Source of the DNA: Ruminococcus sp.
Lineage (GTDB): Bacteria > Bacillota > Clostridia > Oscillospirales > Acutalibacteraceae
Direction of reading: 5' to 3'
Length of the DNA stretch: 56,324 nt
Assembly: GCA_017384945.1 (NCBI GenBank)
Contig: JAFNSO010000025.1
Span: 1-56,324, forward strand
The translations under genes were made by a program, and so were the position numbers. How positions within the stretch are numbered: the first letter of the stretch is position 1; every line of letters begins with the position of its first letter. Below the pieces are notes generated by a model. That model was given only the letters and a program-made list of their open reading frames with translations. It was not told the DNA's origin and searched no databases. Shown one piece after another: positions 1 through 56,324 of the stretch.

Positions 1-1655
1 ATTCCGCAACCGATACATTTATCTTTATCAATCTCATACTCGAGTAAATCCTTACATACGCCCGCAGGACACTTATGGTCTACAACGTGAGCGATGTACT
101 CGTCCTTGAAGTAACGGAGAGTCGAAAGGACGGGGTTCGGAGCTGTCTGTCCGAGACCGCACAGTGAGTTCGCCTTGATGAAGTAGCAAAGCTCCTCCAT
201 CTCGTCGAGCATCTCGAGAGTACCCTTGCCCTCTGTGATTTTCTCGAGCATTTCGAGAAGTCTCTTTGTACCTACACGGCAGGGAGTACACTTACCGCAG
301 CTCTCGTCAACGGTGAACTCGAGGAAGAACTTCGCGACGTCAACCATACAGTTGTCCTCGTCCATAACGATAAGTCCGCCCGAACCCATCATAGAGCCGA
401 TTTCAAGGAGGTTATCATAGTCAATCTGAACGTCGAGGTGGCTCTCGGGGATACATCCGCCGGAGGGACCGCCTGTCTGAGCAGCCTTGAACTTCTTGCC
501 GTTCGGGATGCCGCCGCCGATTTCATAAACGATTTCGCGCAGCGTTGTGCCCATGGGAACCTCTACGAGACCTGTGTGGTTGATCTTACCGCCGAGAGCG
601 AATACCTTTGTACCCTTGCTCTTCTCGGTACCCATTGAAGCGAACCACTCGGGACCCTTTAAGATGATCTGAGCGATGTTAGCGTAAGTCTCAACGTTGT
701 TGAGGATCGTCGGCTTCTGATAAAGACCCTTTACCGCGGGGAACGGAGGACGGGGACGAGGCTCGCCTCTCTTACCCTCGATGGAGGTCATAAGAGCTGT
801 TTCCTCACCGCATACGAACGCGCCCGCGCCGAGACGGAGCTCCATATCAAAGTCAAAGCCTGTGCCGAAGATATCCTTGCCCAAAAGTCCGTACTCTCTT
901 GCCTGATCAATAGCGATCTGCAAACGCTTTACGGCGATAGGATACTCCGCGCGGACGTATACTCTACCCTTGCTGGCGCCGATAGCGTAGCCCGCGATCG
1001 CCATAGCCTCGATAAGAGAATGGGGGTCGCCCTCAAGAACGGAACGATCCATAAACGCGCCGGGGTCGCCCTCGTCGGCGTTACAGCAAACATATTTCTG
1101 GTCGGCGTCGTTAGCCGCCGCGAATTTCCACTTTAAGCCTGTCGGGAAACCCGCGCCGCCTCTGCCGCGCAGTCCCGAGTCGAGAATAGTCTGGATAACC
1201 TCGTCGGGGGTCATCTCTGTGAGAACCTTTCCGAGAGCGGCGTAGCCGTCCATCGCGATATAATCGTCGATCTTCTCGGGGTCGATAACACCGCAGTTAC
1301 GCAGCGCTACTCTCTTCTGCTTCTCATAGAAAGCAGTCTTGTTGAGGGACTTGATTGTGTCCTCTTCAACCGTCTCCTGATAAAGAAGTCTTGTAACGAT
1401 TCTGCCCTTGAGCAGGTGCTCCTCAACGATTTCGGGGATATCATCAACCTTAACCATTGAATAGAAGCTGCCCTCAGGGTAAACCACCATAATCGGACCC
1501 AGGGCGCAAAGACCGAAGCAGCCCGTTGTGATAACGTTAACTTCTTTTTCGAGACCGTTTTTAACAAGCTCTTCGTTGAGCTTGTCAACGATTTTCAAAC
1601 TGTCTGAGGAGGTACAGCCGGTACCGCCGCAAACAAGCACATTAGAACGATACAT
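1..1655 (-). CDS. hydB: NADH-binding hydrogenase subunit HydB/NuoF-like (3' end outside window)
   Basis: Flavin- and NADH-binding subunit of a cytoplasmic multimeric [FeFe]-hydrogenase, by family the entry point for NADH electrons. The frame is open from ATG 1655 to the window edge (551 codons). Domains in order: an N-terminal thioredoxin-like [2Fe-2S] domain with C9, C14, C46 and C50; the NuoF FMN/NADH region with GRGGAGFPTG near residue 164 and NADEGDPGAF after it; an SLBB region; the ESCGKCTPCRVG [4Fe-4S] motif; and the start of a C-terminal ferredoxin domain (DKDKCIGCG) at the edge. It is the last gene visible of an operon starting at 3092. The catalytic HydA subunit would be expected just beyond position 1 but is not seen. 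A bifurcating role is inferred from this subunit set and cannot be proven here. Confidence 0.95.
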   Translation of the reverse strand, partial: MYRSNVLVCGGTGCTSSDSLKIVDKLNEELVKNGLEKEVNVITTGCFGLCALGPIMVVYPEGSFYSMVKVDDIPEIVEEHLLKGRIVTRLLYQETVEEDTIKSLNKTAFYEKQKRVALRNCGVIDPEKIDDYIAMDGYAALGKVLTEMTPDEVIQTILDSGLRGRGGAGFPTGLKWKFAAANDADQKYVCCNADEGDPGAFMDRSVLEGDPHSLIEAMAIAGYAIGASKGRVYVRAEYPIAVKRLQIAIDQAREYGLLGKDIFGTGFDFDMELRLGAGAFVCGEETALMTSIEGKRGEPRPRPPFPAVKGLYQKPTILNNVETYANIAQIILKGPEWFASMGTEKSKGTKVFALGGKINHTGLVEVPMGTTLREIVYEIGGGIPNGKKFKAAQTGGPSGGCIPESHLDVQIDYDNLLEIGSMMGSGGLIVMDEDNCMVDVAKFFLEFTVDESCGKCTPCRVGTKRLLEMLEKITEGKGTLEMLDEMEELCYFIKANSLCGLGQTAPNPVLSTLRYFKDEYIAHVVDHKCPAGVCKDLLEYEIDKDKCIGCG

Positions 1656-1669
1656 TATTGTCCTCCTTT

Positions 1670-2041
1670 TTAGTCAGCGGCGCCGATTGTATACTCGGTA
1701 ACCACGTTTCTGTTTACAAGATGGTCATTTACAACCTTGACAGCCTTTTCGGGAGTCATCTTGACGTAAGTAACCTTTTCCTCACCGGGGATTTCGATTT
1801 CAACAACAGGCTCGAACTGACAGATACCGATACAGCCTGTCTGAGTTACAACGATATCATCGGTAAGACCGCGCTTGGCGATTTCCTCTGTGAAAGCGTT
1901 GAGCACAGGTCTGGCTCCGGCGGCGATTCCGCAGGTAGCCATACCGACAAGAACCTTCGCGGCGTTGGGATTCTCTTTTCTGAGGTTGATTCCCGCCTTG
2001 GCTCTGTCTCTGATTGCCTGTAATTCAGCTAAAGATTTCAT
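1670..2041 (-). CDS. Small [2Fe-2S] thioredoxin-like ferredoxin (HndB-type)
   Basis: A 123-residue protein of the [2Fe-2S] ferredoxin-like type found between NuoE- and NuoF-like genes in clostridial NAD(P)-linked hydrogenase operons, where it probably relays electrons. Three candidate ligand cysteines are visible: C37 in MATCGIAAGA, then C70 and C74 in TGCIGIC. The classical four-cysteine set seen in the neighbouring NuoE-like protein is incomplete here, so the fourth ligand is unclear or the cluster may be absent. It lies 14 bp upstream of hydB in the same operon. Start ATG 2041 follows a GGAGGTG ribosome binding site. Confidence 0.85.
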   Translation of the reverse strand: MKSLAELQAIRDRAKAGINLRKENPNAAKVLVGMATCGIAAGARPVLNAFTEEIAKRGLTDDIVVTQTGCIGICQFEPVVEIEIPGEEKVTYVKMTPEKAVKVVNDHLVNRNVVTEYTIGAAD

Positions 2042-2043
2042 AA

Positions 2044-2595
2044 TTAGTTTGCACCTCCGTATATTATTTGAGTTTGTTCAATTAAGTATTGGTGAATCCA
2101 GTCGAGGACATCGGGTGTATCAAGACTGACGTCGCCGAGCACCTCTCTTAATTCTCTTGTGTCGAGAGTGAAGGATGCGGTATCGGTCGAGTGAGTAAAG
2201 ACGAAGTCGATGTCGGGATTGCACCGAATCAGGATTTCCACGGTCGAGTTGATGTCCCCGAGAGGGGTCATATCGACGTGGCTTTTAACGTACGAGGCCT
2301 TGGTGGTTGTGCCTACTCCCACAGAGGACTCAATGGAGAACGAGCCTCCCGTCTGCTCCGCGGAGAGCTTGAACAGCGGCACACCGAGTCCGACCTTGCG
2401 GGTGGTTCTCGTTGTGAAGAACGGGTCGATCACCTGACTGACCTGCTCCTGCGTCATACCGCAGCCGTCGTCGCTGATTGTAATTGAAAGGGAGTCGTCC
2501 CTGTCGCTTTCAGTCACGGTTATGTACACGAGCTTCGCCTCGGCGCGCACCGAGTTCTGAGCCACGTCCATAACATTAAGCGATAGCTCCCTCAT
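2044..2595 (-). CDS. GHKL-type ATP-binding protein in hydrogenase operon
   Basis: A 183-residue protein with a histidine-kinase-like ATPase fold but no phospho-acceptor domain. The N box is seen near residues 8-16 (NVMDVAQNSVRA), the G1 box as SDDGCGM, a PFFTTR motif, and a GLGVPLFK G2-like motif. The C-terminal third is not recognised. Such single-domain ATPases occur inside hydrogenase operons of Clostridia; the role is unknown, possibly regulatory like anti-sigma factors. Its ATG shares the A of the preceding TAA stop (TAATG), indicating translational coupling to the NuoE-like gene, and it ends 2 bp before the next start. Confidence 0.8.
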   Translation of the reverse strand: MRELSLNVMDVAQNSVRAEAKLVYITVTESDRDDSLSITISDDGCGMTQEQVSQVIDPFFTTRTTRKVGLGVPLFKLSAEQTGGSFSIESSVGVGTTTKASYVKSHVDMTPLGDINSTVEILIRCNPDIDFVFTHSTDTASFTLDTRELREVLGDVSLDTPDVLDWIHQYLIEQTQIIYGGAN

Positions 2596-3092
2596 TATCC
2601 GTTATACTTGTCGATGATGCCCTGAACGTCGTCAACTGTCAGACGGCCGTAAACGTCGTCGTTTACAGTGAGAACGGGAGCAAGTCCGCAGGCGCCGATG
2701 CAGCGGCAGGCAGTGAGCGAGAACTTGCCGTCGGGAGTACACTCCTCAGCGCCGATTCCGAGAATCTCGGAAAGCTTGTTGAGGATATCACCCGAGCCCT
2801 TAACGTAGCAGGCTGTACCGAGACATACGGAAATGTGATACTTACCCTTCGGCGAAAGAGCAAACTGTGAGTAGAATGTTGATACTCCGTAAACCTCCTC
2901 GAGCGGAACATTGAGTCCGTCCGCAACCATCTTCTGAACCTCAATCGGAAGGTAGCCGTAGATGTCCTGCGCCTCCTGAAGAACAGGCATTACCGCGCCG
3001 GGGTCGTCAGCGTGCTTCGCTATGGATTCTTTGAGCTTTGCTTCCTGCTCAGGAGTTCCCGAAAAAGGAATACTGCTGATTTTCTTTTTCAT
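2595..3092 (-). CDS. NuoE-like [2Fe-2S] subunit of NAD-linked hydrogenase
   Basis: A 165-residue NuoE/HydC-type thioredoxin-like [2Fe-2S] subunit. The N-terminal helical bundle (residues about 15-70) includes the family-typical QDIYGYLP and GVSTFYSQF stretches. The ligand cysteines are CLGTAC near residues 90-95 and the pair in CRCIGACGLAP near 131-135. By family it passes electrons between the flavin site of the HydB/NuoF subunit and the rest of the complex. It is the first gene of the operon: a promoter lies about 95 bp upstream and a run AAGGAGG precedes ATG 3092. Confidence 0.93.
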   Translation of the reverse strand: MKKKISSIPFSGTPEQEAKLKESIAKHADDPGAVMPVLQEAQDIYGYLPIEVQKMVADGLNVPLEEVYGVSTFYSQFALSPKGKYHISVCLGTACYVKGSGDILNKLSEILGIGAEECTPDGKFSLTACRCIGACGLAPVLTVNDDVYGRLTVDDVQGIIDKYNG

Positions 3093-3183
3093 GTTTTTCC
3101 TCCTTGAATAAAATTATGTACTCAATCGCGATACGTCCCACGATTAAAAGAATACTAAAAAACATATTCGTACATTTATAGTT

Positions 3184-3212
3184 ATTTTAACATAAAGGTG
3201 AAAAGATGTCTA
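3184..3212 (-). promoter_or_regulatory. Promoter of the hydrogenase operon
   Basis: On the minus strand a -35 TAGACA (3212-3207) and an extended -10 TG-T-TAAAAT (hexamer 3189-3184) are separated by 17 bp. Transcription would start near 3177, leaving a leader of about 85 nt before the NuoE-like gene. A second TGTTAAAAT at 3254-3249 has no good -35 and is weaker. The 3093-3350 interval holds only these signals and the operator-like sites listed next. Confidence 0.7.
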
Positions 3213-3283
3213 TATACTTTTTGAGTTTTTTGGAGGTTTTTCGTTACTATTTTAACAATTTTTTCAAAAAAATCACACGAGCA

Positions 3284-3304
3284 TTAGGTTAGTTTTGCCT
3301 AACT
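3284..3304. promoter_or_regulatory. DtxR-type iron box upstream of hydrogenase operon
   Basis: Contains GTTAG-N6-CTAAC (3288-3303) extended to TTAGG...CCTAA over 19 bp (3284-3302), close to the classical DtxR/IdeR palindrome. It shares its half-site and spacing with sites at the feo promoter (19147-19162) and the ABC transporter (15389-15404). It lies about 70 bp upstream of the better -35 and just upstream of the weaker second -10, so the mode of action, if any, is uncertain. Confidence 0.6.
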
Positions 3305-3309
3305 CTTGG

Positions 3310-3325
3310 GTTAGTGTTGTATAAC
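3310..3325. promoter_or_regulatory. Second, weaker DtxR-type half-matched box
   Basis: GTTAG-N6-ATAAC, one mismatch from the GTTAG-N6-CTAAC pattern, 6 bp from the stronger box. Tandem boxes are also present at the feo promoter, which makes a chance match less likely, but alone it would be weak evidence. Confidence 0.4.
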
Positions 3326-3350
3326 TTGCACAAACGGAGATTTCGGAAAA

Positions 3351-3375
3351 GAAAAACAGAGGCTTTCGCCTCTGC
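3351..3375 (-). terminator. Rho-independent terminator of the sensory-hydrogenase operon
   Basis: On the minus strand CAGAGGC-GAAA-GCCTCTG (3374-3357) is followed by TTTTTC. It abuts the stop codon of the PHP gene and separates that operon from the hydrogenase operon. Confidence 0.85.
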
Positions 3376-4085
3376 TAGCTGTCGAGATATTCAATCACCC
3401 TTTGAGCGGAAAGCTCGCAAAGCTCCATCACATTTTCGGGCTCGCGCATATTCTCAAGGTAATGCGCGTCGGAGTCGGTGATTATTTTCATACCGTTCAG
3501 AATGGGGTGAGCTTTTCTAAGCTCCTCTTCCCTGCTTTTGTCGGAAAGCTCAGCCGCGGTGAAGCCGCACGACGGATCGATCTCGCCGAGAACGGAAAGA
3601 ATCGAAAGACTGTCGCGGTCGATATGCGCGGGAAGGCACACTCCGCCGAAATCGCGCACAAGGCTGTGAGCGCTCATTACACTGATGTCGGTCGCGGGAA
3701 GCAGAAGGTGCTCGACTTCCCCCGTTTCCTCGTCGTTTTCGTTCATAATGACCTGTCTGCCGTAGATCTCGGGCTTGTTTTTGATTTTGATTCGGTGATT
3801 ATCCACGTACTCGTTCCATTTAAGAGCCTTTTCCAAATCGGGAAACAGGCACACAACGTGGATATCCTCGCTGGTGGTGAGCTCCATACCCGCCAAAACC
3901 AAAAGCCCGACCTCCTCGCCGACCTTCATCGCCGCCTCACAGTTGAGAGAGGAATTATGGTCGGTAAGCGCGATTATGTCAAAGCCCAGAAGCTTTGCCA
4001 TATTCACAATATTGTTCGGGGTCATATCCATATCTCCGCACGGAGACAGGCAGGAGTGCAAATGCAGGTCGTAAAAATACTTCAT
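3375..4085 (-). CDS. PHP-domain metal-dependent phosphoesterase
   Basis: A 236-residue protein of the PHP phosphoesterase family. The first metal-binding motif is DLHLHS at residues 6-11, followed by ALTDHNS near 40-46; further histidine and aspartate motifs occur as LPAHIDRDS and ITDSDAHY near the C-terminus. The family hydrolyses phosphate esters with two or three metal ions; the substrate is not known here. It is the last gene of the 6495-3375 operon with DRTGG proteins, an RsbW-like ATPase and a hydrogenase-like iron-sulfur protein, which suggests a signalling role. It begins 7 bp after the DRTGG gene upstream of it. Confidence 0.88.
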   Translation of the reverse strand: MKYFYDLHLHSCLSPCGDMDMTPNNIVNMAKLLGFDIIALTDHNSSLNCEAAMKVGEEVGLLVLAGMELTTSEDIHVVCLFPDLEKALKWNEYVDNHRIKIKNKPEIYGRQVIMNENDEETGEVEHLLLPATDISVMSAHSLVRDFGGVCLPAHIDRDSLSILSVLGEIDPSCGFTAAELSDKSREEELRKAHPILNGMKIITDSDAHYLENMREPENVMELCELSAQRVIEYLDS

Positions 4086-4092
4086 ATCAGCC

Positions 4093-4419
4093 TTAAATTA
4101 GCTCGTTTATCTTGATCGCGAGCTCAAAGCTGTTGTCGTCCGTCTGCAAAATGGTTACATCGTGAAGCTCGGCCTTTTGTCTTGCTTCCTCGTCAAGTGC
4201 GGCGTGCTCTACAAGGACGATACAGCTCACGTCGGCCAGTGTCGCGACAGCGATCGAGTTGATATTGCCCATAACGGTGAGCCACGCCGAGTCCTCGGGC
4301 GCTCTGCCCATTACCCAGCTGAGCAAGTCGCCGATGTAGCAGTCGATAACCTCACGGTCGAGGTCTCCTTCGGTCAGTATTGTGAGTTTAAGCCTTTCGG
4401 CAAGTTCCTTTACGGTCAT
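4093..4419 (-). CDS. DRTGG-domain protein (second copy)
   Basis: A 108-residue single-domain protein resembling the DRTGG fold found as a regulatory module in phosphotransacetylases and CBS/DHH pyrophosphatases. It begins MTVKELAERLKLTILTEGD and carries the DREVIDCYIGDLLSWVMG stretch. It is related to the first gene of the operon (6139-6495), with the same order of an N-terminal helix, the G-D-L-D motif and a short alpha/beta region. It probably binds a small ligand or partner protein; no catalytic residues are visible. It lies between the hydrogenase-like gene and the PHP gene. Confidence 0.8.
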   Translation of the reverse strand: MTVKELAERLKLTILTEGDLDREVIDCYIGDLLSWVMGRAPEDSAWLTVMGNINSIAVATLADVSCIVLVEHAALDEEARQKAELHDVTILQTDDNSFELAIKINELI

Positions 4420-4431
4420 GGTAAAATCCTC

Positions 4432-5706
4432 TTAAATAGTGTTTTTAAGCTGGTCGTATACGCTCTGTATCTTTTCCTTGAGCTTGAAGATACAGTCTGT
4501 CTCCTTTGCCCTGCCCTTTACGATATCCTCCGCCATAGCGCGGCAGGTGGGCGCTCCGCAGGAGCCGCAGTCGAGCCGCGGAAGTCCGCTGTAGATCTCC
4601 TCTATGCTCGACATCATCTCGAACGCCTTGTTTATATCCTTGTCAAGACGGAAGATGTCCGCGTCGTACTCGAGCTCCTTCTCCCACTTCATACGATTAA
4701 TGTCGCCCTCCTTTAGGTGATTGAGGGAAACGGGCAAATACTTCCTGAGATTCTGAATCCGAGCCTGAGCGACGTAGGCGTTTTCGACGGTGAGAACACC
4801 GCCGACGCAGCCGCCCGAGCAGGCGTTGAGCTCAACAAAATCGACGTCGCGGATGTGATCGTCCTCGAGCTCCTCAAGAACGTGGATGACGTTTTCGATT
4901 CCGTCGGCGGCGAGATATTTTTCGCCGAGCATTGCGGCGCTCTCGCCTCCCGAGTTAGCCCAGCCAATTCCGATAAGTCCCGACTGCGCTATCGGCTCGA
5001 CCTCGGTCAAGTGATCCATAGCCTGAGTAAGCTCGGGGTAAATCTGCGATATCGCGATCGCACCGTCGCAGGCTGATTTTTTGATGCTGTTCGGCGAGTG
5101 GATCTCCGTGACCTTGGCGGCGCATGGGGTTATAAAGAACACGCCGATGTCCTCGCTTTTGAGTCCCGTTTGCTCCACAGCCTCTCTGCGGGCGATTCTC
5201 GCCGCTACCTCAATCGGCGCGAGAAGGGGCATTACGTTGTCGCAAAGCTCGGGAAAACGGATTTTAATAAGCCTTACAACAGCGGGACACGCGGAGCTGA
5301 TGATCGGTTTTTTGAGCTTATTCTCCTTTATAAGCTTTCGGGTGGCCTCACTCACGAGCTCCGCGGCGCGGCTGACCTCAAAGATTCTGTCAAAGCCGAG
5401 CTTTTTTAGTCCTGTCAGTACGATATCGATGTTGTCGAGCCTGTTGAACTGACCGAACAGCGCGGGTGCGGGAATGGCAACCTTGAGCTTGAAATTATTA
5501 ATATCTGAAAGCGGTGAGCTGGACGCCTTTTTGGCGTGATGAGGACAAATGCGAATGCACTCTCCGCAGTCGATACACCTCTCTGGCAGGATATTCGCCT
5601 TGCCGTCGTGGACTCGTATCGCCTCCGTAGGACAGCGCTTTAAGCAGTTTGTACAGCCGCAGCACTTGTCAATATCCATCTCAACCGAATGGAAATACGT
5701 ATTCAT
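4432..5706 (-). CDS. [FeFe]-hydrogenase-like iron-sulfur protein, putative sensory type
   Basis: A 424-residue protein. Residues 15-54 form a two-cluster ferredoxin domain (CCGCTNCLKRC, CIDCGECIRIC). Residues about 75-330 match the H-cluster domain: SSACP (C140), TPCAAK (C195) and NACSGGC (C296, C300) supply the four cysteines that hold the H-cluster. The cysteine that relays protons in catalytic enzymes, first Cys of the canonical TSCCP, is alanine here (A139). The C-terminus has a further CGSCGAPTC...C [4Fe-4S] motif (C380, C383, C388, C405). The pattern resembles sensory hydrogenases rather than H2-producing ones. Its neighbours, an RsbW-like ATPase, DRTGG proteins and a PHP enzyme, support a hydrogen- or redox-sensing role; this is inference. 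Confidence 0.85.
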   Translation of the reverse strand: MNTYFHSVEMDIDKCCGCTNCLKRCPTEAIRVHDGKANILPERCIDCGECIRICPHHAKKASSSPLSDINNFKLKVAIPAPALFGQFNRLDNIDIVLTGLKKLGFDRIFEVSRAAELVSEATRKLIKENKLKKPIISSACPAVVRLIKIRFPELCDNVMPLLAPIEVAARIARREAVEQTGLKSEDIGVFFITPCAAKVTEIHSPNSIKKSACDGAIAISQIYPELTQAMDHLTEVEPIAQSGLIGIGWANSGGESAAMLGEKYLAADGIENVIHVLEELEDDHIRDVDFVELNACSGGCVGGVLTVENAYVAQARIQNLRKYLPVSLNHLKEGDINRMKWEKELEYDADIFRLDKDINKAFEMMSSIEEIYSGLPRLDCGSCGAPTCRAMAEDIVKGRAKETDCIFKLKEKIQSVYDQLKNTI

Positions 5707-5716
5707 AAAAAAGTTC

Positions 5717-6142
5717 CTACTTTACATTTACGGTTAAATAAAGATTGGTACCGACGCCGATTGTCGTCTCAATTCTCATTTCGTCGGTATATTTTTTAAT
5801 ATTCGGCAGACCCATACCAGCTCCGAAGCCGAGCGAGCGAACGTTATCGGGCGCGGTCGAATAGCCCTCCTGCATAGCCTTTTCCACATCGGGGATTCCG
5901 GGACCCTTGTCGGAGAGCAGAACCTCTACCCTGTCGGGGTAAATATCAACGTCGCAAAAACCGCCGTCGGCGTGGATAACCATGTTGATTTCAGCCTCAT
6001 ACATGGCAATCGCTACCCTGCGTATCGCGTCGGTGTTGTAGCCGAGGGATTTGAGGCGCTTTTTAACTGACCCGCTCGCCTCACCCGCGCGGGTGAAGTC
6101 GTCAGAGGGCACCTCGTAATGAAGATGCAAAGCGTTACTCAT
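5717..6142 (-). CDS. RsbW/anti-sigma-type ATP-binding protein
   Basis: A 141-residue GHKL ATPase of the anti-sigma regulatory factor (RsbT/RsbW) type. It has the N box EAEINMVIHA near residues 49-58, the G1 box SDKGPGIPD near 92-100 and the G2 box GFGAGMGLPNIKKY near 121-134. Family members phosphorylate an antagonist protein or sequester a sigma factor; no such partner is seen in the window. It overlaps the upstream DRTGG gene by 4 bp (ATGA) and is followed after 10 bp by the hydrogenase-like gene, so translation is probably coupled. Confidence 0.87.
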   Translation of the reverse strand: MSNALHLHYEVPSDDFTRAGEASGSVKKRLKSLGYNTDAIRRVAIAMYEAEINMVIHADGGFCDVDIYPDRVEVLLSDKGPGIPDVEKAMQEGYSTAPDNVRSLGFGAGMGLPNIKKYTDEMRIETTIGVGTNLYLTVNVK

Positions 6143-6495
6143 ACGGCAGTTCCTCCCGAAAGTCCGTTAGCGTAAAGCTTTCCGCAGGCGGTAAACATTC
6201 TGAATCGGGTTTTGATAAGAGTGATACCGCGGCTTCTGGCGAGGTTAATGATCGAGTCGTCGGGATCCTTGCCGCGTACAAAGACGATGCACGCCATATC
6301 CATCATCTCGGCTGTGCGAACAACCTGAGGATTGACAAGACCCGTAAGGAGCACGCTCTGGTCCTTAACAAACGCGAGCACGTCGCTCATCATATCGGAT
6401 CCGCAGGCGGTTTTGATTACGTGGTCGAGGTCGCCTTCGCAGATAATCTCGCCTTCGAGAATGTCTATTATATCCTTTACTACCATATTTATCAT
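6139..6495 (-). CDS. DRTGG-domain protein (first gene of sensory cluster)
   Basis: A 118-residue single-domain DRTGG-like protein starting MINMVVKDIIDILEGE, with ICEGDLDHVIKTACGSDMMSDVL as the core motif. It opens the operon that also encodes an RsbW-like ATPase, a hydrogenase-like protein, a second DRTGG protein and a PHP phosphoesterase. Function is unknown; ligand binding is suggested by the family. ATG 6495 follows AAAGGATG; a possible second start two codons later (ATG 6486) is less well spaced. Confidence 0.8.
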   Translation of the reverse strand: MINMVVKDIIDILEGEIICEGDLDHVIKTACGSDMMSDVLAFVKDQSVLLTGLVNPQVVRTAEMMDMACIVFVRGKDPDDSIINLARSRGITLIKTRFRMFTACGKLYANGLSGGTAV

Positions 6496-6518
6496 CCTTT
6501 CGACGCTTATTTCAGTTA

Positions 6519-6547
6519 ATTATATCATATAAAAACACTAAACACAA
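6519..6547 (-). promoter_or_regulatory. Promoter of the sensory-hydrogenase operon
   Basis: On the minus strand a perfect -10 TATAAT (6524-6519) has a moderate -35 TTGTGT (6547-6542) with a 17 bp spacer. It lies 24 bp upstream of ATG 6495. Confidence 0.55.
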
Positions 6548-6630
6548 TAGAAACATTTTATACATTCAGCAAAAAGTTTTTACGTAAAATGTCGAAACAA
6601 ATCGAATAACAATATTTTTCAAAAAAGTTC

Positions 6631-6659
6631 TTGACAAACAAGGAACATGGTGCTATAAT
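6631..6659 (+). promoter_or_regulatory. Consensus promoter of tRNA-Leu
   Basis: TTGACA (6631-6636), 17 bp, TATAAT (6654-6659): a perfect sigma-A type promoter. The predicted start near 6666 lies about 26 bp before the mature tRNA. Confidence 0.9.
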
Positions 6660-6691
6660 GTAAAAGCTGTGTTAAACAGAGAACAAAAAAC

Positions 6692-6775
6692 GCGAGCGTG
6701 CTGGAATAGGCAGACAGGCACGTTTGAGGGGCGTGTGTCTTTGACGTACGGGTTCAAGTCCCGTCGCTCGCACCA
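6692..6775 (+). tRNA. tRNA-Leu (anticodon GAG)
   Basis: An 84-nt class II tRNA. Acceptor arms GCGAGCG (6692-6698) and CGCTCGC (6765-6771) pair fully; the anticodon stem CACGT/GCGTG encloses loop TTGAGGG, giving anticodon GAG. There is a long variable arm, the T-arm ACGGG-TTCAAGT-CCCGT, and an encoded CCA. The last 23 bases are the left end of an integrated element, which regenerates an intact tRNA. Confidence 0.95.
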
Positions 6776-6776
6776 A
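6753..6776 (+). repeat. attL core (tRNA-Leu 3' end)
   Basis: A 24-bp stretch covering the T-loop to the CCA end of tRNA-Leu plus one A is repeated exactly at 11581-11604. The two copies bracket the integrase-bearing AT-rich segment, the usual outcome of integration into a tRNA 3' end. Confidence 0.9.
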
Positions 6777-6785
6777 CTCTTGACT

Positions 6786-6828
6786 CCGAAAGTTACGATT
6801 AAATGTAGCTTTCGGGGTTCTTTTTTTG
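6786..6828 (+). terminator. Terminator downstream of tRNA-Leu, supplied by the element
   Basis: CCGAAAGTTAC (6786-6796) pairs with GTAGCTTTCGG (6805-6815), 11 bp with one T-G wobble and an 8-nt loop, followed by GGTTC and seven Ts. It lies inside the element, replacing the original terminator now found beyond attR. Confidence 0.8.
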
Positions 6829-6840
6829 TGCCTGTCTGTT

Positions 6841-6863
6841 TTTTGCCGTTCAATTTTGCCGTT
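6841..6863 (+). repeat. Left pair of TTTTGCCGTT repeats (candidate integrase arm sites)
   Basis: TTTTGCCGTT occurs at 6841-6850 and 6854-6863, between attL and the integrase stop codon. The same pair recurs near the right end at 11454-11474 in the same orientation. Arm-type sites of tyrosine integrases are typically short direct repeats placed like this; the assignment is inference. Confidence 0.55.
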
Positions 6864-6865
6864 TT

Positions 6866-8086
6866 TTAGAATATACTCAACCGTTTTTTTAGAACACTCT
6901 CAACCGTAAACATTCCTTTTGCAGTAGCTTCCTGTACTTCGTGAGTATAAGTAACCAGCGTTGTGCGATTAGTAGTGTGTCCCATTGTACTTGATACAAC
7001 ATTAATCGGTTCTCCTGATGTAATACTAATAGTAGCATAAGCGTGGCGAAATGCGTGTAACCCTTTGAAATGTATGTGTTCACGCTTACATAACCGCTCT
7101 AAAAATGTATATGGTGTATTCGGGTTCATTGGCTCACCGTTCCATTGAATAAAAAGTCTATCGCTATTATTCCATAAATCACCACAGTTTAGCTCTTGCT
7201 CCTGTTGCTCTCTTTTTAATTGTTTAATCAATTCTAATACATCAGCCGAAAAAAATACACATCTGTAAGAAGATTTGTTTTTCGGGGTTGAAACATATAC
7301 CCCGGTATTTGAGTTTCTATAATTGCTTGTCCTTCTAATAGTTACTAAACCGCTGCTAAAATTAATATCCTTGTATTCAAGCCCCATTAATTCACCACGT
7401 CTTAAACCATAAAAAGCAAGAATACTAAACATAACACAGTATTGCAAGTTTGCTTGTTCGTAAATAGCGTTAAGAATTAGTGTAACTTCATCTGTACTAT
7501 AAACCTTCTTGTTTTTCTGTTCTTCTTCGCTCTCGCTTAGTTTGCTCACTTCAATGTTTTTACATACATCAAGCATACTTTTATCAGCTTTTTTCATTTT
7601 AACAGCATATTTCATAACATCGCTTATAAATGTAAGATAATGCTTTTGTGTTTTAGGCGAAAGTCCTTTACCGTTACGCTTATTTACACCATTACGGCTA
7701 AGATTATCAATAAACACTTGAATATCAGCGTCATTGATGTCATTAATATATTTTTCGCCAATAGCTTCATATGTACGATTCTTTAATATTTTCATACGTT
7801 CGATAGTGCTTATTTTGATTGTGTGTTTTGTTTCAGCACGTTGTAACCACTCATTAGCAATATCTTTAAATTTAACTCTATAATCGTATTGTTCATCAAG
7901 TAATTGTTTAACAGTTTCCTCAAACAATACCGCTTGTCTATTAGCCTCCTTCTCCGCTTGCCGTACTGTCATTTTTTTTTCGGGTTTATAGGTTTTAGAA
8001 GTTTCTCCACCCCTTAAACGCTTATCAAAAACTCGAATACGGTAAACAGTACCTTTTTTATTTTCTCTTTTTTCAACCTTTGCCAT
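6866..8086 (-). CDS. Tyrosine-type site-specific integrase
   Basis: A 406-residue phage-type tyrosine recombinase. The N-terminal part (to about 60) is an arm-binding region, then a core-binding SAM-like domain (about 75-185), then the catalytic domain with the first Arg in GLRRGELMGL near 237, the HxxR box in LHAFRHAYA near 348, and the H...Y end MGHTTNRTTLVTYTH near 373-387. It integrates or excises the element at tRNA-Leu. It is the gene next to attL, the usual position. ATG 8086 follows AAAGGAT. Codon use and composition are AT-rich like the rest of the element. Confidence 0.95.
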   Translation of the reverse strand: MAKVEKRENKKGTVYRIRVFDKRLRGGETSKTYKPEKKMTVRQAEKEANRQAVLFEETVKQLLDEQYDYRVKFKDIANEWLQRAETKHTIKISTIERMKILKNRTYEAIGEKYINDINDADIQVFIDNLSRNGVNKRNGKGLSPKTQKHYLTFISDVMKYAVKMKKADKSMLDVCKNIEVSKLSESEEEQKNKKVYSTDEVTLILNAIYEQANLQYCVMFSILAFYGLRRGELMGLEYKDINFSSGLVTIRRTSNYRNSNTGVYVSTPKNKSSYRCVFFSADVLELIKQLKREQQEQELNCGDLWNNSDRLFIQWNGEPMNPNTPYTFLERLCKREHIHFKGLHAFRHAYATISITSGEPINVVSSTMGHTTNRTTLVTYTHEVQEATAKGMFTVESVLKKRLSIF

Positions 8087-8116
8087 AAGTCATTATCCTT
8101 TCTTTAAATAATCGGC

Positions 8117-8344
8117 TTATGCAGGATTGATAGCGTCATTATTATAACACTCTTTTTTACCGAAAAGCAAGCTAAACAGAACATCTAAATTAATTAATCG
8201 CTTACTTTCTACTTCTACTATTGGTATCTCCCCTTTGTTTACCATACGTCTTAACGCTCTTATAGTAAAATCGGTTTCGGGGTCTGCCTTTTTTATTTCT
8301 TCATATGCTTTTGGAATTGTTCTCATTCTTGGAATATTATTCAT
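8117..8344 (-). CDS. Small putative DNA-binding protein, excisionase-like
   Basis: A 75-residue basic protein with a predicted winged-helix/HTH core around TIRALRRMVNKGEIPIVEVESKRLINLDVL, close to the HTH_17 excisionase pattern in which a Lys-Arg-Leu follows the wing. It sits 30 bp upstream of the integrase gene and is probably co-transcribed, which fits a recombination directionality factor. The C-terminal segment is not recognised. AAAGGTG precedes ATG 8344. A regulatory rather than excisionase role is equally possible. Confidence 0.65.
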   Translation of the reverse strand: MNNIPRMRTIPKAYEEIKKADPETDFTIRALRRMVNKGEIPIVEVESKRLINLDVLFSLLFGKKECYNNDAINPA

Positions 8345-8470
8345 TAAATCACCTTTCTTTAAATTATAATAAATCTGTTTTATTCTCTCGCAAGGTTAAG
8401 AGAAGTATAAACCTCTCTCAACCTCGCCCATATATGTAAAAGAGCTTTCGGCTCTGTAGCCGACAATTAA

Positions 8471-8701
8471 TTACTCGGATTCTGTTACCTTTGCCGGTTC
8501 AGAATTTTTGATAATCATATCTATAATACTTTGTTTAAAAATCAGTCTTTTAGCCCCGATTTTGGTTGTATCAAGTTTTCCTAATCGTATCATCTTTGCA
8601 ACTCCGCTTTTGCTCATTCTAAGAGCTTGTGCTACGTCCTTTACTGACATTAAATCTTCATATCCGTTAAGAATTTCTGTAGAAACATTTTTAGTTTTCA
8701 T
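8471..8701 (-). CDS. Excisionase-family HTH protein
   Basis: A 76-residue protein with a clear MerR-like/HTH_17 domain at residues 17-65: LMSVKDVAQALRMSKSGVAKMIRLGKLDTTKIGAKRLIF. It is the better of the two excisionase candidates in the element; its relative at 8117-8344 is more divergent. It could act as excisionase or as the repressor of the element. AAGGAG precedes ATG 8701 on the minus strand. The 126 bp between it and the next gene contains a short inverted repeat but nothing else recognised. Confidence 0.72.
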   Translation of the reverse strand: MKTKNVSTEILNGYEDLMSVKDVAQALRMSKSGVAKMIRLGKLDTTKIGAKRLIFKQSIIDMIIKNSEPAKVTESE

Positions 8702-8854
8702 AATAAATCAATCTCCTTTATGTTATTGTTTTTCTTTAATATACCGCTAATTTGCTCGTATTTGCCCCAGATTTAAAATTCTGTTTTTATGTGTCAATCT
8801 CCGTGTATTACAACAAAATAGCTTACACGTTGAATCACGGCTAATATGAGCGTT

Positions 8855-10021
8855 TTAATCTCCGCAGCGGTTTATATTCATATCTTTTTCAAATTGTTTG
8901 TGTTCGGCTTCATCATATTTTACTTTATTATCCATAAGATAAATAAAGTTTTTGTTTGATGTATCTGCCGGGCTGTCTTTTTCTCCAAGCAAACCACACC
9001 TATCTATAATATAGTAAACATTTTTCTGATTATAGAATTTTTCACAAATAAAACGCACTTCATTTAAAGAAACATCTTTATCCATAGCAATAATCACATC
9101 TACATTATCAAGATAATCTGTTAATATTCTTACTTGCTCGTCCGATATAAAGTGTCCTTGTAATGCAACTCCCGTAGAATCATTTAAAGAATCACGTTTT
9201 AAAACCGATTTCTCAGCTTCATAAACAACTACATATCCAGCTTTTCTTATACTCTGCTCGTTTTCCCATAAACCATATAGGTTATTTGATTTGTTATAAT
9301 ACTTAGTTATTATGTATTTTGGAATACCTAATTCTTCGCACATATTTATTGTTGTTCTACTCGAAATCGCTATAATATCACCGTTTTTATAATTCTTGAT
9401 TGGAATAATAATTCTTTTGTGCCTATAAGAATACCTTATATCAAATTTTTTTCTCGTCCACGGCATTATACCTTCTTTATACCAATCAAGAAATAGTATT
9501 TGTTCAGCTCCATTAAAAATCAGCATATCATTTGCTAACTCTTTCTGATATTTCTTTTCAAATTCTGCTTGTAGTTTTTCTTCGGATTCTTCATTAATAG
9601 AATTATCGTCCTCGTCATCAAAAATATTTGTATCTACATCTTTTAATATTTCTTCTTTTGTTTTATCTTTCAATCCTAAAATCTCGTGTAAATAGTCAAT
9701 CGCTTTGCTAAAACTAATCTTTAATGTACGTTGTACTAATGTTATTATATCGGGATTACGTCCCCAATTTCGTGTATAATTTGTTACGTTAATATATGGA
9801 TTTGTATAAACTACTATTGCTGTTGGATTATCACCGTCCCGATTTGAGCATTGATAATAGTTATCTTTATAAACATTATGTATTTGCTTAAATACAATAT
9901 CTTCACACCCTACACTATCAAGAATTAAAGGTATTAAGTCATTCTTTAAAATGTAACTCTTTAATTCCTTAGCTGATAGTCTTTTTCTATTTCTAATTGC
10001 ATATTGATATATAATAATCAC
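8855..10021 (-). CDS. TOPRIM primase-like replication protein of the element
   Basis: About 388 residues. The N-terminal part (about 30-110) resembles a DnaG-type zinc-binding region but with a degenerate CHC2 pattern (C...H...YYQCSNRDGDNP). An acidic linker follows (about 125-155), then a TOPRIM domain with the conserved Glu in VVYEAEKSVL near 275 and the DxD pair in IIAMDKD near 322. It probably primes replication of the element. Start is uncertain: the in-frame GTG 10021 lies within the AAGGAGTG ribosome-binding-like sequence, and codons at the right distance are ATT or ATA, so either a non-canonical start is used or the true start lies further in. Confidence 0.75.
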   Translation of the reverse strand: MIIIYQYAIRNRKRLSAKELKSYILKNDLIPLILDSVGCEDIVFKQIHNVYKDNYYQCSNRDGDNPTAIVVYTNPYINVTNYTRNWGRNPDIITLVQRTLKISFSKAIDYLHEILGLKDKTKEEILKDVDTNIFDDEDDNSINEESEEKLQAEFEKKYQKELANDMLIFNGAEQILFLDWYKEGIMPWTRKKFDIRYSYRHKRIIIPIKNYKNGDIIAISSRTTINMCEELGIPKYIITKYYNKSNNLYGLWENEQSIRKAGYVVVYEAEKSVLKRDSLNDSTGVALQGHFISDEQVRILTDYLDNVDVIIAMDKDVSLNEVRFICEKFYNQKNVYYIIDRCGLLGEKDSPADTSNKNFIYLMDNKVKYDEAEHKQFEKDMNINRCGD

Positions 10022-10047
10022 TCCTTCTTATGTTATTGATTATACGC

Positions 10048-10201
10048 ATTTGTAACCGCTAAAGCGGTAACAAATACGTTCTATACAGAGAAGAAAAATC
10101 TTTGTGTTGTTGGCTAATTTGATTGTACGAAATTCGTACTAACTATTTTTCCTCAAATACTAATACTTCTTTTTCTGTATAGAACACCGCTGTAAGCGGT
10201 G
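10048..10201. repeat. Nested inverted repeats between primase and 184-aa gene (possible origin)
   Basis: In about 150 bp there are four palindromes: ATTTGT-A-ACCGCT-aa-AGCGGT-A-ACAAAT (10048-10075), TCTGTATAGAAC arms at 10078-10089 and 10174-10185, GTACGAA-a-TTCGTAC (10125-10139) inside them, and CACCGCT-gta-AGCGGTG (10185-10201). ACCGCT/AGCGGT recurs in the first and last. Placed upstream of the primase gene, this could be the replication origin or a control region; no function is shown by the sequence itself. Confidence 0.55.
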
Positions 10202-10205
10202 GTAT

Positions 10206-10273
10206 AAAAAAGTGTACGTTTAAAATCCATATATAGTATTATTGTATTATGGAATTAGAACGTACACTTTTTT
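10206..10273 (-). terminator. Terminator-like inverted repeat after the 184-aa gene
   Basis: AAAAAAGTGTACGTT (10206-10220) and AACGTACACTTTTTT (10259-10273) are perfect 15-bp arms with a 38-nt AT-rich loop holding a further CCATA/TATGG pair. On either strand the stem ends in Ts, so it could terminate both ways; it overlaps the stop codon of the minus-strand gene. Confidence 0.6.
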
Positions 10274-10826
10274 AGTATTCGCTCTCAAAGCCACATAATT
10301 GGCTTTCACCAAAAACAAGTTTTTCGGTAATATATCGAATTTCTTTTCTGTTCTGTTCGGTGTAATAGTAATGAGAATATTTAATCACATCTTCTCTATC
10401 TATAAGCCCTATATTATACAATTCTTTTATTTCTTCATTTACATTTACTAATGCTTTTGCGTTAGTGTTATCTATTTCTTTATTATTCTGTTTATCTAAA
10501 ACTGTTCCGGCTCCCAAAAGATAATTTTCATCTACTGCTTTATCTGCAATTTGCAATAATTTACTGTTAATTCCGTCTTTGCTACTTACTTTTGATTTTT
10601 TAAAATTATCAATTTGCTTATTAATTTTATCCATATACTTTCCTTTATCTTTATATTTCAATGAAATAACATTATAAATTTTATCAGCATATTCGTTTTC
10701 TTTTGTCATAATACTTATTTTGTTATATGCGAAAATACCAATAACAACCAATACTATAAGAACAACAAAACAAATTATAATTTTAATCTTGGTATTTTTT
10801 AATAATTCCTTTGGCTTGATTTTCAT
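10272..10826 (-). CDS. Membrane-anchored hypothetical protein of the element
   Basis: 184 residues, not recognised as any family. Residues 14-33 form a single hydrophobic segment (IIICFVVLIVLVVIGIFAY) after a basic N-terminus, so the protein is probably anchored with a long, Lys- and Asn-rich, helix-prone domain outside or as a signal-anchored protein. ATG 10826 was chosen because GGAGG lies 9 bases upstream; a longer reading from 10862 lacks a ribosome binding site. It is the last gene before attR and its composition is as AT-rich as the rest of the element. Accessory or exclusion functions are guesses only. Confidence 0.65.
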   Translation of the reverse strand: MKIKPKELLKNTKIKIIICFVVLIVLVVIGIFAYNKISIMTKENEYADKIYNVISLKYKDKGKYMDKINKQIDNFKKSKVSSKDGINSKLLQIADKAVDENYLLGAGTVLDKQNNKEIDNTNAKALVNVNEEIKELYNIGLIDREDVIKYSHYYYTEQNRKEIRYITEKLVFGESQLCGFESEY

Positions 10827-10902
10827 AAATAGCAACCTCCATATAATAAAAAATGCGTACAACCGAAGTCATACGCAATAAAACATATAGCTCCGTATTG
10901 TC

Positions 10903-11005
10903 GCCAAACAATTCTAACATCATTTCAGTTATGCAGAAAAGAGCCTATGTTTTTAACAAGAAAAACATAAACTGAAATGATATAAAAATTTTAGAATTAT
11001 TTGGC
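10903..11005. repeat. Three-tier 103-bp inverted repeat
   Basis: Outer arms GCCAAA-C-AATTCTAA (10903-10917) and TTAGAATT-A-TTTGGC (10991-11005), middle arms ATCATTTCAGTT (10919-10930) and AACTGAAATGAT (10970-10981), inner arms TATGTTTTT (10946-10954) and AAAAACATA (10961-10969). All three nest in register. This is far beyond a simple terminator and suggests a folded RNA or a single-strand/replication origin. Confidence 0.75.
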
Positions 11006-11453
11006 ACTTTTATTTTATCATATCAAGATTTAATATTCAAGATGAAAATACACCTAAATTCACATTACATCATAAAAGAATAAAAGTACATAAAAAGCTC
11101 CATAAATAAATGATACCGCTCGATAGAGTATCACTTTTTTACGAAAAAAAATAATAGTTGTACAAACTTCCTATCTGAGATAAAACCGTATTATGTAGAG
11201 AATATCTCATACCAAATCACTTTAACATACTAAAGCGAAGTGAATTTGTATCAAATATTCTTTTATATTCTCCGCTTCCTTCCTTTAAAGCGAAATTTTA
11301 AGAAAAAATATTACCATTGTTAATGGTACACCCTAAAAATGCTTAAATGTGTAAAACACTAATAAACATAGTATTAATGCGTATTTTGGGTTATAGCGTA
11401 TTACTTTTTGTGGTTTAGTGTTTTTGCGTTTTCAATCTGCTATCAATCCTGTT

Positions 11454-11474
11454 TTTTGCCGTTTTTTTGCCGTT
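11454..11474 (+). repeat. Right pair of TTTTGCCGTT repeats (candidate integrase arm sites)
   Basis: TTTTGCCGTT at 11454-11463 and 11465-11474, matching the pair at 6841-6863 near the left end, about 110 bp inside attR. Confidence 0.55.
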
Positions 11475-11477
11475 ATC

Positions 11478-11519
11478 TTATGTAAACTCGTGAAATATGG
11501 TGTGTATATTATGTAAACT
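11478..11519 (+). repeat. TTATGTAAACT direct repeat near attR
   Basis: TTATGTAAACT occurs at 11478-11488 and 11509-11519, spaced by three helical turns (31 bp). It lies between the candidate arm sites and attR, a plausible place for excisionase binding; this is inference. Confidence 0.4.
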
Positions 11520-11580
11520 AAAATCGCAAAATGTTAGATAAATACTGACTTTAACAGACTATGAAACATATTCAAATCTT

Positions 11581-11604
11581 TTCAAGTCCCGTCGCTCGCA
11601 CCAA
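11581..11604 (+). repeat. attR core
   Basis: Exact 24-bp copy of the tRNA-Leu 3' end (compare 6753-6776). Upstream sequence is element-like and AT-rich; downstream sequence returns to host-like composition. Confidence 0.9.
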
Positions 11605-11641
11605 AAGAACAGGACATCCAACGGATGTCCTGTTCTTTTGG
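11601..11641 (+). terminator. Original tRNA-Leu terminator, now separated by the element
   Basis: A perfect 19-bp inverted repeat: CCAAAAGAACAGGACATCC (11601-11619), loop AAC, and its complement at 11623-11641 ending TTCTTTTGG. It begins in the CCA of the attR tRNA remnant, so before integration it followed the tRNA directly. Confidence 0.75.
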
Positions 11642-12170
11642 TATAAGAGATGCAGAGGGACTTGAAAGGGCGTTAAGAAAATCGTCCGGTGGACGATTTT
11701 TAGCCCGTAGCGCAGATGACGCTTTAGCTTCGCACACGCCGCAACAGGCGAAACGGAAGTCCTAGCACTGATGGAGAGCACGTCGCTCGCACCACTTAAA
11801 GTATCCAACGGATGTCCTGTTCTTTTGGTATAAGAGATGCAGAGGGACTTGAACAGCCCGTTAAGAAAACGCTCCGGGGGAACGTTTTTAGGGCGCCGCG
11901 TTGATGACGCTTTAGCTTCGCACACGCCGCAACAGGCGAAACGGAAGTCCTAGCACTGATGGAGAGCACGTCACTCGCACCACTTAAAGTATCCAACGGA
12001 TGTCCTGTTCTTTTGGTATAAGAGATGCGACGGAACTTGAAAGGGCGTTAAAAAAATCGTCCGGTGGACGATTTTTAGCCCGTAGCGCAGATGAACACAT
12101 AGCTTCGCACACGCCGCAACAGGCGAAACGGAAGTTCTCGCACAGATGGAGAGCACGTCGCTCGCACCAC
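11617..12170 (+). repeat. Three ~188-bp tandem repeats with tRNA tails and covarying hairpins
   Basis: Units at 11617-11804, 11805-11991 and 11992-12170. Each runs from TCCAACGGATGTCC through GGTATAAGAGATGC, a hairpin, an invariant CGCC-gcaaca-GGCG motif, to a tRNA-Leu-like 3' tail CGTC(G/A)CTCGCACCA (11782-11795, 11969-11982, 12156-12169). The central hairpin is AAAATCGTCC-ggt-GGACGATTTT in units 1 and 3 but AAAACGCTCC-ggg-GGAACGTTTT in unit 2, and the flanking GGGC/GCCC pair becomes GCCC/GGGC in unit 2. Paired changes indicate selection on structure. Open frames on the minus strand through the units are artefacts of the repeat. Confidence 0.85.
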
Positions 12171-12231
12171 AAGACTTCGACAGACTTGAACAGCCCGCAA
12201 AAGCACAAACGAATTTTCAATCGACACAACT

Positions 12232-12275
12232 AAAGCACAAGTGCAAGTTTTTATTCTTCGCGCTTGTGCTTTTTT
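12232..12275 (-). terminator. Terminator of the ABC transporter operon
   Basis: AAAGCACAAG (12232-12241) pairs with CTTGTGCTTT (12263-12272), with inner G-C pairs; both strands end in T runs, the plus strand with TTTTTT. It lies just after the minus-strand permease stop at 12279. Confidence 0.7.
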
Positions 12276-12278
12276 GCT

Positions 12279-14675
12279 TTATTCCGCGCCCTTGAGCGCT
12301 TCTACCATATCTATTTTTTTATTCTTCCTCGCTACCATTAATCCTACCAGTAAGGACACTCCGAAGGTCAGTACCACGGAAACAAGGTATGTCAGTACCC
12401 CGAGCATCAGCCTCATCTCGTATTCGCCCGCAAGCGCCGTTATAAGCCATTGAAGCACTCCGACTCCTGCGGGCAGTCCGATCGCAACGCCGATGAAGGT
12501 CAGCCAGATATTCTGCGAAATCAAAAGCCTTCCTATCGTTCTGTTTCTGAACCCGAGAACCTTCAGAGTCGCAAGCTCACGCGAACGCTCGACGTAGCTC
12601 ATTATTCCGAGATTATAGAGCACTACGATTCCGAGAACCGCGGCGGCGATAACGAGAATAATCACCATTCCGTCCATTATTTCTACAAAGCTGTTAAAGG
12701 ACTCCATAAGCTGAGCCTTGTCCTGCTTGCCCGAAATCAAATCATTGCTTTTTATTTCGGCGATTTTTTTGTCGGTATAAATCGAGCTTACGCTGTATTC
12801 TATCCCCAGCTTGTCCGCAAGCGTGTCGGTAATCGTGACGCTCTCGGTCATAACAGAGCGGTTATAGCCCAGCACCTTAGCGCTGTAGGTTTTCTTTGAG
12901 CCGTAGGGAGAGAACTTTATTTCGTCACCGGGCTTTGCCCTGTCGCTCAGACGCAGGCAAAGATATACGCCCTCGTTTTTTAGCTCGATTCTGTTATTGT
13001 CCTCGTCTATGACGTTAAAAAGCCCGCTCGGGTTGTGTACAATATCGAGGGTGACGGTATCGCCGTCTAGACTGATTCCCGCAAGGCTCTCCCAGTCGCC
13101 GCCGAGCTCACGGTACAACTCCTTCGACTTCTTCATATCAGCGTCATCAACGAGGTTTACCTTTGTCGTGTAATTGCTTATATCGTGGTCGAGCAAATTG
13201 AGAAAGCCCGCCATTGTGTCTCTCATTCCGAGACCGCCGACCATAAGCACCATACAGCCGACTATTCCGAATAAAGTCATAGCCGAACGGCTCTTGTGAC
13301 GGCTTAGATCGCGGATATTCCACTTTGTACCGAAACGCATTTTGTCCCAAAAGCGAAATCGTTCCAGGAAAATCTTTCGCATTTTCTTAGGAGAATACGG
13401 GCGCAGAGCGTCCGCAGCCGTTCCCTTTAGCTGCTGTCTGACCGACAGATAGCTTATTAAGGTCAGAAGAGCTATCGTCGCCGCCATAACGGGATAACAG
13501 AAAGCGGGAATCGCGACACCCCAGTCGGGCATATCAAAGTATGTACCCATCATACCGTCCTCGCTCATTATCGCCTTGCAAACCGCGTAGCCGAGAGCGA
13601 CTCCGAGAGCCGTTCCGACAACTCCTATAAACAGACCGTAGGATGTGTAGTGTCTGAGAATCCTGCGGTTTTTGAAGCCCAGAGCCTTCAATGTGCCGAT
13701 TTGCGTTTTCTCCTTGGTTGCTATGCGGTGCATAGTCGTAACCATTGTAAGAATAGCAATCGCCAGAAAGAGCACAGGCAGCACCGAGCCCATGGTCTTG
13801 CCCTCCTCGGCCTCGCCGTTCGCTTCCTTGCAGACGACGTGGTCATCCTTTGAGGTCACCATAATAGTTCTGCCGAGCTTTTTCTTTACGGCTTTTTCGA
13901 GGGATTTTTTACTCAAATCCGACAGAATATTGATTTGCGCGAACGCCTTTGTCTCAACTTCGCTCAGCATATCATCTGTAACAAACAGTCCCGTGAGGTT
14001 TTCGTCAATGAACTCCGCGGGAACACGGGATTTTTCAAGTTCCTTTTTAAAGTCGTTTTGAATTTTATCACGCAATACTGCCTTGAGCTTTTTCGGAGAG
14101 ATGTAAGCGTAACCGAAGGTGGAGTAGTCGGGCATCATCTGGTTTTTGTCGGCGACGCAAATCATATGCTCCCCCGCCTTTATCAGACCGACGATTTTTA
14201 CGCTTATCTCCGTTCCTTGAAACTCGAGGCTAAGGCTGTCGCCGATAGCGAGCTTGTTTTTCTCGGCGAACTTGTCGCTCAGCCAAAAGCCGTCCGAGCT
14301 TTCGTCATAAGCCGCGCCGTCGATTACGGTAAAGGTGCTGACCTTATAATTTTCACTCACATCCAGCGCGAGGCTTTTGTTTTTCTCGCCCTTTAAGTCA
14401 AGATTCACGGACAGGTATCTCGTCGCCGCCCTTACGCCCTTTATAGACGATATTTTCTTTATATCGTCGCTTGTGAAGCCCTTTTCGGAGTAAAGCCTGT
14501 AGTCGGCGTAGCTCGTTTGCTCAAAAAAGCTCCCCGTATCGACCTCAATCGTTTTCCACTCCATATTAAAGCCGAGGAACATTCCCATTCCGAGCGTTAT
14601 CATAATTATCATTGAGATAAACTGCGCCTTGTAGCTCCATGCGGTTCTAAGCAATTTACGCGTAAGCATTACCAC
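12279..14675 (-). CDS. FtsX/MacB-type ABC transporter permease
   Basis: 798 residues. An N-terminal membrane segment (about 17-37) is followed by a large extracytoplasmic MacB-like domain (about 40-290), three membrane segments of a first FtsX domain (about 295-420), a short cytoplasmic link, a further membrane segment near 465, a second extracytoplasmic domain and a C-terminal FtsX domain (about 675-790). The family exports or extracts lipids, peptides or drugs using mechanical coupling rather than a pore; the substrate cannot be told from sequence. It overlaps the ATPase gene by 7 bp. A DtxR-type box upstream of the ATPase suggests iron-dependent expression. Confidence 0.9.
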   Translation of the reverse strand: MVMLTRKLLRTAWSYKAQFISMIIMITLGMGMFLGFNMEWKTIEVDTGSFFEQTSYADYRLYSEKGFTSDDIKKISSIKGVRAATRYLSVNLDLKGEKNKSLALDVSENYKVSTFTVIDGAAYDESSDGFWLSDKFAEKNKLAIGDSLSLEFQGTEISVKIVGLIKAGEHMICVADKNQMMPDYSTFGYAYISPKKLKAVLRDKIQNDFKKELEKSRVPAEFIDENLTGLFVTDDMLSEVETKAFAQINILSDLSKKSLEKAVKKKLGRTIMVTSKDDHVVCKEANGEAEEGKTMGSVLPVLFLAIAILTMVTTMHRIATKEKTQIGTLKALGFKNRRILRHYTSYGLFIGVVGTALGVALGYAVCKAIMSEDGMMGTYFDMPDWGVAIPAFCYPVMAATIALLTLISYLSVRQQLKGTAADALRPYSPKKMRKIFLERFRFWDKMRFGTKWNIRDLSRHKSRSAMTLFGIVGCMVLMVGGLGMRDTMAGFLNLLDHDISNYTTKVNLVDDADMKKSKELYRELGGDWESLAGISLDGDTVTLDIVHNPSGLFNVIDEDNNRIELKNEGVYLCLRLSDRAKPGDEIKFSPYGSKKTYSAKVLGYNRSVMTESVTITDTLADKLGIEYSVSSIYTDKKIAEIKSNDLISGKQDKAQLMESFNSFVEIMDGMVIILVIAAAVLGIVVLYNLGIMSYVERSRELATLKVLGFRNRTIGRLLISQNIWLTFIGVAIGLPAGVGVLQWLITALAGEYEMRLMLGVLTYLVSVVLTFGVSLLVGLMVARKNKKIDMVEALKGAE

Positions 14676-15370
14676 TCCACCTCTTCGACGCCGAGCGGTC
14701 TGTCCTGATTTATGATCTCGCGGATTTTGCCGTTCTTTACGCGGATAACTGTGTCCGCCATTTTAGCTATACTCTGATTATGGGTTACAATCACAATCGT
14801 TTTTCCGTAATTTCTCGCCATTCCGAGAAGGAGCTTCAAGACTCTGACGCCCGTTTCCGAGTCGAGCGCGCCTGTCGGCTCGTCGCAAAGGAGAATCTTC
14901 GGATTCTTCGCGAGCGCTCTCGCAATCGAAATCCTCTGCTGCTCGCCGCCCGATAGCTCCGAGGGGAAATTGTGCAGATGGTCGCTCAGCCCTACCTCGG
15001 CTATCATCTGCTTTGCGTCGAGAGCGTCGGGAGCTATTTGCGAAACAAGCTCAACGTTCTCGTAAACGGTGAGGGTCGGAATAAGATTATAAAACTGAAA
15101 CACAAAGCCCACGGTCGCCGCGCGGTAATCGGCGAGCTCGTTGTCGGAAAGCGTGCTTATATCCCTGCCGTTCACGGTGATTGTGCCCTCTGTAGGGCTG
15201 TCGAGTCCGCCGAGCATATTCAGAAGCGTGCTTTTACCCGCGCCCGAGGGTCCGAGTATCACAACGAATTTTCCCTCGTCGAGATTAAAGCTGACGTCGT
15301 CGAGCGCTTTAAGCTCGTGCTCGCCGCTCTTGTATATTCTTGTTACGTTTTCAAATTTCACAATGGACAT
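14669..15370 (-). CDS. ABC transporter ATP-binding protein (MacB/LolD type)
   Basis: 233 residues with all ABC motifs: Walker A GPSGAGKST near 40-48, Q-loop FQFYNLIPTL, signature LSGGEQQR near 139, Walker B ILLCDEPTGALD near 160 and the H-loop VTHN near 195. It powers the FtsX-type permease encoded downstream with a 7-bp overlap. ATG 15370 follows GGGAGG. A perfect AGTTAG-N6-CTAACT box lies 17 bp before the start, so the pair probably belongs to the local iron regulon. The gene is separated from the feo operon by a terminator. Confidence 0.95.
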   Translation of the reverse strand: MSIVKFENVTRIYKSGEHELKALDDVSFNLDEGKFVVILGPSGAGKSTLLNMLGGLDSPTEGTITVNGRDISTLSDNELADYRAATVGFVFQFYNLIPTLTVYENVELVSQIAPDALDAKQMIAEVGLSDHLHNFPSELSGGEQQRISIARALAKNPKILLCDEPTGALDSETGVRVLKLLLGMARNYGKTIVIVTHNQSIAKMADTVIRVKNGKIREIINQDRPLGVEEVEW

Positions 15371-15387
15371 ATTTACCTCCCGAAAAC

Positions 15388-15405
15388 AGTTAGCTCAATC
15401 TAACT
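15388..15405. promoter_or_regulatory. DtxR-type box before the ABC transporter
   Basis: AGTTAG-CTCAAT-CTAACT: perfect 6-bp half-sites around a 6-bp spacer, the same pattern as at the feo promoter. It lies within the short leader/promoter interval between the feo terminator and the ATPase start. Confidence 0.7.
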
Positions 15406-15415
15406 TTTCCGATTA

Positions 15416-15440
15416 AACAAAAGCCTGATAAATCAGGCTC
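15416..15440 (-). terminator. Terminator of the feo operon
   Basis: On the minus strand AGCCTGAT-tt-ATCAGGCT (15439-15422) followed by TTTTGTTT. It lies 14 bp after the dtxR-like stop codon. Confidence 0.85.
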
Positions 15441-15453
15441 TTTGCTCTCGTTA

Positions 15454-15822
15454 TTACGAATACTTTTTAAGATGCTTCTTTATCGCGTTAAAGGTAGTAG
15501 AACTGATGACGTGCTCGATTTTGCAGGCGTCCTTCACGGCGTTTTCCTCGTCCACGCCGAGCCGCATAAACATCTCGCTGAGCACTGTGTGACGCTCGTA
15601 GGTGCGTTCGGCGACTTCTAAGCCCTCTTCAGTTAAAGAAATGCCGCCGTCACTGCCGACCTTGATGTAACCGCCGTCGCGCAAAATACCCATCGCCCGG
15701 CTGACGCTCGGTTTTGAGTAACCGAGCTCCGACGCGACGTCGATCGCCCGCACAAAACCCTTTTTCTGTCTGAGAACATAAATTGTTTCAAGATACATCT
15801 CGCCTGATTCCTTCAATACCAC
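15454..15822 (-). CDS. DtxR-family iron-dependent repressor (short form)
   Basis: 122 residues: a winged-helix domain (about 8-70, with recognition region ELGYSKPSVSRAMGIL) and a dimerisation/metal domain (about 70-120). Residues equivalent to the DtxR metal site are visible: M9, C100, E103 and H104 (CKIEH), plus H78. MntR-type proteins have Asp and Glu at the first two positions, so iron is favoured over manganese. The C-terminal SH3 domain of longer members is absent. As last gene of the feo operon it probably autoregulates through the GTTAG-N6-CTAAC boxes and controls the other genes bearing them. Confidence 0.9.
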   Translation of the reverse strand: MVLKESGEMYLETIYVLRQKKGFVRAIDVASELGYSKPSVSRAMGILRDGGYIKVGSDGGISLTEEGLEVAERTYERHTVLSEMFMRLGVDEENAVKDACKIEHVISSTTFNAIKKHLKKYS

Positions 15823-15921
15823 AGCGCTCGCCTCCGCATTGTTTTGGAAGCATTATATCATATTATCGCCCGATTGGCAAGGCGGAAGAAAACCGATTCT
15901 CCCGCCCTGTTAAAAGATTCA

Positions 15922-16101
15922 TTATTTTGGTTTATGGCATTTTCCCGACATAGCGCAGCTTTTGCAGCTCCCGCAGTTGCAGGACACGGATTTTCCCTGC
16001 ATTTTCTTTCGTACCATACTGAATATTACAGCGCCGACTATCAGGATAAGAACCGCGCAGATAATGATTGTACCGATATTATTTACGAGCCAATCAAGCA
16101 T
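15922..16101 (-). CDS. FeoB-associated cysteine-rich membrane protein
   Basis: A 59-residue protein too short for most gene finders. One membrane helix spans about residues 7-29; the C-terminus carries five cysteines in a CNCGSCKSCAMSGKC cluster, typical of the small Cys-rich partners of FeoB. It probably helps ferrous iron transfer or assembly of the Feo complex; details are unknown for the family. ATG 16101 lies 2 bp after the FeoB stop, so it is translationally linked, and dtxR follows after about 100 bp. Confidence 0.9.
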   Translation of the reverse strand: MLDWLVNNIGTIIICAVLILIVGAVIFSMVRKKMQGKSVSCNCGSCKSCAMSGKCHKPK

Positions 16102-16103
16102 TA

Positions 16104-18581
16104 TTACTTCACCTTAACCTTCTTTGTAAGCTTTGCGGCCTCCTTATACGGCTTGAACAGCATAAACAGCATTCCGGCTATGATAAGAACGGATACGATC
16201 AGACCGAAAACATTCAGGCTGCCCGTGAACGCGCCGCCGATTTGGTTGACGCAAAGAGCAATAGCATAGGCAAAGCCGCACTGATAGGCAATCGCGAAAG
16301 CAGTCCACTTGGCTGAGTTCATTTCCCTCTTGATTGCGCCCATAGCCGCGAAGCAGGGAGCGCAGAGCAAGTTGAACACGAGGAAGGAGAAGCCCGTAAC
16401 GCCTGTGAATACGCTCGCGAGCGTCGCCCAGACGGACATTTCTCCGCCGCCGTATAGCACGCCCATTGTGCCGACGATGTTTTCCTTCGCGATAAGACCC
16501 GTGATCGACGCAACAGCCGCCTGCCAGTTGCCCCAGCCGAGAGGAGAGAAAATCCAGCCGATAGCGTTGCCCACAGCGGCAAGCAGGCTCTTTGAGATTT
16601 CTTCCTCGCCGAGCATAGTAAATCCGCCGTCAACAAATCCAAAGCGGCTCAAGAACCAAAGCACGATTGTCGAAAGCAGGATGATCGTACCTGCCTTTTT
16701 GATAAACGACCAGCCGCGCTCCCACATAGAGCGGAGCACGTTGCCGAGCGTCGGCATATGGTAAGCGGGAAGCTCCATAACGAAGGGAGCAGGCTCACCC
16801 GAGAACATTCTTGTCTTTTTGAGCATAATACCCGAAATGATGATCGCGGCCATACCGATGAAGTAGGCTCCTGTGCTGACCCACGGCGAGCCGCCGAAGA
16901 TCGCGCCCGAAATCATAGCAATGAACGGAACCTTTGCTCCGCAGGGAATGAAGGTCGTCGTCATAATCGTCATACGCCGGTCTCGTTCATTCTCAATCGT
17001 TCGCGAAGCCATAATACCCGGGATTCCGCAGCCCGTACCGATCAGGATCGGGATGAAGGATTTACCCGAAAGACCGAAGCGGCGGAAAATCCTGTCGAGT
17101 ACAAAGGCGATACGCGCCATATATCCGCAAGCCTCAAGGAACGCGAGCAGCAGGAAGAGCACGAGCATCTGCGGTACAAAGCCGAGCACAGCGCCGACAC
17201 CGCCGATAATACCGTCGAGAATCAATCCCGACAGCCATTCGGGAGCGTTCGCGGCTTCGAGCCAGCCCTCAACGACAGCGGGAATACTCGGAACCCAGAT
17301 TCCGAACTCAGCGGGGTCATCAGCCCTGCCGCCGTACTTTTCAAAGACCTCGGCGGCTGACTTTACGTCCTCGCCCGAAACGGTCTCCTCGCTTATCTCA
17401 AGCGTTTCCTCGTCCTCTGCCTCGTATGTAAACTCGTCGCTGTCCTTTACGCTTGAAGAAAGCTTCTTAACCGCCTTGACAGCCGTATCTGAGTTGTATT
17501 CCTCGCTCTCAAAGTCGAGCGCCTCGGAAAGCTCCTTGTTGTCGGTACCATCCGCGACACCTGTGAGAACGCCGACCGCCTCAGAATACTCGTCGTACTC
17601 CGCGTCGCCTATTCCGACGAGGTGGAAGCCGTCGCCGAACAGTCCGTCGTTAGCCCAGTCGGTCGCGGACTGTCCTACGCTGACCATTGCGATGTAGTAC
17701 ACGAGGAACATAACGATTACAAAAATCGGAAGTCCGAGCCAGCGGTTGGTCACGACCTTGTCGATTTTGTCCGAGGTTGAAAGCTGACCCTTCTGCCTGT
17801 TCTTATAAACGCCGTCTATGATTTTTCCGATATAAACGTAACGCTCGTTCGTGATGATACTCTCCGCATCGTCATCGTACTCCTCTTCGACGGCTTTGAT
17901 ATCATTTTCAACGTGCTTTAATGTCGATTCACTTATGCCGAGTTTTTCAATAACCTTGTCATCGCGCTCAAAGATCTTGACCGCGTACCAACGCTGCTGC
18001 TCCTCGGGCATATCGTGGACGCAGGCTTCCTCGATATGAGCGATAGCGTGCTCGACAGAACCCTCAAAGGGGTGCTTCGGAACGGGCTTTTTCTCCTCAG
18101 CGGCTTTTACGGCGGCTTCGGCAGCCTCGGCTATTCCGTTTCCCTTCAGGGCTGAGATTCTTACAACGGTACAGCCCAAGGCTCGGGAAAGCTCTGCGGT
18201 GTTGATTTTTACGCCTGTCTTTTCGACAACGTCCATCATATTGATTGCGACAACTACGGGGATTCCGAGCTCGCACAGCTGCGTGGTGAGATACAGGTTT
18301 CTTTCAAGGTTGGTTCCGTCAACGATATTCAGTATCGCGTCGGGGCGCTCTTCAATCAGGTAGTTTCTCGCGACAACCTCTTCCATAGTATAAGGGGAAA
18401 GCGAATAGATACCGGGAAGGTCGGTGATTGTGACGTCGCTGTGCTTTTTCAGCTTTCCTTCCTTTTTCTCGACCGTAACGCCCGGCCAGTTGCCGACGAA
18501 CTGATTGGCTCCCGTCAGCGCGTTGAACAGGGTTGTTTTGCCGCTGTTCGGGTTGCCCGCAAGGGCAATCTTAATACTCAT
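16104..18581 (-). CDS. feoB: Ferrous iron transporter FeoB
   Basis: 825 residues. The N-terminal G protein has G1 GNPNSGKTTLFNALTG (8-23), G3 DLPGIYSLSPYT near 55, G4 NMMD near 115, then a helical regulatory domain (about 165-270). The membrane part starts near 287; the Gate motifs are seen around GFVPQMLVLF...CGYMARIAFVLDR and TGCGIPGIMASR. Between the first membrane helix and the next lies an unusual acidic insertion of about 130 residues (about 305-440), predicted to be outside the membrane, not normal for FeoB of about 700 residues. It moves Fe(II) into the cell. It follows two feoA genes, with its own upstream operator-like site. Confidence 0.96.
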   Translation of the reverse strand: MSIKIALAGNPNSGKTTLFNALTGANQFVGNWPGVTVEKKEGKLKKHSDVTITDLPGIYSLSPYTMEEVVARNYLIEERPDAILNIVDGTNLERNLYLTTQLCELGIPVVVAINMMDVVEKTGVKINTAELSRALGCTVVRISALKGNGIAEAAEAAVKAAEEKKPVPKHPFEGSVEHAIAHIEEACVHDMPEEQQRWYAVKIFERDDKVIEKLGISESTLKHVENDIKAVEEEYDDDAESIITNERYVYIGKIIDGVYKNRQKGQLSTSDKIDKVVTNRWLGLPIFVIVMFLVYYIAMVSVGQSATDWANDGLFGDGFHLVGIGDAEYDEYSEAVGVLTGVADGTDNKELSEALDFESEEYNSDTAVKAVKKLSSSVKDSDEFTYEAEDEETLEISEETVSGEDVKSAAEVFEKYGGRADDPAEFGIWVPSIPAVVEGWLEAANAPEWLSGLILDGIIGGVGAVLGFVPQMLVLFLLLAFLEACGYMARIAFVLDRIFRRFGLSGKSFIPILIGTGCGIPGIMASRTIENERDRRMTIMTTTFIPCGAKVPFIAMISGAIFGGSPWVSTGAYFIGMAAIIISGIMLKKTRMFSGEPAPFVMELPAYHMPTLGNVLRSMWERGWSFIKKAGTIILLSTIVLWFLSRFGFVDGGFTMLGEEEISKSLLAAVGNAIGWIFSPLGWGNWQAAVASITGLIAKENIVGTMGVLYGGGEMSVWATLASVFTGVTGFSFLVFNLLCAPCFAAMGAIKREMNSAKWTAFAIAYQCGFAYAIALCVNQIGGAFTGSLNVFGLIVSVLIIAGMLFMLFKPYKEAAKLTKKVKVK

Positions 18582-18605
18582 AATTTTTCCTCATTTCATA
18601 AATAA

Positions 18606-18625
18606 TAGTTAGCATTAGGTAACTA
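18606..18625. promoter_or_regulatory. DtxR-type box between feoA and feoB
   Basis: AGTTAG-CATTAG-GTAACT (18607-18624), one mismatch from the perfect pattern, 25 bp before the FeoB start. It may allow separate iron control of feoB. Confidence 0.55.
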
Positions 18626-18639
18626 AGCGGCGTAAAAAA

Positions 18640-18861
18640 TCACTCCACCTCAACCATCTCGGCGTCCGCCTTGCGGATCGAAAGCTGATAGCCGCGAACG
18701 GTGACCTCCATCGGATCGCCCAAGGGAGCGACCTTCTGCACCTTGATCTCAACGCCCTTGGTGATACCCATATCCATAATGCGGCGCTTTACCGCGCCCT
18801 CACCGCGGAGCTTTTTGACCTTGCAGGTACTGCCGACGGCAACCTCTCTGAGACTTTTCAT
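18640..18861 (-). CDS. feoA: FeoA family protein (second copy)
   Basis: 73 residues with the SH3-like FeoA fold: GSTCKVKKLRGEGAVKRRIMDMGITKGVEIKVQKVAPLGDPMEVTVRGYQLSIRKADAEMVEVE shows the family-typical RRIMDMG and GDPMEV regions. FeoA binds the cytosolic part of FeoB and modulates iron transport. It follows the first feoA after 13 bp and precedes feoB by about 58 bp, where a DtxR-type box is found. GGAGG precedes ATG 18861. Confidence 0.92.
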   Translation of the reverse strand: MKSLREVAVGSTCKVKKLRGEGAVKRRIMDMGITKGVEIKVQKVAPLGDPMEVTVRGYQLSIRKADAEMVEVE

Positions 18862-18874
18862 AAATTAACCTCCT

Positions 18875-19084
18875 TCAAATAAATATCTTCTGCGCCATTT
18901 CCCTGCTTACGGCAATACGCGCGTTTTTAACATTTACAATCAGGTTGCCTCCCATAGAGCTGACAACCGTAACCACAGCGCCCGACACAAAACCGAGGTT
19001 TTGCAGGTGCGCCCTAACGTCGGCGTTCCCGCCGATTCTTTTGATAATGTTTTCTTCGCCTATAGCGGCAAGAGTAAGCGGCAT
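18875..19084 (-). CDS. feoA: FeoA family protein (first copy)
   Basis: 69 residues of the FeoA SH3-like type (LTLAAIGEENIIKRIGGNADVRAHLQNLGFVSGAVVTVVSS), ending with the RIAVSREMAQKIFI strand typical of the family. It opens the feo operon. Its sequence differs clearly from the next copy; it lacks the GDP-x-E motif found in most FeoA, so the two paralogues may have split roles. AAAGGAG lies before ATG 19084, and the promoter with two DtxR-type boxes is directly upstream. Confidence 0.88.
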   Translation of the reverse strand: MPLTLAAIGEENIIKRIGGNADVRAHLQNLGFVSGAVVTVVSSMGGNLIVNVKNARIAVSREMAQKIFI

Positions 19085-19103
19085 AAAGATACTCCTTTTC
19101 CGA

Positions 19104-19129
19104 TGTCAATTAGCATATGCTAACTGACA
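19104..19129. promoter_or_regulatory. DtxR-type box in the feo leader
   Basis: TGTCA-A-TTAGCATATGCTAA-C-TGACA is a 26-bp near-perfect palindrome with a TTAG-N6-CTAA core. It lies between the transcription start and the first feoA. Confidence 0.65.
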
Positions 19130-19145
19130 TATAAAAAATAATAGC

Positions 19146-19163
19146 GGTTAGATTTCGCTAACT
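19146..19163. promoter_or_regulatory. DtxR-type box at the feo transcription start
   Basis: GTTAG-ATTTCG-CTAAC (19147-19162) begins 4 bp downstream of the feo -10 element and so covers the predicted start of transcription, an ideal repressor position. Confidence 0.75.
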
Positions 19164-19166
19164 GTT

Positions 19167-19195
19167 ATTATATATTACTTAACACGCTTTGTCAA
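19167..19195 (-). promoter_or_regulatory. Consensus promoter of the feo operon
   Basis: On the minus strand TTGACA (19195-19190), 17 bp, TATAAT (19172-19167): perfect hexamers and spacing. Strong promoter with an overlapping operator. Confidence 0.9.
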
Positions 19196-19240
19196 GGGTT
19201 TATCGCGAAAAATCGCAAAATATCGAAATAAAGAAAGCTG

Positions 19241-19269
19241 TTTACTTTCGGTATAAAAGGTGTTAGAAT
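19241..19269 (+). promoter_or_regulatory. Promoter of the hydrolase pair
   Basis: TTTACT (19241-19246), 17 bp, TAGAAT (19264-19269). It places the transcript start near 19276, which rules out the upstream in-frame GTG at 19260 and supports ATG 19302. Confidence 0.65.
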
Positions 19270-19301
19270 CTAATAAAAGCAATAAGGACAGGAAAAATAT
19301 A

Positions 19302-20627
19302 ATGAAAACTCTGTTTCGGATTATCGACGGCTTGATCATAGCGGCGACAGCGTGCTTATGCGGCGGGATAATTTTATTTCCTCCGCTGTTGTTTTACATT
19401 CCGCTGTTTATAATTCTGTTTTTGCTCATCAACATAGTCCCATCGCCTCCCGATTTCAGCCTGAAAAGAGCCCGACTGAGGGTTTGCGCGGAGGGCGCAG
19501 ACTTGCTGTGCTCGTTTTTGTTCGCGTCGGCGATCGTCCTCGGGCTTCATATAACCTCTGCTTTTTACGTAAAAGACTATCTCCCCCACTTTGTAATAAG
19601 CTGTGTTGTTGCCTTTTTAGTACTGTCGGCGGTTTTCTGGAACGGGATATTGAGGGTTTACTTCACCTCCGTTCAGCTCGGGCTCAAGTACAGGATAATC
19701 GGGATACTCTGCGGACTTATCCCCATAGCCAACATAATCGCGCTGATTAAAATTATAACCGTGTGTCTGTGTGAGGTCGAGTTCGAGAACCGAAAAATCC
19801 TGCTTAATCAATCACGCAAAAACGACAGAATATGCAAAACAAAATACCCGATACTCCTCGTTCACGGAGTATTTTTCAGGGACAGCAGATTTCTCAACTA
19901 CTGGGGCAGGATCCCGAAGGAGCTCATAACGAACGGAGCCTCAGTCTACTACGGCGACCACCAGTCGGCTCTGTCTGTCGCGGACAGCGCGCAGGAGCTT
20001 TACAAGCGAATAAAGTATATCGCAGAGGATACGGGCTGTGAAAAGGTCAACATAATCGCTCACTCAAAGGGAGGACTCGACTGCCGATACGCTATAGCTC
20101 ACTTGGGAGCTGACAAATACATCGCCTCACTCACCACAATAAACACACCTCACAAGGGATGTCTGTTCGCGGACTACCTGCTTAAAAAGGTACCCGAGGG
20201 AGCGCAGAACACTATAGCGAACGCCTACAACTCCGCGCTAAAAAACCTCGGCGACGACAATCCCGATTTTCTCAGTGCCGTGAGGGATCTGACCGCAGAG
20301 AGCTGTAAACACCTCAACGAAACTACACCCGACAGCGAAGCCGTATTCTATCAAAGCGTCGGCTCAAGGCTCAACAGGGCAAGCAGCGGAAAATTTCCGC
20401 TCAATTTCACATATCATATCGCGAAGCATTTTGACGGAGAGAACGACGGACTTGTATCGGAGAAATCCTTTCCGTGGGGCGAAAAATTCACCTATCTCAA
20501 AGCAAAGGGCAGGCGCGGAATATCTCACGGAGATATGGTCGATTTAAACAGAGAGAATATAAAGGGCTTTGACGTAAGGGAGTTTTACGTTCAGCTCGTA
20601 AACGAATTAAGACAAAAGGGGTTTTAA
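19302..20627 (+). CDS. Membrane-anchored lipase-like alpha/beta hydrolase
   Basis: 441 residues. The N-terminal 150 residues hold four hydrophobic segments (about 8-45, 62-78, 87-108, 122-148). The hydrolase domain starts at YPILLVHGVFF near 180 and has the lipase nucleophile motif AHSKGG near 254-259; likely acid and base are in HFDGENDGLVSEKSFPWG and GRRGISHGDM near the end. It resembles triacylglycerol lipase/esterase families acting on lipid esters near the membrane. Start chosen at ATG 19302 from the promoter and AGGACAGGAAA upstream. Co-transcribed with the next hydrolase. Confidence 0.85.
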   Translation: MKTLFRIIDGLIIAATACLCGGIILFPPLLFYIPLFIILFLLINIVPSPPDFSLKRARLRVCAEGADLLCSFLFASAIVLGLHITSAFYVKDYLPHFVISCVVAFLVLSAVFWNGILRVYFTSVQLGLKYRIIGILCGLIPIANIIALIKIITVCLCEVEFENRKILLNQSRKNDRICKTKYPILLVHGVFFRDSRFLNYWGRIPKELITNGASVYYGDHQSALSVADSAQELYKRIKYIAEDTGCEKVNIIAHSKGGLDCRYAIAHLGADKYIASLTTINTPHKGCLFADYLLKKVPEGAQNTIANAYNSALKNLGDDNPDFLSAVRDLTAESCKHLNETTPDSEAVFYQSVGSRLNRASSGKFPLNFTYHIAKHFDGENDGLVSEKSFPWGEKFTYLKAKGRRGISHGDMVDLNRENIKGFDVREFYVQLVNELRQKGF

Positions 20628-20629
20628 CA

Positions 20630-21385
20630 ATGCAAAAATACTTTAATCTGAACAAAAACGGACTCTCACTTAACTGCAAGCTATACTATTCAAGTCCCGA
20701 AAGCATAAAGAAGGTCGTACTCTTCCTTCACGGCTTTACGGGAAACAAGGACAACCGAACCGCCGAGCAGTTTTTCAAAAAGCTCTCCGAGCGTGACGCC
20801 GAAACCGCTCTGCTGATTTACGACGCTCCCACTCACGGGGATGACAAAAGCCCGACTCTGACGGTCGAGAGTTGTATGGAGTACATAAAAGCCGCGCTTG
20901 AATACATAAACGAGGAGCTAAAGCCCGAGGAAATCTACGGAGGCGGCGTCAGCTTCGGCGGATACCAAACGCTGAGATACCTTGAGGAAAACGGCAATCC
21001 GTTCAAAAAAATCGCCCTCCGCTCCCCCGCTGTCGGAATGGACACTGTCCTTGCCGAGCGGATAATGAGCAAGGAGGAGCTGAACGCCTGCCGAAACGGA
21101 AAAACGGTTATCGTAAAGGGCTCGAGCACTCTTCCGATAACAAAAGAAACCGTAGCTTCCTTTGAGAACGCGGATATTTCCGACTTTGATTTCACCCCAT
21201 ACTCCGACAAAATATTCATCGTACACGGCGACGACGATACTCTGGTCGACTTTGCGTGGGTAAAAGCCTTCTGCGAGAAGAACAAAATCGAGTACAAAAC
21301 CGTTTCGGGCGCAGGTCATCATTTCGCCGAGCCCGAAAAGCTCGACAAATCGCTTACATTAATGGCTGAATTCTTTAAAAACTGA
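20630..21385 (+). CDS. Alpha/beta hydrolase
   Basis: 251 residues with the serine hydrolase fold: oxyanion region LFLHGFTGNKDN near 31-42, nucleophile elbow GVSFGGYQ near 107-114, acid residue in IVHGDDDTLVDF near 199-210 and the catalytic His in SGAGHHFAEP near 229. It is related to peptidase S9/esterase-like hydrolases; the substrate is unknown. It starts 2 bp after the preceding lipase-like gene, so the two are translated from one message and may act in succession on one class of ester. Confidence 0.87.
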   Translation: MQKYFNLNKNGLSLNCKLYYSSPESIKKVVLFLHGFTGNKDNRTAEQFFKKLSERDAETALLIYDAPTHGDDKSPTLTVESCMEYIKAALEYINEELKPEEIYGGGVSFGGYQTLRYLEENGNPFKKIALRSPAVGMDTVLAERIMSKEELNACRNGKTVIVKGSSTLPITKETVASFENADISDFDFTPYSDKIFIVHGDDDTLVDFAWVKAFCEKNKIEYKTVSGAGHHFAEPEKLDKSLTLMAEFFKN

Positions 21386-21398
21386 AAATATAACAAAG

Positions 21399-21430
21399 AA
21401 ATTCATCATATAGTTTTGTATGATGAATTT
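21399..21430 (+). promoter_or_regulatory. Hairpin enclosing the start codon of the Na/Pi transporter gene
   Basis: AAATTCATCATA (21399-21410) and TATGATGAATTT (21419-21430) form a perfect 12-bp stem with an 8-nt loop, followed by TCTTTATTTTG. The ATG-ATG start (21420-21425) lies in the 3' arm. It may be a terminator of the hydrolase pair, a translational lock, or both; no ribosome binding site is visible. Confidence 0.6.
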
Positions 21431-22334
21431 TCTTTATTTTGCGGGAGGACTTGGCTTCTTCCTGTTCGGAATGAGCGTTATGGAATCGGGACTCAAGGGT
21501 CTCGGCAAAGGAAGAGTAATTCCCTGCAAGGCGTACTCTGGCACTCTCAGGGGGATCTTGTTCGGCTGTATTCTTACAGCCATTACGCAGAGCTCGTCGT
21601 CGGTGACTGTCACACTCATAAGTCTGGTTGAAACCGGCGCTGTCAGACTAAGCGACACGATCGGGATAATAATAGGCGCTAATATCGGGACATCTTCAAC
21701 AGCGTGGATAATCTCCCTGTGCGGAGGAAATTTGAGCATAGCCGTCCTCTACCCTGCTTTCATACTGGCGGGCAGCCTGATTATAGTTCTTTTAAAGAAA
21801 GATAAGCTCGGATACATACTTTCGGGCTTCGCGCTTATTCTGGCGGGAATGGAGGATATGAGCACGGCAGTGACCCCGTTGTTTTCGCAAAACGGCTTTG
21901 AAAACTTCACAAGTCCGAATTCAGCCTTTCTCGGCGGGCTGTTAATAACCGCGGTAATACAGAGTTCGTCCGCCTCAGTCGGAATATTGCAGGCGCTAAG
22001 CGTATCGGGCGGAATAACGCTGGGGCTCGCCGCGCCGATAATCATAGGTCAGAATATCGGTACCTGCGTGACCGCTCTGCTCGCCTGTCTCACAAAAAGC
22101 AGGAGAGCCCGCGGAGTCTTTTTGATACACCTTCTCTTCAACATATGGGGAGCGGTGATTTGCGGAGGATTATTATTCCTATTCGGAAATATTATCCCGC
22201 TCGATAAGCCCGCAAGCCCTATAGACATAGCTCTCTTTCATACAGCTTTTAATACAATAAGCTTTCTGACCGCTGTAATACCGATTTCTTTGTGCAAATC
22301 ACACAAAGTGTCCGCTCAAAAATTGGGATATTAA
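21420..22334 (+). CDS. Na/phosphate cotransporter family protein (short, no PhoU domain)
   Basis: 304 residues, about eight membrane segments. Two inverted repeats each carry the family QSSS motif: ITQSSSSVT near 55-63 and IQSSSASVG near 181-189, with GANIGTS and GQNIGTC following them. Family members take up phosphate with sodium. Full-length relatives have a C-terminal PhoU-like domain of about 200 residues, absent here. Start ATG 21420 fits the conserved FAGGLGFFLFGM beginning, but lies inside a hairpin and lacks a clear ribosome binding site. Confidence 0.88.
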   Translation: MMNFLYFAGGLGFFLFGMSVMESGLKGLGKGRVIPCKAYSGTLRGILFGCILTAITQSSSSVTVTLISLVETGAVRLSDTIGIIIGANIGTSSTAWIISLCGGNLSIAVLYPAFILAGSLIIVLLKKDKLGYILSGFALILAGMEDMSTAVTPLFSQNGFENFTSPNSAFLGGLLITAVIQSSSASVGILQALSVSGGITLGLAAPIIIGQNIGTCVTALLACLTKSRRARGVFLIHLLFNIWGAVICGGLLFLFGNIIPLDKPASPIDIALFHTAFNTISFLTAVIPISLCKSHKVSAQKLGY

Positions 22335-22338
22335 GACA

Positions 22339-22367
22339 ATGACAAAAGCGCTTTAATATGTTAAAAT
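22339..22367 (+). promoter_or_regulatory. Promoter of the repeat-bearing secreted protein
   Basis: ATGACA (22339-22344), 17 bp, TAAAAT (22362-22367) with an upstream TG (TGTTAAAAT), the same extended -10 form seen for the hydrogenase and yicC operons. Confidence 0.6.
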
Positions 22368-22407
22368 AAAATTGGTAATATATTTTGCCAAAGAAAGGAG
22401 AACTTTT

Positions 22408-23676
22408 ATGAAAAAGTCAGGTAAAATCTTAAGTCTCGTTCTTTGCGCGCTTATCGCTGTAAGCTCATTGAGCTTCGGCGCGGCGGCTAAGAAGAGCAAG
22501 AAGTTTGTAAAATCAATCTCGGTTACAAAGAAAGCCACCATCACCCTCGCCGAGGGTCAGTCTACCGCCGTTAAGTACTACACCGTAAAGGTCAAGGTCA
22601 GCGGAAAGGCTTCCAAGGCGTTCACCGCCAAGTCCTCCAAGAAGACTGTCGCCTCCGTACTTGTAGCGGGCAACAAAATCATCGTAACCGCCAAAAAGAC
22701 AGGCAAAACCACAATCACTGTCACAACAAAGGCTAAGAGCAAGAAGGGCAAGAAGCTCTCCGCTAAGCTCAAACTTTCTGTAAAGAAAGGCAAGATGTCA
22801 AGCATAAGCATTGAGCCCACTCAGCCCGCGACAGAAGCTCCGACTCAGGCACCCACAACTCCCGAGGCTACTCAGCCCGCAACGGAAGCCCCGACTCAGG
22901 CTCCCACAACTCCCGAGGCTACTCAGCCCGCGACAGAGGCTCCGACTCAGGCTCCCGCAAGAGAGATAACTCTCACAACCACAACCGAAAAGACAACCCG
23001 CAAGGCTTCCTCGGGCAAGAACGACCAGGGCGAAGAGACTGTTGTTGACCAGGAGGTCACAAGAGCTCACAGCGTATTCAGCGACACACCCGCCAATGTT
23101 GACGAGCTCAAGCCGCTTCACAAGGCGGACGAAATGCTCAAGTCCTCAGCCGACATCACAGACACAAACGCTAACGGCCGCTTCGAGGTTGTTGCTCTCT
23201 ACTTCGCCGCGCTCAGAGCGTTCGACCCCAAGAACCCCGACGTAACCTACGATATGATGGAGGAGCTGTGCGAGTCCCCGACAACAAAGATTCTCAACGG
23301 AAAGGGAACCGACTCCTTCAACAATTTCAGCCGCAACGCTATGAAGGACAACCTCAGCAAGAGCTACAAGTACAAGTATATGGGCAACGCTTACTTTGAC
23401 GGCGCGACACCCGACAACGGCTATACACCGAGCGAGCCCCTCACCGTAACCCTTGAGGACTACGTATACGCCGAGCAGCACTCAAACGACTATCAGACAG
23501 ACATTTACAAAATCACATCCTTCTTCCCCGGCGCCGACAGCGAGCGGATCATTCAGGTATATCAGGATCCGATCGACGGCAAATGGTACATTTTCAGCGA
23601 CAGCTGGATGGGCTTCACAGCCGACATCAAGGCTCCTGCGAACAAGTACATGTACCAGTGGATGAACGAAGGCTGA
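22408..23676 (+). CDS. Secreted protein with Ig-like domain and TQPATEAP repeats
   Basis: 422 residues. Residues 1-27 are a signal peptide (KKSGKILSLVLCALIAVSSLSFGAAA). Residues about 28-130 look like a Lys-rich bacterial Ig-like domain. A Thr/Pro/Glu-rich linker with a 17-residue repeat TQPATEAPTQAPTTPEA (2.7 copies) follows at about 138-183. The C-terminal domain (about 190-422) is not recognised; it is rich in Tyr and Asp and contains DTNANGRF, reminiscent of a calcium-binding loop. No sortase motif is seen. AAAGGAG precedes ATG 22408. Probably a cell-surface or secreted protein; function unknown. Confidence 0.8.
   Translation: MKKSGKILSLVLCALIAVSSLSFGAAAKKSKKFVKSISVTKKATITLAEGQSTAVKYYTVKVKVSGKASKAFTAKSSKKTVASVLVAGNKIIVTAKKTGKTTITVTTKAKSKKGKKLSAKLKLSVKKGKMSSISIEPTQPATEAPTQAPTTPEATQPATEAPTQAPTTPEATQPATEAPTQAPAREITLTTTTEKTTRKASSGKNDQGEETVVDQEVTRAHSVFSDTPANVDELKPLHKADEMLKSSADITDTNANGRFEVVALYFAALRAFDPKNPDVTYDMMEELCESPTTKILNGKGTDSFNNFSRNAMKDNLSKSYKYKYMGNAYFDGATPDNGYTPSEPLTVTLEDYVYAEQHSNDYQTDIYKITSFFPGADSERIIQVYQDPIDGKWYIFSDSWMGFTADIKAPANKYMYQWMNEG
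22819..22956 (+). repeat. 51-bp tandem repeat coding for the TQPATEAP linker
   Basis: Units at 22819-22869 and 22870-22920 and a partial unit to 22956, over 90% alike by eye. In-frame, so copy number changes would lengthen or shorten the linker without a frameshift. Confidence 0.85.
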
Positions 23677-23709
23677 TAATCTCAGTTTAAAAAACAAATA
23701 ATTAAAAAC

Positions 23710-23761
23710 GGTCGGGCAGAAAAGTTCACTTACGAACCTTTCTGCCCGACCTGTTTTTTTT
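23710..23761 (+). terminator. Bidirectional terminator
   Basis: GGTCGGGCAGAAA (23710-23722) pairs with TTTCTGCCCGACC (23739-23751), with an inner GTTC/GAAC pair; TGTTTTTTTT follows on the plus strand and GTTTTTAATT on the minus. It serves the secreted protein and the rubredoxin gene. Confidence 0.9.
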
Positions 23762-23768
23762 GATTTCA

Positions 23769-23927
23769 TTAACCCTCGGCTGAGAAGCTGTCCTTACCTA
23801 CTCCGCAGAGAGGACACTCAAAATCGTCGGGTAAATCCTCGAACTTTGTACCGGGAGCGATTCCGTTCTCGGGAGAACCGAGCTCTTCGTCATATTCCCA
23901 GCCGCATACATCGCATACGTATTTCAT
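23769..23927 (-). CDS. Rubredoxin
   Basis: 52 residues with the two CxxC iron-binding knuckles: CDVCGW at 5-10 and CPLCGVGKD at 38-46, and the [17 protein letters not shown] and DLPDDFECP family stretches. It is a one-electron carrier with a single Fe(S-Cys)4 site, used in clostridia for peroxide and oxygen detoxification and other redox steps. It follows ridA by 47 bp on the same strand and may share the ilvA-ridA transcript; AAAGGAG precedes ATG 23927. Confidence 0.97.
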
Positions 23928-23974
23928 AGTTTTCTCCTTTCGTAATTATTTATTGCAAAGCAATTGGTTTCAAA

Positions 23975-24346
23975 TTATACCTCGGCAATAACCTCGACCT
24001 CTACCAGAACATTCTTGGGCAGGGTCTTTACCGCTACGCAGGAACGCGCGGGCTTTGAGGAAAAATACTTGCCGTAGACCTCGTTGAACGCGCCGAAGTC
24101 GTTTATATCCGCAAGGAAGCAGACAGTCTTTACAGCCTTATCGAGCGACGAGCCCGTCGCCTCGAGCACATTCTTGAGGTTTGTGCAGACCTGCTCCGTC
24201 TGAGCTTCAATTGTCTGAGCCTCGACGCTTCCGCTTGCGGGGTTTATCGCTATCTGACCCGATGTGAAAACAAGTCCGTTTGCTACTACAGCCTGACTGT
24301 AGGGACCGATTGCGTCGGGAGCGTTTTTAGTATAGATTTTTTCCAT
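23975..24346 (-). CDS. ridA: RidA family enamine/imine deaminase
   Basis: 123 residues of the RidA (YjgF/UK114) family. Conserved features include AIGPYSQAV near 11-19, GQIAINP near 31, and the substrate-binding arginine in KPARSCVAV near 104. RidA hydrolyses reactive enamines such as 2-aminoacrylate released by PLP-dependent threonine/serine dehydratases. Its gene lies 18 bp downstream of the threonine deaminase gene, which makes exactly that intermediate, so the two form a make-and-clear pair. Confidence 0.96.
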   Translation of the reverse strand: MEKIYTKNAPDAIGPYSQAVVANGLVFTSGQIAINPASGSVEAQTIEAQTEQVCTNLKNVLEATGSSLDKAVKTVCFLADINDFGAFNEVYGKYFSSKPARSCVAVKTLPKNVLVEVEVIAEV

Positions 24347-24364
24347 GTTAATTACCTCTTTCTG

Positions 24365-25555
24365 TTAAACTAATCTGAAGCCCGCTTTTTTGAGAGCCTT
24401 TGAGATTTCCTTTACGTGGTCAAAGTTTCTTGTCTCGAGCACGATTCTGAGAATACAGTCCGTAATCTCGCCCTCGCTCGCCCTCTCGTGGTGGATGCTT
24501 ATAACATTCGCGCCGTGGTTCGCGATGATCTCGGAAACACCGAGAAGCTGTCCGGGCTTATCGTCAAGCTGAATACAAAGCGTCTGCTGACGACCCGAGG
24601 AAATCAGCCCGCGCTTGATTACACGGTTGAGGATCGTAACGTCGATGTTGCCGCCCGACACGATACAGACGACCTTCTTGCCCTTTACGGGGAGCTTTCC
24701 CGCAAGAACCGCAGCCAGCGGAGCCGCGCCCGCGCCCTCGGCGACCATCTTCTGCTTTTCAATCAGTGCCAGTATTGCGGCTGAGATCTCGTCCTCTGAA
24801 ACCGTAACGATATCGTCAACGTACTTCTGAACGTACTCAAAGGTGAGCTTGCCGGGCTCCTTTACCTGAATACCGTCGGCTATTGTGCTTACCCTTTTGA
24901 GCGTTTTTATTTTGCCCTCCTTGATCGACTCGTACATTGAGGGAGCGCCCTCAGCCTGTACGCCGTAGACCTTGACCTCGGGGTTGAGGCTCTTTATCGC
25001 GCAGGCGACTCCCGAAATAAGTCCGCCGCCGCCGATCGCGACAACAACCGCGTCGACGTCGTTCATCTCGTTCATTATTTCAAGACCTATTGTTCCCTGA
25101 CCCGCGATTACATTCTCGTCGTCAAAGGGGTGGATGAATGTATAATTATGCTCGTCGCGCAGTCTGCAAGCCTCGTTGTAGGCGTCGTCGTACACACCCT
25201 TTACCATACAAACCTCGGCTCCGAAGCCCTTGGTAGCCTCTACCTTTGAGATAGGAGCGCCGTCGGGCAGGCAAATCAGCGATTTGATACCGTACTTTGT
25301 CGCGGCAAGAGCAACGCCCTGAGCGTGGTTGCCCGCGGAGCACGCGATTACTCCCCTCGCCTTTTCCTCCTCGGAAAGCTGAGAAATCTTGTAGCCCGAG
25401 CCTCTGAGCTTGAACGAGCCCGTGAGCTGCAAGCACTCGGGCTTGAGGTAAAGCTCGCAGTCGGTCTCGATCGCGGAAGCCCTGACTATGGTTGTCGGGT
25501 GGATAACGTCCTTTAAAACCTTGGACGCGTGATAGATTTTGTCCAGTGTCAACAT
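24365..25555 (-). CDS. ilvA: Threonine ammonia-lyase with C-terminal ACT domain
   Basis: 396 residues. Fold-type II PLP enzyme: the Schiff-base lysine is in TGSFKLRGSG near 48, the glycine-rich phosphate loop in AIGGGGLISG near 180, and an SGGNID motif near 307. The C-terminal 75 residues (from QLDDKPGQL) form one ACT-like domain, as in the shorter, biodegradative-like group rather than the two-domain IlvA of E. coli. It makes 2-oxobutanoate and ammonia from threonine. Start: the promoter -10 at 25587-25582 puts the transcript start at about ATG 25573, so ATG 25555, six codons in, is preferred. Confidence 0.92.
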   Translation of the reverse strand: MLTLDKIYHASKVLKDVIHPTTIVRASAIETDCELYLKPECLQLTGSFKLRGSGYKISQLSEEEKARGVIACSAGNHAQGVALAATKYGIKSLICLPDGAPISKVEATKGFGAEVCMVKGVYDDAYNEACRLRDEHNYTFIHPFDDENVIAGQGTIGLEIMNEMNDVDAVVVAIGGGGLISGVACAIKSLNPEVKVYGVQAEGAPSMYESIKEGKIKTLKRVSTIADGIQVKEPGKLTFEYVQKYVDDIVTVSEDEISAAILALIEKQKMVAEGAGAAPLAAVLAGKLPVKGKKVVCIVSGGNIDVTILNRVIKRGLISSGRQQTLCIQLDDKPGQLLGVSEIIANHGANVISIHHERASEGEITDCILRIVLETRNFDHVKEISKALKKAGFRLV

Positions 25556-25581
25556 ATTATCATCTTCTTTCATACCCTAAT

Positions 25582-25610
25582 ATAATAGTACAAATAGCCA
25601 AATAAATCAA
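25582..25610 (-). promoter_or_regulatory. Promoter of the ilvA-ridA operon
   Basis: On the minus strand TTGATT (25610-25605), 17 bp, TATTAT (25587-25582). Transcription is expected to start near 25575. Confidence 0.6.
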
Positions 25611-25673
25611 GATTTTTTTCATTACGGGTGGAAGTTCGGGTCAAAATATGATAAAATATTACGGGTGAACAAT

Positions 25674-26819
25674 ATGAATGTAAACAAAAAATGCCCCCAT
25701 TACAAGAAATGCGGAGGCTGTCAGATACATAATCTCGACTATCCCGACCAGCTCGAGTTCAAAATGAGAAAGGTCGTGCGGCTTCTCGGAAGGCTGCACA
25801 GGGTCGAGAACATAATCGGAATGGAAAACCCCTACCACTACCGCAACAAGGTGCAGGCGGCGTTCGGACGTGATAAACAGAACAGAATAATCTCAGGCGT
25901 TTATCAAAGCTCGACCCACAGGATTGTACCCGTGGACTCTTGCCTGATCGAGGACGAAAAGGCTGACGAAATAATCGTTACGATCCGAAAGCTGCTGAAG
26001 AGCTTTAAGCTGAAAACCTTTGACGACAACAGGCTCACAGGCTTTCTCAGGCACGTGCTCGTTAAGCGCGGCTTTTCGAGCGGTGAGATAATGGTCGTGC
26101 TCGTGACGGGCAGCGAGGAGTTCAAAAGCAGAAGAAGCTTTGTAAACGCGCTTCTTTCAAAACATCCCGAGATAACGACGATCGTGCAGAACATCAACAA
26201 CAAACGCACAAGCCTTGTCCTCGGCGACAAAAGCATAGTACTCTACGGCGACGGCACAATAAAGGAACAGCTCTGCGGCTTCACGTTCACGATCTCGCCG
26301 AAGTCGTTCTATCAAATCAATCCGATTCAGACCGAGATTCTTTACAACAAGGCGATGGAGTTCGCCGAAATCAAAAAGACCGACATCGTGATAGACGCGT
26401 ACTGCGGAACAGGCACGATCGGAATAATCGCGAGCAGGCACGCCGGACAGGTGATCGGCGTGGAGCTCAACCGAGACGCTGTGCGCGACGCGAAAAAGAA
26501 TGCGCGTATAAACGACGTTAAAAACATAGACTTTGTATGCGAGGACGCGGGCAGGTATATGGTAGGGCTCGCCGAGGAAGGACTTTCAGCCGACGTAGTT
26601 ATAATGGACCCGCCGAGAGCGGGAAGCGACCTCAATTTTCTCAGGTCGCTTATAAAGCTGAGCCCGAGAAAGGTAGTATACGTATCGTGTAACCCCGAAA
26701 CGCTCAGACGAGACCTTATATTTCTTTCAAAGAATAAATACAAGGTAAGAAAAATCCAACCCGTCGATATGTTCCCGCACACGGAGCACGTCGAAACGGT
26801 TGTACTGCTGACTAAATAA
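25674..26819 (+). CDS. rlmD: RlmD/TrmA-family uracil-5 RNA methyltransferase
   Basis: 381 residues. An N-terminal iron-sulfur motif CPHYKKCGGCQ (about 7-17) is followed by the central domain and a Rossmann methyltransferase domain from about 230, with SAM motif DAYCGTGTIG near 241, DPPRAG near 309, and the catalytic Cys in VYVSCNPETL near 335. It methylates C5 of uracil in 23S rRNA or tRNA. The N-terminal TRAM RNA-binding domain of longer members is missing. ATG 25674 is preferred over GTG 25665 because GGGTG lies at the right distance upstream. Confidence 0.92.
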   Translation: MNVNKKCPHYKKCGGCQIHNLDYPDQLEFKMRKVVRLLGRLHRVENIIGMENPYHYRNKVQAAFGRDKQNRIISGVYQSSTHRIVPVDSCLIEDEKADEIIVTIRKLLKSFKLKTFDDNRLTGFLRHVLVKRGFSSGEIMVVLVTGSEEFKSRRSFVNALLSKHPEITTIVQNINNKRTSLVLGDKSIVLYGDGTIKEQLCGFTFTISPKSFYQINPIQTEILYNKAMEFAEIKKTDIVIDAYCGTGTIGIIASRHAGQVIGVELNRDAVRDAKKNARINDVKNIDFVCEDAGRYMVGLAEEGLSADVVIMDPPRAGSDLNFLRSLIKLSPRKVVYVSCNPETLRRDLIFLSKNKYKVRKIQPVDMFPHTEHVETVVLLTK

Positions 26820-26829
26820 GGAGACTGAT

Positions 26830-27228
26830 ATGGCAAATTTTAAAAGCGTCGAGGACGCGAGGGAATATTTTAACAATGACCGCTACGCGGCTATGAGCGG
26901 AGTGTACATTGAGGAGCTCGGCGAGGGCTTTTCAAGATGCTCTATGAAAATCACCGACACACACATCAACGCGGCGGGCGGAGTTATGGGAGGAGCCATA
27001 TTCACGCTCGCCGATCTGGCTCTCTCGGCTGCGGCGAACAACGTACATATGCCCACTGTAGCCCAGCAGGTGAGCTGCAGCTTTCTGAGTACGGTTAAAG
27101 GCGACACACTCTTTGCCGAGGCTAAGTGTAAAAAAGACGGCAGAACGACCTGCGTATACACCATAGAAGTAAAGGACAACACAGGCAGAGACATAGCCTA
27201 CCTCGTCGGGACGGGATATAAACTATAG
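26830..27228 (+). CDS. PaaI-type hotdog thioesterase
   Basis: 132 residues with a hotdog fold. The N-terminal helix ends near 20; the active-site region INAAGGVMGGAIFTLADLALSAAAN (about 46-70) matches the PaaI family, in which a Gly-rich loop and an acidic residue act on acyl-CoA. It is related to proteins that hydrolyse phenylacetyl- or hydroxybenzoyl-CoA, but the actual acyl group is unknown. It lies 10 bp after rlmD with AAGGAG upstream, so the two are probably one operon. Confidence 0.88.
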   Translation: MANFKSVEDAREYFNNDRYAAMSGVYIEELGEGFSRCSMKITDTHINAAGGVMGGAIFTLADLALSAAANNVHMPTVAQQVSCSFLSTVKGDTLFAEAKCKKDGRTTCVYTIEVKDNTGRDIAYLVGTGYKL

Positions 27229-27239
27229 AAGTTAAGCGC

Positions 27240-27282
27240 AAAAAAACGGACAGATGATTTGCTCATCTGTCCGTAAATTTTT
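27240..27282 (+). terminator. Bidirectional terminator between thioesterase and ispH-rpsA
   Basis: CGGACAGATGA (27247-27257) pairs with TCATCTGTCCG (27263-27273); AAAAAA upstream and AAATTTTT downstream give T-rich tails on both strands. Confidence 0.85.
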
Positions 27283-27288
27283 GCGATA

Positions 27289-29328
27289 TTACTCAGCCGC
27301 AGGGGTCTCGGTTGAAGCAACAACCTCTTCCTCAACGGGAGCTACCTCTTCCTCAACAACGGGAGCGGGAGCCTCAGCCTTGGGAGCCTCTGACTCGGGA
27401 AGGAGAGCGCGGATTGAAAGGCTGACTCTCTTCTTATCGAAGTCGATAGCGATGATCTTTGCCTTAACTGTCTCGCCTACTGTGAGGATATCCTCGGGCT
27501 TGTCGATTCTCTTGTTCGCAATCTGAGAAATATGGATAAGTCCGTCGATTCCGGGGATCACGTTAGCGAACGCGCCGAAGGTTGTGATACCGACGATCGT
27601 AGCGTCAACAACTGTGTCAACGGGGAAGTCACGGCGAAGGATTTCCCACGGATTAGCGTCGGGATCCTTGTAGCCGAGGGAGATCTTCTTTGTCTCCTCG
27701 TTGATATCCTTGATGTAAACGTCGACCTCGTCGCCGATGTTAACAACCTCTGAGGGGTTCTTGATGTGAGTCCATGAGAGCTCGGAAATATGGATCATTC
27801 CGAATACTCCGCCCAAATCAACAAACGCGCCGTAGCTTGTGATTGACTTTACAACGCCCTTGTAGTGCTTGCCGACCTCGCAGGTCTCCCAGAATGTAGC
27901 TCTCTGAGCCGCTCTCTGCTCGCGGAGTACCGCGCGGATAGAGCCGACGATTCTTCTCATTCTGCCCTTCTGCGAAGCCTCGAGAAGCTTGAACTGTACT
28001 TCCTTGCCAACCAGATCGTCAAGGCTCTCGTCTCTCGAAGCTGTAGCCTGTGACGCGGGGATAAATACACGGTTGTCGTTATAGATAACGATTACGCCGC
28101 CCTTGACAACGCTGGCGACCTTGCCTGTGAGCACGGTCTGGCCTTCGGCGAGCTGCTGAAGCTCTTCCCAGCCCTTCTGAGCGTCGACTCTGCGCTTCGA
28201 GAGCATAATAGTACCCTCGACGTCGTTAGTTTTCATAATAAGAAGCTCAACCTCGTCGCCAACCTTGACAACGTCCTCAGGCTTTGCTGTCGGATCGTTT
28301 GAAAGCTCGTCAGCGGGAATAAAGCCCGACTGCTTTCTGCCGACATCAACAATAACTTCGTTCGGAGCTATGCTTACGACTACGCCTTTTACCCTCTCGT
28401 TAGTATTTAGATTTTTCAGCGATTCCTCTAACATCGCCTCAAAAGATTCAGTCTCGTTGACTGTTTCGCTGGATTTGATTTCTTCACTCATTGTATCCAG
28501 TACCTCCTTTATAATCCTCGCAGGTGTAGAAGCACCTGCAGTTACACCGATAGAACGCGATTTACTAACGAGATCTTTATCAAGCTCTTTAGCCGTTTCA
28601 ATAAGATATGTTTCGGGACACCTCGACTTGCAAATATCGAAAAGCTTCGCGGTATTTGAGCTGTGGCGGTCGCCGATAACTATCATCAAATCAGAATTGC
28701 CTGAAATTAAATCTGCTTCCTCTTGGCGTTCTGATGTAGCCTTACATATTGTATCAAAAATTTTCGCATTTGTATAGACCTTTTTTGCAGTTTTTAAACA
28801 TTTTTTCCATTCTTTTTGCGAAAAAGTTGTCTGAGCGACGATATACACGGGATTATTTTTCTCTATTGGAATATTAGAGGTCAACTCGAGCAGTTCTTCG
28901 TTGTTGTTAAAAGTATAACAAGCACCTGAGCAGTGCCCGACTATGCCCCGGATCTCGGGGTGATTTTTATTTCCCGCTATCAGAACGGGGATATTTTCGC
29001 TGCCTGCCTCTTGTACAAGCTTATGGATTTTCTTTACGAACGGACAGGTCGCGTCGACGCATTTAAGCCCCGACTCGCTGATTATTTCCATAACAGACAT
29101 CGGAACTCCGTGAGAACGTATAACGATCGTCGTGTCCTTTGGGCAGTCCTCTACCCTGTCGACCGCCGTACAGCCTCTTTCCTCGAGCTCGCGCACCATT
29201 TCCATATTGTGAATTATCGGACCGAGCGTACAGACCTTATCCCCCTTGTCGAGCAGGTCGTACACAATGTCCACCGCGCGGTTGACCCCGAAGCAGAAGC
29301 CCGCGGTTTTAGCTACGTTTATACTCAT
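27289..29328 (-). CDS. ispH: IspH - ribosomal protein S1 fusion
   Basis: 679 residues. Residues 1-280 are 4-hydroxy-3-methylbut-2-enyl diphosphate reductase, last step of the MEP isoprenoid route: [4Fe-4S] cysteines at C12 (GFCFGV), in DATCPFV near 96 and in DTICKATSERQ near 192. From about 310 follow four S1 RNA-binding repeats (VKGVVVSIAPNEVIVDVG; TVLTGKVASVVKGGVIV; YKGVVKSITSYGAFVDLG; VDATIVGITTFGAFANV), then an acidic Ala/Glu tail. Such fusions are known in Clostridia. It overlaps plsC by 20 bp and ends at a bidirectional terminator. Confidence 0.97.
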   Translation of the reverse strand: MSINVAKTAGFCFGVNRAVDIVYDLLDKGDKVCTLGPIIHNMEMVRELEERGCTAVDRVEDCPKDTTIVIRSHGVPMSVMEIISESGLKCVDATCPFVKKIHKLVQEAGSENIPVLIAGNKNHPEIRGIVGHCSGACYTFNNNEELLELTSNIPIEKNNPVYIVAQTTFSQKEWKKCLKTAKKVYTNAKIFDTICKATSERQEEADLISGNSDLMIVIGDRHSSNTAKLFDICKSRCPETYLIETAKELDKDLVSKSRSIGVTAGASTPARIIKEVLDTMSEEIKSSETVNETESFEAMLEESLKNLNTNERVKGVVVSIAPNEVIVDVGRKQSGFIPADELSNDPTAKPEDVVKVGDEVELLIMKTNDVEGTIMLSKRRVDAQKGWEELQQLAEGQTVLTGKVASVVKGGVIVIYNDNRVFIPASQATASRDESLDDLVGKEVQFKLLEASQKGRMRRIVGSIRAVLREQRAAQRATFWETCEVGKHYKGVVKSITSYGAFVDLGGVFGMIHISELSWTHIKNPSEVVNIGDEVDVYIKDINEETKKISLGYKDPDANPWEILRRDFPVDTVVDATIVGITTFGAFANVIPGIDGLIHISQIANKRIDKPEDILTVGETVKAKIIAIDFDKKRVSLSIRALLPESEAPKAEAPAPVVEEEVAPVEEEVVASTETPAAE

Positions 29329-29935
29329 TTAAGTCGTGCTCTCTCATTTCCTTGATTTTTCCCATTATCATATTGCTCGCGTTTTTAAGCGCGCGTCTGT
29401 CGGCTGACTGCAAGCCGAGCTCCTCTACGGTGATCGGGTCGGAGAAGTGTATAATTCTTTTACCGAATTTTTTACCGCCGAGGTTAGTGATACACGCGGG
29501 AACAACGGGAACTCCCGTCTGCTGGGCTATGAGCGCGCAGCCGCTTCTGGGACGCATAAGCTCGCCTGTCTTTGAGCGACCGCCCTCGATGAATATTCCC
29601 ATAAGATTGCCCTCACAGATAATATCCTCGCCGTTTTTGATAGCCTTTCCGTCGCCCGCTCCGCGCTTTACGGGGAAGGCTCCGAGGTGTCTTATGATAA
29701 AGGCGAAGAATTTGTTTTTGAACAGCTCGTCCTTCGCCATAAAGTTAAGTCTGCGCTTCTGACCGAGTCCGAGCAGAACGGGGTCGGAGAACGAAAGGTG
29801 ATTGCAGGCGATTATATAGCCCTTACCGTCGTTGGGGATATTTGACTTATTTATAACCTTGTAACGGTAAATCAACTTAAAGATCGGAGTGCACACAGCC
29901 CTGCCGAAAGAGTAGAATGCCTTTGATTGTGCCAT
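29309..29935 (-). CDS. plsC: 1-acyl-glycerol-3-phosphate acyltransferase (PlsC family)
   Basis: 208 residues. The acyltransferase motif I NHLSFSDP (H and D catalytic) is near 45-52, motif III EGGRSKTG near 115-122 (EGxRS), and motif IV VPVVPACI near 140. It adds an acyl chain to lysophosphatidic acid in membrane lipid synthesis, working at the membrane inner face. It lies 3 bp after cmk and overlaps the start of ispH-rpsA, the standard cmk-plsC-ispH order of Clostridia. Confidence 0.93.
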   Translation of the reverse strand: MAQSKAFYSFGRAVCTPIFKLIYRYKVINKSNIPNDGKGYIIACNHLSFSDPVLLGLGQKRRLNFMAKDELFKNKFFAFIIRHLGAFPVKRGAGDGKAIKNGEDIICEGNLMGIFIEGGRSKTGELMRPRSGCALIAQQTGVPVVPACITNLGGKKFGKRIIHFSDPITVEELGLQSADRRALKNASNMIMGKIKEMREHDLNEYKRS

Positions 29936-29938
29936 AGC

Positions 29939-30607
29939 TTACGTTCTCTCCTTGATAATGCTGACGATAAGGTCGATACTGCCCTGCAAGTCAACCTCGG
30001 TTGTGTCGGCAAGAACAGCGTCGTCCGCCTGCTTGAGCGGGGCAATCGCGCGGTGGGAGTCGTTGTAGTCGCGCTCCTTAACGTCCGCGAGGATATCCTC
30101 GTACTTAACGTCCATTCCCTTTTCAACGAGCTCCTTGTAGCGTCTTTCGGCTCTTGCCTCGGGCGCGGCTGTGAGGAAAATCTTTACGTCCGCGTCGGGA
30201 AGAACAACTGTGCCGATGTCTCTGCCGTCGAGGATCACGTTGCCCTTCTTAGCCATATCCCTCTGCAAATCGAGAAGATAAGCCCTGACCGCGGGGATCG
30301 CGGAGATTTTTGAAGCCATCATCGACGCCTCGGGCGTACGGATCAAGCCCGATACATCCTCGCCGTCGAGAAGAACTACCTGCTCTCCCTTGTCGTTAAA
30401 GGTGAGCTCAACCTTGATGGAAGCGAGCATTTTCTCAACCTCTTTACCCTCCACGGGCTCAACTCCTCTGCGTGAGGCCGCGAGTCCAACCGTTCGGTAA
30501 AGAGCGCCCGTGTCGATATAAATGAAGCCGAGCTGCTTAGCGGCTGCCTTTGAAATTGTGCTTTTGCCCGCTCCCGCGGGTCCGTCGATTGCTATTGCTA
30601 CTGACAT
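29939..30607 (-). CDS. cmk: Cytidylate kinase
   Basis: 222 residues with P-loop GPAGAGKSTISK at 9-20, the DTGALYRTVGL segment near 32, the nucleotide-binding IRTPEASMMASKISAIPAVR region, and GRDIGTVVLPDADVKIFL near 127. It phosphorylates CMP and dCMP to the diphosphates. Length matches the bacterial type I family. It follows the flavoprotein gene after 24 bp with AAGGAG before ATG 30607. Confidence 0.96.
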   Translation of the reverse strand: MSVAIAIDGPAGAGKSTISKAAAKQLGFIYIDTGALYRTVGLAASRRGVEPVEGKEVEKMLASIKVELTFNDKGEQVVLLDGEDVSGLIRTPEASMMASKISAIPAVRAYLLDLQRDMAKKGNVILDGRDIGTVVLPDADVKIFLTAAPEARAERRYKELVEKGMDVKYEDILADVKERDYNDSHRAIAPLKQADDAVLADTTEVDLQGSIDLIVSIIKERT

Positions 30608-30631
30608 TTTTATTCTCCTTTAGAATTATAT

Positions 30632-31858
30632 TTAGTTAAAAGCGGAGTTCTCACCCGCAAGCTTACCCGTCGACCAGGCTATCACGAGGTTGAAGCCGCC
30701 CGTGTACGCGTCTGTGTCGATCACCTCGCCCGCGAAGTAGAGTCCCTTTGTTATTTTGCTTTCCATTGTTTTCGGATTGATTTCGGAAACCCTGACGCCG
30801 CCCGAGGTTATGATTGCTTCCTCGATCGGTCGGGGATTTGAAATCTCAACCTTAAAATCCTTTATGCACTCGAGCAGAGCCCGTCTTTCCTCTTTTGTGA
30901 CCGAGTTGCATTTTTTCGCGGGGTCAATACCCCAGCGGTCGAGTATAACGGGTATGAGCTTTTTCGGCAAAAGCCGTGAGAGCGAGTTTGAGACCGCCTT
31001 GTTTATGTTTTCTGAAAAGTCGCGCAGTATTCGGGCGTCGAGAACATCCTTATCAAGCGCGGGCTTTAAGTCGATATGAGCGGTGTAGCCCATTGAGTAG
31101 TCGGTCATATTACAGCTTGCCGACAGCACGATCGGCCCCGAAATCCCGAAATGGGTAAAAAGCATTTCGCCGAAGTCGGAAAAGACCTCCCTGCCGTCCC
31201 GTCCTGTCACCGTGAGCCTTACGTTTCTCAGGGACAAACCCTGCAAGCGTTTGCAGTCGCTGTCGGGACTTTCAAGCGGAATAAGCGAGGGTCGAAGCTC
31301 GGTTACGGTATGCCCGAGCTTTCGGGCAAAGATATAGCCGTCGCCCGTCGAGCCCGTACGCGGGTAGCTCTTGCCTCCCGTCGCGATAATCAGCCTGTCG
31401 CAGGGGTTTTTTTTACCCTCAACAACTACGGCGTTTACAGCATTGTTTTCACAAACAACGTCCTCCACGCGCTTGTGGATAATCTTACAGCCGTTGTCAA
31501 GAGCAAACGAGCGCATTGTGTCAACAACGTCCATAGCCCTGTCCGAAACGGGAAAAACCCTGTTTCCGCGCTCGACCTTTGTTTTTAGTCCCAAGCCCTC
31601 AAAGAAGCTGACAACATCCTCGGGGGAAAAGTTATTAAGAGCGCTGTACAGAAACTTTCCGTTAACGGGAACGTTTTGCAGAAATGTATTTATATCGCAG
31701 AAATTGGACAGGTTACATCTGCCCTTGCCTGTTATGAGGAGCTTTCTGCCGACCTTCGGCATTTTCTCGTACAGCGTTACGTCCGCTCCGTACATCGAGG
31801 CAAAGCCGCCCGCCATCAAGCCCGCGGCGCCTCCGCCTATTATAATTACCTTAGTCAT
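30632..31858 (-). CDS. HI0933/BaiN-family FAD-dependent oxidoreductase
   Basis: 408 residues. The N-terminal FAD motif GGGAAGLMAG (7-16) with the Glu of LYEK near 33 is followed by the family signature RKLLITGKGRCNLSN near 40-54, IIATGGKSYPRTGSTGDGY near 160, and the C-terminal FAGEVIDTDAYTGGFNLVIAWSTG FAD site. The substrate of these flavoproteins is poorly known. ATG 31858 lies within the last codons of the RpiR gene (8-bp overlap); a longer in-frame reading upstream is not needed and matches no family sequence. Confidence 0.92.
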   Translation of the reverse strand: MTKVIIIGGGAAGLMAGGFASMYGADVTLYEKMPKVGRKLLITGKGRCNLSNFCDINTFLQNVPVNGKFLYSALNNFSPEDVVSFFEGLGLKTKVERGNRVFPVSDRAMDVVDTMRSFALDNGCKIIHKRVEDVVCENNAVNAVVVEGKKNPCDRLIIATGGKSYPRTGSTGDGYIFARKLGHTVTELRPSLIPLESPDSDCKRLQGLSLRNVRLTVTGRDGREVFSDFGEMLFTHFGISGPIVLSASCNMTDYSMGYTAHIDLKPALDKDVLDARILRDFSENINKAVSNSLSRLLPKKLIPVILDRWGIDPAKKCNSVTKEERRALLECIKDFKVEISNPRPIEEAIITSGGVRVSEINPKTMESKITKGLYFAGEVIDTDAYTGGFNLVIAWSTGKLAGENSAFN

Positions 31859-32729
31859 TCGGTGTAGCCGTTCCGAGGTTGTCGTATACGCCCTGGTGGT
31901 TCCAGACAAGCTCGAGCTCCTTGAAGGTGTCCGTGACCTCGTCCTTTTTCTCAAGAACGGTAGCTACGATCAGCGCGTTTATAAGGCTCAACGGAGCAAC
32001 AAGCGAGTCAACGACGGAAGCCATATCGCTTCGAGCGATAAGCACGTGATTCGCCGCCGAGACGAGCGGAGACACCATACTGTCGGTGATAGCGATAACA
32101 TTAGCTCCCCTGTCGCGCGCGAGAGACATCGACTCAACAGCCATCGTGCTGTAGCGCGGAAAGCTGATTCCGATCATAACGTCCTGCTCGCTTATACGGA
32201 AAAGCTGCTCGTATGTATGTGTTTTCGAGGTATCGGTGATGACCCTTACGTTGTCGAAAATAAGGCCGAAATAATAGCCCAGAAACTGAGCCAGAGACGC
32301 GGTCGAGCGAACTCCGAAGATGTAAATTCTCCTTGCCCTTACGATCGCCTTCACAGCCGCGTCAAAGTCCTTGTGGGAGGTTTCCTCGAGGGTACGACGG
32401 ATTTTGTCTATATCCTGATTCATGATCGAATCGAGTACATCGTCGTCGCCGATACGGTCGGTGGTAACGTCGATTCGCTGAACCGAGGTGAGCTTGTCGC
32501 GGATCATTTCCTGCATAGCCTTCTGGAGCTTCGGATAACCCGAATAGCCGAGCTCAGTCGCGAAACGGACGACGGTGCTCTCCGACACTCCGACTGTCTT
32601 GCCGAGCTTAGAAGCGGTCATAAACGCCGCTCGGTCATAATGTTCTTCAATATAATTGGCAATACGCTTTTGTCCCTTTGAAAAGGAGCTCATATTGACT
32701 TCAATTCTTGAGAGTAAATGTTCTACCAT
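31851..32729 (-). CDS. MurR/RpiR-family transcriptional regulator
   Basis: 292 residues: an N-terminal RpiR helix-turn-helix domain (about 1-77, with AAFMTASKLGKTVGVSESTVVRFATELGYSGYP) and a C-terminal SIS sugar-phosphate-binding domain (about 115-255, with IYIFGVRSTASLAQFLGYYF and ISFPRYSTMAVESMSLARDRGANVIAITDS). It probably senses a phosphosugar. Its targets are unknown; it is first in the transcript with the flavoprotein, cmk, plsC and ispH-rpsA. ATG 32729 is preferred to TTG 32753 because AAGGAAG sits 9 bp upstream. Confidence 0.93.
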   Translation of the reverse strand: MVEHLLSRIEVNMSSFSKGQKRIANYIEEHYDRAAFMTASKLGKTVGVSESTVVRFATELGYSGYPKLQKAMQEMIRDKLTSVQRIDVTTDRIGDDDVLDSIMNQDIDKIRRTLEETSHKDFDAAVKAIVRARRIYIFGVRSTASLAQFLGYYFGLIFDNVRVITDTSKTHTYEQLFRISEQDVMIGISFPRYSTMAVESMSLARDRGANVIAITDSMVSPLVSAANHVLIARSDMASVVDSLVAPLSLINALIVATVLEKKDEVTDTFKELELVWNHQGVYDNLGTATPND

Positions 32730-32777
32730 ATATGTAAACTTCCTTGTATACAATTTAATGCGCGTAGCGCTGACTTC

Positions 32778-32806
32778 ATTTTACCATTATAACTTGCAAA
32801 ATACAA
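32778..32806 (-). promoter_or_regulatory. Promoter of the rpiR-cmk-ispH operon
   Basis: On the minus strand TTGTAT (32806-32801), 17 bp, TAAAAT (32783-32778). Confidence 0.55.
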
Positions 32807-32866
32807 CTGTTTTTTAAAAGATTTTGCGATATTTATGCAAGATAAGAGAATTAGACCTCCATAATC

Positions 32867-32895
32867 TTGCATTTTCATATATAATATGTTAAAAT
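32867..32895 (+). promoter_or_regulatory. Promoter of hisHF
   Basis: TTGCAT (32867-32872), 17 bp, TAAAAT (32890-32895) with upstream TG. It diverges from the rpiR promoter; no T-box or leader peptide is apparent in the short leader. Confidence 0.6.
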
Positions 32896-32927
32896 TTACG
32901 ATATATTAAAATTTTCGGAGGAAAACA

Positions 32928-33539
32928 ATGATTGCGATTATAGATTACGGCGCGGGAAACATCCAAAGCGTGTACAAGGCGCTCAGGCACATCGGAGCGG
33001 ACTGCGTTGTGACAAGGGATTACGACGAGATTCTCGGCGCTGACGGAGCCGTCCTTCCGGGGGTCGGAGCGTTCGGCGACTGTATGGAGAATATGGAGAG
33101 CACAGGCGCGAAGCAGGCGGCTCTTGATTTCATCAAAACAGGCAAGCCGTTTCTCGGTATCTGCCTCGGCTTACAGCTCCTCTTCCCCGAGAGCGAGGAA
33201 AACGAGGGCGTAAATGGACTGTCGGTGCTCAACGGCAAAATCAAAAGGATACCCTCGGGAGAAGGTCTGAAAATCCCGCATATGGGCTGGAATAACATTG
33301 AGATCCTGAAACACGACGGTATATTTGAGGGAATCGAAAACAGCCCCTACGTATACTTTGTACACTCCTACTACCTCGACGCGGACGATAAAGACATCGT
33401 AAGCGCACAAACAGAGTACGGAGTAATAATCGACGCGGCTGTTTCGTACAAGAACGTGACCGCGACCCAGTTCCACCCCGAAAAGAGCGGCGAAACGGGA
33501 CTCAGAATGTTAAAGAATTTTGTCAGGATGTGTGAATAA
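32928..33539 (+). CDS. hisH: Imidazole glycerol phosphate synthase, glutaminase subunit
   Basis: 203 residues, class I glutamine amidotransferase. The nucleophile Cys is in [10 protein letters not shown] near 82, the His-Glu pair in [10 protein letters not shown] near 184-188; [14 protein letters not shown] opens the protein and [12 protein letters not shown] follows. It releases ammonia from glutamine and feeds it to HisF in histidine and AICAR synthesis. GGAGG precedes ATG 32928. It stands with hisF alone, without other his genes nearby. Confidence 0.97.
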
Positions 33540-33540
33540 T

Positions 33541-34296
33541 ATGTACGCAAAAAGAATTATCCCCTGCCTCGACGTTAAGAACGGCAGGGTCGTAAAGGGT
33601 ATGAGCTTCGTAAACCTCGTGGACGCGGGAGACCCGGTCGAATGCGCGAAGCAGTACGACGCTCAGGGCGCCGACGAGCTTGTGTTTCTCGACATCACAG
33701 CCTCGAGCGACGCTAGAAAAACCGTGGTAGATATGGTAGCCAAGGTCGCAGACACGATTTTCATTCCGTTCACAGTCGGCGGCGGGATCAGAACAGTCGA
33801 GGATTTCAACGAAATACTCAGAGCGGGAGCCGACAAGGTGAGCGTAAACTCCGCGGCTATAAAGCGTCCCGAGCTTATCTCTGAGGCGGCAAAGAAATTC
33901 GGCAGCCAGTGCGTAGTCACAGCGATCGACGCAAAGCGCAAGGGCGACAGCTGGGAGGTCTACATAAACGGCGGCAGAATCCCGATGGGACTCGACGCCG
34001 TAGAGTGGGCGGTCGAGTGCGAAAGACTCGGCGCGGGTGAAATCCTTCTGACCAGTATGGACGAGGACGGTCAGAAAAAGGGCTATGACCTTGCGCTCAC
34101 GAGAGCGGTCTCGGAGAAGGTCAACATTCCCGTAATCGCCAGCGGCGGCGCGGGAGCGCTCGAGCACTTCTACGACGCCTTCACCGAGGGCAAGGCGGAC
34201 GCGGTACTCGCCGCGAGTCTCTTCCACTTCGGCGAAATCCCGATCCCGAAGCTCAAAGACTACCTCAACGAAAAAGGTATACCGGTCAGATTATAA
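33541..34296 (+). CDS. hisF: Imidazole glycerol phosphate synthase, cyclase subunit
   Basis: 251 residues, a TIM barrel with the HisF start [17 protein letters not shown] (catalytic Asp near 11), [13 protein letters not shown] near 78, the second catalytic Asp in VVTAIDAK near 130, and [18 protein letters not shown] near 170. It converts PRFAR plus ammonia to imidazole glycerol phosphate and AICAR. ATG 33541 comes 1 bp after the hisH stop; the two subunits are made in equal amounts from one message. Confidence 0.97.
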
Positions 34297-34303
34297 TGTA
34301 ACA

Positions 34304-34336
34304 AAACGGCTCGCAGTAAACGCGAGCCGTTTAATA
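34304..34336 (+). terminator. Terminator after hisF (bidirectional)
   Basis: AAACGGCTCGC (34304-34314) pairs with GCGAGCCGTTT (34322-34332), loop of 7. Both strands end in T runs of three or more. Confidence 0.8.
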
Positions 34337-35218
34337 TTACTGCTTTGCAACAGCGCTTTTTGCCTTACACCACTTTGAATAGACCTTTTTCTTGCCCTTC
34401 ATCTTGTAGGTTCTGACCTTAAGGTAGTATCTCTTGCCCTTGGTGAGCTTATTGAGATAACCCTTAGTCACCGTAGCGAAAACCTTTTTACACTTCTTGA
34501 ACTTCTTTGAGAGAGACCATTTTACCTGATAGCCCTTTACACCCTTGACCTTCGACCAAGCGATTTTAATACTTCTGTTGCCCACCGACTTCATAACGGT
34601 GATCTCGGTCGGCTGAGGATTTTCAAACAACGCCTTGCCCGATTTAAGAGAAAGATCGTCGAAGAAGCAGTCCGCCTCAACTCCGTCGCACATCATCGCT
34701 GCAAGGTACGCTCTCGCGGTATATCCCTTTTCAGGTACATTAAGAGCTACGGACGCCTTTTTTGACCAGTCGCTCTTTACCCCCGAGTACAGCTTGGACG
34801 ACTTTGAGCTGAGAACCTTTCCCTTTTTGTCAAGGATTTCAAGCTTTATCCCGATTTTGTCTTTGGTTCCGAGTCCGCCGAGAAACGCCGAAAATGTAAG
34901 GCTTTTCCCCTTGAGAGACGATACGCTGACGTCCTGATAAAGATATCTCTCGCTGTCCTTCTCTGAAGGAACCCCTGCCATAAAATAATACTTGCCGCTT
35001 TTTGACGAAAGGGATTTCTTTGCTTCAATATCACCCTCGGTGCATACTTTCCAGCACTTTTCCTTTGAGCTGTCGATCCAGCACGCAAGGTCGCCCGATT
35101 CGGCGTCGGGATTTTTCAAAAGATTATCAGCCGCGAAGGTCTGAGCCGCGCCGATAACCGAAAATAAGCTCAAAGAGAGCACGACACAAAGCGCAAGGCT
35201 TAAAATTCTCTTTTTCAT
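34337..35218 (-). CDS. Secreted protein with C-terminal fibronectin III-like domain
   Basis: 293 residues. Signal peptide 1-30 (KKRILSLALCVVLSLSLFSVIGAAQTFA). Residues about 32-195 resemble a jelly-roll carbohydrate-binding or discoidin-like domain, starting LLKNPDAESGDLACWI. Residues about 200-293 form a Lys-rich fibronectin III-like domain (ITVMKSVGNRSIKIAWSKVKGVKGYQVKWS) of the type common in clostridial surface proteins. No catalytic module is seen. Expressed alone from a promoter upstream; GAGGAGG precedes ATG 35218. Function is unknown, perhaps binding to glycans or the cell surface. Confidence 0.8.
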   Translation of the reverse strand: MKKRILSLALCVVLSLSLFSVIGAAQTFAADNLLKNPDAESGDLACWIDSSKEKCWKVCTEGDIEAKKSLSSKSGKYYFMAGVPSEKDSERYLYQDVSVSSLKGKSLTFSAFLGGLGTKDKIGIKLEILDKKGKVLSSKSSKLYSGVKSDWSKKASVALNVPEKGYTARAYLAAMMCDGVEADCFFDDLSLKSGKALFENPQPTEITVMKSVGNRSIKIAWSKVKGVKGYQVKWSLSKKFKKCKKVFATVTKGYLNKLTKGKRYYLKVRTYKMKGKKKVYSKWCKAKSAVAKQ

Positions 35219-35248
35219 AAGGTTTTCCTCCTCAAAAAAATGAACAAA

Positions 35249-35267
35249 ATATACATTAAATGTATAT
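35249..35267. promoter_or_regulatory. 19-bp palindrome before the secreted-protein gene
   Basis: ATATACATT-A-AATGTATAT is a perfect palindrome about 30 bp upstream of ATG 35218, in the promoter or leader. It may be an operator; the AT-rich context weakens the case. Confidence 0.4.
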
Positions 35268-35329
35268 AGTTTATATTATATTATCATAAAAGAAAAATAA
35301 ATACAATATAAGTCAATATATGTCACACA

Positions 35330-35363
35330 ACACAAAAGCAGAGAGCCAAAAAAAGCTCTCTGC
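35330..35363 (-). terminator. Terminator of the leuB-cpsB transcript
   Basis: On the minus strand GCAGAGAGC (35363-35355) pairs with GCTCTCTGC (35346-35338), then TTTTGTGTT. Confidence 0.85.
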
Positions 35364-35369
35364 CCGGTT

Positions 35370-36080
35370 TTATTTTTTGTAGGGAGTAAAAATCTCCGCG
35401 CTTGTTTCCATAAAGGAGTCTATTGTTTCCTGTCCGCATTTATCGCGAATCAAGTCCACGGTTTTTGAGTACTCGTCGGGGTTTCCTCTGGTAAGGTTAT
35501 GACAGTCGGTGCCGAGGATGTCGATGTAACCGCGCTTAATGTATTTCAAAAGCCTTCTGCGCTCCGAAAAATGCTTGAACGCGCCGACGTTTGTCTGGAT
35601 AATAATATCCTCGTCAACAAGGTCGAGCACAAGATCCTCGTTCGCCATAAGGTTGTCGTAACGCTCGATGTGAGTAAGCACAGGGCTGAGACCGTAGTTT
35701 CCGCGGAGTCGGTTGAAATAATCCATCGTGTGCTCCGAAAAGCTGCTCGAAAACGGAAACTCACAGAGGATATACTTTGAGTCGCCGTAGCAAACCTGAG
35801 AGATATCCTTGTTGTTGAAGAGATATCGGGTAACGTAGACCTCCGCTCCGACGCAAATGCTCACATCCTCGGGGATATGCGGAAGCAGCTTTTCGAGACT
35901 CTCCTGACGACGCTCGACGAACCTCTCGAGGCTTTCCTCGTTTGTATAAAAATGCGGTGTAAAGCAGATATTCTTAACGTTCTGCGCTCTGAGCTTTTCG
36001 ATGATTTCAAGGCTCATCTCCACACTCTTTGAGCCGTCGTCTATCTCGGGCAGAATGTGTGAGTGCATATCATAGTACAT
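35370..36080 (-). CDS. CpsB/CapC-family tyrosine phosphatase (PHP fold)
   Basis: 236 residues of the PHP-type protein tyrosine phosphatases that regulate capsule or exopolysaccharide synthesis. Metal-binding motifs: DMHSHILPEIDDGS at 4-17, CFTPHFYTNE near 40, AEVYVTR near 84, LTHIERY near 137, and GTDCHNLTRGNP near 192. The family removes phosphate from tyrosine kinases of the BY type, but neither a BY-kinase nor capsule genes lie in this window. It is 27 bp downstream of leuB, and GAGGTGT precedes ATG 36080. Confidence 0.9.
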   Translation of the reverse strand: MYYDMHSHILPEIDDGSKSVEMSLEIIEKLRAQNVKNICFTPHFYTNEESLERFVERRQESLEKLLPHIPEDVSICVGAEVYVTRYLFNNKDISQVCYGDSKYILCEFPFSSSFSEHTMDYFNRLRGNYGLSPVLTHIERYDNLMANEDLVLDLVDEDIIIQTNVGAFKHFSERRRLLKYIKRGYIDILGTDCHNLTRGNPDEYSKTVDLIRDKCGQETIDSFMETSAEIFTPYKK

Positions 36081-36107
36081 ACGGACACCTCTTTTATAAT
36101 GAAGTTA

Positions 36108-37181
36108 TCAGATAAACTCGCAGACCTTGTCGCCCATCTCGGTTGTGCTGACCTTGGTCATACCCTCGGCGTAGATGTCGGGGGTTCTGTACTTTTTGAG
36201 AGCCTCGTTTACGGCGTTCTCAATAGCGTCGGCAGCCTCACTCTGATCAAGCGAGTAGCGAAGCATCATAGCAACCGAAAGGATCGTCGCGAGGGGATTC
36301 GCGATTCCCTGACCCGCGATATCGGGAGCCGAGCCGTGAATCGGCTCATACAGACCGAACTTGCCCTCCGCAAGACTTGCGGAAGCGAGCATTCCGATCG
36401 AACCCGCGATCATTGAAGCCTCGTCGGAGAGGATGTCTCCGAAAATATTCGAGGTCACGATAACGTCGAACTGTCTCGGATTGCGGACGAGCTGCATAGC
36501 GCAGTTATCGACATAGAGGTGGTTGAGCTCTACCTCGGGGTAGTCCTTAGCGACCTCGATAACGGTCTCTCTCCAAAGGCGGGAGCTCTCGAGCACGTTT
36601 GCCTTGTCGACGCTTGTTACCTTTTTGTTTCTCTTCATAGCCATTTCAAAGGCTGTGCGGGCGATACGCTCGATTTCGGGTACAGAGTACATCTCGGTGT
36701 CCCACGCAGCGGGAGAACCGTCCTCAGCCGTACATCTTCCGCGCTTGCCGAAGTAGATTCCGCCCGTAAGCTCACGGACAATGAGGATATCGAGCTGACC
36801 GCCGATGATTTCATCCTTGATAGGAGAGTCACCCTGCAAGGGCTCAAAGATAACGGAGGGTCTGAGGTTAGCGAATAAGCCGAGCGCTCCTCTGATTCCG
36901 AGAAGTCCCGCCTCGGGGCGCTTATTGCCCGGGAGATTGTCCCACTTGGGTCCGCCTACGGCTCCGAGAAGCACGCTGTCGGACGCCTTGCACTTGTCGA
37001 TTGTCTCCTGCGGAAGCGGCTCGCCTGTCGCGTCGATCGCGCAGCCGCCCATAAGAGCCTCGTCATAGCTGACCTTGAAGCCGAATTTGTCGGCGGTTTT
37101 GTCGAGAACCTTGATCGCCTCGTCCACGATTTCGGGACCGATTCCGTCGCCCTTTAACAATGTAATCTTATAATCTTTCAT
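36108..37181 (-). CDS. leuB: 3-isopropylmalate dehydrogenase
   Basis: 357 residues of the isocitrate/isopropylmalate dehydrogenase family. [16 protein letters not shown] opens the protein; substrate arginines are in [14 protein letters not shown] near 100 and [14 protein letters not shown] near 138; metal ligands lie in [10 protein letters not shown] near 223 and [24 protein letters not shown] near 248; NAD-binding region [18 protein letters not shown] near 280. It oxidises and decarboxylates 3-isopropylmalate in leucine synthesis. No other leu gene is adjacent, so the leucine pathway is dispersed. GGAG precedes ATG 37181. Confidence 0.96.
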
Positions 37182-37261
37182 TTGTAACTACTCCTTATTT
37201 AAAAATCTTACTCTATTATCACACATATATTTGTAATAGATTGTAAACTTTGCTACAATCT

Positions 37262-37888
37262 TTAATTTTCGTTGTTCTGAATCGGGATTTTCTGATAGAC
37301 CTCGCAGACTCTGTCCCTCTGCCACAGCATAGGGTTAACTCTGACCGAATAGCCGAAGCCGTTGTCCATCACCCACTCAAAGGGCTTCGCGCGCGGGATA
37401 CCGTAGACCGATAGCAGCGTCATAATCACTCCGCCGTGGGTTATTATAACTGCCTCGGTGTTGTTTGTTTTCATCAAGCCCTCGACAATCTGCTCGAATA
37501 TAAGGCAGACCCGCTTTGTGAAATCTGCTCCGCTCTCCCCTCTCGGCGGCTTTACGTCGGTCTGACCCGCGAGCCACCTTTCAAAATCGGGGTCGTCTCT
37601 CAGCTCGTCCGCGCTCTTGTTCTCCCACTCGCCGAAGCAGCACTCGCTTAGCTGATCGAGCACAAGCGGATTTTGGTGAGGATAAAGAAGCTTCGCGGTC
37701 TGAACACATCGCTTCAGCGGGCTTGTGAATACAACCTGCGTTCCCGGGTAGATATAACGGGAGTCGTACTCCTCAAGGTTGAGCCTGCCCTCCTCGCTGA
37801 GAGGGACGTCGGTTGTGCCGATGTACTTTCCCTTTAAGGTGTCGGCTATATCTCCGTGACGGATAAAATGAATAACATATGACTGCAT
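37262..37888 (-). CDS. Histidine phosphatase family protein
   Basis: 208 residues of the phosphoglycerate mutase-like superfamily. The RHG motif IHFIRHGDIA (7-16) carries the phospho-acceptor His; FTSPLKRCVQTA near 55 and the second catalytic His in VIITHGGVIMTLLSVYGI near 149 follow; E88-like acid in CCFGEWENKSADEL near 87. It probably removes phosphate from small metabolites or from phosphoribazole-type substrates; the exact substrate is open. It diverges from the XRE regulator gene at 37952 and may be regulated by it. Confidence 0.87.
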   Translation of the reverse strand: MQSYVIHFIRHGDIADTLKGKYIGTTDVPLSEEGRLNLEEYDSRYIYPGTQVVFTSPLKRCVQTAKLLYPHQNPLVLDQLSECCFGEWENKSADELRDDPDFERWLAGQTDVKPPRGESGADFTKRVCLIFEQIVEGLMKTNNTEAVIITHGGVIMTLLSVYGIPRAKPFEWVMDNGFGYSVRVNPMLWQRDRVCEVYQKIPIQNNEN

Positions 37889-37901
37889 ATTGACAACTCA
37901 C

Positions 37902-37939
37902 TTTACAAATAGTTTATTTTGTATTATACTGACAGTATA
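37902..37939 (+). promoter_or_regulatory. Promoter and overlapping operator of the XRE gene
   Basis: TTTACA (37902-37907), 17 bp, TATACT (37925-37930). The -10 forms half of a perfect palindrome TATACT-GAC-AGTATA (37925-37939), a likely autoregulatory operator. Confidence 0.65.
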
Positions 37940-37951
37940 GGAGGTGCTTGT

Positions 37952-38614
37952 ATGAACAAGGAATTCGGAAGAACTATCACATATCTCAGAAAAAAGAAGG
38001 GCGTAAGCCAGAAGGACGCCTGCGCAGAGCTCGGGATTTCCCAGGCGCTTCTCTCACATTATGAAAAAGGGATAAGGGAATGCGGGCTTAGCTTTCTTAT
38101 TAAGCTTGCCGACTACTACGAGGTGAGCGTCGATTATCTCCTCGGAAGAAGCCAGAGCGCAGACGGCAGAGACGAGGAGGAAAACACGGACGACGTGCGC
38201 ACCCTCGACGATATCAACCGCCGAAAGACAAACACCTACTGTATGCTGAACCGAAAGCTTCAAATCAACACCACGGCTGTGATATACAGCATACTTTCCG
38301 AAATAAACAACAAAAAGCTCACACGCTCGGTCAGCGAGTATCTGAGCGTTACGCAGTACTATATTTTCCGCAAGCTGTTCGAGAACAACCCGAAATCAAG
38401 CGGGCTGTTCGATATAACAGACGTTGACGTCAGAAGCTACTGCAAGGCTCAGACGGCGCTCAGCGAGGCAAGAATGAGCGATGTGCTCAAGCTGCTCGAC
38501 ACACCCGAGCTGAGCGACAACATCCTGTCGGATAAATTTGACGAAAGCTATCCGTCGCTTCATCAGCTTCTTAAAAACGCCGAAAAGGCTATGAATCAAA
38601 GCTTTAAGATTTAA
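37952..38614 (+). CDS. XRE-family transcriptional regulator
   Basis: 220 residues. Residues 4-62 form a Cro/C1-type helix-turn-helix (FGRTITYLRKKKGVSQKDACAELGISQALLSHYEKG and LADYYEVSVDYLLGR). An acidic linker follows at about 65-85. The C-terminal domain (about 90-220) is alpha-helical and not recognised. It may sense a ligand or partner protein. ATG 37952 follows AGGAGG at 8 bp; an upstream in-frame reading from 37919 would start before the promoter. An operator-like palindrome covers its own -10. Confidence 0.85.
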   Translation: MNKEFGRTITYLRKKKGVSQKDACAELGISQALLSHYEKGIRECGLSFLIKLADYYEVSVDYLLGRSQSADGRDEEENTDDVRTLDDINRRKTNTYCMLNRKLQINTTAVIYSILSEINNKKLTRSVSEYLSVTQYYIFRKLFENNPKSSGLFDITDVDVRSYCKAQTALSEARMSDVLKLLDTPELSDNILSDKFDESYPSLHQLLKNAEKAMNQSFKI

Positions 38615-38617
38615 TTA

Positions 38618-38650
38618 TGAGGTTGGCTCGAAAGAACCAACCTCAGTTTT
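38618..38650 (+). terminator. Terminator after the XRE gene
   Basis: TGAGGTTGG (38618-38626) pairs with CCAACCTCA (38637-38645), followed by GTTTTATT. The minus-strand gene beyond it may use the same hairpin, but its T-tail on that strand is poor. Confidence 0.75.
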
Positions 38651-38651
38651 A

Positions 38652-40274
38652 TTAATATGTCGTTTTTTCGGTAGCCTCGCTGCCCTTGCTCACTATGATC
38701 GTAATTGTTGAGCCGTACTCGAGGGTATCGCCCTTTTTGTAATCCTTGTAACCGATAACGTCGCCCTCGTCGATGTCCTCGTTGTACTGGTACTCTGCGT
38801 TAACGACAAAGCCCTCGTTCGCGAGCATTTTCGCGACGGTGTTGACGGTCTTTTTCTTGATCGCGGGGAGCTCGCGGAGCTGCTTGCCCTTGCTTACCTT
38901 GACCGTAATCGAGATATCTCCCTGAGCGGTAAGGTGGCTGCCCGCCTTCGGGCTCTGATCCATAATCACGCCCTCGGCGTACTGGTCGCTGTAGGACTCG
39001 GCGGTGTCGCGGTAGATCGTTATATTACCCTTGGACTGCGCCTCGTCGACAGCCTCGTTATATGTCAGCCCGACGTAGTTCGGAATAGTCTCGCCCGTCC
39101 ATTTCTCGGTCGAGGCGGTAGTCGCCTTGTTCGGGTCCTCAATAAAGAGACCGCTGAGCGGATTCATATTGATAAACAACACTCCGAGCGCTCCGAGCAG
39201 AAGGATCGTCACGACGGAAGCGATCACTCCGACAGCTCCGTGGGACAGCTTGCCCTGCTTTTTGAGGTCGGATTTCTTAACGGTCATATTGGCGGTTCGG
39301 GAAATCTCCTCCTGAATAGCCTGCGCTGTGTGAGACACCGAAAGCTGCGAGCGTAAATCGTCAAAGTCGGTGATACGGTTCTCACGCTTGACCTGCAAGC
39401 CGTTAGCGATAGCCGTGACCACATGCGGCGGCAGACGCTTTACGGTGCTGGTGCTCATAAGCAGACGCGAATCCTTGAGTCTCTCCTTCGCGGAAGCGGG
39501 AAGATTGCCCGTCAGAGCGTAGAACAGAGTCGCGGAAATTCCGTAAATCTCGGTGATCGAGTCAATCGGGAAATTATCCTCGTACTGCTCGGGAGCCGCG
39601 CAGCCCGAATAGAGCTGGCTTTTGAGGGGAGTTCCTCTCTTTCGCTCGTTGGCGGTGGCAAAGCCCGCGATTTTTATTTTTCCGTAGGCGGTCACAAACA
39701 TATTCTTCGGTGAAATCGCGTAGTGACCGAGACCGCGTCTGTGCATTGCCTCGAGCGCGGAAATCACGGGCATAAACAGCGGGCGTGCTATATCCCACTC
39801 GAGGTGACCGTTGCTGCGCTCTACATACTCCTCAAACGGAATGAGATCCTGGTTTTCCTCTATTACATAAGCGGTGTTGTTTTCCTGGAAAATATTATGA
39901 ATCTTAATCAGCGCGGAAAAATCCTTAAGCTCCGCTATTGTTCTGAAATAAGAAATAAAGTCAGACATAAGCTTGCGGAAAACGTCCTCGTTCTCAAAGC
40001 GGACTCTGAGAGAGATCTCGTCGTTTTCTCTCTCGAAAATCCCCATCGGCAAAAATTCGCAAACGATAACTACATCGCCCGTCTGCTTGTCAAAGGAAAT
40101 ATACCTTGAGCTTTCGCCGTTGGTCTCGATTACCGAGCCGACGATGTATCTTCCGTGGAGAACGGTTCCGTACGGTAAAAAAGGAGAATGCTGGCCTTTT
40201 GAATTGTCAAATCCGCAAGACGGACAAACAACGTTTTCGCCTATCTCGCGCATACAGCCCATACATAAAGACAT
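38652..40274 (-). CDS. Zinc-ribbon PASTA protein with degenerate kinase domain (pseudokinase)
   Basis: 540 residues. A zinc ribbon (C4, C7, C17, C20) precedes a Ser/Thr kinase-like domain (about 38-325), a membrane helix (about 355-375) and two PASTA repeats (about 395-540, ending TIIVSKGSE). The kinase fold is recognisable, but the beta-3 Lys is Cys (C72, VIVCEFLP), HRD is HYA (184-186) and DFG is AGF (203-205), so phosphotransfer is unlikely. It may bind muropeptides or lipid II through PASTA and act on the active PrkC encoded at 41927-43999. ATG 40274 follows GGGAGG. Confidence 0.88.
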   Translation of the reverse strand: MSLCMGCMREIGENVVCPSCGFDNSKGQHSPFLPYGTVLHGRYIVGSVIETNGESSRYISFDKQTGDVVIVCEFLPMGIFERENDEISLRVRFENEDVFRKLMSDFISYFRTIAELKDFSALIKIHNIFQENNTAYVIEENQDLIPFEEYVERSNGHLEWDIARPLFMPVISALEAMHRRGLGHYAISPKNMFVTAYGKIKIAGFATANERKRGTPLKSQLYSGCAAPEQYEDNFPIDSITEIYGISATLFYALTGNLPASAKERLKDSRLLMSTSTVKRLPPHVVTAIANGLQVKRENRITDFDDLRSQLSVSHTAQAIQEEISRTANMTVKKSDLKKQGKLSHGAVGVIASVVTILLLGALGVLFINMNPLSGLFIEDPNKATTASTEKWTGETIPNYVGLTYNEAVDEAQSKGNITIYRDTAESYSDQYAEGVIMDQSPKAGSHLTAQGDISITVKVSKGKQLRELPAIKKKTVNTVAKMLANEGFVVNAEYQYNEDIDEGDVIGYKDYKKGDTLEYGSTITIIVSKGSEATEKTTY

Positions 40275-40312
40275 ACTTTTACCTCCCTGCGTAGTTTCAC
40301 ACAATATATATT

Positions 40313-40342
40313 ATTATATCATACCGCAGCACTCAATTGCAA
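40313..40342 (-). promoter_or_regulatory. Promoter of the PASTA pseudokinase gene
   Basis: On the minus strand TTGCAA (40342-40337), 18 bp, TATAAT (40318-40313). It shows the gene has its own promoter, separate from the thiN operon. Confidence 0.55.
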
Positions 40343-40415
40343 CAAACCTATATCTATTTATTATTACAATTTTGTTAAAATGGCGGTAAAAATGACGGTT
40401 TTGATTACACATAAA

Positions 40416-41045
40416 TTATAAAATGGTTTCAACAAATAACAAACAGCCGCCCTCTTCTACTATAATGCTTACGTTATCACTCTTAAAAATATTCGACAAT
40501 CCCTGAGAAACCGTGGAATTAAGCCGCAAACCGTTCGCGGGATAATCGACCTTTCCGCTGTACGTCACCACGGCGGTCTCACAGCCGAACGGAAACACGG
40601 AGAAGGTTTTTCCGCTTTGGTTTTTAAAATTATGCTCTCCCCTTTTCAGGTAAAAGACGCTTTCGGCTTCTGTCTGAATCGAGGCGCTCACGCCGTTTTC
40701 GCTGAGATACTTTAAAACGCAGTAGTTGGAAAACGCGTGGTCTCCCCTTCCTCCGAGAGCGCAAAGCAAAACAACCTCGTCAAAGCCTCTTTCAGCCGCG
40801 ATACAAGCGCAGTGAGCGCTGTCGGAGTCGTCCTTTCTGACCTCGAGCCTTTCGGTTGTGATACCTTCGGGAAGCTCTCCCTTGTAGGAGTCAAAGTCTC
40901 CTACGAGCAAATCCACCCCGACATTCGCCCTCAGAGCGTGCTCGAAGCCCTTGTCGGCGCAGATTACGAAATCGTCTTTTTGTACGACCTTAGTTATGAA
41001 GTCGGGCTCGCAGTCGGGCGAGCCACAGATTATTACAGCTCTCAT
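40416..41045 (-). CDS. thiN: Thiamine pyrophosphokinase
   Basis: 209 residues. The N-terminal catalytic domain shows VGDFDSYKGE near 55-64 (metal-binding Asp), KDDSDSAHCACIAAERG near 77, and LCALGGRGDHAFSN near 102; the C-terminal domain is the thiamine-binding beta sandwich ending VEEGGCLLFVETIL. It converts thiamine to thiamine diphosphate using ATP. ATG 41045 overlaps the rsgA stop (ATGA), which fixes the start; upstream in-frame codons would lie inside rsgA. It is the last gene of the long operon starting at 53640. Confidence 0.92.
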   Translation of the reverse strand: MRAVIICGSPDCEPDFITKVVQKDDFVICADKGFEHALRANVGVDLLVGDFDSYKGELPEGITTERLEVRKDDSDSAHCACIAAERGFDEVVLLCALGGRGDHAFSNYCVLKYLSENGVSASIQTEAESVFYLKRGEHNFKNQSGKTFSVFPFGCETAVVTYSGKVDYPANGLRLNSTVSQGLSNIFKSDNVSIIVEEGGCLLFVETIL

Positions 41046-41926
41046 CGTTTTTGCCATTCCTTGATATCCTTGACCTCGTTGTACATCGCGACGTAGCTCT
41101 GGTGACGGCTCTCGGGGATCCTGCCGTCCTTTACCGCCTCCAGAATAGCGCACCCCTTCTCACAGGTATGCGAGCAGGAGGTAAACTGACAGCTCGTCAG
41201 AAGCTCCTTGAACTCAGGGAAACAAAACTTTATATTGTCCTTGTCGATCATATTGTAGCGTTCCAGATCGACAGTCGAAAAGCCGGGTGTGTCGGCTATG
41301 TAACCGCCGCCAACCTTGAACAGCTCGACGGTTCTCGTGGTGTGGCGGCCGCGTCCGAGCTTACCGCTGATTTCGCCCGTCTCCAAGGCGAGTTCGGGAT
41401 AAAGGGTGTTCAAAAGAGTGGATTTTCCGACTCCGCTGTTGCCCGTAAAGGCGGCGATTTTGCCCGATAAGAGCGAACGGATCTCGTCGGCTGAGGCGGG
41501 CTCCTCGCTTGAATAGGCAAAGGAAAGGATCCCCGCTCTTCGGTAAGTTCCGACAAGCTCGTCGGCTGACGCGAGGTCAGACTTTGAAACGACGACCACT
41601 GGCTCGATGTCATTATCGACAGCGGCGGCGGTCATCTTGTCAATCACAAGATAATTCGGCGACGGATCGACGGTCGAAACGACGATAACGAGCATATCAA
41701 TATTAGCGAGCGGAGGACGTCTGAGCTCGTTCTTTCGCTTTTCGATCTCGTCAACCGAGCAGTAGCCGTCGTCGGGAACGGTGATTTTTACCCTGTCTCC
41801 GACCTTCGGGGAATTATTCTTTTTCCGAAAAATGCCCCTCGCCTTACACTCATATATTCTTTCGGCGGCTTCTACATAATAGAAGCCGCCTGTGCTTTTG
41901 ATAATAATTCCGTTTAGAGTCTGCAA
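41042..41926 (-). CDS. rsgA: Ribosome small subunit-dependent GTPase A
   Basis: 294 residues. An OB-fold domain (about 1-70) precedes a circularly permuted GTPase domain: G4 VVSKSDL near 114, G1 FTGNSGVGKSTLLN near 166, G3 DTPGFS near 217; a C-terminal zinc site CQFTSCSHTCEKGCAI near 251. It helps maturation of the 30S subunit. It lies directly after prkC (one-base gap) and overlaps thiN, as in many Firmicutes. Confidence 0.97.
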   Translation of the reverse strand: MQTLNGIIIKSTGGFYYVEAAERIYECKARGIFRKKNNSPKVGDRVKITVPDDGYCSVDEIEKRKNELRRPPLANIDMLVIVVSTVDPSPNYLVIDKMTAAAVDNDIEPVVVVSKSDLASADELVGTYRRAGILSFAYSSEEPASADEIRSLLSGKIAAFTGNSGVGKSTLLNTLYPELALETGEISGKLGRGRHTTRTVELFKVGGGYIADTPGFSTVDLERYNMIDKDNIKFCFPEFKELLTSCQFTSCSHTCEKGCAILEAVKDGRIPESRHQSYVAMYNEVKDIKEWQKR

Positions 41927-43999
41927 TTACTCTTCCTCCTGAGCAAAGTCGATGTCATCCGCGGGAGCCTCAGTCTCGGTTGGCTTTTCCGTTTCGGTCG
42001 GCTTTTCCGTAGTCGGCTCTGCGGTTGTAGTAGGCTCTGTCGGAATGAAGTCATATGACGAAACATCCGAGTTCCCCGTAGAGTAATCTATGACATATTT
42101 TCTGTAGGTCTGACCGTTGAGCATTACGATTACGGTCGAGGTTCCGCTGCCCGTAAAGGACATAGCGTAGCTTGTGTTGTAGGCGGGATTGATTGTCTTT
42201 GAGTAGTTGGAATCAATCTTGCCGTCGACGGATACGGTCATCTGAATATCATAGTCGATATTGGAAGGCATATCAACAGCGATATTAACGGTCGTCTGAC
42301 TGCCCTTGCCAGAACTTACAACAACATTGACAACGGTGCCCTCCTCGACCTTGCTGTACTGGAGCGGGGACTGCTGGATAACAGTTCCCTCGGGCTCAAG
42401 GCTCTCGTCGTCGTAGGTGTATTTGCACTCAAGATTCTTCTCATTGAGCTTCTTCTGAGCCTCGTAGAGAGTCATATCAGTAACCTTCGGAACGGTTATC
42501 TTCTCGATATACTCGTCCTTTGAGATGATAACGTAAACCGTTGAGCCGACAGTCGCCTTTACTCCCGCGGGCGGATAGGTGTCACAAACGTAGCCCTTCG
42601 GGGTGAGGGTATCGTAAACCTCGATCACCTGAGCGGAGAGGTTTCTGTCCTGAATCGCCTTAACAGCGTCCTTTTTCGAGGTGTTCTTGCAGTAAGGAAC
42701 AGACATCTCCGTGTCGGTACCGTTTACTGTAAGCTCGATAACGGAGCCCGACTTGACCCTCTTTGAACCCGGCTCGGGATCCTGCTCGAGGATTTCGCCG
42801 ATTTCCTTGTTCTTTACGTATCTGCTTTTAAGCTCAAACTTGAAATTATTGGGATTCTTTGCCTTCGCGTCAACGATGTTCATTCCGACAAACTTCGGAA
42901 CCTCAACATCGGTCGACTGAGCTGAGGTGCAGCCCTTGAAAAGCGCTATCGACATAACTATCGCAATCACGATAAAGCCCGTAATAAGCGCGCTCTTTAC
43001 AGCGTAGTAGGAATTGGAGTGCTCCTTCTTTCTCTCAAGCTCCTCAGCCTCATCGTCATCGGAGGGCTCTTCCTCCTCTTCATTCACAACGGGCTTCGGG
43101 GTCTTTTTGAGACTCTTGACGTGGCGGGTGGGTTCCGCGTCAACGAAGTACTTGTAGTCAAAACGAACGTTGGGGTTCAGTCTGAAACGCTCCAGATCGC
43201 CGAGCATATCGAGCGCTGTCTGGTACCTGTCCTCGGGATTCTTCTGCATAGCGTGCATGGTGATCTGCTCGAGTCCGAGGGGGATCCCCGGGTTTATGTC
43301 TCTTGGCATTTCGGGGGTCGATTGCAGCTGCATAAGCGCAACGGACACCGCGCTGTCCGCGTCGAACGGAAGCTTGCCCGTGAGCATTTCGTAAAGCATT
43401 ACGCCCACCGAATAGATGTCGGACTTGCCGTCCGTTTTGCTTCCGCGAGCCTGCTCGGGAGCGATATAGTGAACAGAGCCTATCGCCTGCTCGGTCATTG
43501 TCTTTGTCTTTGTATCGATCAGACGCGCAATACCGAAGTCCGTAACCTTGATAGTACCGTCCTGCAAAAGCATAATGTTGTGCGGCTTTATGTCACGATG
43601 AACAACGCCCTTTGTGTGAGCGTGCTGGAGCGCCTTTAGAATCTGGGTCGTAAGGTGAAGAGCCTCGCGCCAGTCGAGCACTCCCTGCTGACCGATGTAT
43701 TCCTTCAAGGTAATTCCGTCGATATACTCCATTACGATATACTGGATCATATCGCCGAAGCTTACGTCGTATACCTTTACAATATTCGGGTGCGAAAGCA
43801 TAGCGATCGCCTTGCTCTCGTTTTTGAAGCGGCGGATGAACTCTTCGTTATTCAAAAATTCATCCTTGAGGATTTTTACCGCTACCTCTCTGTCGTCAAT
43901 CGTGTCGGTACAGCGATAAACATACGCCATACCTCCGACGCCGATGAGCTCGTGGATTTCGTAGCGCCCGTCGAGCTTTTTTCCGCTGTATTTATCCAT
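41927..43999 (-). CDS. prkC: PASTA-domain serine/threonine kinase PrkC
   Basis: 690 residues. The kinase domain (about 10-275) has all catalytic motifs: IGVGGMAYVYR near 19, VAVKIL near 39, HRDIKPHN near 137, and TDFGIARL near 157. A membrane helix (about 335-355) and three PASTA repeats (about 365-430, 432-500, 505-572) follow, then a Thr/Glu/Pro-rich tail. It senses muropeptides outside and phosphorylates cytosolic targets in growth and sporulation. Its phosphatase partner lies directly upstream. Compare the pseudokinase at 38652-40274. Confidence 0.97.
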   Translation of the reverse strand: MDKYSGKKLDGRYEIHELIGVGGMAYVYRCTDTIDDREVAVKILKDEFLNNEEFIRRFKNESKAIAMLSHPNIVKVYDVSFGDMIQYIVMEYIDGITLKEYIGQQGVLDWREALHLTTQILKALQHAHTKGVVHRDIKPHNIMLLQDGTIKVTDFGIARLIDTKTKTMTEQAIGSVHYIAPEQARGSKTDGKSDIYSVGVMLYEMLTGKLPFDADSAVSVALMQLQSTPEMPRDINPGIPLGLEQITMHAMQKNPEDRYQTALDMLGDLERFRLNPNVRFDYKYFVDAEPTRHVKSLKKTPKPVVNEEEEEPSDDDEAEELERKKEHSNSYYAVKSALITGFIVIAIVMSIALFKGCTSAQSTDVEVPKFVGMNIVDAKAKNPNNFKFELKSRYVKNKEIGEILEQDPEPGSKRVKSGSVIELTVNGTDTEMSVPYCKNTSKKDAVKAIQDRNLSAQVIEVYDTLTPKGYVCDTYPPAGVKATVGSTVYVIISKDEYIEKITVPKVTDMTLYEAQKKLNEKNLECKYTYDDESLEPEGTVIQQSPLQYSKVEEGTVVNVVVSSGKGSQTTVNIAVDMPSNIDYDIQMTVSVDGKIDSNYSKTINPAYNTSYAMSFTGSGTSTVIVMLNGQTYRKYVIDYSTGNSDVSSYDFIPTEPTTTAEPTTEKPTETEKPTETEAPADDIDFAQEEE

Positions 44000-44012
44000 C
44001 GAAGCCCTCCTC

Positions 44013-44738
44013 TCAGTAGATTACAGTAACGGTGATATTGTCCTGACCGCCGCCGTCCTTTGCCTTTTCGACGAGGGTGTCGGTAAGTCCCTGACCGCGG
44101 TTTTCGTGGCAGATTTTAACCATATCTCCCGTTGTTACACAGTTTGAGAGACCGTCGGTGCAAATGAGAAGTACGTCTCCGTATATAAAATTAGTTTCGA
44201 TATAATCGAGGTGAACGTTGGGCTTTATACCCAACGCTCGGGTAATAAAGTTCTTGTTCGGATGATTCTGCGCCTGCTCAAAGGTTATCTCGCCGCGTCT
44301 GACCATCTCCTGAACAACGGAATGATCCTCGGTGAGCTGCTTGATTTTACCGCCTCGGATAGCGTAGGTGCGGCTGTCTCCGACGTGGACAACGTGAACC
44401 GTAGTGTCCTTGACAAGCACAAACTCACACGTCGTGCCCATACCCGTAAGCTCAACGTCGTTCTGAGCCATATCGAAAATCGCCTTGTTAGCCTGCGAGA
44501 CGATCTCGGTCATAAGCGTTGAGAGCTCCGCCTTTGAGAGCTCGTCCGAGTACATCTTCTCGATTTCGCCGCTTATGTATTCAACCGCCGAGGCGCTGGC
44601 AATGTTTCCGCCGTTAGCGCCGCCCATTCCGTCGCACACGACCGCCCACGCGCAGCTTGGTGAAATAACCCCGAAACGGCAGTCGTCCTGATTCTGAGTA
44701 CGGACTAAGCCGATGTCACTCTTACTGAATATTTCCAA
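44013..44738 (-). CDS. PP2C-type protein phosphatase (Stp/PrpC)
   Basis: 241 residues of the PPM family with metal-binding motifs: NQDDCRFGVI near 17, VCDGMGGANGGNIAS near 35, GDSRTYAI near 121, ICTDGLSN near 191, and GGQDNITVTVIY at the end. It removes phosphate from the targets of PrkC and from PrkC itself. It precedes prkC by 13 bp, the invariant partner arrangement of Firmicutes. AGGAGG precedes ATG 44738. Confidence 0.96.
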   Translation of the reverse strand: MEIFSKSDIGLVRTQNQDDCRFGVISPSCAWAVVCDGMGGANGGNIASASAVEYISGEIEKMYSDELSKAELSTLMTEIVSQANKAIFDMAQNDVELTGMGTTCEFVLVKDTTVHVVHVGDSRTYAIRGGKIKQLTEDHSVVQEMVRRGEITFEQAQNHPNKNFITRALGIKPNVHLDYIETNFIYGDVLLICTDGLSNCVTTGDMVKICHENRGQGLTDTLVEKAKDGGGQDNITVTVIY

Positions 44739-44740
44739 AG

Positions 44741-45781
44741 TTATTTACCTCCTGTGTTTTCCGTATAGTTTCTTTTGAGCTGACCGCAGGACGCGTTTAT
44801 GTCGCTTCCGAGCGTGCGTCTGACGGTCGCCGTTATTGAGTATTTTCCGAGTATATTTACAAACGCCTGCTGTCGGTCGAGACGGCTTTTTTTGTAGCCT
44901 GTGCCGCGAACCGAGTTAACAGGTATTAAATTCACGTGACAATTGAGCCCTTTGAGCAGGTTTCCGAGCCTGTGAGCGCAGTCGTCGGAGTCGTTTACCG
45001 AGTCTATCATCGCGTACTCAAAGCTTATCCTTCTCCCTGTCGCCTCGAAATAATCGCGGCACGCCTTGATAAGCTCCTCGATCGGATACTTTTTGTTAAT
45101 CGGCATCGTTTTGCTTCTGGTCTCGTTGTCGGGAGCGTGGAGCGAGACCGAAAGAGTAAGAGCGAATTTATACTTTGCGAGCTCGTAGATTTTCGGGACG
45201 ATACCGCAGGTGGAGAGCGTTATGTGTCTCATACCGATGTTCAGTCCGTCCTCGCTTGAAACGAGCCTTAAAAACCTTATCACATTGTCAAAATTATCGA
45301 GCGGCTCGCCCATTCCCATAAGCACGATGTTGCTGATTCTTATTCCCAAGTCCGTCTGAGCGGACTCGATCTGAGAAAGGATCTCGGACGCCGTAAGGCT
45401 TCTCGAAAAGCCCGAGCGACCAGTCGCGCAGAAGGTACAGCCCATTTTGCAGCCGACCTGAGTTGAGACGCAAATCGAGTAGCCGTGCTTGTAGCTCATA
45501 ACGACCGTTTCGACAAATTCTCCGTCGCCGAAACGGAAAAGGTATTTCACTATTTTATCATACCTTGATACAAGCTTTTTTTCAATATTTGCAACAGAAA
45601 TGTAACTACTTGACCGCAGAAATTCTATAAGACCCTGAGGGATATTGCGCATTTCCTCAAATTCGGTCACACCCTTGCAAAGCCAGAGGTGAACCTGCTT
45701 CGCGCGGAATTTCGGAAAACCCGCCTCGGTTATTAAGTTTTCGAGCTCGGGATAATAGAGCGATTTTATATCTGTTTTCAT
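44741..45781 (-). CDS. rlmN: Dual-specificity 23S rRNA/tRNA methyltransferase RlmN
   Basis: 346 residues, radical SAM enzyme. The CxxxCxxC cluster motif is in CKMGCTFCATG near 113; catalytic Cys in TLGSDINASCGQL near 328-340; the N-terminal helical domain contains FRAKQVHLWL. It methylates C2 of A2503 in 23S rRNA and A37 in tRNAs. ATG 45781 follows GGCAGG and lies 4 bp after the rsmB stop; a longer reading from 45877 runs inside rsmB. Confidence 0.96.
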   Translation of the reverse strand: MKTDIKSLYYPELENLITEAGFPKFRAKQVHLWLCKGVTEFEEMRNIPQGLIEFLRSSSYISVANIEKKLVSRYDKIVKYLFRFGDGEFVETVVMSYKHGYSICVSTQVGCKMGCTFCATGRSGFSRSLTASEILSQIESAQTDLGIRISNIVLMGMGEPLDNFDNVIRFLRLVSSEDGLNIGMRHITLSTCGIVPKIYELAKYKFALTLSVSLHAPDNETRSKTMPINKKYPIEELIKACRDYFEATGRRISFEYAMIDSVNDSDDCAHRLGNLLKGLNCHVNLIPVNSVRGTGYKKSRLDRQQAFVNILGKYSITATVRRTLGSDINASCGQLKRNYTENTGGK

Positions 45782-45785
45782 ATCA

Positions 45786-47114
45786 TCAACCTGCCGATAC
45801 CCTTCTGAACGCGGAGATGAAAAAGCCGTCGGTCTCCCAGAACGGAAAGAGCGTAAGCATATTTTCGGGTTCGTCAATCATTCTTTTTACGCCGAGGTCG
45901 AGCCTTTCAGCCTCAAATTCGGGGTGCTCGCGCAAAAACCTCTCGGCGTTTTTGTTGTTTTCCCGGGGATTCAGCGTGCAGGTCGAGTACACGAGCGTGC
46001 CGCCCGTCATAACAAAACGCGCGCTGTTGCACAGGATTTTGTATTGAAGCTCGGGGAGGTCGTTGTCAAGGATGTCCTTTTTGTAGCGTATCTCGGGCTT
46101 TCGGGCAAGTATCCCGAGTCCCGAGCAGGGCACGTCGCAGAGAACCCTTTCGGCTAAGCAAAGCTCTCCGCCGAAGTCGGACGCGTCTCTGAGAGCGGTT
46201 CTGACCGAGCTTATACCAAGTCTTTTGGCTGTGCTTCTTATCAGATCGAGCTTGTGCCCGTAGATGTCAAAGGCAAAAATCTTTCCCCTGTCGCCCATAT
46301 ACTGAGCGGCTGTGAAGGTCTTGCCGCCGGGCGCCGAGCAAACGTCGAGCATAACCTCGCCCGCCTTCGGAGACAGCGCCTTGACGCAGAGCTGAGAAGC
46401 CAGATCCTGCACGTAAAGCTTTCCCTGTTCATACGCCTTAAGGCTCTCGATCGAGCCTGTGTTTTCAAGCTCGAGCGCGTTTTCGTCGAGATGGGATTTT
46501 TTCGCCCTCACGCCCTCGGACTCAAGCTCTGCGATAAGCTCGTCAGAGGTGGTTTTGAGGGTGTTGACCCTCGCGAAAAGCCTCGGTCTGCCCAAGAGGG
46601 ATTTTAATATTTCCACGGCAATATTTTCACCGTAGGAGCTTATAAAATGACTCACGAGCTCCTTCGGACAGGAGTATTTTACGCTAAGACAGCTTTCCTT
46701 ATCGCTTTCGTCGGGCAGGGTGTATTTCACCTCGGCGCGCGAAACCGAGCGCAGAATACCGTTTATAAAGCCGACGGAACGCGCCAGCCTGTTCTTATGA
46801 GCGAGCTTTACGCTCTCGTTCACGGCGGCGCTGTCGGGAATCTTGTCCATAAACAAAAGCTGCAAAACTCCCATTCGCAAAATCAGCTTGGTTTTTAAAT
46901 CTATTTTCTTTAAAGGAATTTTAGAGTATTGAGCGATAATATAGTCGAGCGTAAGCTGACGCTCAATACAGCCGTAAACCAGCGCCGAAAGAAACGACGC
47001 GTCAATATGAGACAGCCTGTTCTCCCTTATTGCGTGGTTCAGAGCCAAAGCCGAATACGCCGAGTCCCTTTCAATCGAGAAAAGGATTTTCAGCGCGAGA
47101 TTTCGGACGTTCAT
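45786..47114 (-). CDS. rsmB: 16S rRNA (cytosine-967-C5)-methyltransferase RsmB
   Basis: 442 residues. An N-terminal NusB-like RNA-binding domain (about 1-140) precedes the methyltransferase domain with SAM motif DVCSAPGGKTFTAAQ near 252, DVPCSGLG near 320 and the catalytic Cys in VYSTCTLNPREN near 378. It methylates C967 of 16S rRNA. ATG 47114 shares its A with the stop of the zinc peptidase gene (TGATG), which fixes the start; codons upstream belong to that gene's other frame. Confidence 0.96.
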   Translation of the reverse strand: MNVRNLALKILFSIERDSAYSALALNHAIRENRLSHIDASFLSALVYGCIERQLTLDYIIAQYSKIPLKKIDLKTKLILRMGVLQLLFMDKIPDSAAVNESVKLAHKNRLARSVGFINGILRSVSRAEVKYTLPDESDKESCLSVKYSCPKELVSHFISSYGENIAVEILKSLLGRPRLFARVNTLKTTSDELIAELESEGVRAKKSHLDENALELENTGSIESLKAYEQGKLYVQDLASQLCVKALSPKAGEVMLDVCSAPGGKTFTAAQYMGDRGKIFAFDIYGHKLDLIRSTAKRLGISSVRTALRDASDFGGELCLAERVLCDVPCSGLGILARKPEIRYKKDILDNDLPELQYKILCNSARFVMTGGTLVYSTCTLNPRENNKNAERFLREHPEFEAERLDLGVKRMIDEPENMLTLFPFWETDGFFISAFRRVSAG

Positions 47115-47818
47115 CAATCCCTGCTCCTTGCGATGAGAATGAGTCTGAGAAGCTGCATAACAGCCGTCGCCGCGGACGCAACGTAAGTCAAAGCCGCAGC
47201 GGTGAGAGTTTTCTTTGCTCCCCGGTACTCGGAGTCGGAGAGCATTCCCGTCTCTCTTATGCACTTCAAGGCGCGCGAGGACGCGTTGAACTCAACGGGA
47301 AGAGTCGCGATCGTAAACAGCACAGCGGCTGAGAAAAGCACGATCCCGACATACAGAAGCGGCTGCAGCGCTGAGGTGACCAGACCGAGGACAATCAGAA
47401 TCCAGCTAAGCTTGCTTCCGATGTTAGCGACGGGAAGGAAAGCCGAACGGATTTTGTTAGGCACATAGCCCTGAGCGTGCTGGACTGCGTGACCCGCCTC
47501 GTGGCAGGCAACTCCGACAGCCGCGATAGAAGCGCGGTCATAAACCGCGTCGGACAGTCTTATCACATTCGTCCTCGGGTCAAAATGGTCGGTATACTCG
47601 CCCGCTACGCGCTCGATTCTGACCCCTGTAACGCCGTTTTTCAAAAGAACTCTTTCGGCAGCCTGCGCTCCCGTTAATCCGCGCGAATTGCGGATCGAGC
47701 CGTATTTTTTAAAGGTGGAATTCATCGAAATCTGCACAACCAGAGTAAAGATTATGCAGGGGAGCATAAACACAAGATAGCTCCAGTTGTAATACATTAA
47801 ATAGCTGAAATATCCCAT
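47114..47818 (-). CDS. YugP-type zinc metallopeptidase, membrane-bound
   Basis: 234 residues. A membrane helix at the N-terminus (about 10-30) is followed by an M48-like catalytic domain with the zinc motif HEAGHAVQHAQGY near 110-122, and two or three further membrane helices (about 145-190 and 210-228). The family is widespread in Firmicutes next to rsmB/fmt; its role, perhaps membrane protein quality control, is not established. AAAGGAG precedes ATG 47818. It couples to rsmB through a TGATG junction. Confidence 0.93.
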   Translation of the reverse strand: MGYFSYLMYYNWSYLVFMLPCIIFTLVVQISMNSTFKKYGSIRNSRGLTGAQAAERVLLKNGVTGVRIERVAGEYTDHFDPRTNVIRLSDAVYDRASIAAVGVACHEAGHAVQHAQGYVPNKIRSAFLPVANIGSKLSWILIVLGLVTSALQPLLYVGIVLFSAAVLFTIATLPVEFNASSRALKCIRETGMLSDSEYRGAKKTLTAAALTYVASAATAVMQLLRLILIARSRD

Positions 47819-47837
47819 AATTTTCTCCTTTGGGTCA

Positions 47838-48755
47838 TTATCCGAGTCTTGCGCCGATAGAAAGCGGATGACCGAGCAGGAACGCGTCGGACTTCATACG
47901 CTTTTTTCCGCTCAGCTGGAGCTCGTCGATAACGAGCGAGCCCTCGCCGCAGGCTACGGTCAGAGGGTCAAGGCTTATTACCGAGCCCGCCTCTCCCTGC
48001 TTGCCGCACAAAAACGTTGAATGGATTTTTAAATCCTTGCCGTCGAGCTTCGTCAGAGCGACAGGCCACGTCTGCAAGCCTCTGACCTGATTGTGGATTT
48101 TTTCATTCGGCTCAGACCAATTTATCGGACACATATCCTTCGTTATTTTCTTCGTATAGGTCGCCTGTGACTCGTCCTGCTTTACGGGGGTGATTTCTCC
48201 CCTTGAAAGCTTTTCGACGGTCTCAAGGAGCAAATCCGCGCCAAGGAGCGCGAGTCTGTCGAACAGCTCGGCGGAGGTCTCGTTTTCGCCTATTTCGGTC
48301 TCAGATCTGAGCAGGATATCGCCCGTGTCGAGCCCCTCGCCCATAAACATAGTCGTAACTCCCGAGACCTTGTCGCCGCTCAGCACAGCCGACTGGATCG
48401 GTGAGGCTCCGCGGTATTTCGGAAGAAGAGAGCCGTGAACGTTCACACAGCCGAGCCTCGGAATATCAAGAATATTCTTTGGAAGAATTTTACCGTAGGC
48501 AACAACGACAATCAAATCGGGATTCAACGCTTTTAATTCCTCATAAGAATTATCATCCTTTAAGGAAGTGGGCTGAAAAACCTCGAGTCCGTTCTCAAGC
48601 GCGCAGACCTTAACGTCGGGCGGAGTAAGAACCTGCTTTCTGCCCACGGGCTTGTCGGGCTGAGTGTAGACCGCAAGGATATTATGACCGCTCTCACAAA
48701 GCTTTTTGAGCGTCGGCACCGCGAAATCGGGGGTACCCATAAAAACTATGTTCAT
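47838..48755 (-). CDS. fmt: Methionyl-tRNA formyltransferase
   Basis: 305 residues. The formyltransferase domain has FMGTPDFAVPTL at 4-15, the formyl-folate motif HGSLLPKYRGASPI near 110-123, and the Asp in GLDTGDILL near 146; a C-terminal OB-fold tRNA-binding domain starts near 205. It formylates initiator Met-tRNA. It overlaps def by 4 bp, so the enzymes that add and remove the formyl group are made together. Confidence 0.97.
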   Translation of the reverse strand: MNIVFMGTPDFAVPTLKKLCESGHNILAVYTQPDKPVGRKQVLTPPDVKVCALENGLEVFQPTSLKDDNSYEELKALNPDLIVVVAYGKILPKNILDIPRLGCVNVHGSLLPKYRGASPIQSAVLSGDKVSGVTTMFMGEGLDTGDILLRSETEIGENETSAELFDRLALLGADLLLETVEKLSRGEITPVKQDESQATYTKKITKDMCPINWSEPNEKIHNQVRGLQTWPVALTKLDGKDLKIHSTFLCGKQGEAGSVISLDPLTVACGEGSLVIDELQLSGKKRMKSDAFLLGHPLSIGARLG

Positions 48756-49291
48756 TCTTCCTCACCCTCGGGCAGCTCCACGTAGCACTCCTCGGACAGG
48801 TCGAGCTCGCCCTCATTGTACAGCTCTATTTCCTGCGGAAGGAGCATTCTCTCGCAGACCGTGTTGTAAAGCACTCCGTTGAGGTGGTCGATTTCGTGGC
48901 AGAACGCCTGAGCGAGCATTTTGTCGCCCGTGATTTCATAGAAATCACCGTTTCTGTCCTGCGCCCTGACCGTAACGCGGTACGGCCGTGAGGTTATCCC
49001 CCACTTTCCGGGGAGGCTGAGACAGCCCTCGAGCACGACCTGCTTGCCCTCCTCGCGGATGATTTCGGGGTTCACAAGCTCGATAACACCCTGCTCGGGG
49101 TCAACCTCAATAACAACAACTCTTCTCAGAAACCCGACCTGCGGAGCGGCAAGTCCGACGCCGCCCGAGTTATGCAGGGTTTCAATCATATCGTCGATAA
49201 ACTCCGCGAGTCTGTCGTCAAATTTAGTGACCTCGCGGCATTTTTTTGTCAGTACGTCGTCACCCTCGGTGACAATTTCTCTTAGTCCCAT
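48752..49291 (-). CDS. def: Peptide deformylase
   Basis: 179 residues with the three deformylase motifs: GVGLAAPQVG near 44, EGCLSLPG near 88, and the zinc/iron motif FCHEIDHLNGVL near 129-140. The C-terminal tail of about 30 residues is acidic. It removes the formyl group from nascent proteins. It follows priA after 12 bp and overlaps fmt. Confidence 0.97.
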   Translation of the reverse strand: MGLREIVTEGDDVLTKKCREVTKFDDRLAEFIDDMIETLHNSGGVGLAAPQVGFLRRVVVIEVDPEQGVIELVNPEIIREEGKQVVLEGCLSLPGKWGITSRPYRVTVRAQDRNGDFYEITGDKMLAQAFCHEIDHLNGVLYNTVCERMLLPQEIELYNEGELDLSEECYVELPEGEEE

Positions 49292-49303
49292 ATTTACCTC
49301 TAA

Positions 49304-51739
49304 TCAGAACGACAAAGCGTTCATATCTATGTAAGCCGTAACGGCTTTATTTTCTTTATTTGAATTATAATCTATGACCACACGCGACAACAGGCTCCTG
49401 AAACGCTTGTCGTTGCGGCATTTTACAATGATTTTATATCTGTACTTGTTGCTTATTTTCGCGATAGCCGCGGGAGAAGGTCCCAGAAGCCTGAGCGGAA
49501 TATCGGAATACTCAGCCCTCGCCAGCCCGACGAGCTTCCTCATAAAATAATTTGAGGAATTTATAACGCTCGCGCGGTTGTCGGACACAAAGCCTATCAT
49601 ACATATATCGGCGTACGGCGGATACAGCATAGCCTTGCGAATCATAATCTCGTTTCGGAAAAACTGCTCATAGTCCTGAGACGCCGCCATTGTAATGACG
49701 TTGTTCTCGGGGGTAAATGTCTGTATGACCGCCACGCCCTTGCTCTCTCCCCTTCCGCTTCTTCCGACTACCTGAGTCAGAAGCGAAAACGTCCGCTCAT
49801 AGCTTCGGTAATCGTCGGCGTAGAGCATAGAGTCGGGGTTAAGGACTCCGACCAGCGTCACCTTCGGGAAATTCAAGCCCTTCGCGACCATCTGCGTGCC
49901 GATGAGGATATCGTACTCACCCTCGGAAAACGCGGTGATTAGCCTTTCGTGGGATGACTTACGCATAGTAGAGTCGGCGTCGAGCCTCAACACCGCGGCC
50001 TCGGGAAAAAGCTCTCCGAGCTCCCTTTCAAGCTTCTGCGTGCCTGTTCCGCCGAAGCGAAGGCTTTGGTTGCGGCAGGTCGGGCATTGACCCTTGTAGT
50101 CCATTGAATAGCCGCAGTAGTGGCACATAAGCTTGTTGTTAGCGCTGTGGTAGGTAAGCGAAATCGAGCAGTTCGGACACGTGACCGTCTCACGGCAGCA
50201 CGAGCACACCGCGAAGGTGTTGTGACCTCTTCTGTTGAGAAGGAGGATCGACTGGAATCCCTTTTCGAGGTTCTCCCGCAAAAGGATCGAAAGCTCTCTC
50301 GAAAAGCCCGTTGTGTTGCCCTCGGCGAGCTCCTCGTTCATATCGACTATGCGAACCTCGGGAAGGATCGCCTTTCCGTAGCGGTTTTTCAGAATATTCA
50401 GCGAATAAACGCCCTTTTTCGCGTTGTAAAAGCTCTCGACGTCGGGCGTCGCCGACGACAAAAGCAGGGTCGAGTTGTTCTCGTTAACTCTGAACTTCGC
50501 GACCTCTCGGGCGTGATAGCGCGGATTCGACTCGGATTTGTAGGTGTGCTCCTGTTCCTCGTCAATGATGATCATTCCGAGGTTTTTAAACGGAGCAAAA
50601 ACAGCGCTGCGCGTACCTATCGCAATCTTAGCCATTCCACGAAGGACGCGTTTATATTCATCGAGTCTTTCTCCGAGCGACAGTCCGCTGTGAAAAACCG
50701 CGACCTTATCGGAAAATCTCGCCTTGAAAATCCCGAGAAACTGCGGGGTCAGGGCGATTTCGGGAACCATAACTATAACGTCCCTGTCATCCTCCAGAAG
50801 CTTTTCGATCAGCTTCAAAAAAACGGAGGTCTTGCCCGAGCCCGTGATTCCGTAAAGGAGACTTACGCGCGCCTTTCCCGACTTATAATCGGCGTAAATA
50901 TTTTCAAACGCCGCGTTTTGCTCTTCTGTCAGAACGACGGGTTTATTTTCCGCATAAGAATTATTCACGACGGTTCTGAAAACCTCGTCCTCGTAGTAAA
51001 AGGCAAGATTTTTCTTTACAAGAGCGTCCACGACCGAGGCGGTCACGCCCGTGTAGTAGCACAGCTCCTTAACGGAGGCAGTCCCCGCCGTTTGCAGCGT
51101 TTCGAGCACCGCGCTCTGCTTTTGGCTGAGCTTGACTGAGGAAAGATCCGCGTCGTCGTTTACCGCGACCATTTTAAGCACCGCGTCGCCGATTTTGCGA
51201 AACGCCTCGTCGGTTTTTCTGAGATAGCCCTTTTCGCAAAGCGTTTGAAAAATCCTGTCGTCAAGCCCGAGCTCGTCGGAGAGCACTTCCTTCTTTACGG
51301 GCTTTTTTCGGGAAAGCAGATACAGATAAGCCTGCTCCTCCCCGGGGCTGAGCTTTTCCGTGTCGAGCCCTCTCACCGCGGAGTAGGTGGTTGTGAGCTT
51401 GTAGTTTATTCCCGCGGGAAGCATAGCCCTGACAGCGTCGTAGTAGGTGCAGAAGAAACGCCGCTTCATAAACTCCGCGAGCCTGAGCATTTCAGCCGTC
51501 ATAACAGGCTCAGGATCCAAAACGGAAATAATCTCCTTTAGCCCTTCCGAGTCCTTCTTTCGGACATACATTATCATACCCTGACGGCTGCGGTTCCCTC
51601 TGCCGAAGGGCACCGTGACACGCTTGCCCTCGCTTGCGGACTCTTTCAGACTGTCGGGTACGGAATAATCAAATATTTTATCAAAGGAATAGCTTGTGTT
51701 CTCAATCGCTACTCCGACGATAAAATCACAGGTCGGCAT
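49304..51739 (-). CDS. priA: Primosomal protein N' (PriA helicase)
   Basis: 811 residues. The 3'-DNA-binding domain (about 1-105) is followed by a winged-helix region, the helicase domain with Walker A YGITGSGKTSVFL near 296 and DEEQEHTYK near 392, and a zinc-binding insert with eight cysteines (CSCCRETVTCPNC ... CHYCGYSMDYKGQCPTC, about 510-555), then helicase motifs GTQMVAKGLNF and VGRSGRG. It restarts stalled replication forks. It overlaps rpoZ by 14 bp. Confidence 0.97.
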   Translation of the reverse strand: MPTCDFIVGVAIENTSYSFDKIFDYSVPDSLKESASEGKRVTVPFGRGNRSRQGMIMYVRKKDSEGLKEIISVLDPEPVMTAEMLRLAEFMKRRFFCTYYDAVRAMLPAGINYKLTTTYSAVRGLDTEKLSPGEEQAYLYLLSRKKPVKKEVLSDELGLDDRIFQTLCEKGYLRKTDEAFRKIGDAVLKMVAVNDDADLSSVKLSQKQSAVLETLQTAGTASVKELCYYTGVTASVVDALVKKNLAFYYEDEVFRTVVNNSYAENKPVVLTEEQNAAFENIYADYKSGKARVSLLYGITGSGKTSVFLKLIEKLLEDDRDVIVMVPEIALTPQFLGIFKARFSDKVAVFHSGLSLGERLDEYKRVLRGMAKIAIGTRSAVFAPFKNLGMIIIDEEQEHTYKSESNPRYHAREVAKFRVNENNSTLLLSSATPDVESFYNAKKGVYSLNILKNRYGKAILPEVRIVDMNEELAEGNTTGFSRELSILLRENLEKGFQSILLLNRRGHNTFAVCSCCRETVTCPNCSISLTYHSANNKLMCHYCGYSMDYKGQCPTCRNQSLRFGGTGTQKLERELGELFPEAAVLRLDADSTMRKSSHERLITAFSEGEYDILIGTQMVAKGLNFPKVTLVGVLNPDSMLYADDYRSYERTFSLLTQVVGRSGRGESKGVAVIQTFTPENNVITMAASQDYEQFFRNEIMIRKAMLYPPYADICMIGFVSDNRASVINSSNYFMRKLVGLARAEYSDIPLRLLGPSPAAIAKISNKYRYKIIVKCRNDKRFRSLLSRVVIDYNSNKENKAVTAYIDMNALSF

Positions 51740-51938
51740 CTTCGGGCTCGAGGATGTTTATTTTGTGGTTTTTGATCTCGTCGATAGCGAGAAGCACAGC
51801 CTTGTCGTCGGTGATAACCTCTCTGTCGGCAAAATCCTGCGTAATCTGACGGGCGCGCTTCGCTACTCCGATAACGAGCGAATAACGGCTTGCCTTACCC
51901 TCGAATAAATCGTCTACGTTTACCTTTTTCATAATCAT
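51726..51938 (-). CDS. rpoZ: RNA polymerase omega subunit
   Basis: 70 residues. The omega signature is seen as SRYSLVIGVAKRARQITQDF (16-35) and VLLAIDEIKNHKINIL near 48-63. It helps assembly and stability of RNA polymerase. It lies between gmk and priA as in most Firmicutes. AAGGAG precedes ATG 51938. Confidence 0.95.
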   Translation of the reverse strand: MIMKKVNVDDLFEGKASRYSLVIGVAKRARQITQDFADREVITDDKAVLLAIDEIKNHKINILEPEDADL

Positions 51939-51961
51939 TACTCCTTAAATTAATCTTATTC

Positions 51962-52513
51962 TTACTGATGGATTATATCTAAAATCTCACGAGCGGCGCG
52001 CTCCACGGTGTCGTTGAGCACCTTATGCTCGTAGTACTTTTCGTACTCCTTTTCCTCGCGGGCTCTCGCCATACGCTTTTGGATGGTCTCCTCGTCCTCG
52101 GTTCCTCGTCCCCTGAGTCTGCGCTCAAGCTCCTCAAACGAGGGCGGTGTGACGAATATGCTTACACAGTCGGGGCGTTTGTCCATTATCTGCAAGCCGC
52201 CCTGAACCTCGATTTCAAGAAAAACATTGTAGCCCTTTTCGAGCATTTCATTGACCGCCTTTTCGGGGGTTCCGTAGTAGTTGTCGCAGTACCTTGCGTA
52301 CTCGAGAAAGCCGTTTTCTTTTATGAGAGACTCAAACTTTTCCGTGGAAATAAAGAAGTAGTTCACCCCGTCTTGCTCTCCCTCGCGGGGCTTTCTCGTT
52401 GTGCACGACACGGAAAGCCAAACGCTGTCGTCGAGCTTTCTCAGAGCCTTCATAATCTCTCCCTTGCCGACTCCCGAGTAGCCTGTGTATACAACAAGCT
52501 TGCCTTTTTTCAT
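51962..52513 (-). CDS. gmk: Guanylate kinase
   Basis: 183 residues. P-loop YTGYSGVGKGEIMKAL at 8-23 (canonical GPSGVGKGT is slightly changed to GYSGVGKGE), SCTTRKPREGEQDGVNYFFIS near 37-57 for GMP, NVFLEIEVQGG near 95, and the lid RLRGRGTEDEETIQKRMA near 132. It phosphorylates GMP to GDP. It starts 2 bp after remA. Whether the Thr to Glu change after the P-loop lysine affects catalysis cannot be judged here. Confidence 0.96.
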   Translation of the reverse strand: MKKGKLVVYTGYSGVGKGEIMKALRKLDDSVWLSVSCTTRKPREGEQDGVNYFFISTEKFESLIKENGFLEYARYCDNYYGTPEKAVNEMLEKGYNVFLEIEVQGGLQIMDKRPDCVSIFVTPPSFEELERRLRGRGTEDEETIQKRMARAREEKEYEKYYEHKVLNDTVERAAREILDIIHQ

Positions 52514-52515
52514 AC

Positions 52516-52752
52516 TCAGTCCTCCTCTGTTCGGTTACCGATCGCCTCGGGCGAAAGCGCCGAGAGCACAACATGGTCGCTGTCCGTGACGATCACCGCC
52601 TTGCACTTTCTTCCGCAGGTCGCGTCCACGGCAAGGTTCTTCGCCTTCGCCTCCTGGACGATTCGCTTGACGGGAGCCGCCTCGGGCGACACGACCGCGA
52701 CTATCTTGTCGGACGAGACCATATTACCGTAACCAATGTTTATGAGCTTCAT
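52516..52752 (-). CDS. remA: RemA-type extracellular matrix regulator (DUF370)
   Basis: 78 residues. Conserved DUF370/RemA pattern: MKLINIGYGNMVSSDKIVAVVSPEAAPVKRIV, DATCGRKCKAVIVTDSDHVVLSALSPEAI. In Bacillus subtilis RemA is a DNA-binding activator of matrix genes; the role in anaerobes is not established. It sits between yicC and gmk, a conserved order. Start ATG 52752 follows AAGGTG. Confidence 0.94.
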   Translation of the reverse strand: MKLINIGYGNMVSSDKIVAVVSPEAAPVKRIVQEAKAKNLAVDATCGRKCKAVIVTDSDHVVLSALSPEAIGNRTEED

Positions 52753-52761
52753 AATTTCACC

Positions 52762-53640
52762 TTACTCAATATTCTGGATCTGCTCGCGGATTTTCTCGAT
52801 CTCGTTTTTGATAGAAACGACCTTAAGCGCGATTTCGGCGTCCTTGACCTTTGAGCCGATGGTATTAGCCTCCCGGTTCATCTCCTGAATCAAAAAGTCA
52901 ATGCTTCTGCCGACAGGCTCGTCGGAATTGAGGTAAGTTTTGAGCTGTTCAAAATGACTGCGAAGGCGCACAGTCTCCTCGTCGACAGCGACCTTGTCCG
53001 CGAAAATCGCCACCTCGGTGATGATCCTCTGCTCGTCGTACTCGCCCGAGCCGAGAAATTCCTCGATTTTCTCCTTTAGTCTCGCGCTGTACTCGGCGAC
53101 TGTCTCGGGTGAGCGCTTCTCGATTTCGGACACAAGCGACATAATAGTCTCCGCTCTTGAGAGAACGTCCGCCCTGAGTCTTTCGCCCTCGGCTCTTCTC
53201 ATACTCAAAAAGCCCTCAAGCGCCGAGTCAACAGCCTCTCTCACGTCAGCCCAGACCTTTTCCTCGTCCTCGCTCGCCTTCTGAACGGTGAGAACGTCGG
53301 GATATTTGCCGACGTCGACGGTGCTTACGGTATTCGCGATCCCGTAGCGCTCCTCAAGCTCCTTTAACGCGTTAAGATAACCCTGAGCTAGGTTGTGATT
53401 GACAACAACGTCGGTCGGGGTGTCCTCAGGCTCGGAGATAGATACGAACATATCGATCTTACCTCTCTTGACCTTTGAGGTGATGTAGGATTTCAGCTTG
53501 TCCTCAAGGTAGCTGTAGCCCCTTGTTAGACGGCAGTTGAACTCGGTGTAGCGGTGATTCACGCTTTTGATTTCAAGCGTGATTGACCGTCCGTTGACCT
53601 CTCCCTCAAAGCGTCCGAAGCCTGTCATCGAATTTATCAT
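52762..53640 (-). CDS. YicC-family endoribonuclease
   Basis: 292 residues. The N-terminal domain begins INSMTGFGRFEGEVNG and has the SVNHRYTEFNCRLTRGYSYLED stretch; the C-terminal DUF1732 region has DEQRIITEVAIFADKVAVDEETVRLRSHFEQLKTYL and ends EQIQNIE. Members are RNases involved in small RNA decay. ATG 53640 is preferred over ATG 53649 because AAAGGA would be only 1-2 bases from the latter but 9 from the former. It opens the 14-gene operon to thiN. Confidence 0.94.
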   Translation of the reverse strand: MINSMTGFGRFEGEVNGRSITLEIKSVNHRYTEFNCRLTRGYSYLEDKLKSYITSKVKRGKIDMFVSISEPEDTPTDVVVNHNLAQGYLNALKELEERYGIANTVSTVDVGKYPDVLTVQKASEDEEKVWADVREAVDSALEGFLSMRRAEGERLRADVLSRAETIMSLVSEIEKRSPETVAEYSARLKEKIEEFLGSGEYDEQRIITEVAIFADKVAVDEETVRLRSHFEQLKTYLNSDEPVGRSIDFLIQEMNREANTIGSKVKDAEIALKVVSIKNEIEKIREQIQNIE

Positions 53641-53673
53641 TGATAACATTCCTTTCGCTGTAATTTTCAGTTT

Positions 53674-53702
53674 ATTTTAACACTATACAATATATAAGTA
53701 AA
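53674..53702 (-). promoter_or_regulatory. Promoter of the yicC-thiN operon
   Basis: On the minus strand TTTACT (53702-53697), 17 bp, TAAAAT (53679-53674) with upstream TG (TGTTAAAAT). Confidence 0.65.
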
Positions 53703-53749
53703 TAGTTTTGTAACCATTTTGTAACCTTTTGGGCAAATAATTTCATAGC

Positions 53750-53778
53750 TTGCATTTTTGAGCGGTATATGATATACT
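53750..53778 (+). promoter_or_regulatory. Promoter of yebC
   Basis: TTGCAT (53750-53755), 17 bp, TATACT (53773-53778), upstream of ATG 53819 and divergent from the yicC promoter. Confidence 0.65.
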
Positions 53779-53818
53779 TTTAAGATGTAATAATATGATT
53801 AAAGAAAGGGTGCCAAAA

Positions 53819-54550
53819 ATGTCAGGACATAATAAATGGAGTACTATCAAGCAGAAAAAGGGTAAAAACGACGCCGCGAGAGCGAAGGTCTTTACAAAAA
53901 TCGGCAGAGAGCTTCTTGTAGCGGTAAAGGAAGGCGGCAGCGCCGACCCGAACGTTAACTCAAAGCTTCGTGACGTTATCGCAAAGGCAAAGGCGGCGAA
54001 CGTCCCCAACGACAACATTGAGCGTATCATCAAAAAGGCTGCGGGCGACGGAGATTCAAACAACTACGAGTCCATTACATACGAGGGCTACGGTCCCAAC
54101 GGAATCGCGGTAATCGTCGAGGCGCTTACGGACAACAGAAACAGAACCGCGGGCGAGGTCAGACACTACTTTGACAAATTCGGCGGAAATATGGGCACAC
54201 AGGGCTGCGTAACCTTTATGTTTGAGAAGAAGGGCGTGCTCGTAATCGAGCGCGAGGAACTCGAAAAGGACGAGGACACCGTAATGGAGGAGGCTCTCGA
54301 AGCGGGCGCGGCTGACTTTGAGGCAGACGAGGATATCTTCACGATCTACACCGATCCCTCGGATTTCTCGGGAGTACGCGACGATCTGACCGAAAAGGGC
54401 TACGAATTCGCGTCGGCTGAGATCGAGATGGTGCCGAACACCTACACAAAGCTCGAATCAGACGAGTCGAAGGAGCAGATGCAGAAGATGCTCGATATGT
54501 TCGAGGATAACGACGATATCCAGAACGTATGGCATAACTGGGAAGATTAA
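53819..54550 (+). CDS. YebC/PmpR-family translational/transcriptional regulator
   Basis: 243 residues with the family start MSGHNKWSTIKQKKGKNDAARAKVFTKIGREL and the GNMGTQGCVTFMFEKKG stretch near 118-134; three domains as in E. coli YebC. The family was described as DNA-binding regulators; recent work links members to ribosome rescue at proline-rich stretches. ATG 53819 has AGAAAGGGTG upstream; the longer reading from 53795 lacks one. Monocistronic. Confidence 0.95.
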   Translation: MSGHNKWSTIKQKKGKNDAARAKVFTKIGRELLVAVKEGGSADPNVNSKLRDVIAKAKAANVPNDNIERIIKKAAGDGDSNNYESITYEGYGPNGIAVIVEALTDNRNRTAGEVRHYFDKFGGNMGTQGCVTFMFEKKGVLVIEREELEKDEDTVMEEALEAGAADFEADEDIFTIYTDPSDFSGVRDDLTEKGYEFASAEIEMVPNTYTKLESDESKEQMQKMLDMFEDNDDIQNVWHNWED

Positions 54551-54559
54551 ACTGTATAT

Positions 54560-54594
54560 TCAAAAAACAAAGGTCGGGAAGCTTTCCCGACCTT
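54560..54594 (-). terminator. Terminator of the phosphohexomutase gene
   Basis: AAGGTCGGGAA (54570-54580) pairs with TTCCCGACCTT (54584-54594); on the minus strand it is followed by TGTTTTTTG. It lies between convergent yebC and the mutase and may also stop yebC transcripts weakly. Confidence 0.8.
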
Positions 54595-54607
54595 AACTAT
54601 TTGTCTG

Positions 54608-56317
54608 TTAAATTCCCATGATCTCCTTCATAGCCTGCTCGAGCTTGTCTGTGACAGCCTGAGCGTCCGCCTTGTCCTTGCCGACGGCGGTGAGGTAGAT
54701 CTTGATTTTAGGCTCTGTGCCGCTGGGACGGACGATCGCCATATTATCGCCCTCGAGGTTGTACTGGAGCACGTTGGACTTCGGAAGGTTGATTACCTTC
54801 TCCTCGCCTGTGAGAAGATTCTTCTCAACGCTGAGCTTGTAATCGGAGATACCGACTACCTTATAGCCCGCGACGGACTCGGGAGCGTTTTCTCTGAGAG
54901 CCGACATAATGTCAGCCATTTTCTGCATTCCCTCACTGCCCGAGAACTCAAACGGCAGAGTTGTGTTCTGATAATAACCGAACTCCTCGTAGAGACCGTC
55001 GATAACCTCGGCAAGAGACTTGCCCTGCTTCTTGAAGGTCGCCGCCATCTCGCAGATAAGCATTGAGGCTACAACAGCGTCCTTATCTCTTACATATGTG
55101 CCCGCGAGGTAACCGTAGCTCTCCTCAAAGCCGAACACATAGTCGCTCTCCTTGCCCTCTTTTTCGAGGTTGAGGATGATTTCACCGATATATTTGAAGC
55201 CTGTGAGAACGTTTCTGAGCTCCGCTCCGTATTTTTCACAGAGCTTTTCGATAAGCTTGCTCGTTACTATAGTCTTTACAACAACGGGACGCTCGGGAAG
55301 AGTTCCGTTAGCCTTGCGGTTGGAGAGGATGAAGTCGGTGAGCATAACGCCGTCCTCGTTACCAGAGATAAGTCGGTAGCTTCCGTCGTAGTCCTTAACC
55401 GCGATTCCCACTCTGTCGGAGTCGGGGTCGGTCGCGAGGAGCAAATCGGGCTGAACCTTCTCGCACAGCTCGAGACCCTTCGCGAGAGCCTCCCTGATTT
55501 CGGGGTTCGGATAAGGACAGGTCGTAAAGTTTCCGTCGGGCTTTTCCTGCTCGGGAACGACGGTAACGTCCTTTACGCCGATTTCGGCGAGGATCCTTCT
55601 GACGAGCTTGTTGCCCGCGCCGTTGAGCGGAGTGTAAACAACGCTCAAATCGGCTCCCTCGCATACTCCGGGGTTGATCTGCTGCTTTTTGACCTCTTCG
55701 ATGTAGCTTGTGTAGACCTCGTCCTTAACATACTCGACAAGACCCTTTTCAACAGCCTCGTTGAGCTCCATAAGCTTTACGTCGGCGAACATATCGAGAC
55801 CGCAGATTTCGTCGTAAACAGCGCCCGCGGCAACGTCGGTCATCTGACAGCCGTCCTCACCGTAAGCCTTATAGCCGTTATACGCGGCGGGATTGTGAGA
55901 CGCAGTCACCATAATACCGGCCTGACAGCCGAAATAACGCACAAGATACGAAAGAACGGGGGTCGGCTGGAGCTCCGTTGTGATATATGTCTTGATACCG
56001 TTGGCGGCGAGAACCTTTGCCGCCTCGAGCATAAATACGTCGGCGTTGATACGGCTGTCGTGGGAAATCGCCACAGAGCCCTTGCCGTACTTTTTGAGAA
56101 CGTAGTTCGCGAGACCCTGAGTAGCCTGACGGACAACGTAGATGTTCATTCTGTTTGTGCCCGCTCCGAGAATACCCCTGAGTCCCGCGGTGCCGAACTC
56201 GAGGCTTCTGTAGAAGCGCTCGTAAATTTCCTTGTCATTACCCTCTATTTCCCTAAGCTCATCCGCAATCTGAGCGTCCTCGTTCACGTTTTTGAGCCAT
56301 AATTCATAATTCTTCAT
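54608..56317 (-). CDS. Phosphoglucomutase/phosphomannomutase
   Basis: 569 residues of the alpha-D-phosphohexomutase family. The catalytic phosphoserine loop is MVTASHNPAAYNGYKAYG near 138-155, the metal loop ATDPDSDRVGIAV near 297, sugar-binding GFEESYGYLAGTYVRDKDA near 400, and the phosphate-binding loop IVRPSGTEPKIKIYLT near 531. It interconverts hexose 1- and 6-phosphates. The length fits the long PgcA-like group of Firmicutes. Start ATG 56317 is 7 bp from the window end, so its upstream context is unseen. Confidence 0.95.
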   Translation of the reverse strand: MKNYELWLKNVNEDAQIADELREIEGNDKEIYERFYRSLEFGTAGLRGILGAGTNRMNIYVVRQATQGLANYVLKKYGKGSVAISHDSRINADVFMLEAAKVLAANGIKTYITTELQPTPVLSYLVRYFGCQAGIMVTASHNPAAYNGYKAYGEDGCQMTDVAAGAVYDEICGLDMFADVKLMELNEAVEKGLVEYVKDEVYTSYIEEVKKQQINPGVCEGADLSVVYTPLNGAGNKLVRRILAEIGVKDVTVVPEQEKPDGNFTTCPYPNPEIREALAKGLELCEKVQPDLLLATDPDSDRVGIAVKDYDGSYRLISGNEDGVMLTDFILSNRKANGTLPERPVVVKTIVTSKLIEKLCEKYGAELRNVLTGFKYIGEIILNLEKEGKESDYVFGFEESYGYLAGTYVRDKDAVVASMLICEMAATFKKQGKSLAEVIDGLYEEFGYYQNTTLPFEFSGSEGMQKMADIMSALRENAPESVAGYKVVGISDYKLSVEKNLLTGEEKVINLPKSNVLQYNLEGDNMAIVRPSGTEPKIKIYLTAVGKDKADAQAVTDKLEQAMKEIMGI

Positions 56318-56324
56318 GTAATCC

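Follow-up and report, generated by a model that had tools for sequence, protein, structure and literature searches.

In C. glutamicum, activation is associated with DtxR sites that lie ahead of the -35 hexamer, and repression with sites inside promoters, according to the available part of the report (PMC1382209). The same holds for IdeR, whose upstream sites activate and whose promoter sites repress, and at bfrB IdeR displaces Lsr2 (both from the available part of PMC10317159). The actinobacterial IdeR consensus TTAGGTTAGSCTAACCTAA, as given in that part of PMC10317159, contains TTAG-N6-CTAA twice, in overlapping copies. In the present study, we analysed a stretch of 56,324 nucleotides from Ruminococcus sp. 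(the window). An earlier, sequence-only reading had listed six copies of GTTAG-N6-CTAAC, perfect or with one mismatch (iron boxes), in it, and had predicted that iron supply controls both iron uptake and an iron-rich hydrogenase. We found that the boxes take up two kinds of position relative to promoters. The probable explanation is that the boxes form an iron regulon of DtxR-family proteins in which the sites occupy two positions and iron would turn uptake off and the hydrogenase on.

All six boxes, which have no assigned strand, were found again at the positions first given, and all six lie between genes, as the reading had claimed. It had also described three of them as having perfect half-sites; we counted three perfect copies in the window, whereas 100 shuffles averaged 0.08 and never reached three. 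With one mismatch or fewer, six sites were present against a shuffle mean of 1.26, and one of the 100 shuffles reached six. At three mismatches or fewer, the motif was without excess in the window (128 versus 181); thus, the strict motif alone is meaningful. The whole 2.08-Mb draft genome (89% complete) contains six perfect copies, compared with one for the reversed control pattern. All six are intergenic by mechanical gene calls, and the abundance inside genes that had been named in advance as evidence against the motif was not observed. The three perfect copies outside the window stand before a gene for a DUF3793 protein and a second gene for FeoAB. The rest of the genome-wide scan gave 12 one-mismatch places (three in called genes, one in a short doubtful frame).

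The feo locus lies on the minus strand. Its promoter is a perfect TTGACA-17-TATAAT (19195 to 19167), and the perfect box at 19147..19162, which adjoins it, lies 4 bp past the -10 hexamer, in a repressor position. A one-mismatch box is located in the feo leader at 19109..19124 (TTAG-N6-CTAA core at 19110-19123), followed by two genes with FeoA domain matches (18875..19084 and 18640..18861). Directly ahead of feoB is another one-mismatch box (18608..18623), and many of the feoB loci that we read have a box at the corresponding place. FeoB (16104..18581, domain match) and a FeoB-associated Cys-rich membrane protein (15922..16101) complete the minus-strand set, and the presence of both FeoA and FeoB domains identifies a Feo ferrous iron uptake system. 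We took the 30 best matches to feoB from 80 genomes; 29 of these loci, the window locus included, were readable, and in all 29 the motif stood ahead of feoB. In 26 of the 27 feo loci with a distal box, the box started 7-41 bp after the start of the -35 hexamer, that is, in the spacer, on the -10 hexamer or at the transcription start. In the genome of the window, the boxes with a clear promoter at feo, DUF3793, FeoAB, the second dtxR gene and an MMPL operon are all in the repressor position. A glutamate synthase gene (C31) is preceded by a site with one mismatch, but this site is 146 bp ahead of a perfect promoter and was not counted as a target.

The perfect box at 15389..15404 is 19-34 bp ahead of the start codon of a LolD/MacB-like ABC ATPase (14669..15370, minus strand), which is followed by an FtsX-type permease (12279..14675, minus strand). 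In two congeners, boxes lie 32 and 33 bp past the start of the -35 hexamer of a unit whose ABC ATPase is 88% identical to that of the window, which upholds the inclusion of the exporter in the site set.

The hydrogenase operon, also on the minus strand, is read from 3092 to 1. It encodes a NuoE/HydC-like subunit (P0002, 2595..3092) as its first gene, a HATPase-domain protein (2044..2595), a thioredoxin-like ferredoxin with a score just below the curated cut-off (1670..2041) and a NuoF/HydB-like subunit that is truncated where the contig stops (3..1655). The window operon ends with the contig, before hydA; in two relatives (G095 and G124), a group A6 [FeFe] HydA follows (888.5 and 895.2 bits versus a cut-off of 765), and the A6 scores are from these relatives only. 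The conserved promoter, TAGACA-17-TAAAAT, is at 3184..3212 (minus strand). The perfect box at 3288..3303 starts 91 bp upstream of its -35 hexamer, and a second box, with one mismatch, at 3310..3325 starts 113 bp upstream. The stretch between box and promoter is AT-rich and contains, at 3241..3258, a Rex-like operator with one mismatch and no assigned strand. Both boxes sit behind a terminator-like site (3376 to 3355, minus strand) of a preceding hydrogenase-sensor-like operon (6495-3375). Membership of the box in that operon was ruled out, as the box is past its 3' end and the terminator-like site.

We then compared related loci, nearly all of whose records are metagenome assemblies; L227 and L243, whose titles do not name such an assembly, have no box. 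A hydrogenase box with one mismatch or fewer was present in 38 of 80 named related loci, and a perfect one in 33 (means of 0.55 and 0.05, respectively, in 20 shuffles). Of the 41 readable congeners, 23 had a box no more than 300 bp from the start codon; the remaining 18 have the same promoter without a box, so the box is not essential. In other genera, 3 of 60 loci had a perfect box within 300 bp, and one more had a box with one mismatch. Conservation throughout the family was therefore weak, and we restricted the claim to this genus plus a small number of others. The proposed link between the boxes and the hydrogenase is thus conserved but lineage-specific.

The hydrogenase boxes begin 59-113 bp upstream of the conserved TAGACA-17-TATAAT promoter, at clustered distances. 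We searched 0-140 bp upstream of the promoter in 65 loci. The same species had in some cases been fetched twice, and the loci were therefore grouped into 37 sequence clusters. The start-to-start distance was 78-80 in 22 clusters and 90-93 in 10, and 59, 67, 74, 101 and 113 occurred once each; the intervals 81-89 and 94-100 were empty in this set. The pattern was robust to the clustering threshold (14 to 44 clusters). Two loci were left out of the set: L180, with a perfect box and a promoter under the threshold (nearest candidate at 57), and L148, whose box precedes the -35 hexamer by 222 bp and so falls beyond the 140-bp limit. The distance from promoter to start codon was more variable than that from box to promoter (sd 25 versus 9). 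Spacers of equal length were partly similar (mean identity 0.40-0.68 versus about 0.3 when shuffled), so the clustering results in part from shared ancestry. The best-fitting period of the distances was 11-12 bp, not 10.5 bp, and the spacing differs from that of CRP at classical class I promoters.

A box was also found at the PFOR promoter of three relatives, at 80, 80 and 90 bp, where the hydrogenase boxes of the same genomes are at 78, 78 and 91 bp; the PFOR promoter of the window genome has no box. When the plain sigma-70 consensus was used for scanning G114 and G136, the PFOR promoter that gives the distance of 80 bp was tied or not at the top. It tops the scan only with a TTTACA template, which also finds this promoter in nearly all other PFOR loci.

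Site geometry is thus of the activator type at the hydrogenase and of the repressor type at feo, and in geometry the set shows the IdeR-type dual pattern of repressor sites on the promoter and other sites upstream of the -35 hexamer. When iron, the presumed signal, is plentiful, an Fe(II)-loaded regulator would bind GTTAG-N6-CTAAC as a dimer. At feo, the DUF3793 gene, the second FeoAB gene and the second dtxR gene, where the box is on the -10 hexamer or the predicted transcription start, this would shut off uptake. At the operon of the NADH-dependent (bifurcating-type) [FeFe] hydrogenase, where the centre of the box lies some 86-140 bp before the predicted start of transcription, the regulator, bound at set distances from the conserved promoter, would aid RNA polymerase and turn on the iron-rich hydrogenase. 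When iron is scarce, uptake would be released and hydrogenase synthesis would drop. Of the original prediction, a single site set joining feo, the ABC exporter and the hydrogenase, with DtxR-family proteins as likely readers, is retained, whereas its uniform treatment of the sites, for which it named no direction of control, is not.

Alternatively, the hydrogenase box may be a repressor site, at which iron-loaded DtxR would repress the hydrogenase, for example through DNA looping or because it occludes another promoter further upstream. The box of the relatives L132 and L134 fits between promoter-like hexamers, and the repressor placement of the clear-promoter boxes listed above also favours this explanation. 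However, the 29 upstream regions read share no conserved promoter around the box, whereas the spacing between the box and the downstream promoter is conserved, and an iron-rich enzyme produced only at iron starvation would be odd; we consider such repression unlikely. It is slightly less likely still that the regulator ousts a nucleoid protein from the upstream region without contacting RNA polymerase. The AT-rich stretch between box and promoter would suit such anti-silencing, and IdeR and Lsr2 at bfrB provide a precedent (available part of PMC10317159), but the clustered promoter distances argue for a geometry-dependent contact.

In the case of the regulator, the sequence-only reading had pointed to the local DtxR/MntR-family protein (P0001, 122 aa; 15454..15822, minus strand), whose gene has a promoter-like site without a box (15852..15880, minus strand). 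The residues of the primary site of DtxR and IdeR have ligand roles. P0001 has Met, Cys, Glu and His at MntR positions 8, 99, 102 and 103, in agreement with the iron-type metal site ascribed to it. A second paralogue in the same genome (P0003, C13), of the Asp/Cys type, has Asp at position 8 and so lacks this site; the Asp/Cys variant has a C-terminal Cys-rich tail, and the gene has a one-mismatch box at its own promoter. Both proteins scored above the curated cut-offs of Fe_dep_repress (45.6 and 41.9 bits for P0001 and P0003, respectively) and Fe_dep_repr_C (53.2 and 56.4 bits), and both stop, at 122 and 133 aa, without a C-terminal SH3-like domain. With the NCBIfam model TransRegDtxRActin, whose cut-off is 290, they scored 44.1 and 39.8 bits, respectively.

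In seven congeners with the hydrogenase box (73-100% complete), only the Asp/Cys type was found, so P0001 need not read that box. Either paralogue or both may read it, the Asp/Cys one being the better candidate. The box was present in 7 of 7 Asp-type genomes whose upstream DNA could be read and in 16 of 31 Met-type genomes (Fisher p 0.03, uncorrected for kinship), which is only suggestive of a link between box and regulator type. This count omits G086 (Asp-type, 178 readable bases), G085 and G105 (DtxR not detected in either), all three without a box, and scores G104 as box-free despite a box at -325. The earlier claim thus holds for the family as the likely reader, whereas P0001 is one candidate for the hydrogenase box.

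The only Fur-family match in the genome precedes a ZnuA-family gene and scored below the NCBIfam cut-off of every model it touched (best, PerR); it was set aside as the iron regulator. Given these scores and the completeness of the genome, this species may nevertheless have a Fur.

We regard it as improbable that manganese or another metal is the signal and that the boxes form an MntR-type regulon. Both paralogues resemble MntR in length, have MntR chains as their best PDB matches and score best with MntR models, below the curated cut-offs (85.9 and 90.2 at best versus 153 for the equivalog). However, Cys replaces Glu99 of MntR in 59 of 59 aligned regulators and Met replaces Asp8 in 45 of 59, the boxes serve genes for Feo proteins and for an Fe-S enzyme, and no manganese transporter was seen among the scanned box-adjacent genes. 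That the boxes match by chance or belong to some unrelated regulator is hardly credible, as, although the 14-base TTAG-N6-CTAA core is not over-represented genome-wide (13 versus 46 for the reversed control) and the reversed pattern is commoner in some congeners (G113 and G096), their location and conservation and the one-mismatch box at the second dtxR promoter argue against it.

More broadly, we propose, tentatively, that in Clostridia of the rumen and gut, DtxR proteins lacking an SH3 domain are iron-dependent, distance-phased activators that switch on fermentative ferredoxin and hydrogen metabolism, namely hydrogenase and, in some species, PFOR, through the operator that represses uptake, with the Asp/Cys variant as the main reader where present. 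Actinobacteria are known to use DtxR and IdeR for dual control; such control of hydrogenase looks unreported, as open-access titles and abstracts, a range outside which most subscription papers fall, contained no report that we found of DtxR control of hydrogenase in such bacteria. If the proposal is true, hydrogen formation in rumen and gut bacteria would be coupled to iron supply by a DtxR-type switch rather than by Fur, and a small two-domain DtxR protein would both activate and repress through a single operator. The direction of control of a target could then be predicted from site position alone, a role in iron starvation would be suggested for the DUF3793 family, and the iron dependence of ruminal hydrogen output would become testable.

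Among known systems, MntR of Bacillus subtilis shares overall length and domain make-up with the regulators here and is among their best PDB matches, whereas Asp8 is replaced by Met in P0001 and Glu99 by Cys in both paralogues. The actinobacterial IdeR and DtxR, in the available parts of PMC1382209 and PMC10317159, share the Fe-site ligands at the primary site, the TTAG..CTAA operator letters, and the placement of repressor sites on the promoter and activator sites upstream of the -35 hexamer. Here, in contrast, the regulators are 122-133 aa long and lack an SH3 domain, the operator has 16 positions, and the putative activated targets, so assigned from geometry, are hydrogenase and PFOR, not ferritin. 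Clostridial hydrogenase operons under Rex are of the same kind, and a Rex-like site is present here too, but Rex senses NADH/NAD, not iron (available part of PMC8457756). The [NiFe] hydrogenase dip0672-0675 of C. diphtheriae is raised by iron with a working DtxR, as proposed here, although it is of another class and phylum and, in the available part of PMC13001254, is not linked to a direct DtxR site. In Clostridioides difficile, low iron lowers hydrogenase transcripts and raises FeoAB proteins, the response proposed here, with Fur there in the place of DtxR (available part of PMC6311696).

The palindrome GTTAG-N6-CTAAC, here called the iron box and accepted with up to one mismatch unless described as perfect, was confirmed at the six places in the window where the sequence-only reading had found it (three perfect copies against 0.08 expected; six when one mismatch is allowed, where 1.26 are expected). 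The window is the whole of contig C5 in a 2.08-Mb draft genome with a completeness of 89%. This genome contains six perfect copies, and the three beyond the window lie upstream of a DUF3793 gene (two copies, contig C48) and of a fused FeoA-FeoB gene (one copy, C88). A genome scan for sites inside genes, proposed earlier as a check, placed all six perfect copies in intergenic regions. Twelve more sites, including three in the window, have one mismatch; three of the twelve lie within called genes and one lies in a short doubtful frame, genes beyond the window being mechanical longest-frame calls. The other one-mismatch sites include the promoter of the second dtxR gene (C13) and that of an MMPL transporter operon (C92). 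The bare TTAG-N6-CTAA core was not enriched in this genome (13 against 46 for its own reversed control). Across 80 family genomes, the full pattern occurred 285 times against 130 for the same pattern reversed, and was commoner than this control in 53 genomes and rarer in 13. In 12 congeners picked for their regulators, the counts were 56 and 27, with the control commoner in two (G096 and G113).

The box was found upstream of feoB in 29 of the 30 best feoB matches from the 80 family genomes, the window's own locus included; the remaining locus lacked the reference motif. In 27 of these loci, a box lies over 150 bp ahead of feoB; their best promoters start with TTGAC or TTGAG, and in 26 of them a box starts 7 to 41 bp past the start of the -35 hexamer (53 bp in the exception). 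The corresponding distances to the first box in the window genome are 33 bp for feo, 33 bp for DUF3793, 34 bp for FeoAB, and 31 bp for the second dtxR gene, where the box has one mismatch. A protein bound at these positions would sit on the -10 element or the transcription start, and thus would repress. The boxed DUF3793 gene of the window genome (C48, 4359-4982) has the same arrangement in three congeners (G084, G114, and G096), and its product is probably an iron-starvation protein. Genes for HMA-domain P-type metal ATPases in G109 and G124 carry a perfect box 32 bp past the -35 start.

The perfect box at 15389-15404 ends 19 bp ahead of the start codon of the ABC ATPase gene, and no clear promoter was found at this box in the window. 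The proposed link between the box and the ABC exporter is conserved, because in the congeners G132 and G113 a perfect box precedes an ATPase gene whose product is 88% identical to that of the window. There, the box lies in the repressor position of a TTGACA-17-TATAAT promoter, 32 or 33 bp past its -35 start.

The hydrogenase boxes (3288-3303 and 3310-3325) lie past a terminator-like site (3376-3355) and upstream of an operon that reads leftwards from 3092 and encodes NuoE-like, HATPase, ferredoxin-like, and NuoF-like proteins. The contig stops short of the catalytic gene; in the relatives G095 and G124, the same operon runs on into a gene for an NADH-dependent group A6 [FeFe] hydrogenase that scores above the curated threshold. 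Among 41 genomes read out of the 55 others of the genus with a hit, 23 have a box within 300 bp of the start codon. No box was found within this distance in the other 18, of which G104 has one at -325 and three have fewer than 410 readable bases. Sixty loci from other genera, distant paralogues included, gave three perfect boxes and one with one mismatch within 300 bp. A set of 80 named loci, the best 80 of 258 found with the first hydrogenase gene, comes mostly from rumen and gut metagenome-assembled genomes labelled Ruminococcus, Clostridia, or Clostridiales, and shares members with the genus set. Of these loci, 38 carry a box within 330 bp and 33 a perfect one, against 0.55 and 0.05 in shuffled upstream sequence. 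Both arms of these boxes are conserved, and the six inner bases are variable.

On the other side of the terminator-like site, an operon at 3375-6495 encodes a hydrogenase-like FeS-domain protein, two DRTGG proteins, an HATPase, and a PHP protein, and is like a hydrogenase-derived sensor set. At 6692-11925, a tRNA-Leu gene is followed by a phage-type integrase gene (6866-8086) and by HTH_17 and primase-like genes; this region may be an element that integrated between the hydrogenase and ABC genes. A Rex-like operator (3241-3258) lies between the iron box and the hydrogenase promoter; Rex-like sites with at most one mismatch occur in 10 of the 80 named loci (0.4 in shuffles) at varying positions. 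The window genome has a Rex-type match, and a perfect Rex-type pattern lies at 28904-28921, inside the frame 27289-29328. Iron and NADH control may meet at the hydrogenase control region.

Each of the 80 named loci, with or without a box, contains a promoter whose match to TAGACA-17-TATAAT scores 9 or more out of 12.5. From box start to -35 start, searched over 0-140 bp in 65 loci from all sets, the distances were 78-80, 90-93, 101, or 113 bp, with single cases at 59, 67, and 74; no box lay at 81-89 or 94-100 bp. This picture was unchanged at 14 to 44 sequence clusters, across which Rayleigh values for a 10.5-bp period ranged from 0.004 to 2e-9. As the best-fitting period is 11-12 bp, we claim spacing classes and not an exact helical repeat. 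The distance from promoter to start codon is more variable than that from box to promoter (sd 25 against 9). Spacers of equal length are partly alike, so common descent explains part of the clustering; the 80-bp and 91-bp groups also contain spacer pairs whose similarity does not exceed that of shuffled sequence.

In G084, G114, and G136, a perfect box also lies 90, 80, and 80 bp, respectively, upstream of the promoter for pyruvate:ferredoxin oxidoreductase (PFOR), and their hydrogenase boxes lie at 91, 78, and 78 bp. These PFOR promoters are of the type TTTAC(A/T)-17; by the plain sigma-70 consensus, they either tie for first place or rank lower in two of these congeners, and by a TTTACA template, they are first in all three and in nearly all PFOR loci. 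PFOR matches occur in 54 of 60 genomes searched, and no PFOR box was found in the other 27 of the 30 loci read, the window genome's included.

Only two proteins in the window genome exceed the Fe_dep_repress cut-off: P0001 (15454-15822) and its paralogue P0003 (contig C13, L022:3347-3748). At the MntR ligand positions, P0001 carries Met, Glu, His, Cys, Glu, and His, in agreement with the Met/Cys/Glu/His metal site described from the sequence; its gene follows feoB and a FeoB-associated gene, with a promoter-like site without a box. P0003 has Asp at the first ligand position and a Cys-rich C-terminal tail. An alignment of 59 regulators contains 45 of the Met type, 11 of the Asp type, and three with Asn at this first position (G128, G082, and G088); the Cys is conserved in all 59. 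Seven Asp-type congeners have a hydrogenase box. The nearest congener by hydrogenase sequence among 60 searched (G084, 98%; completeness 100%) yielded the Asp type only and has boxes at feo, DUF3793, hydrogenase, and PFOR; thus, the P0001 gene is not required for the hydrogenase box in relatives. In the window genome, either paralogue, or both, may read this box.

Less probably, the hydrogenase box could serve repression from an upstream promoter or act by anti-silencing, or the metal sensed could be manganese. By analogy with DtxR of Corynebacterium glutamicum and with IdeR, the iron-loaded regulator would most likely be a repressor of uptake, bound at promoter boxes, and an activator of the hydrogenase, bound at the upstream box. 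In C. glutamicum, repression is associated with DtxR sites inside promoters and activation with those upstream of the -35 element (PMC1382209), and IdeR follows the same rule (PMC10317159). The direction predicted here, iron raising hydrogenase expression, is plausible from responses in two other species: in Clostridioides difficile, a hydrogenase falls at low iron, the regulator studied being Fur (PMC6311696), and in Corynebacterium diphtheriae, [NiFe] hydrogenase genes are raised by iron and DtxR (PMC13001254).
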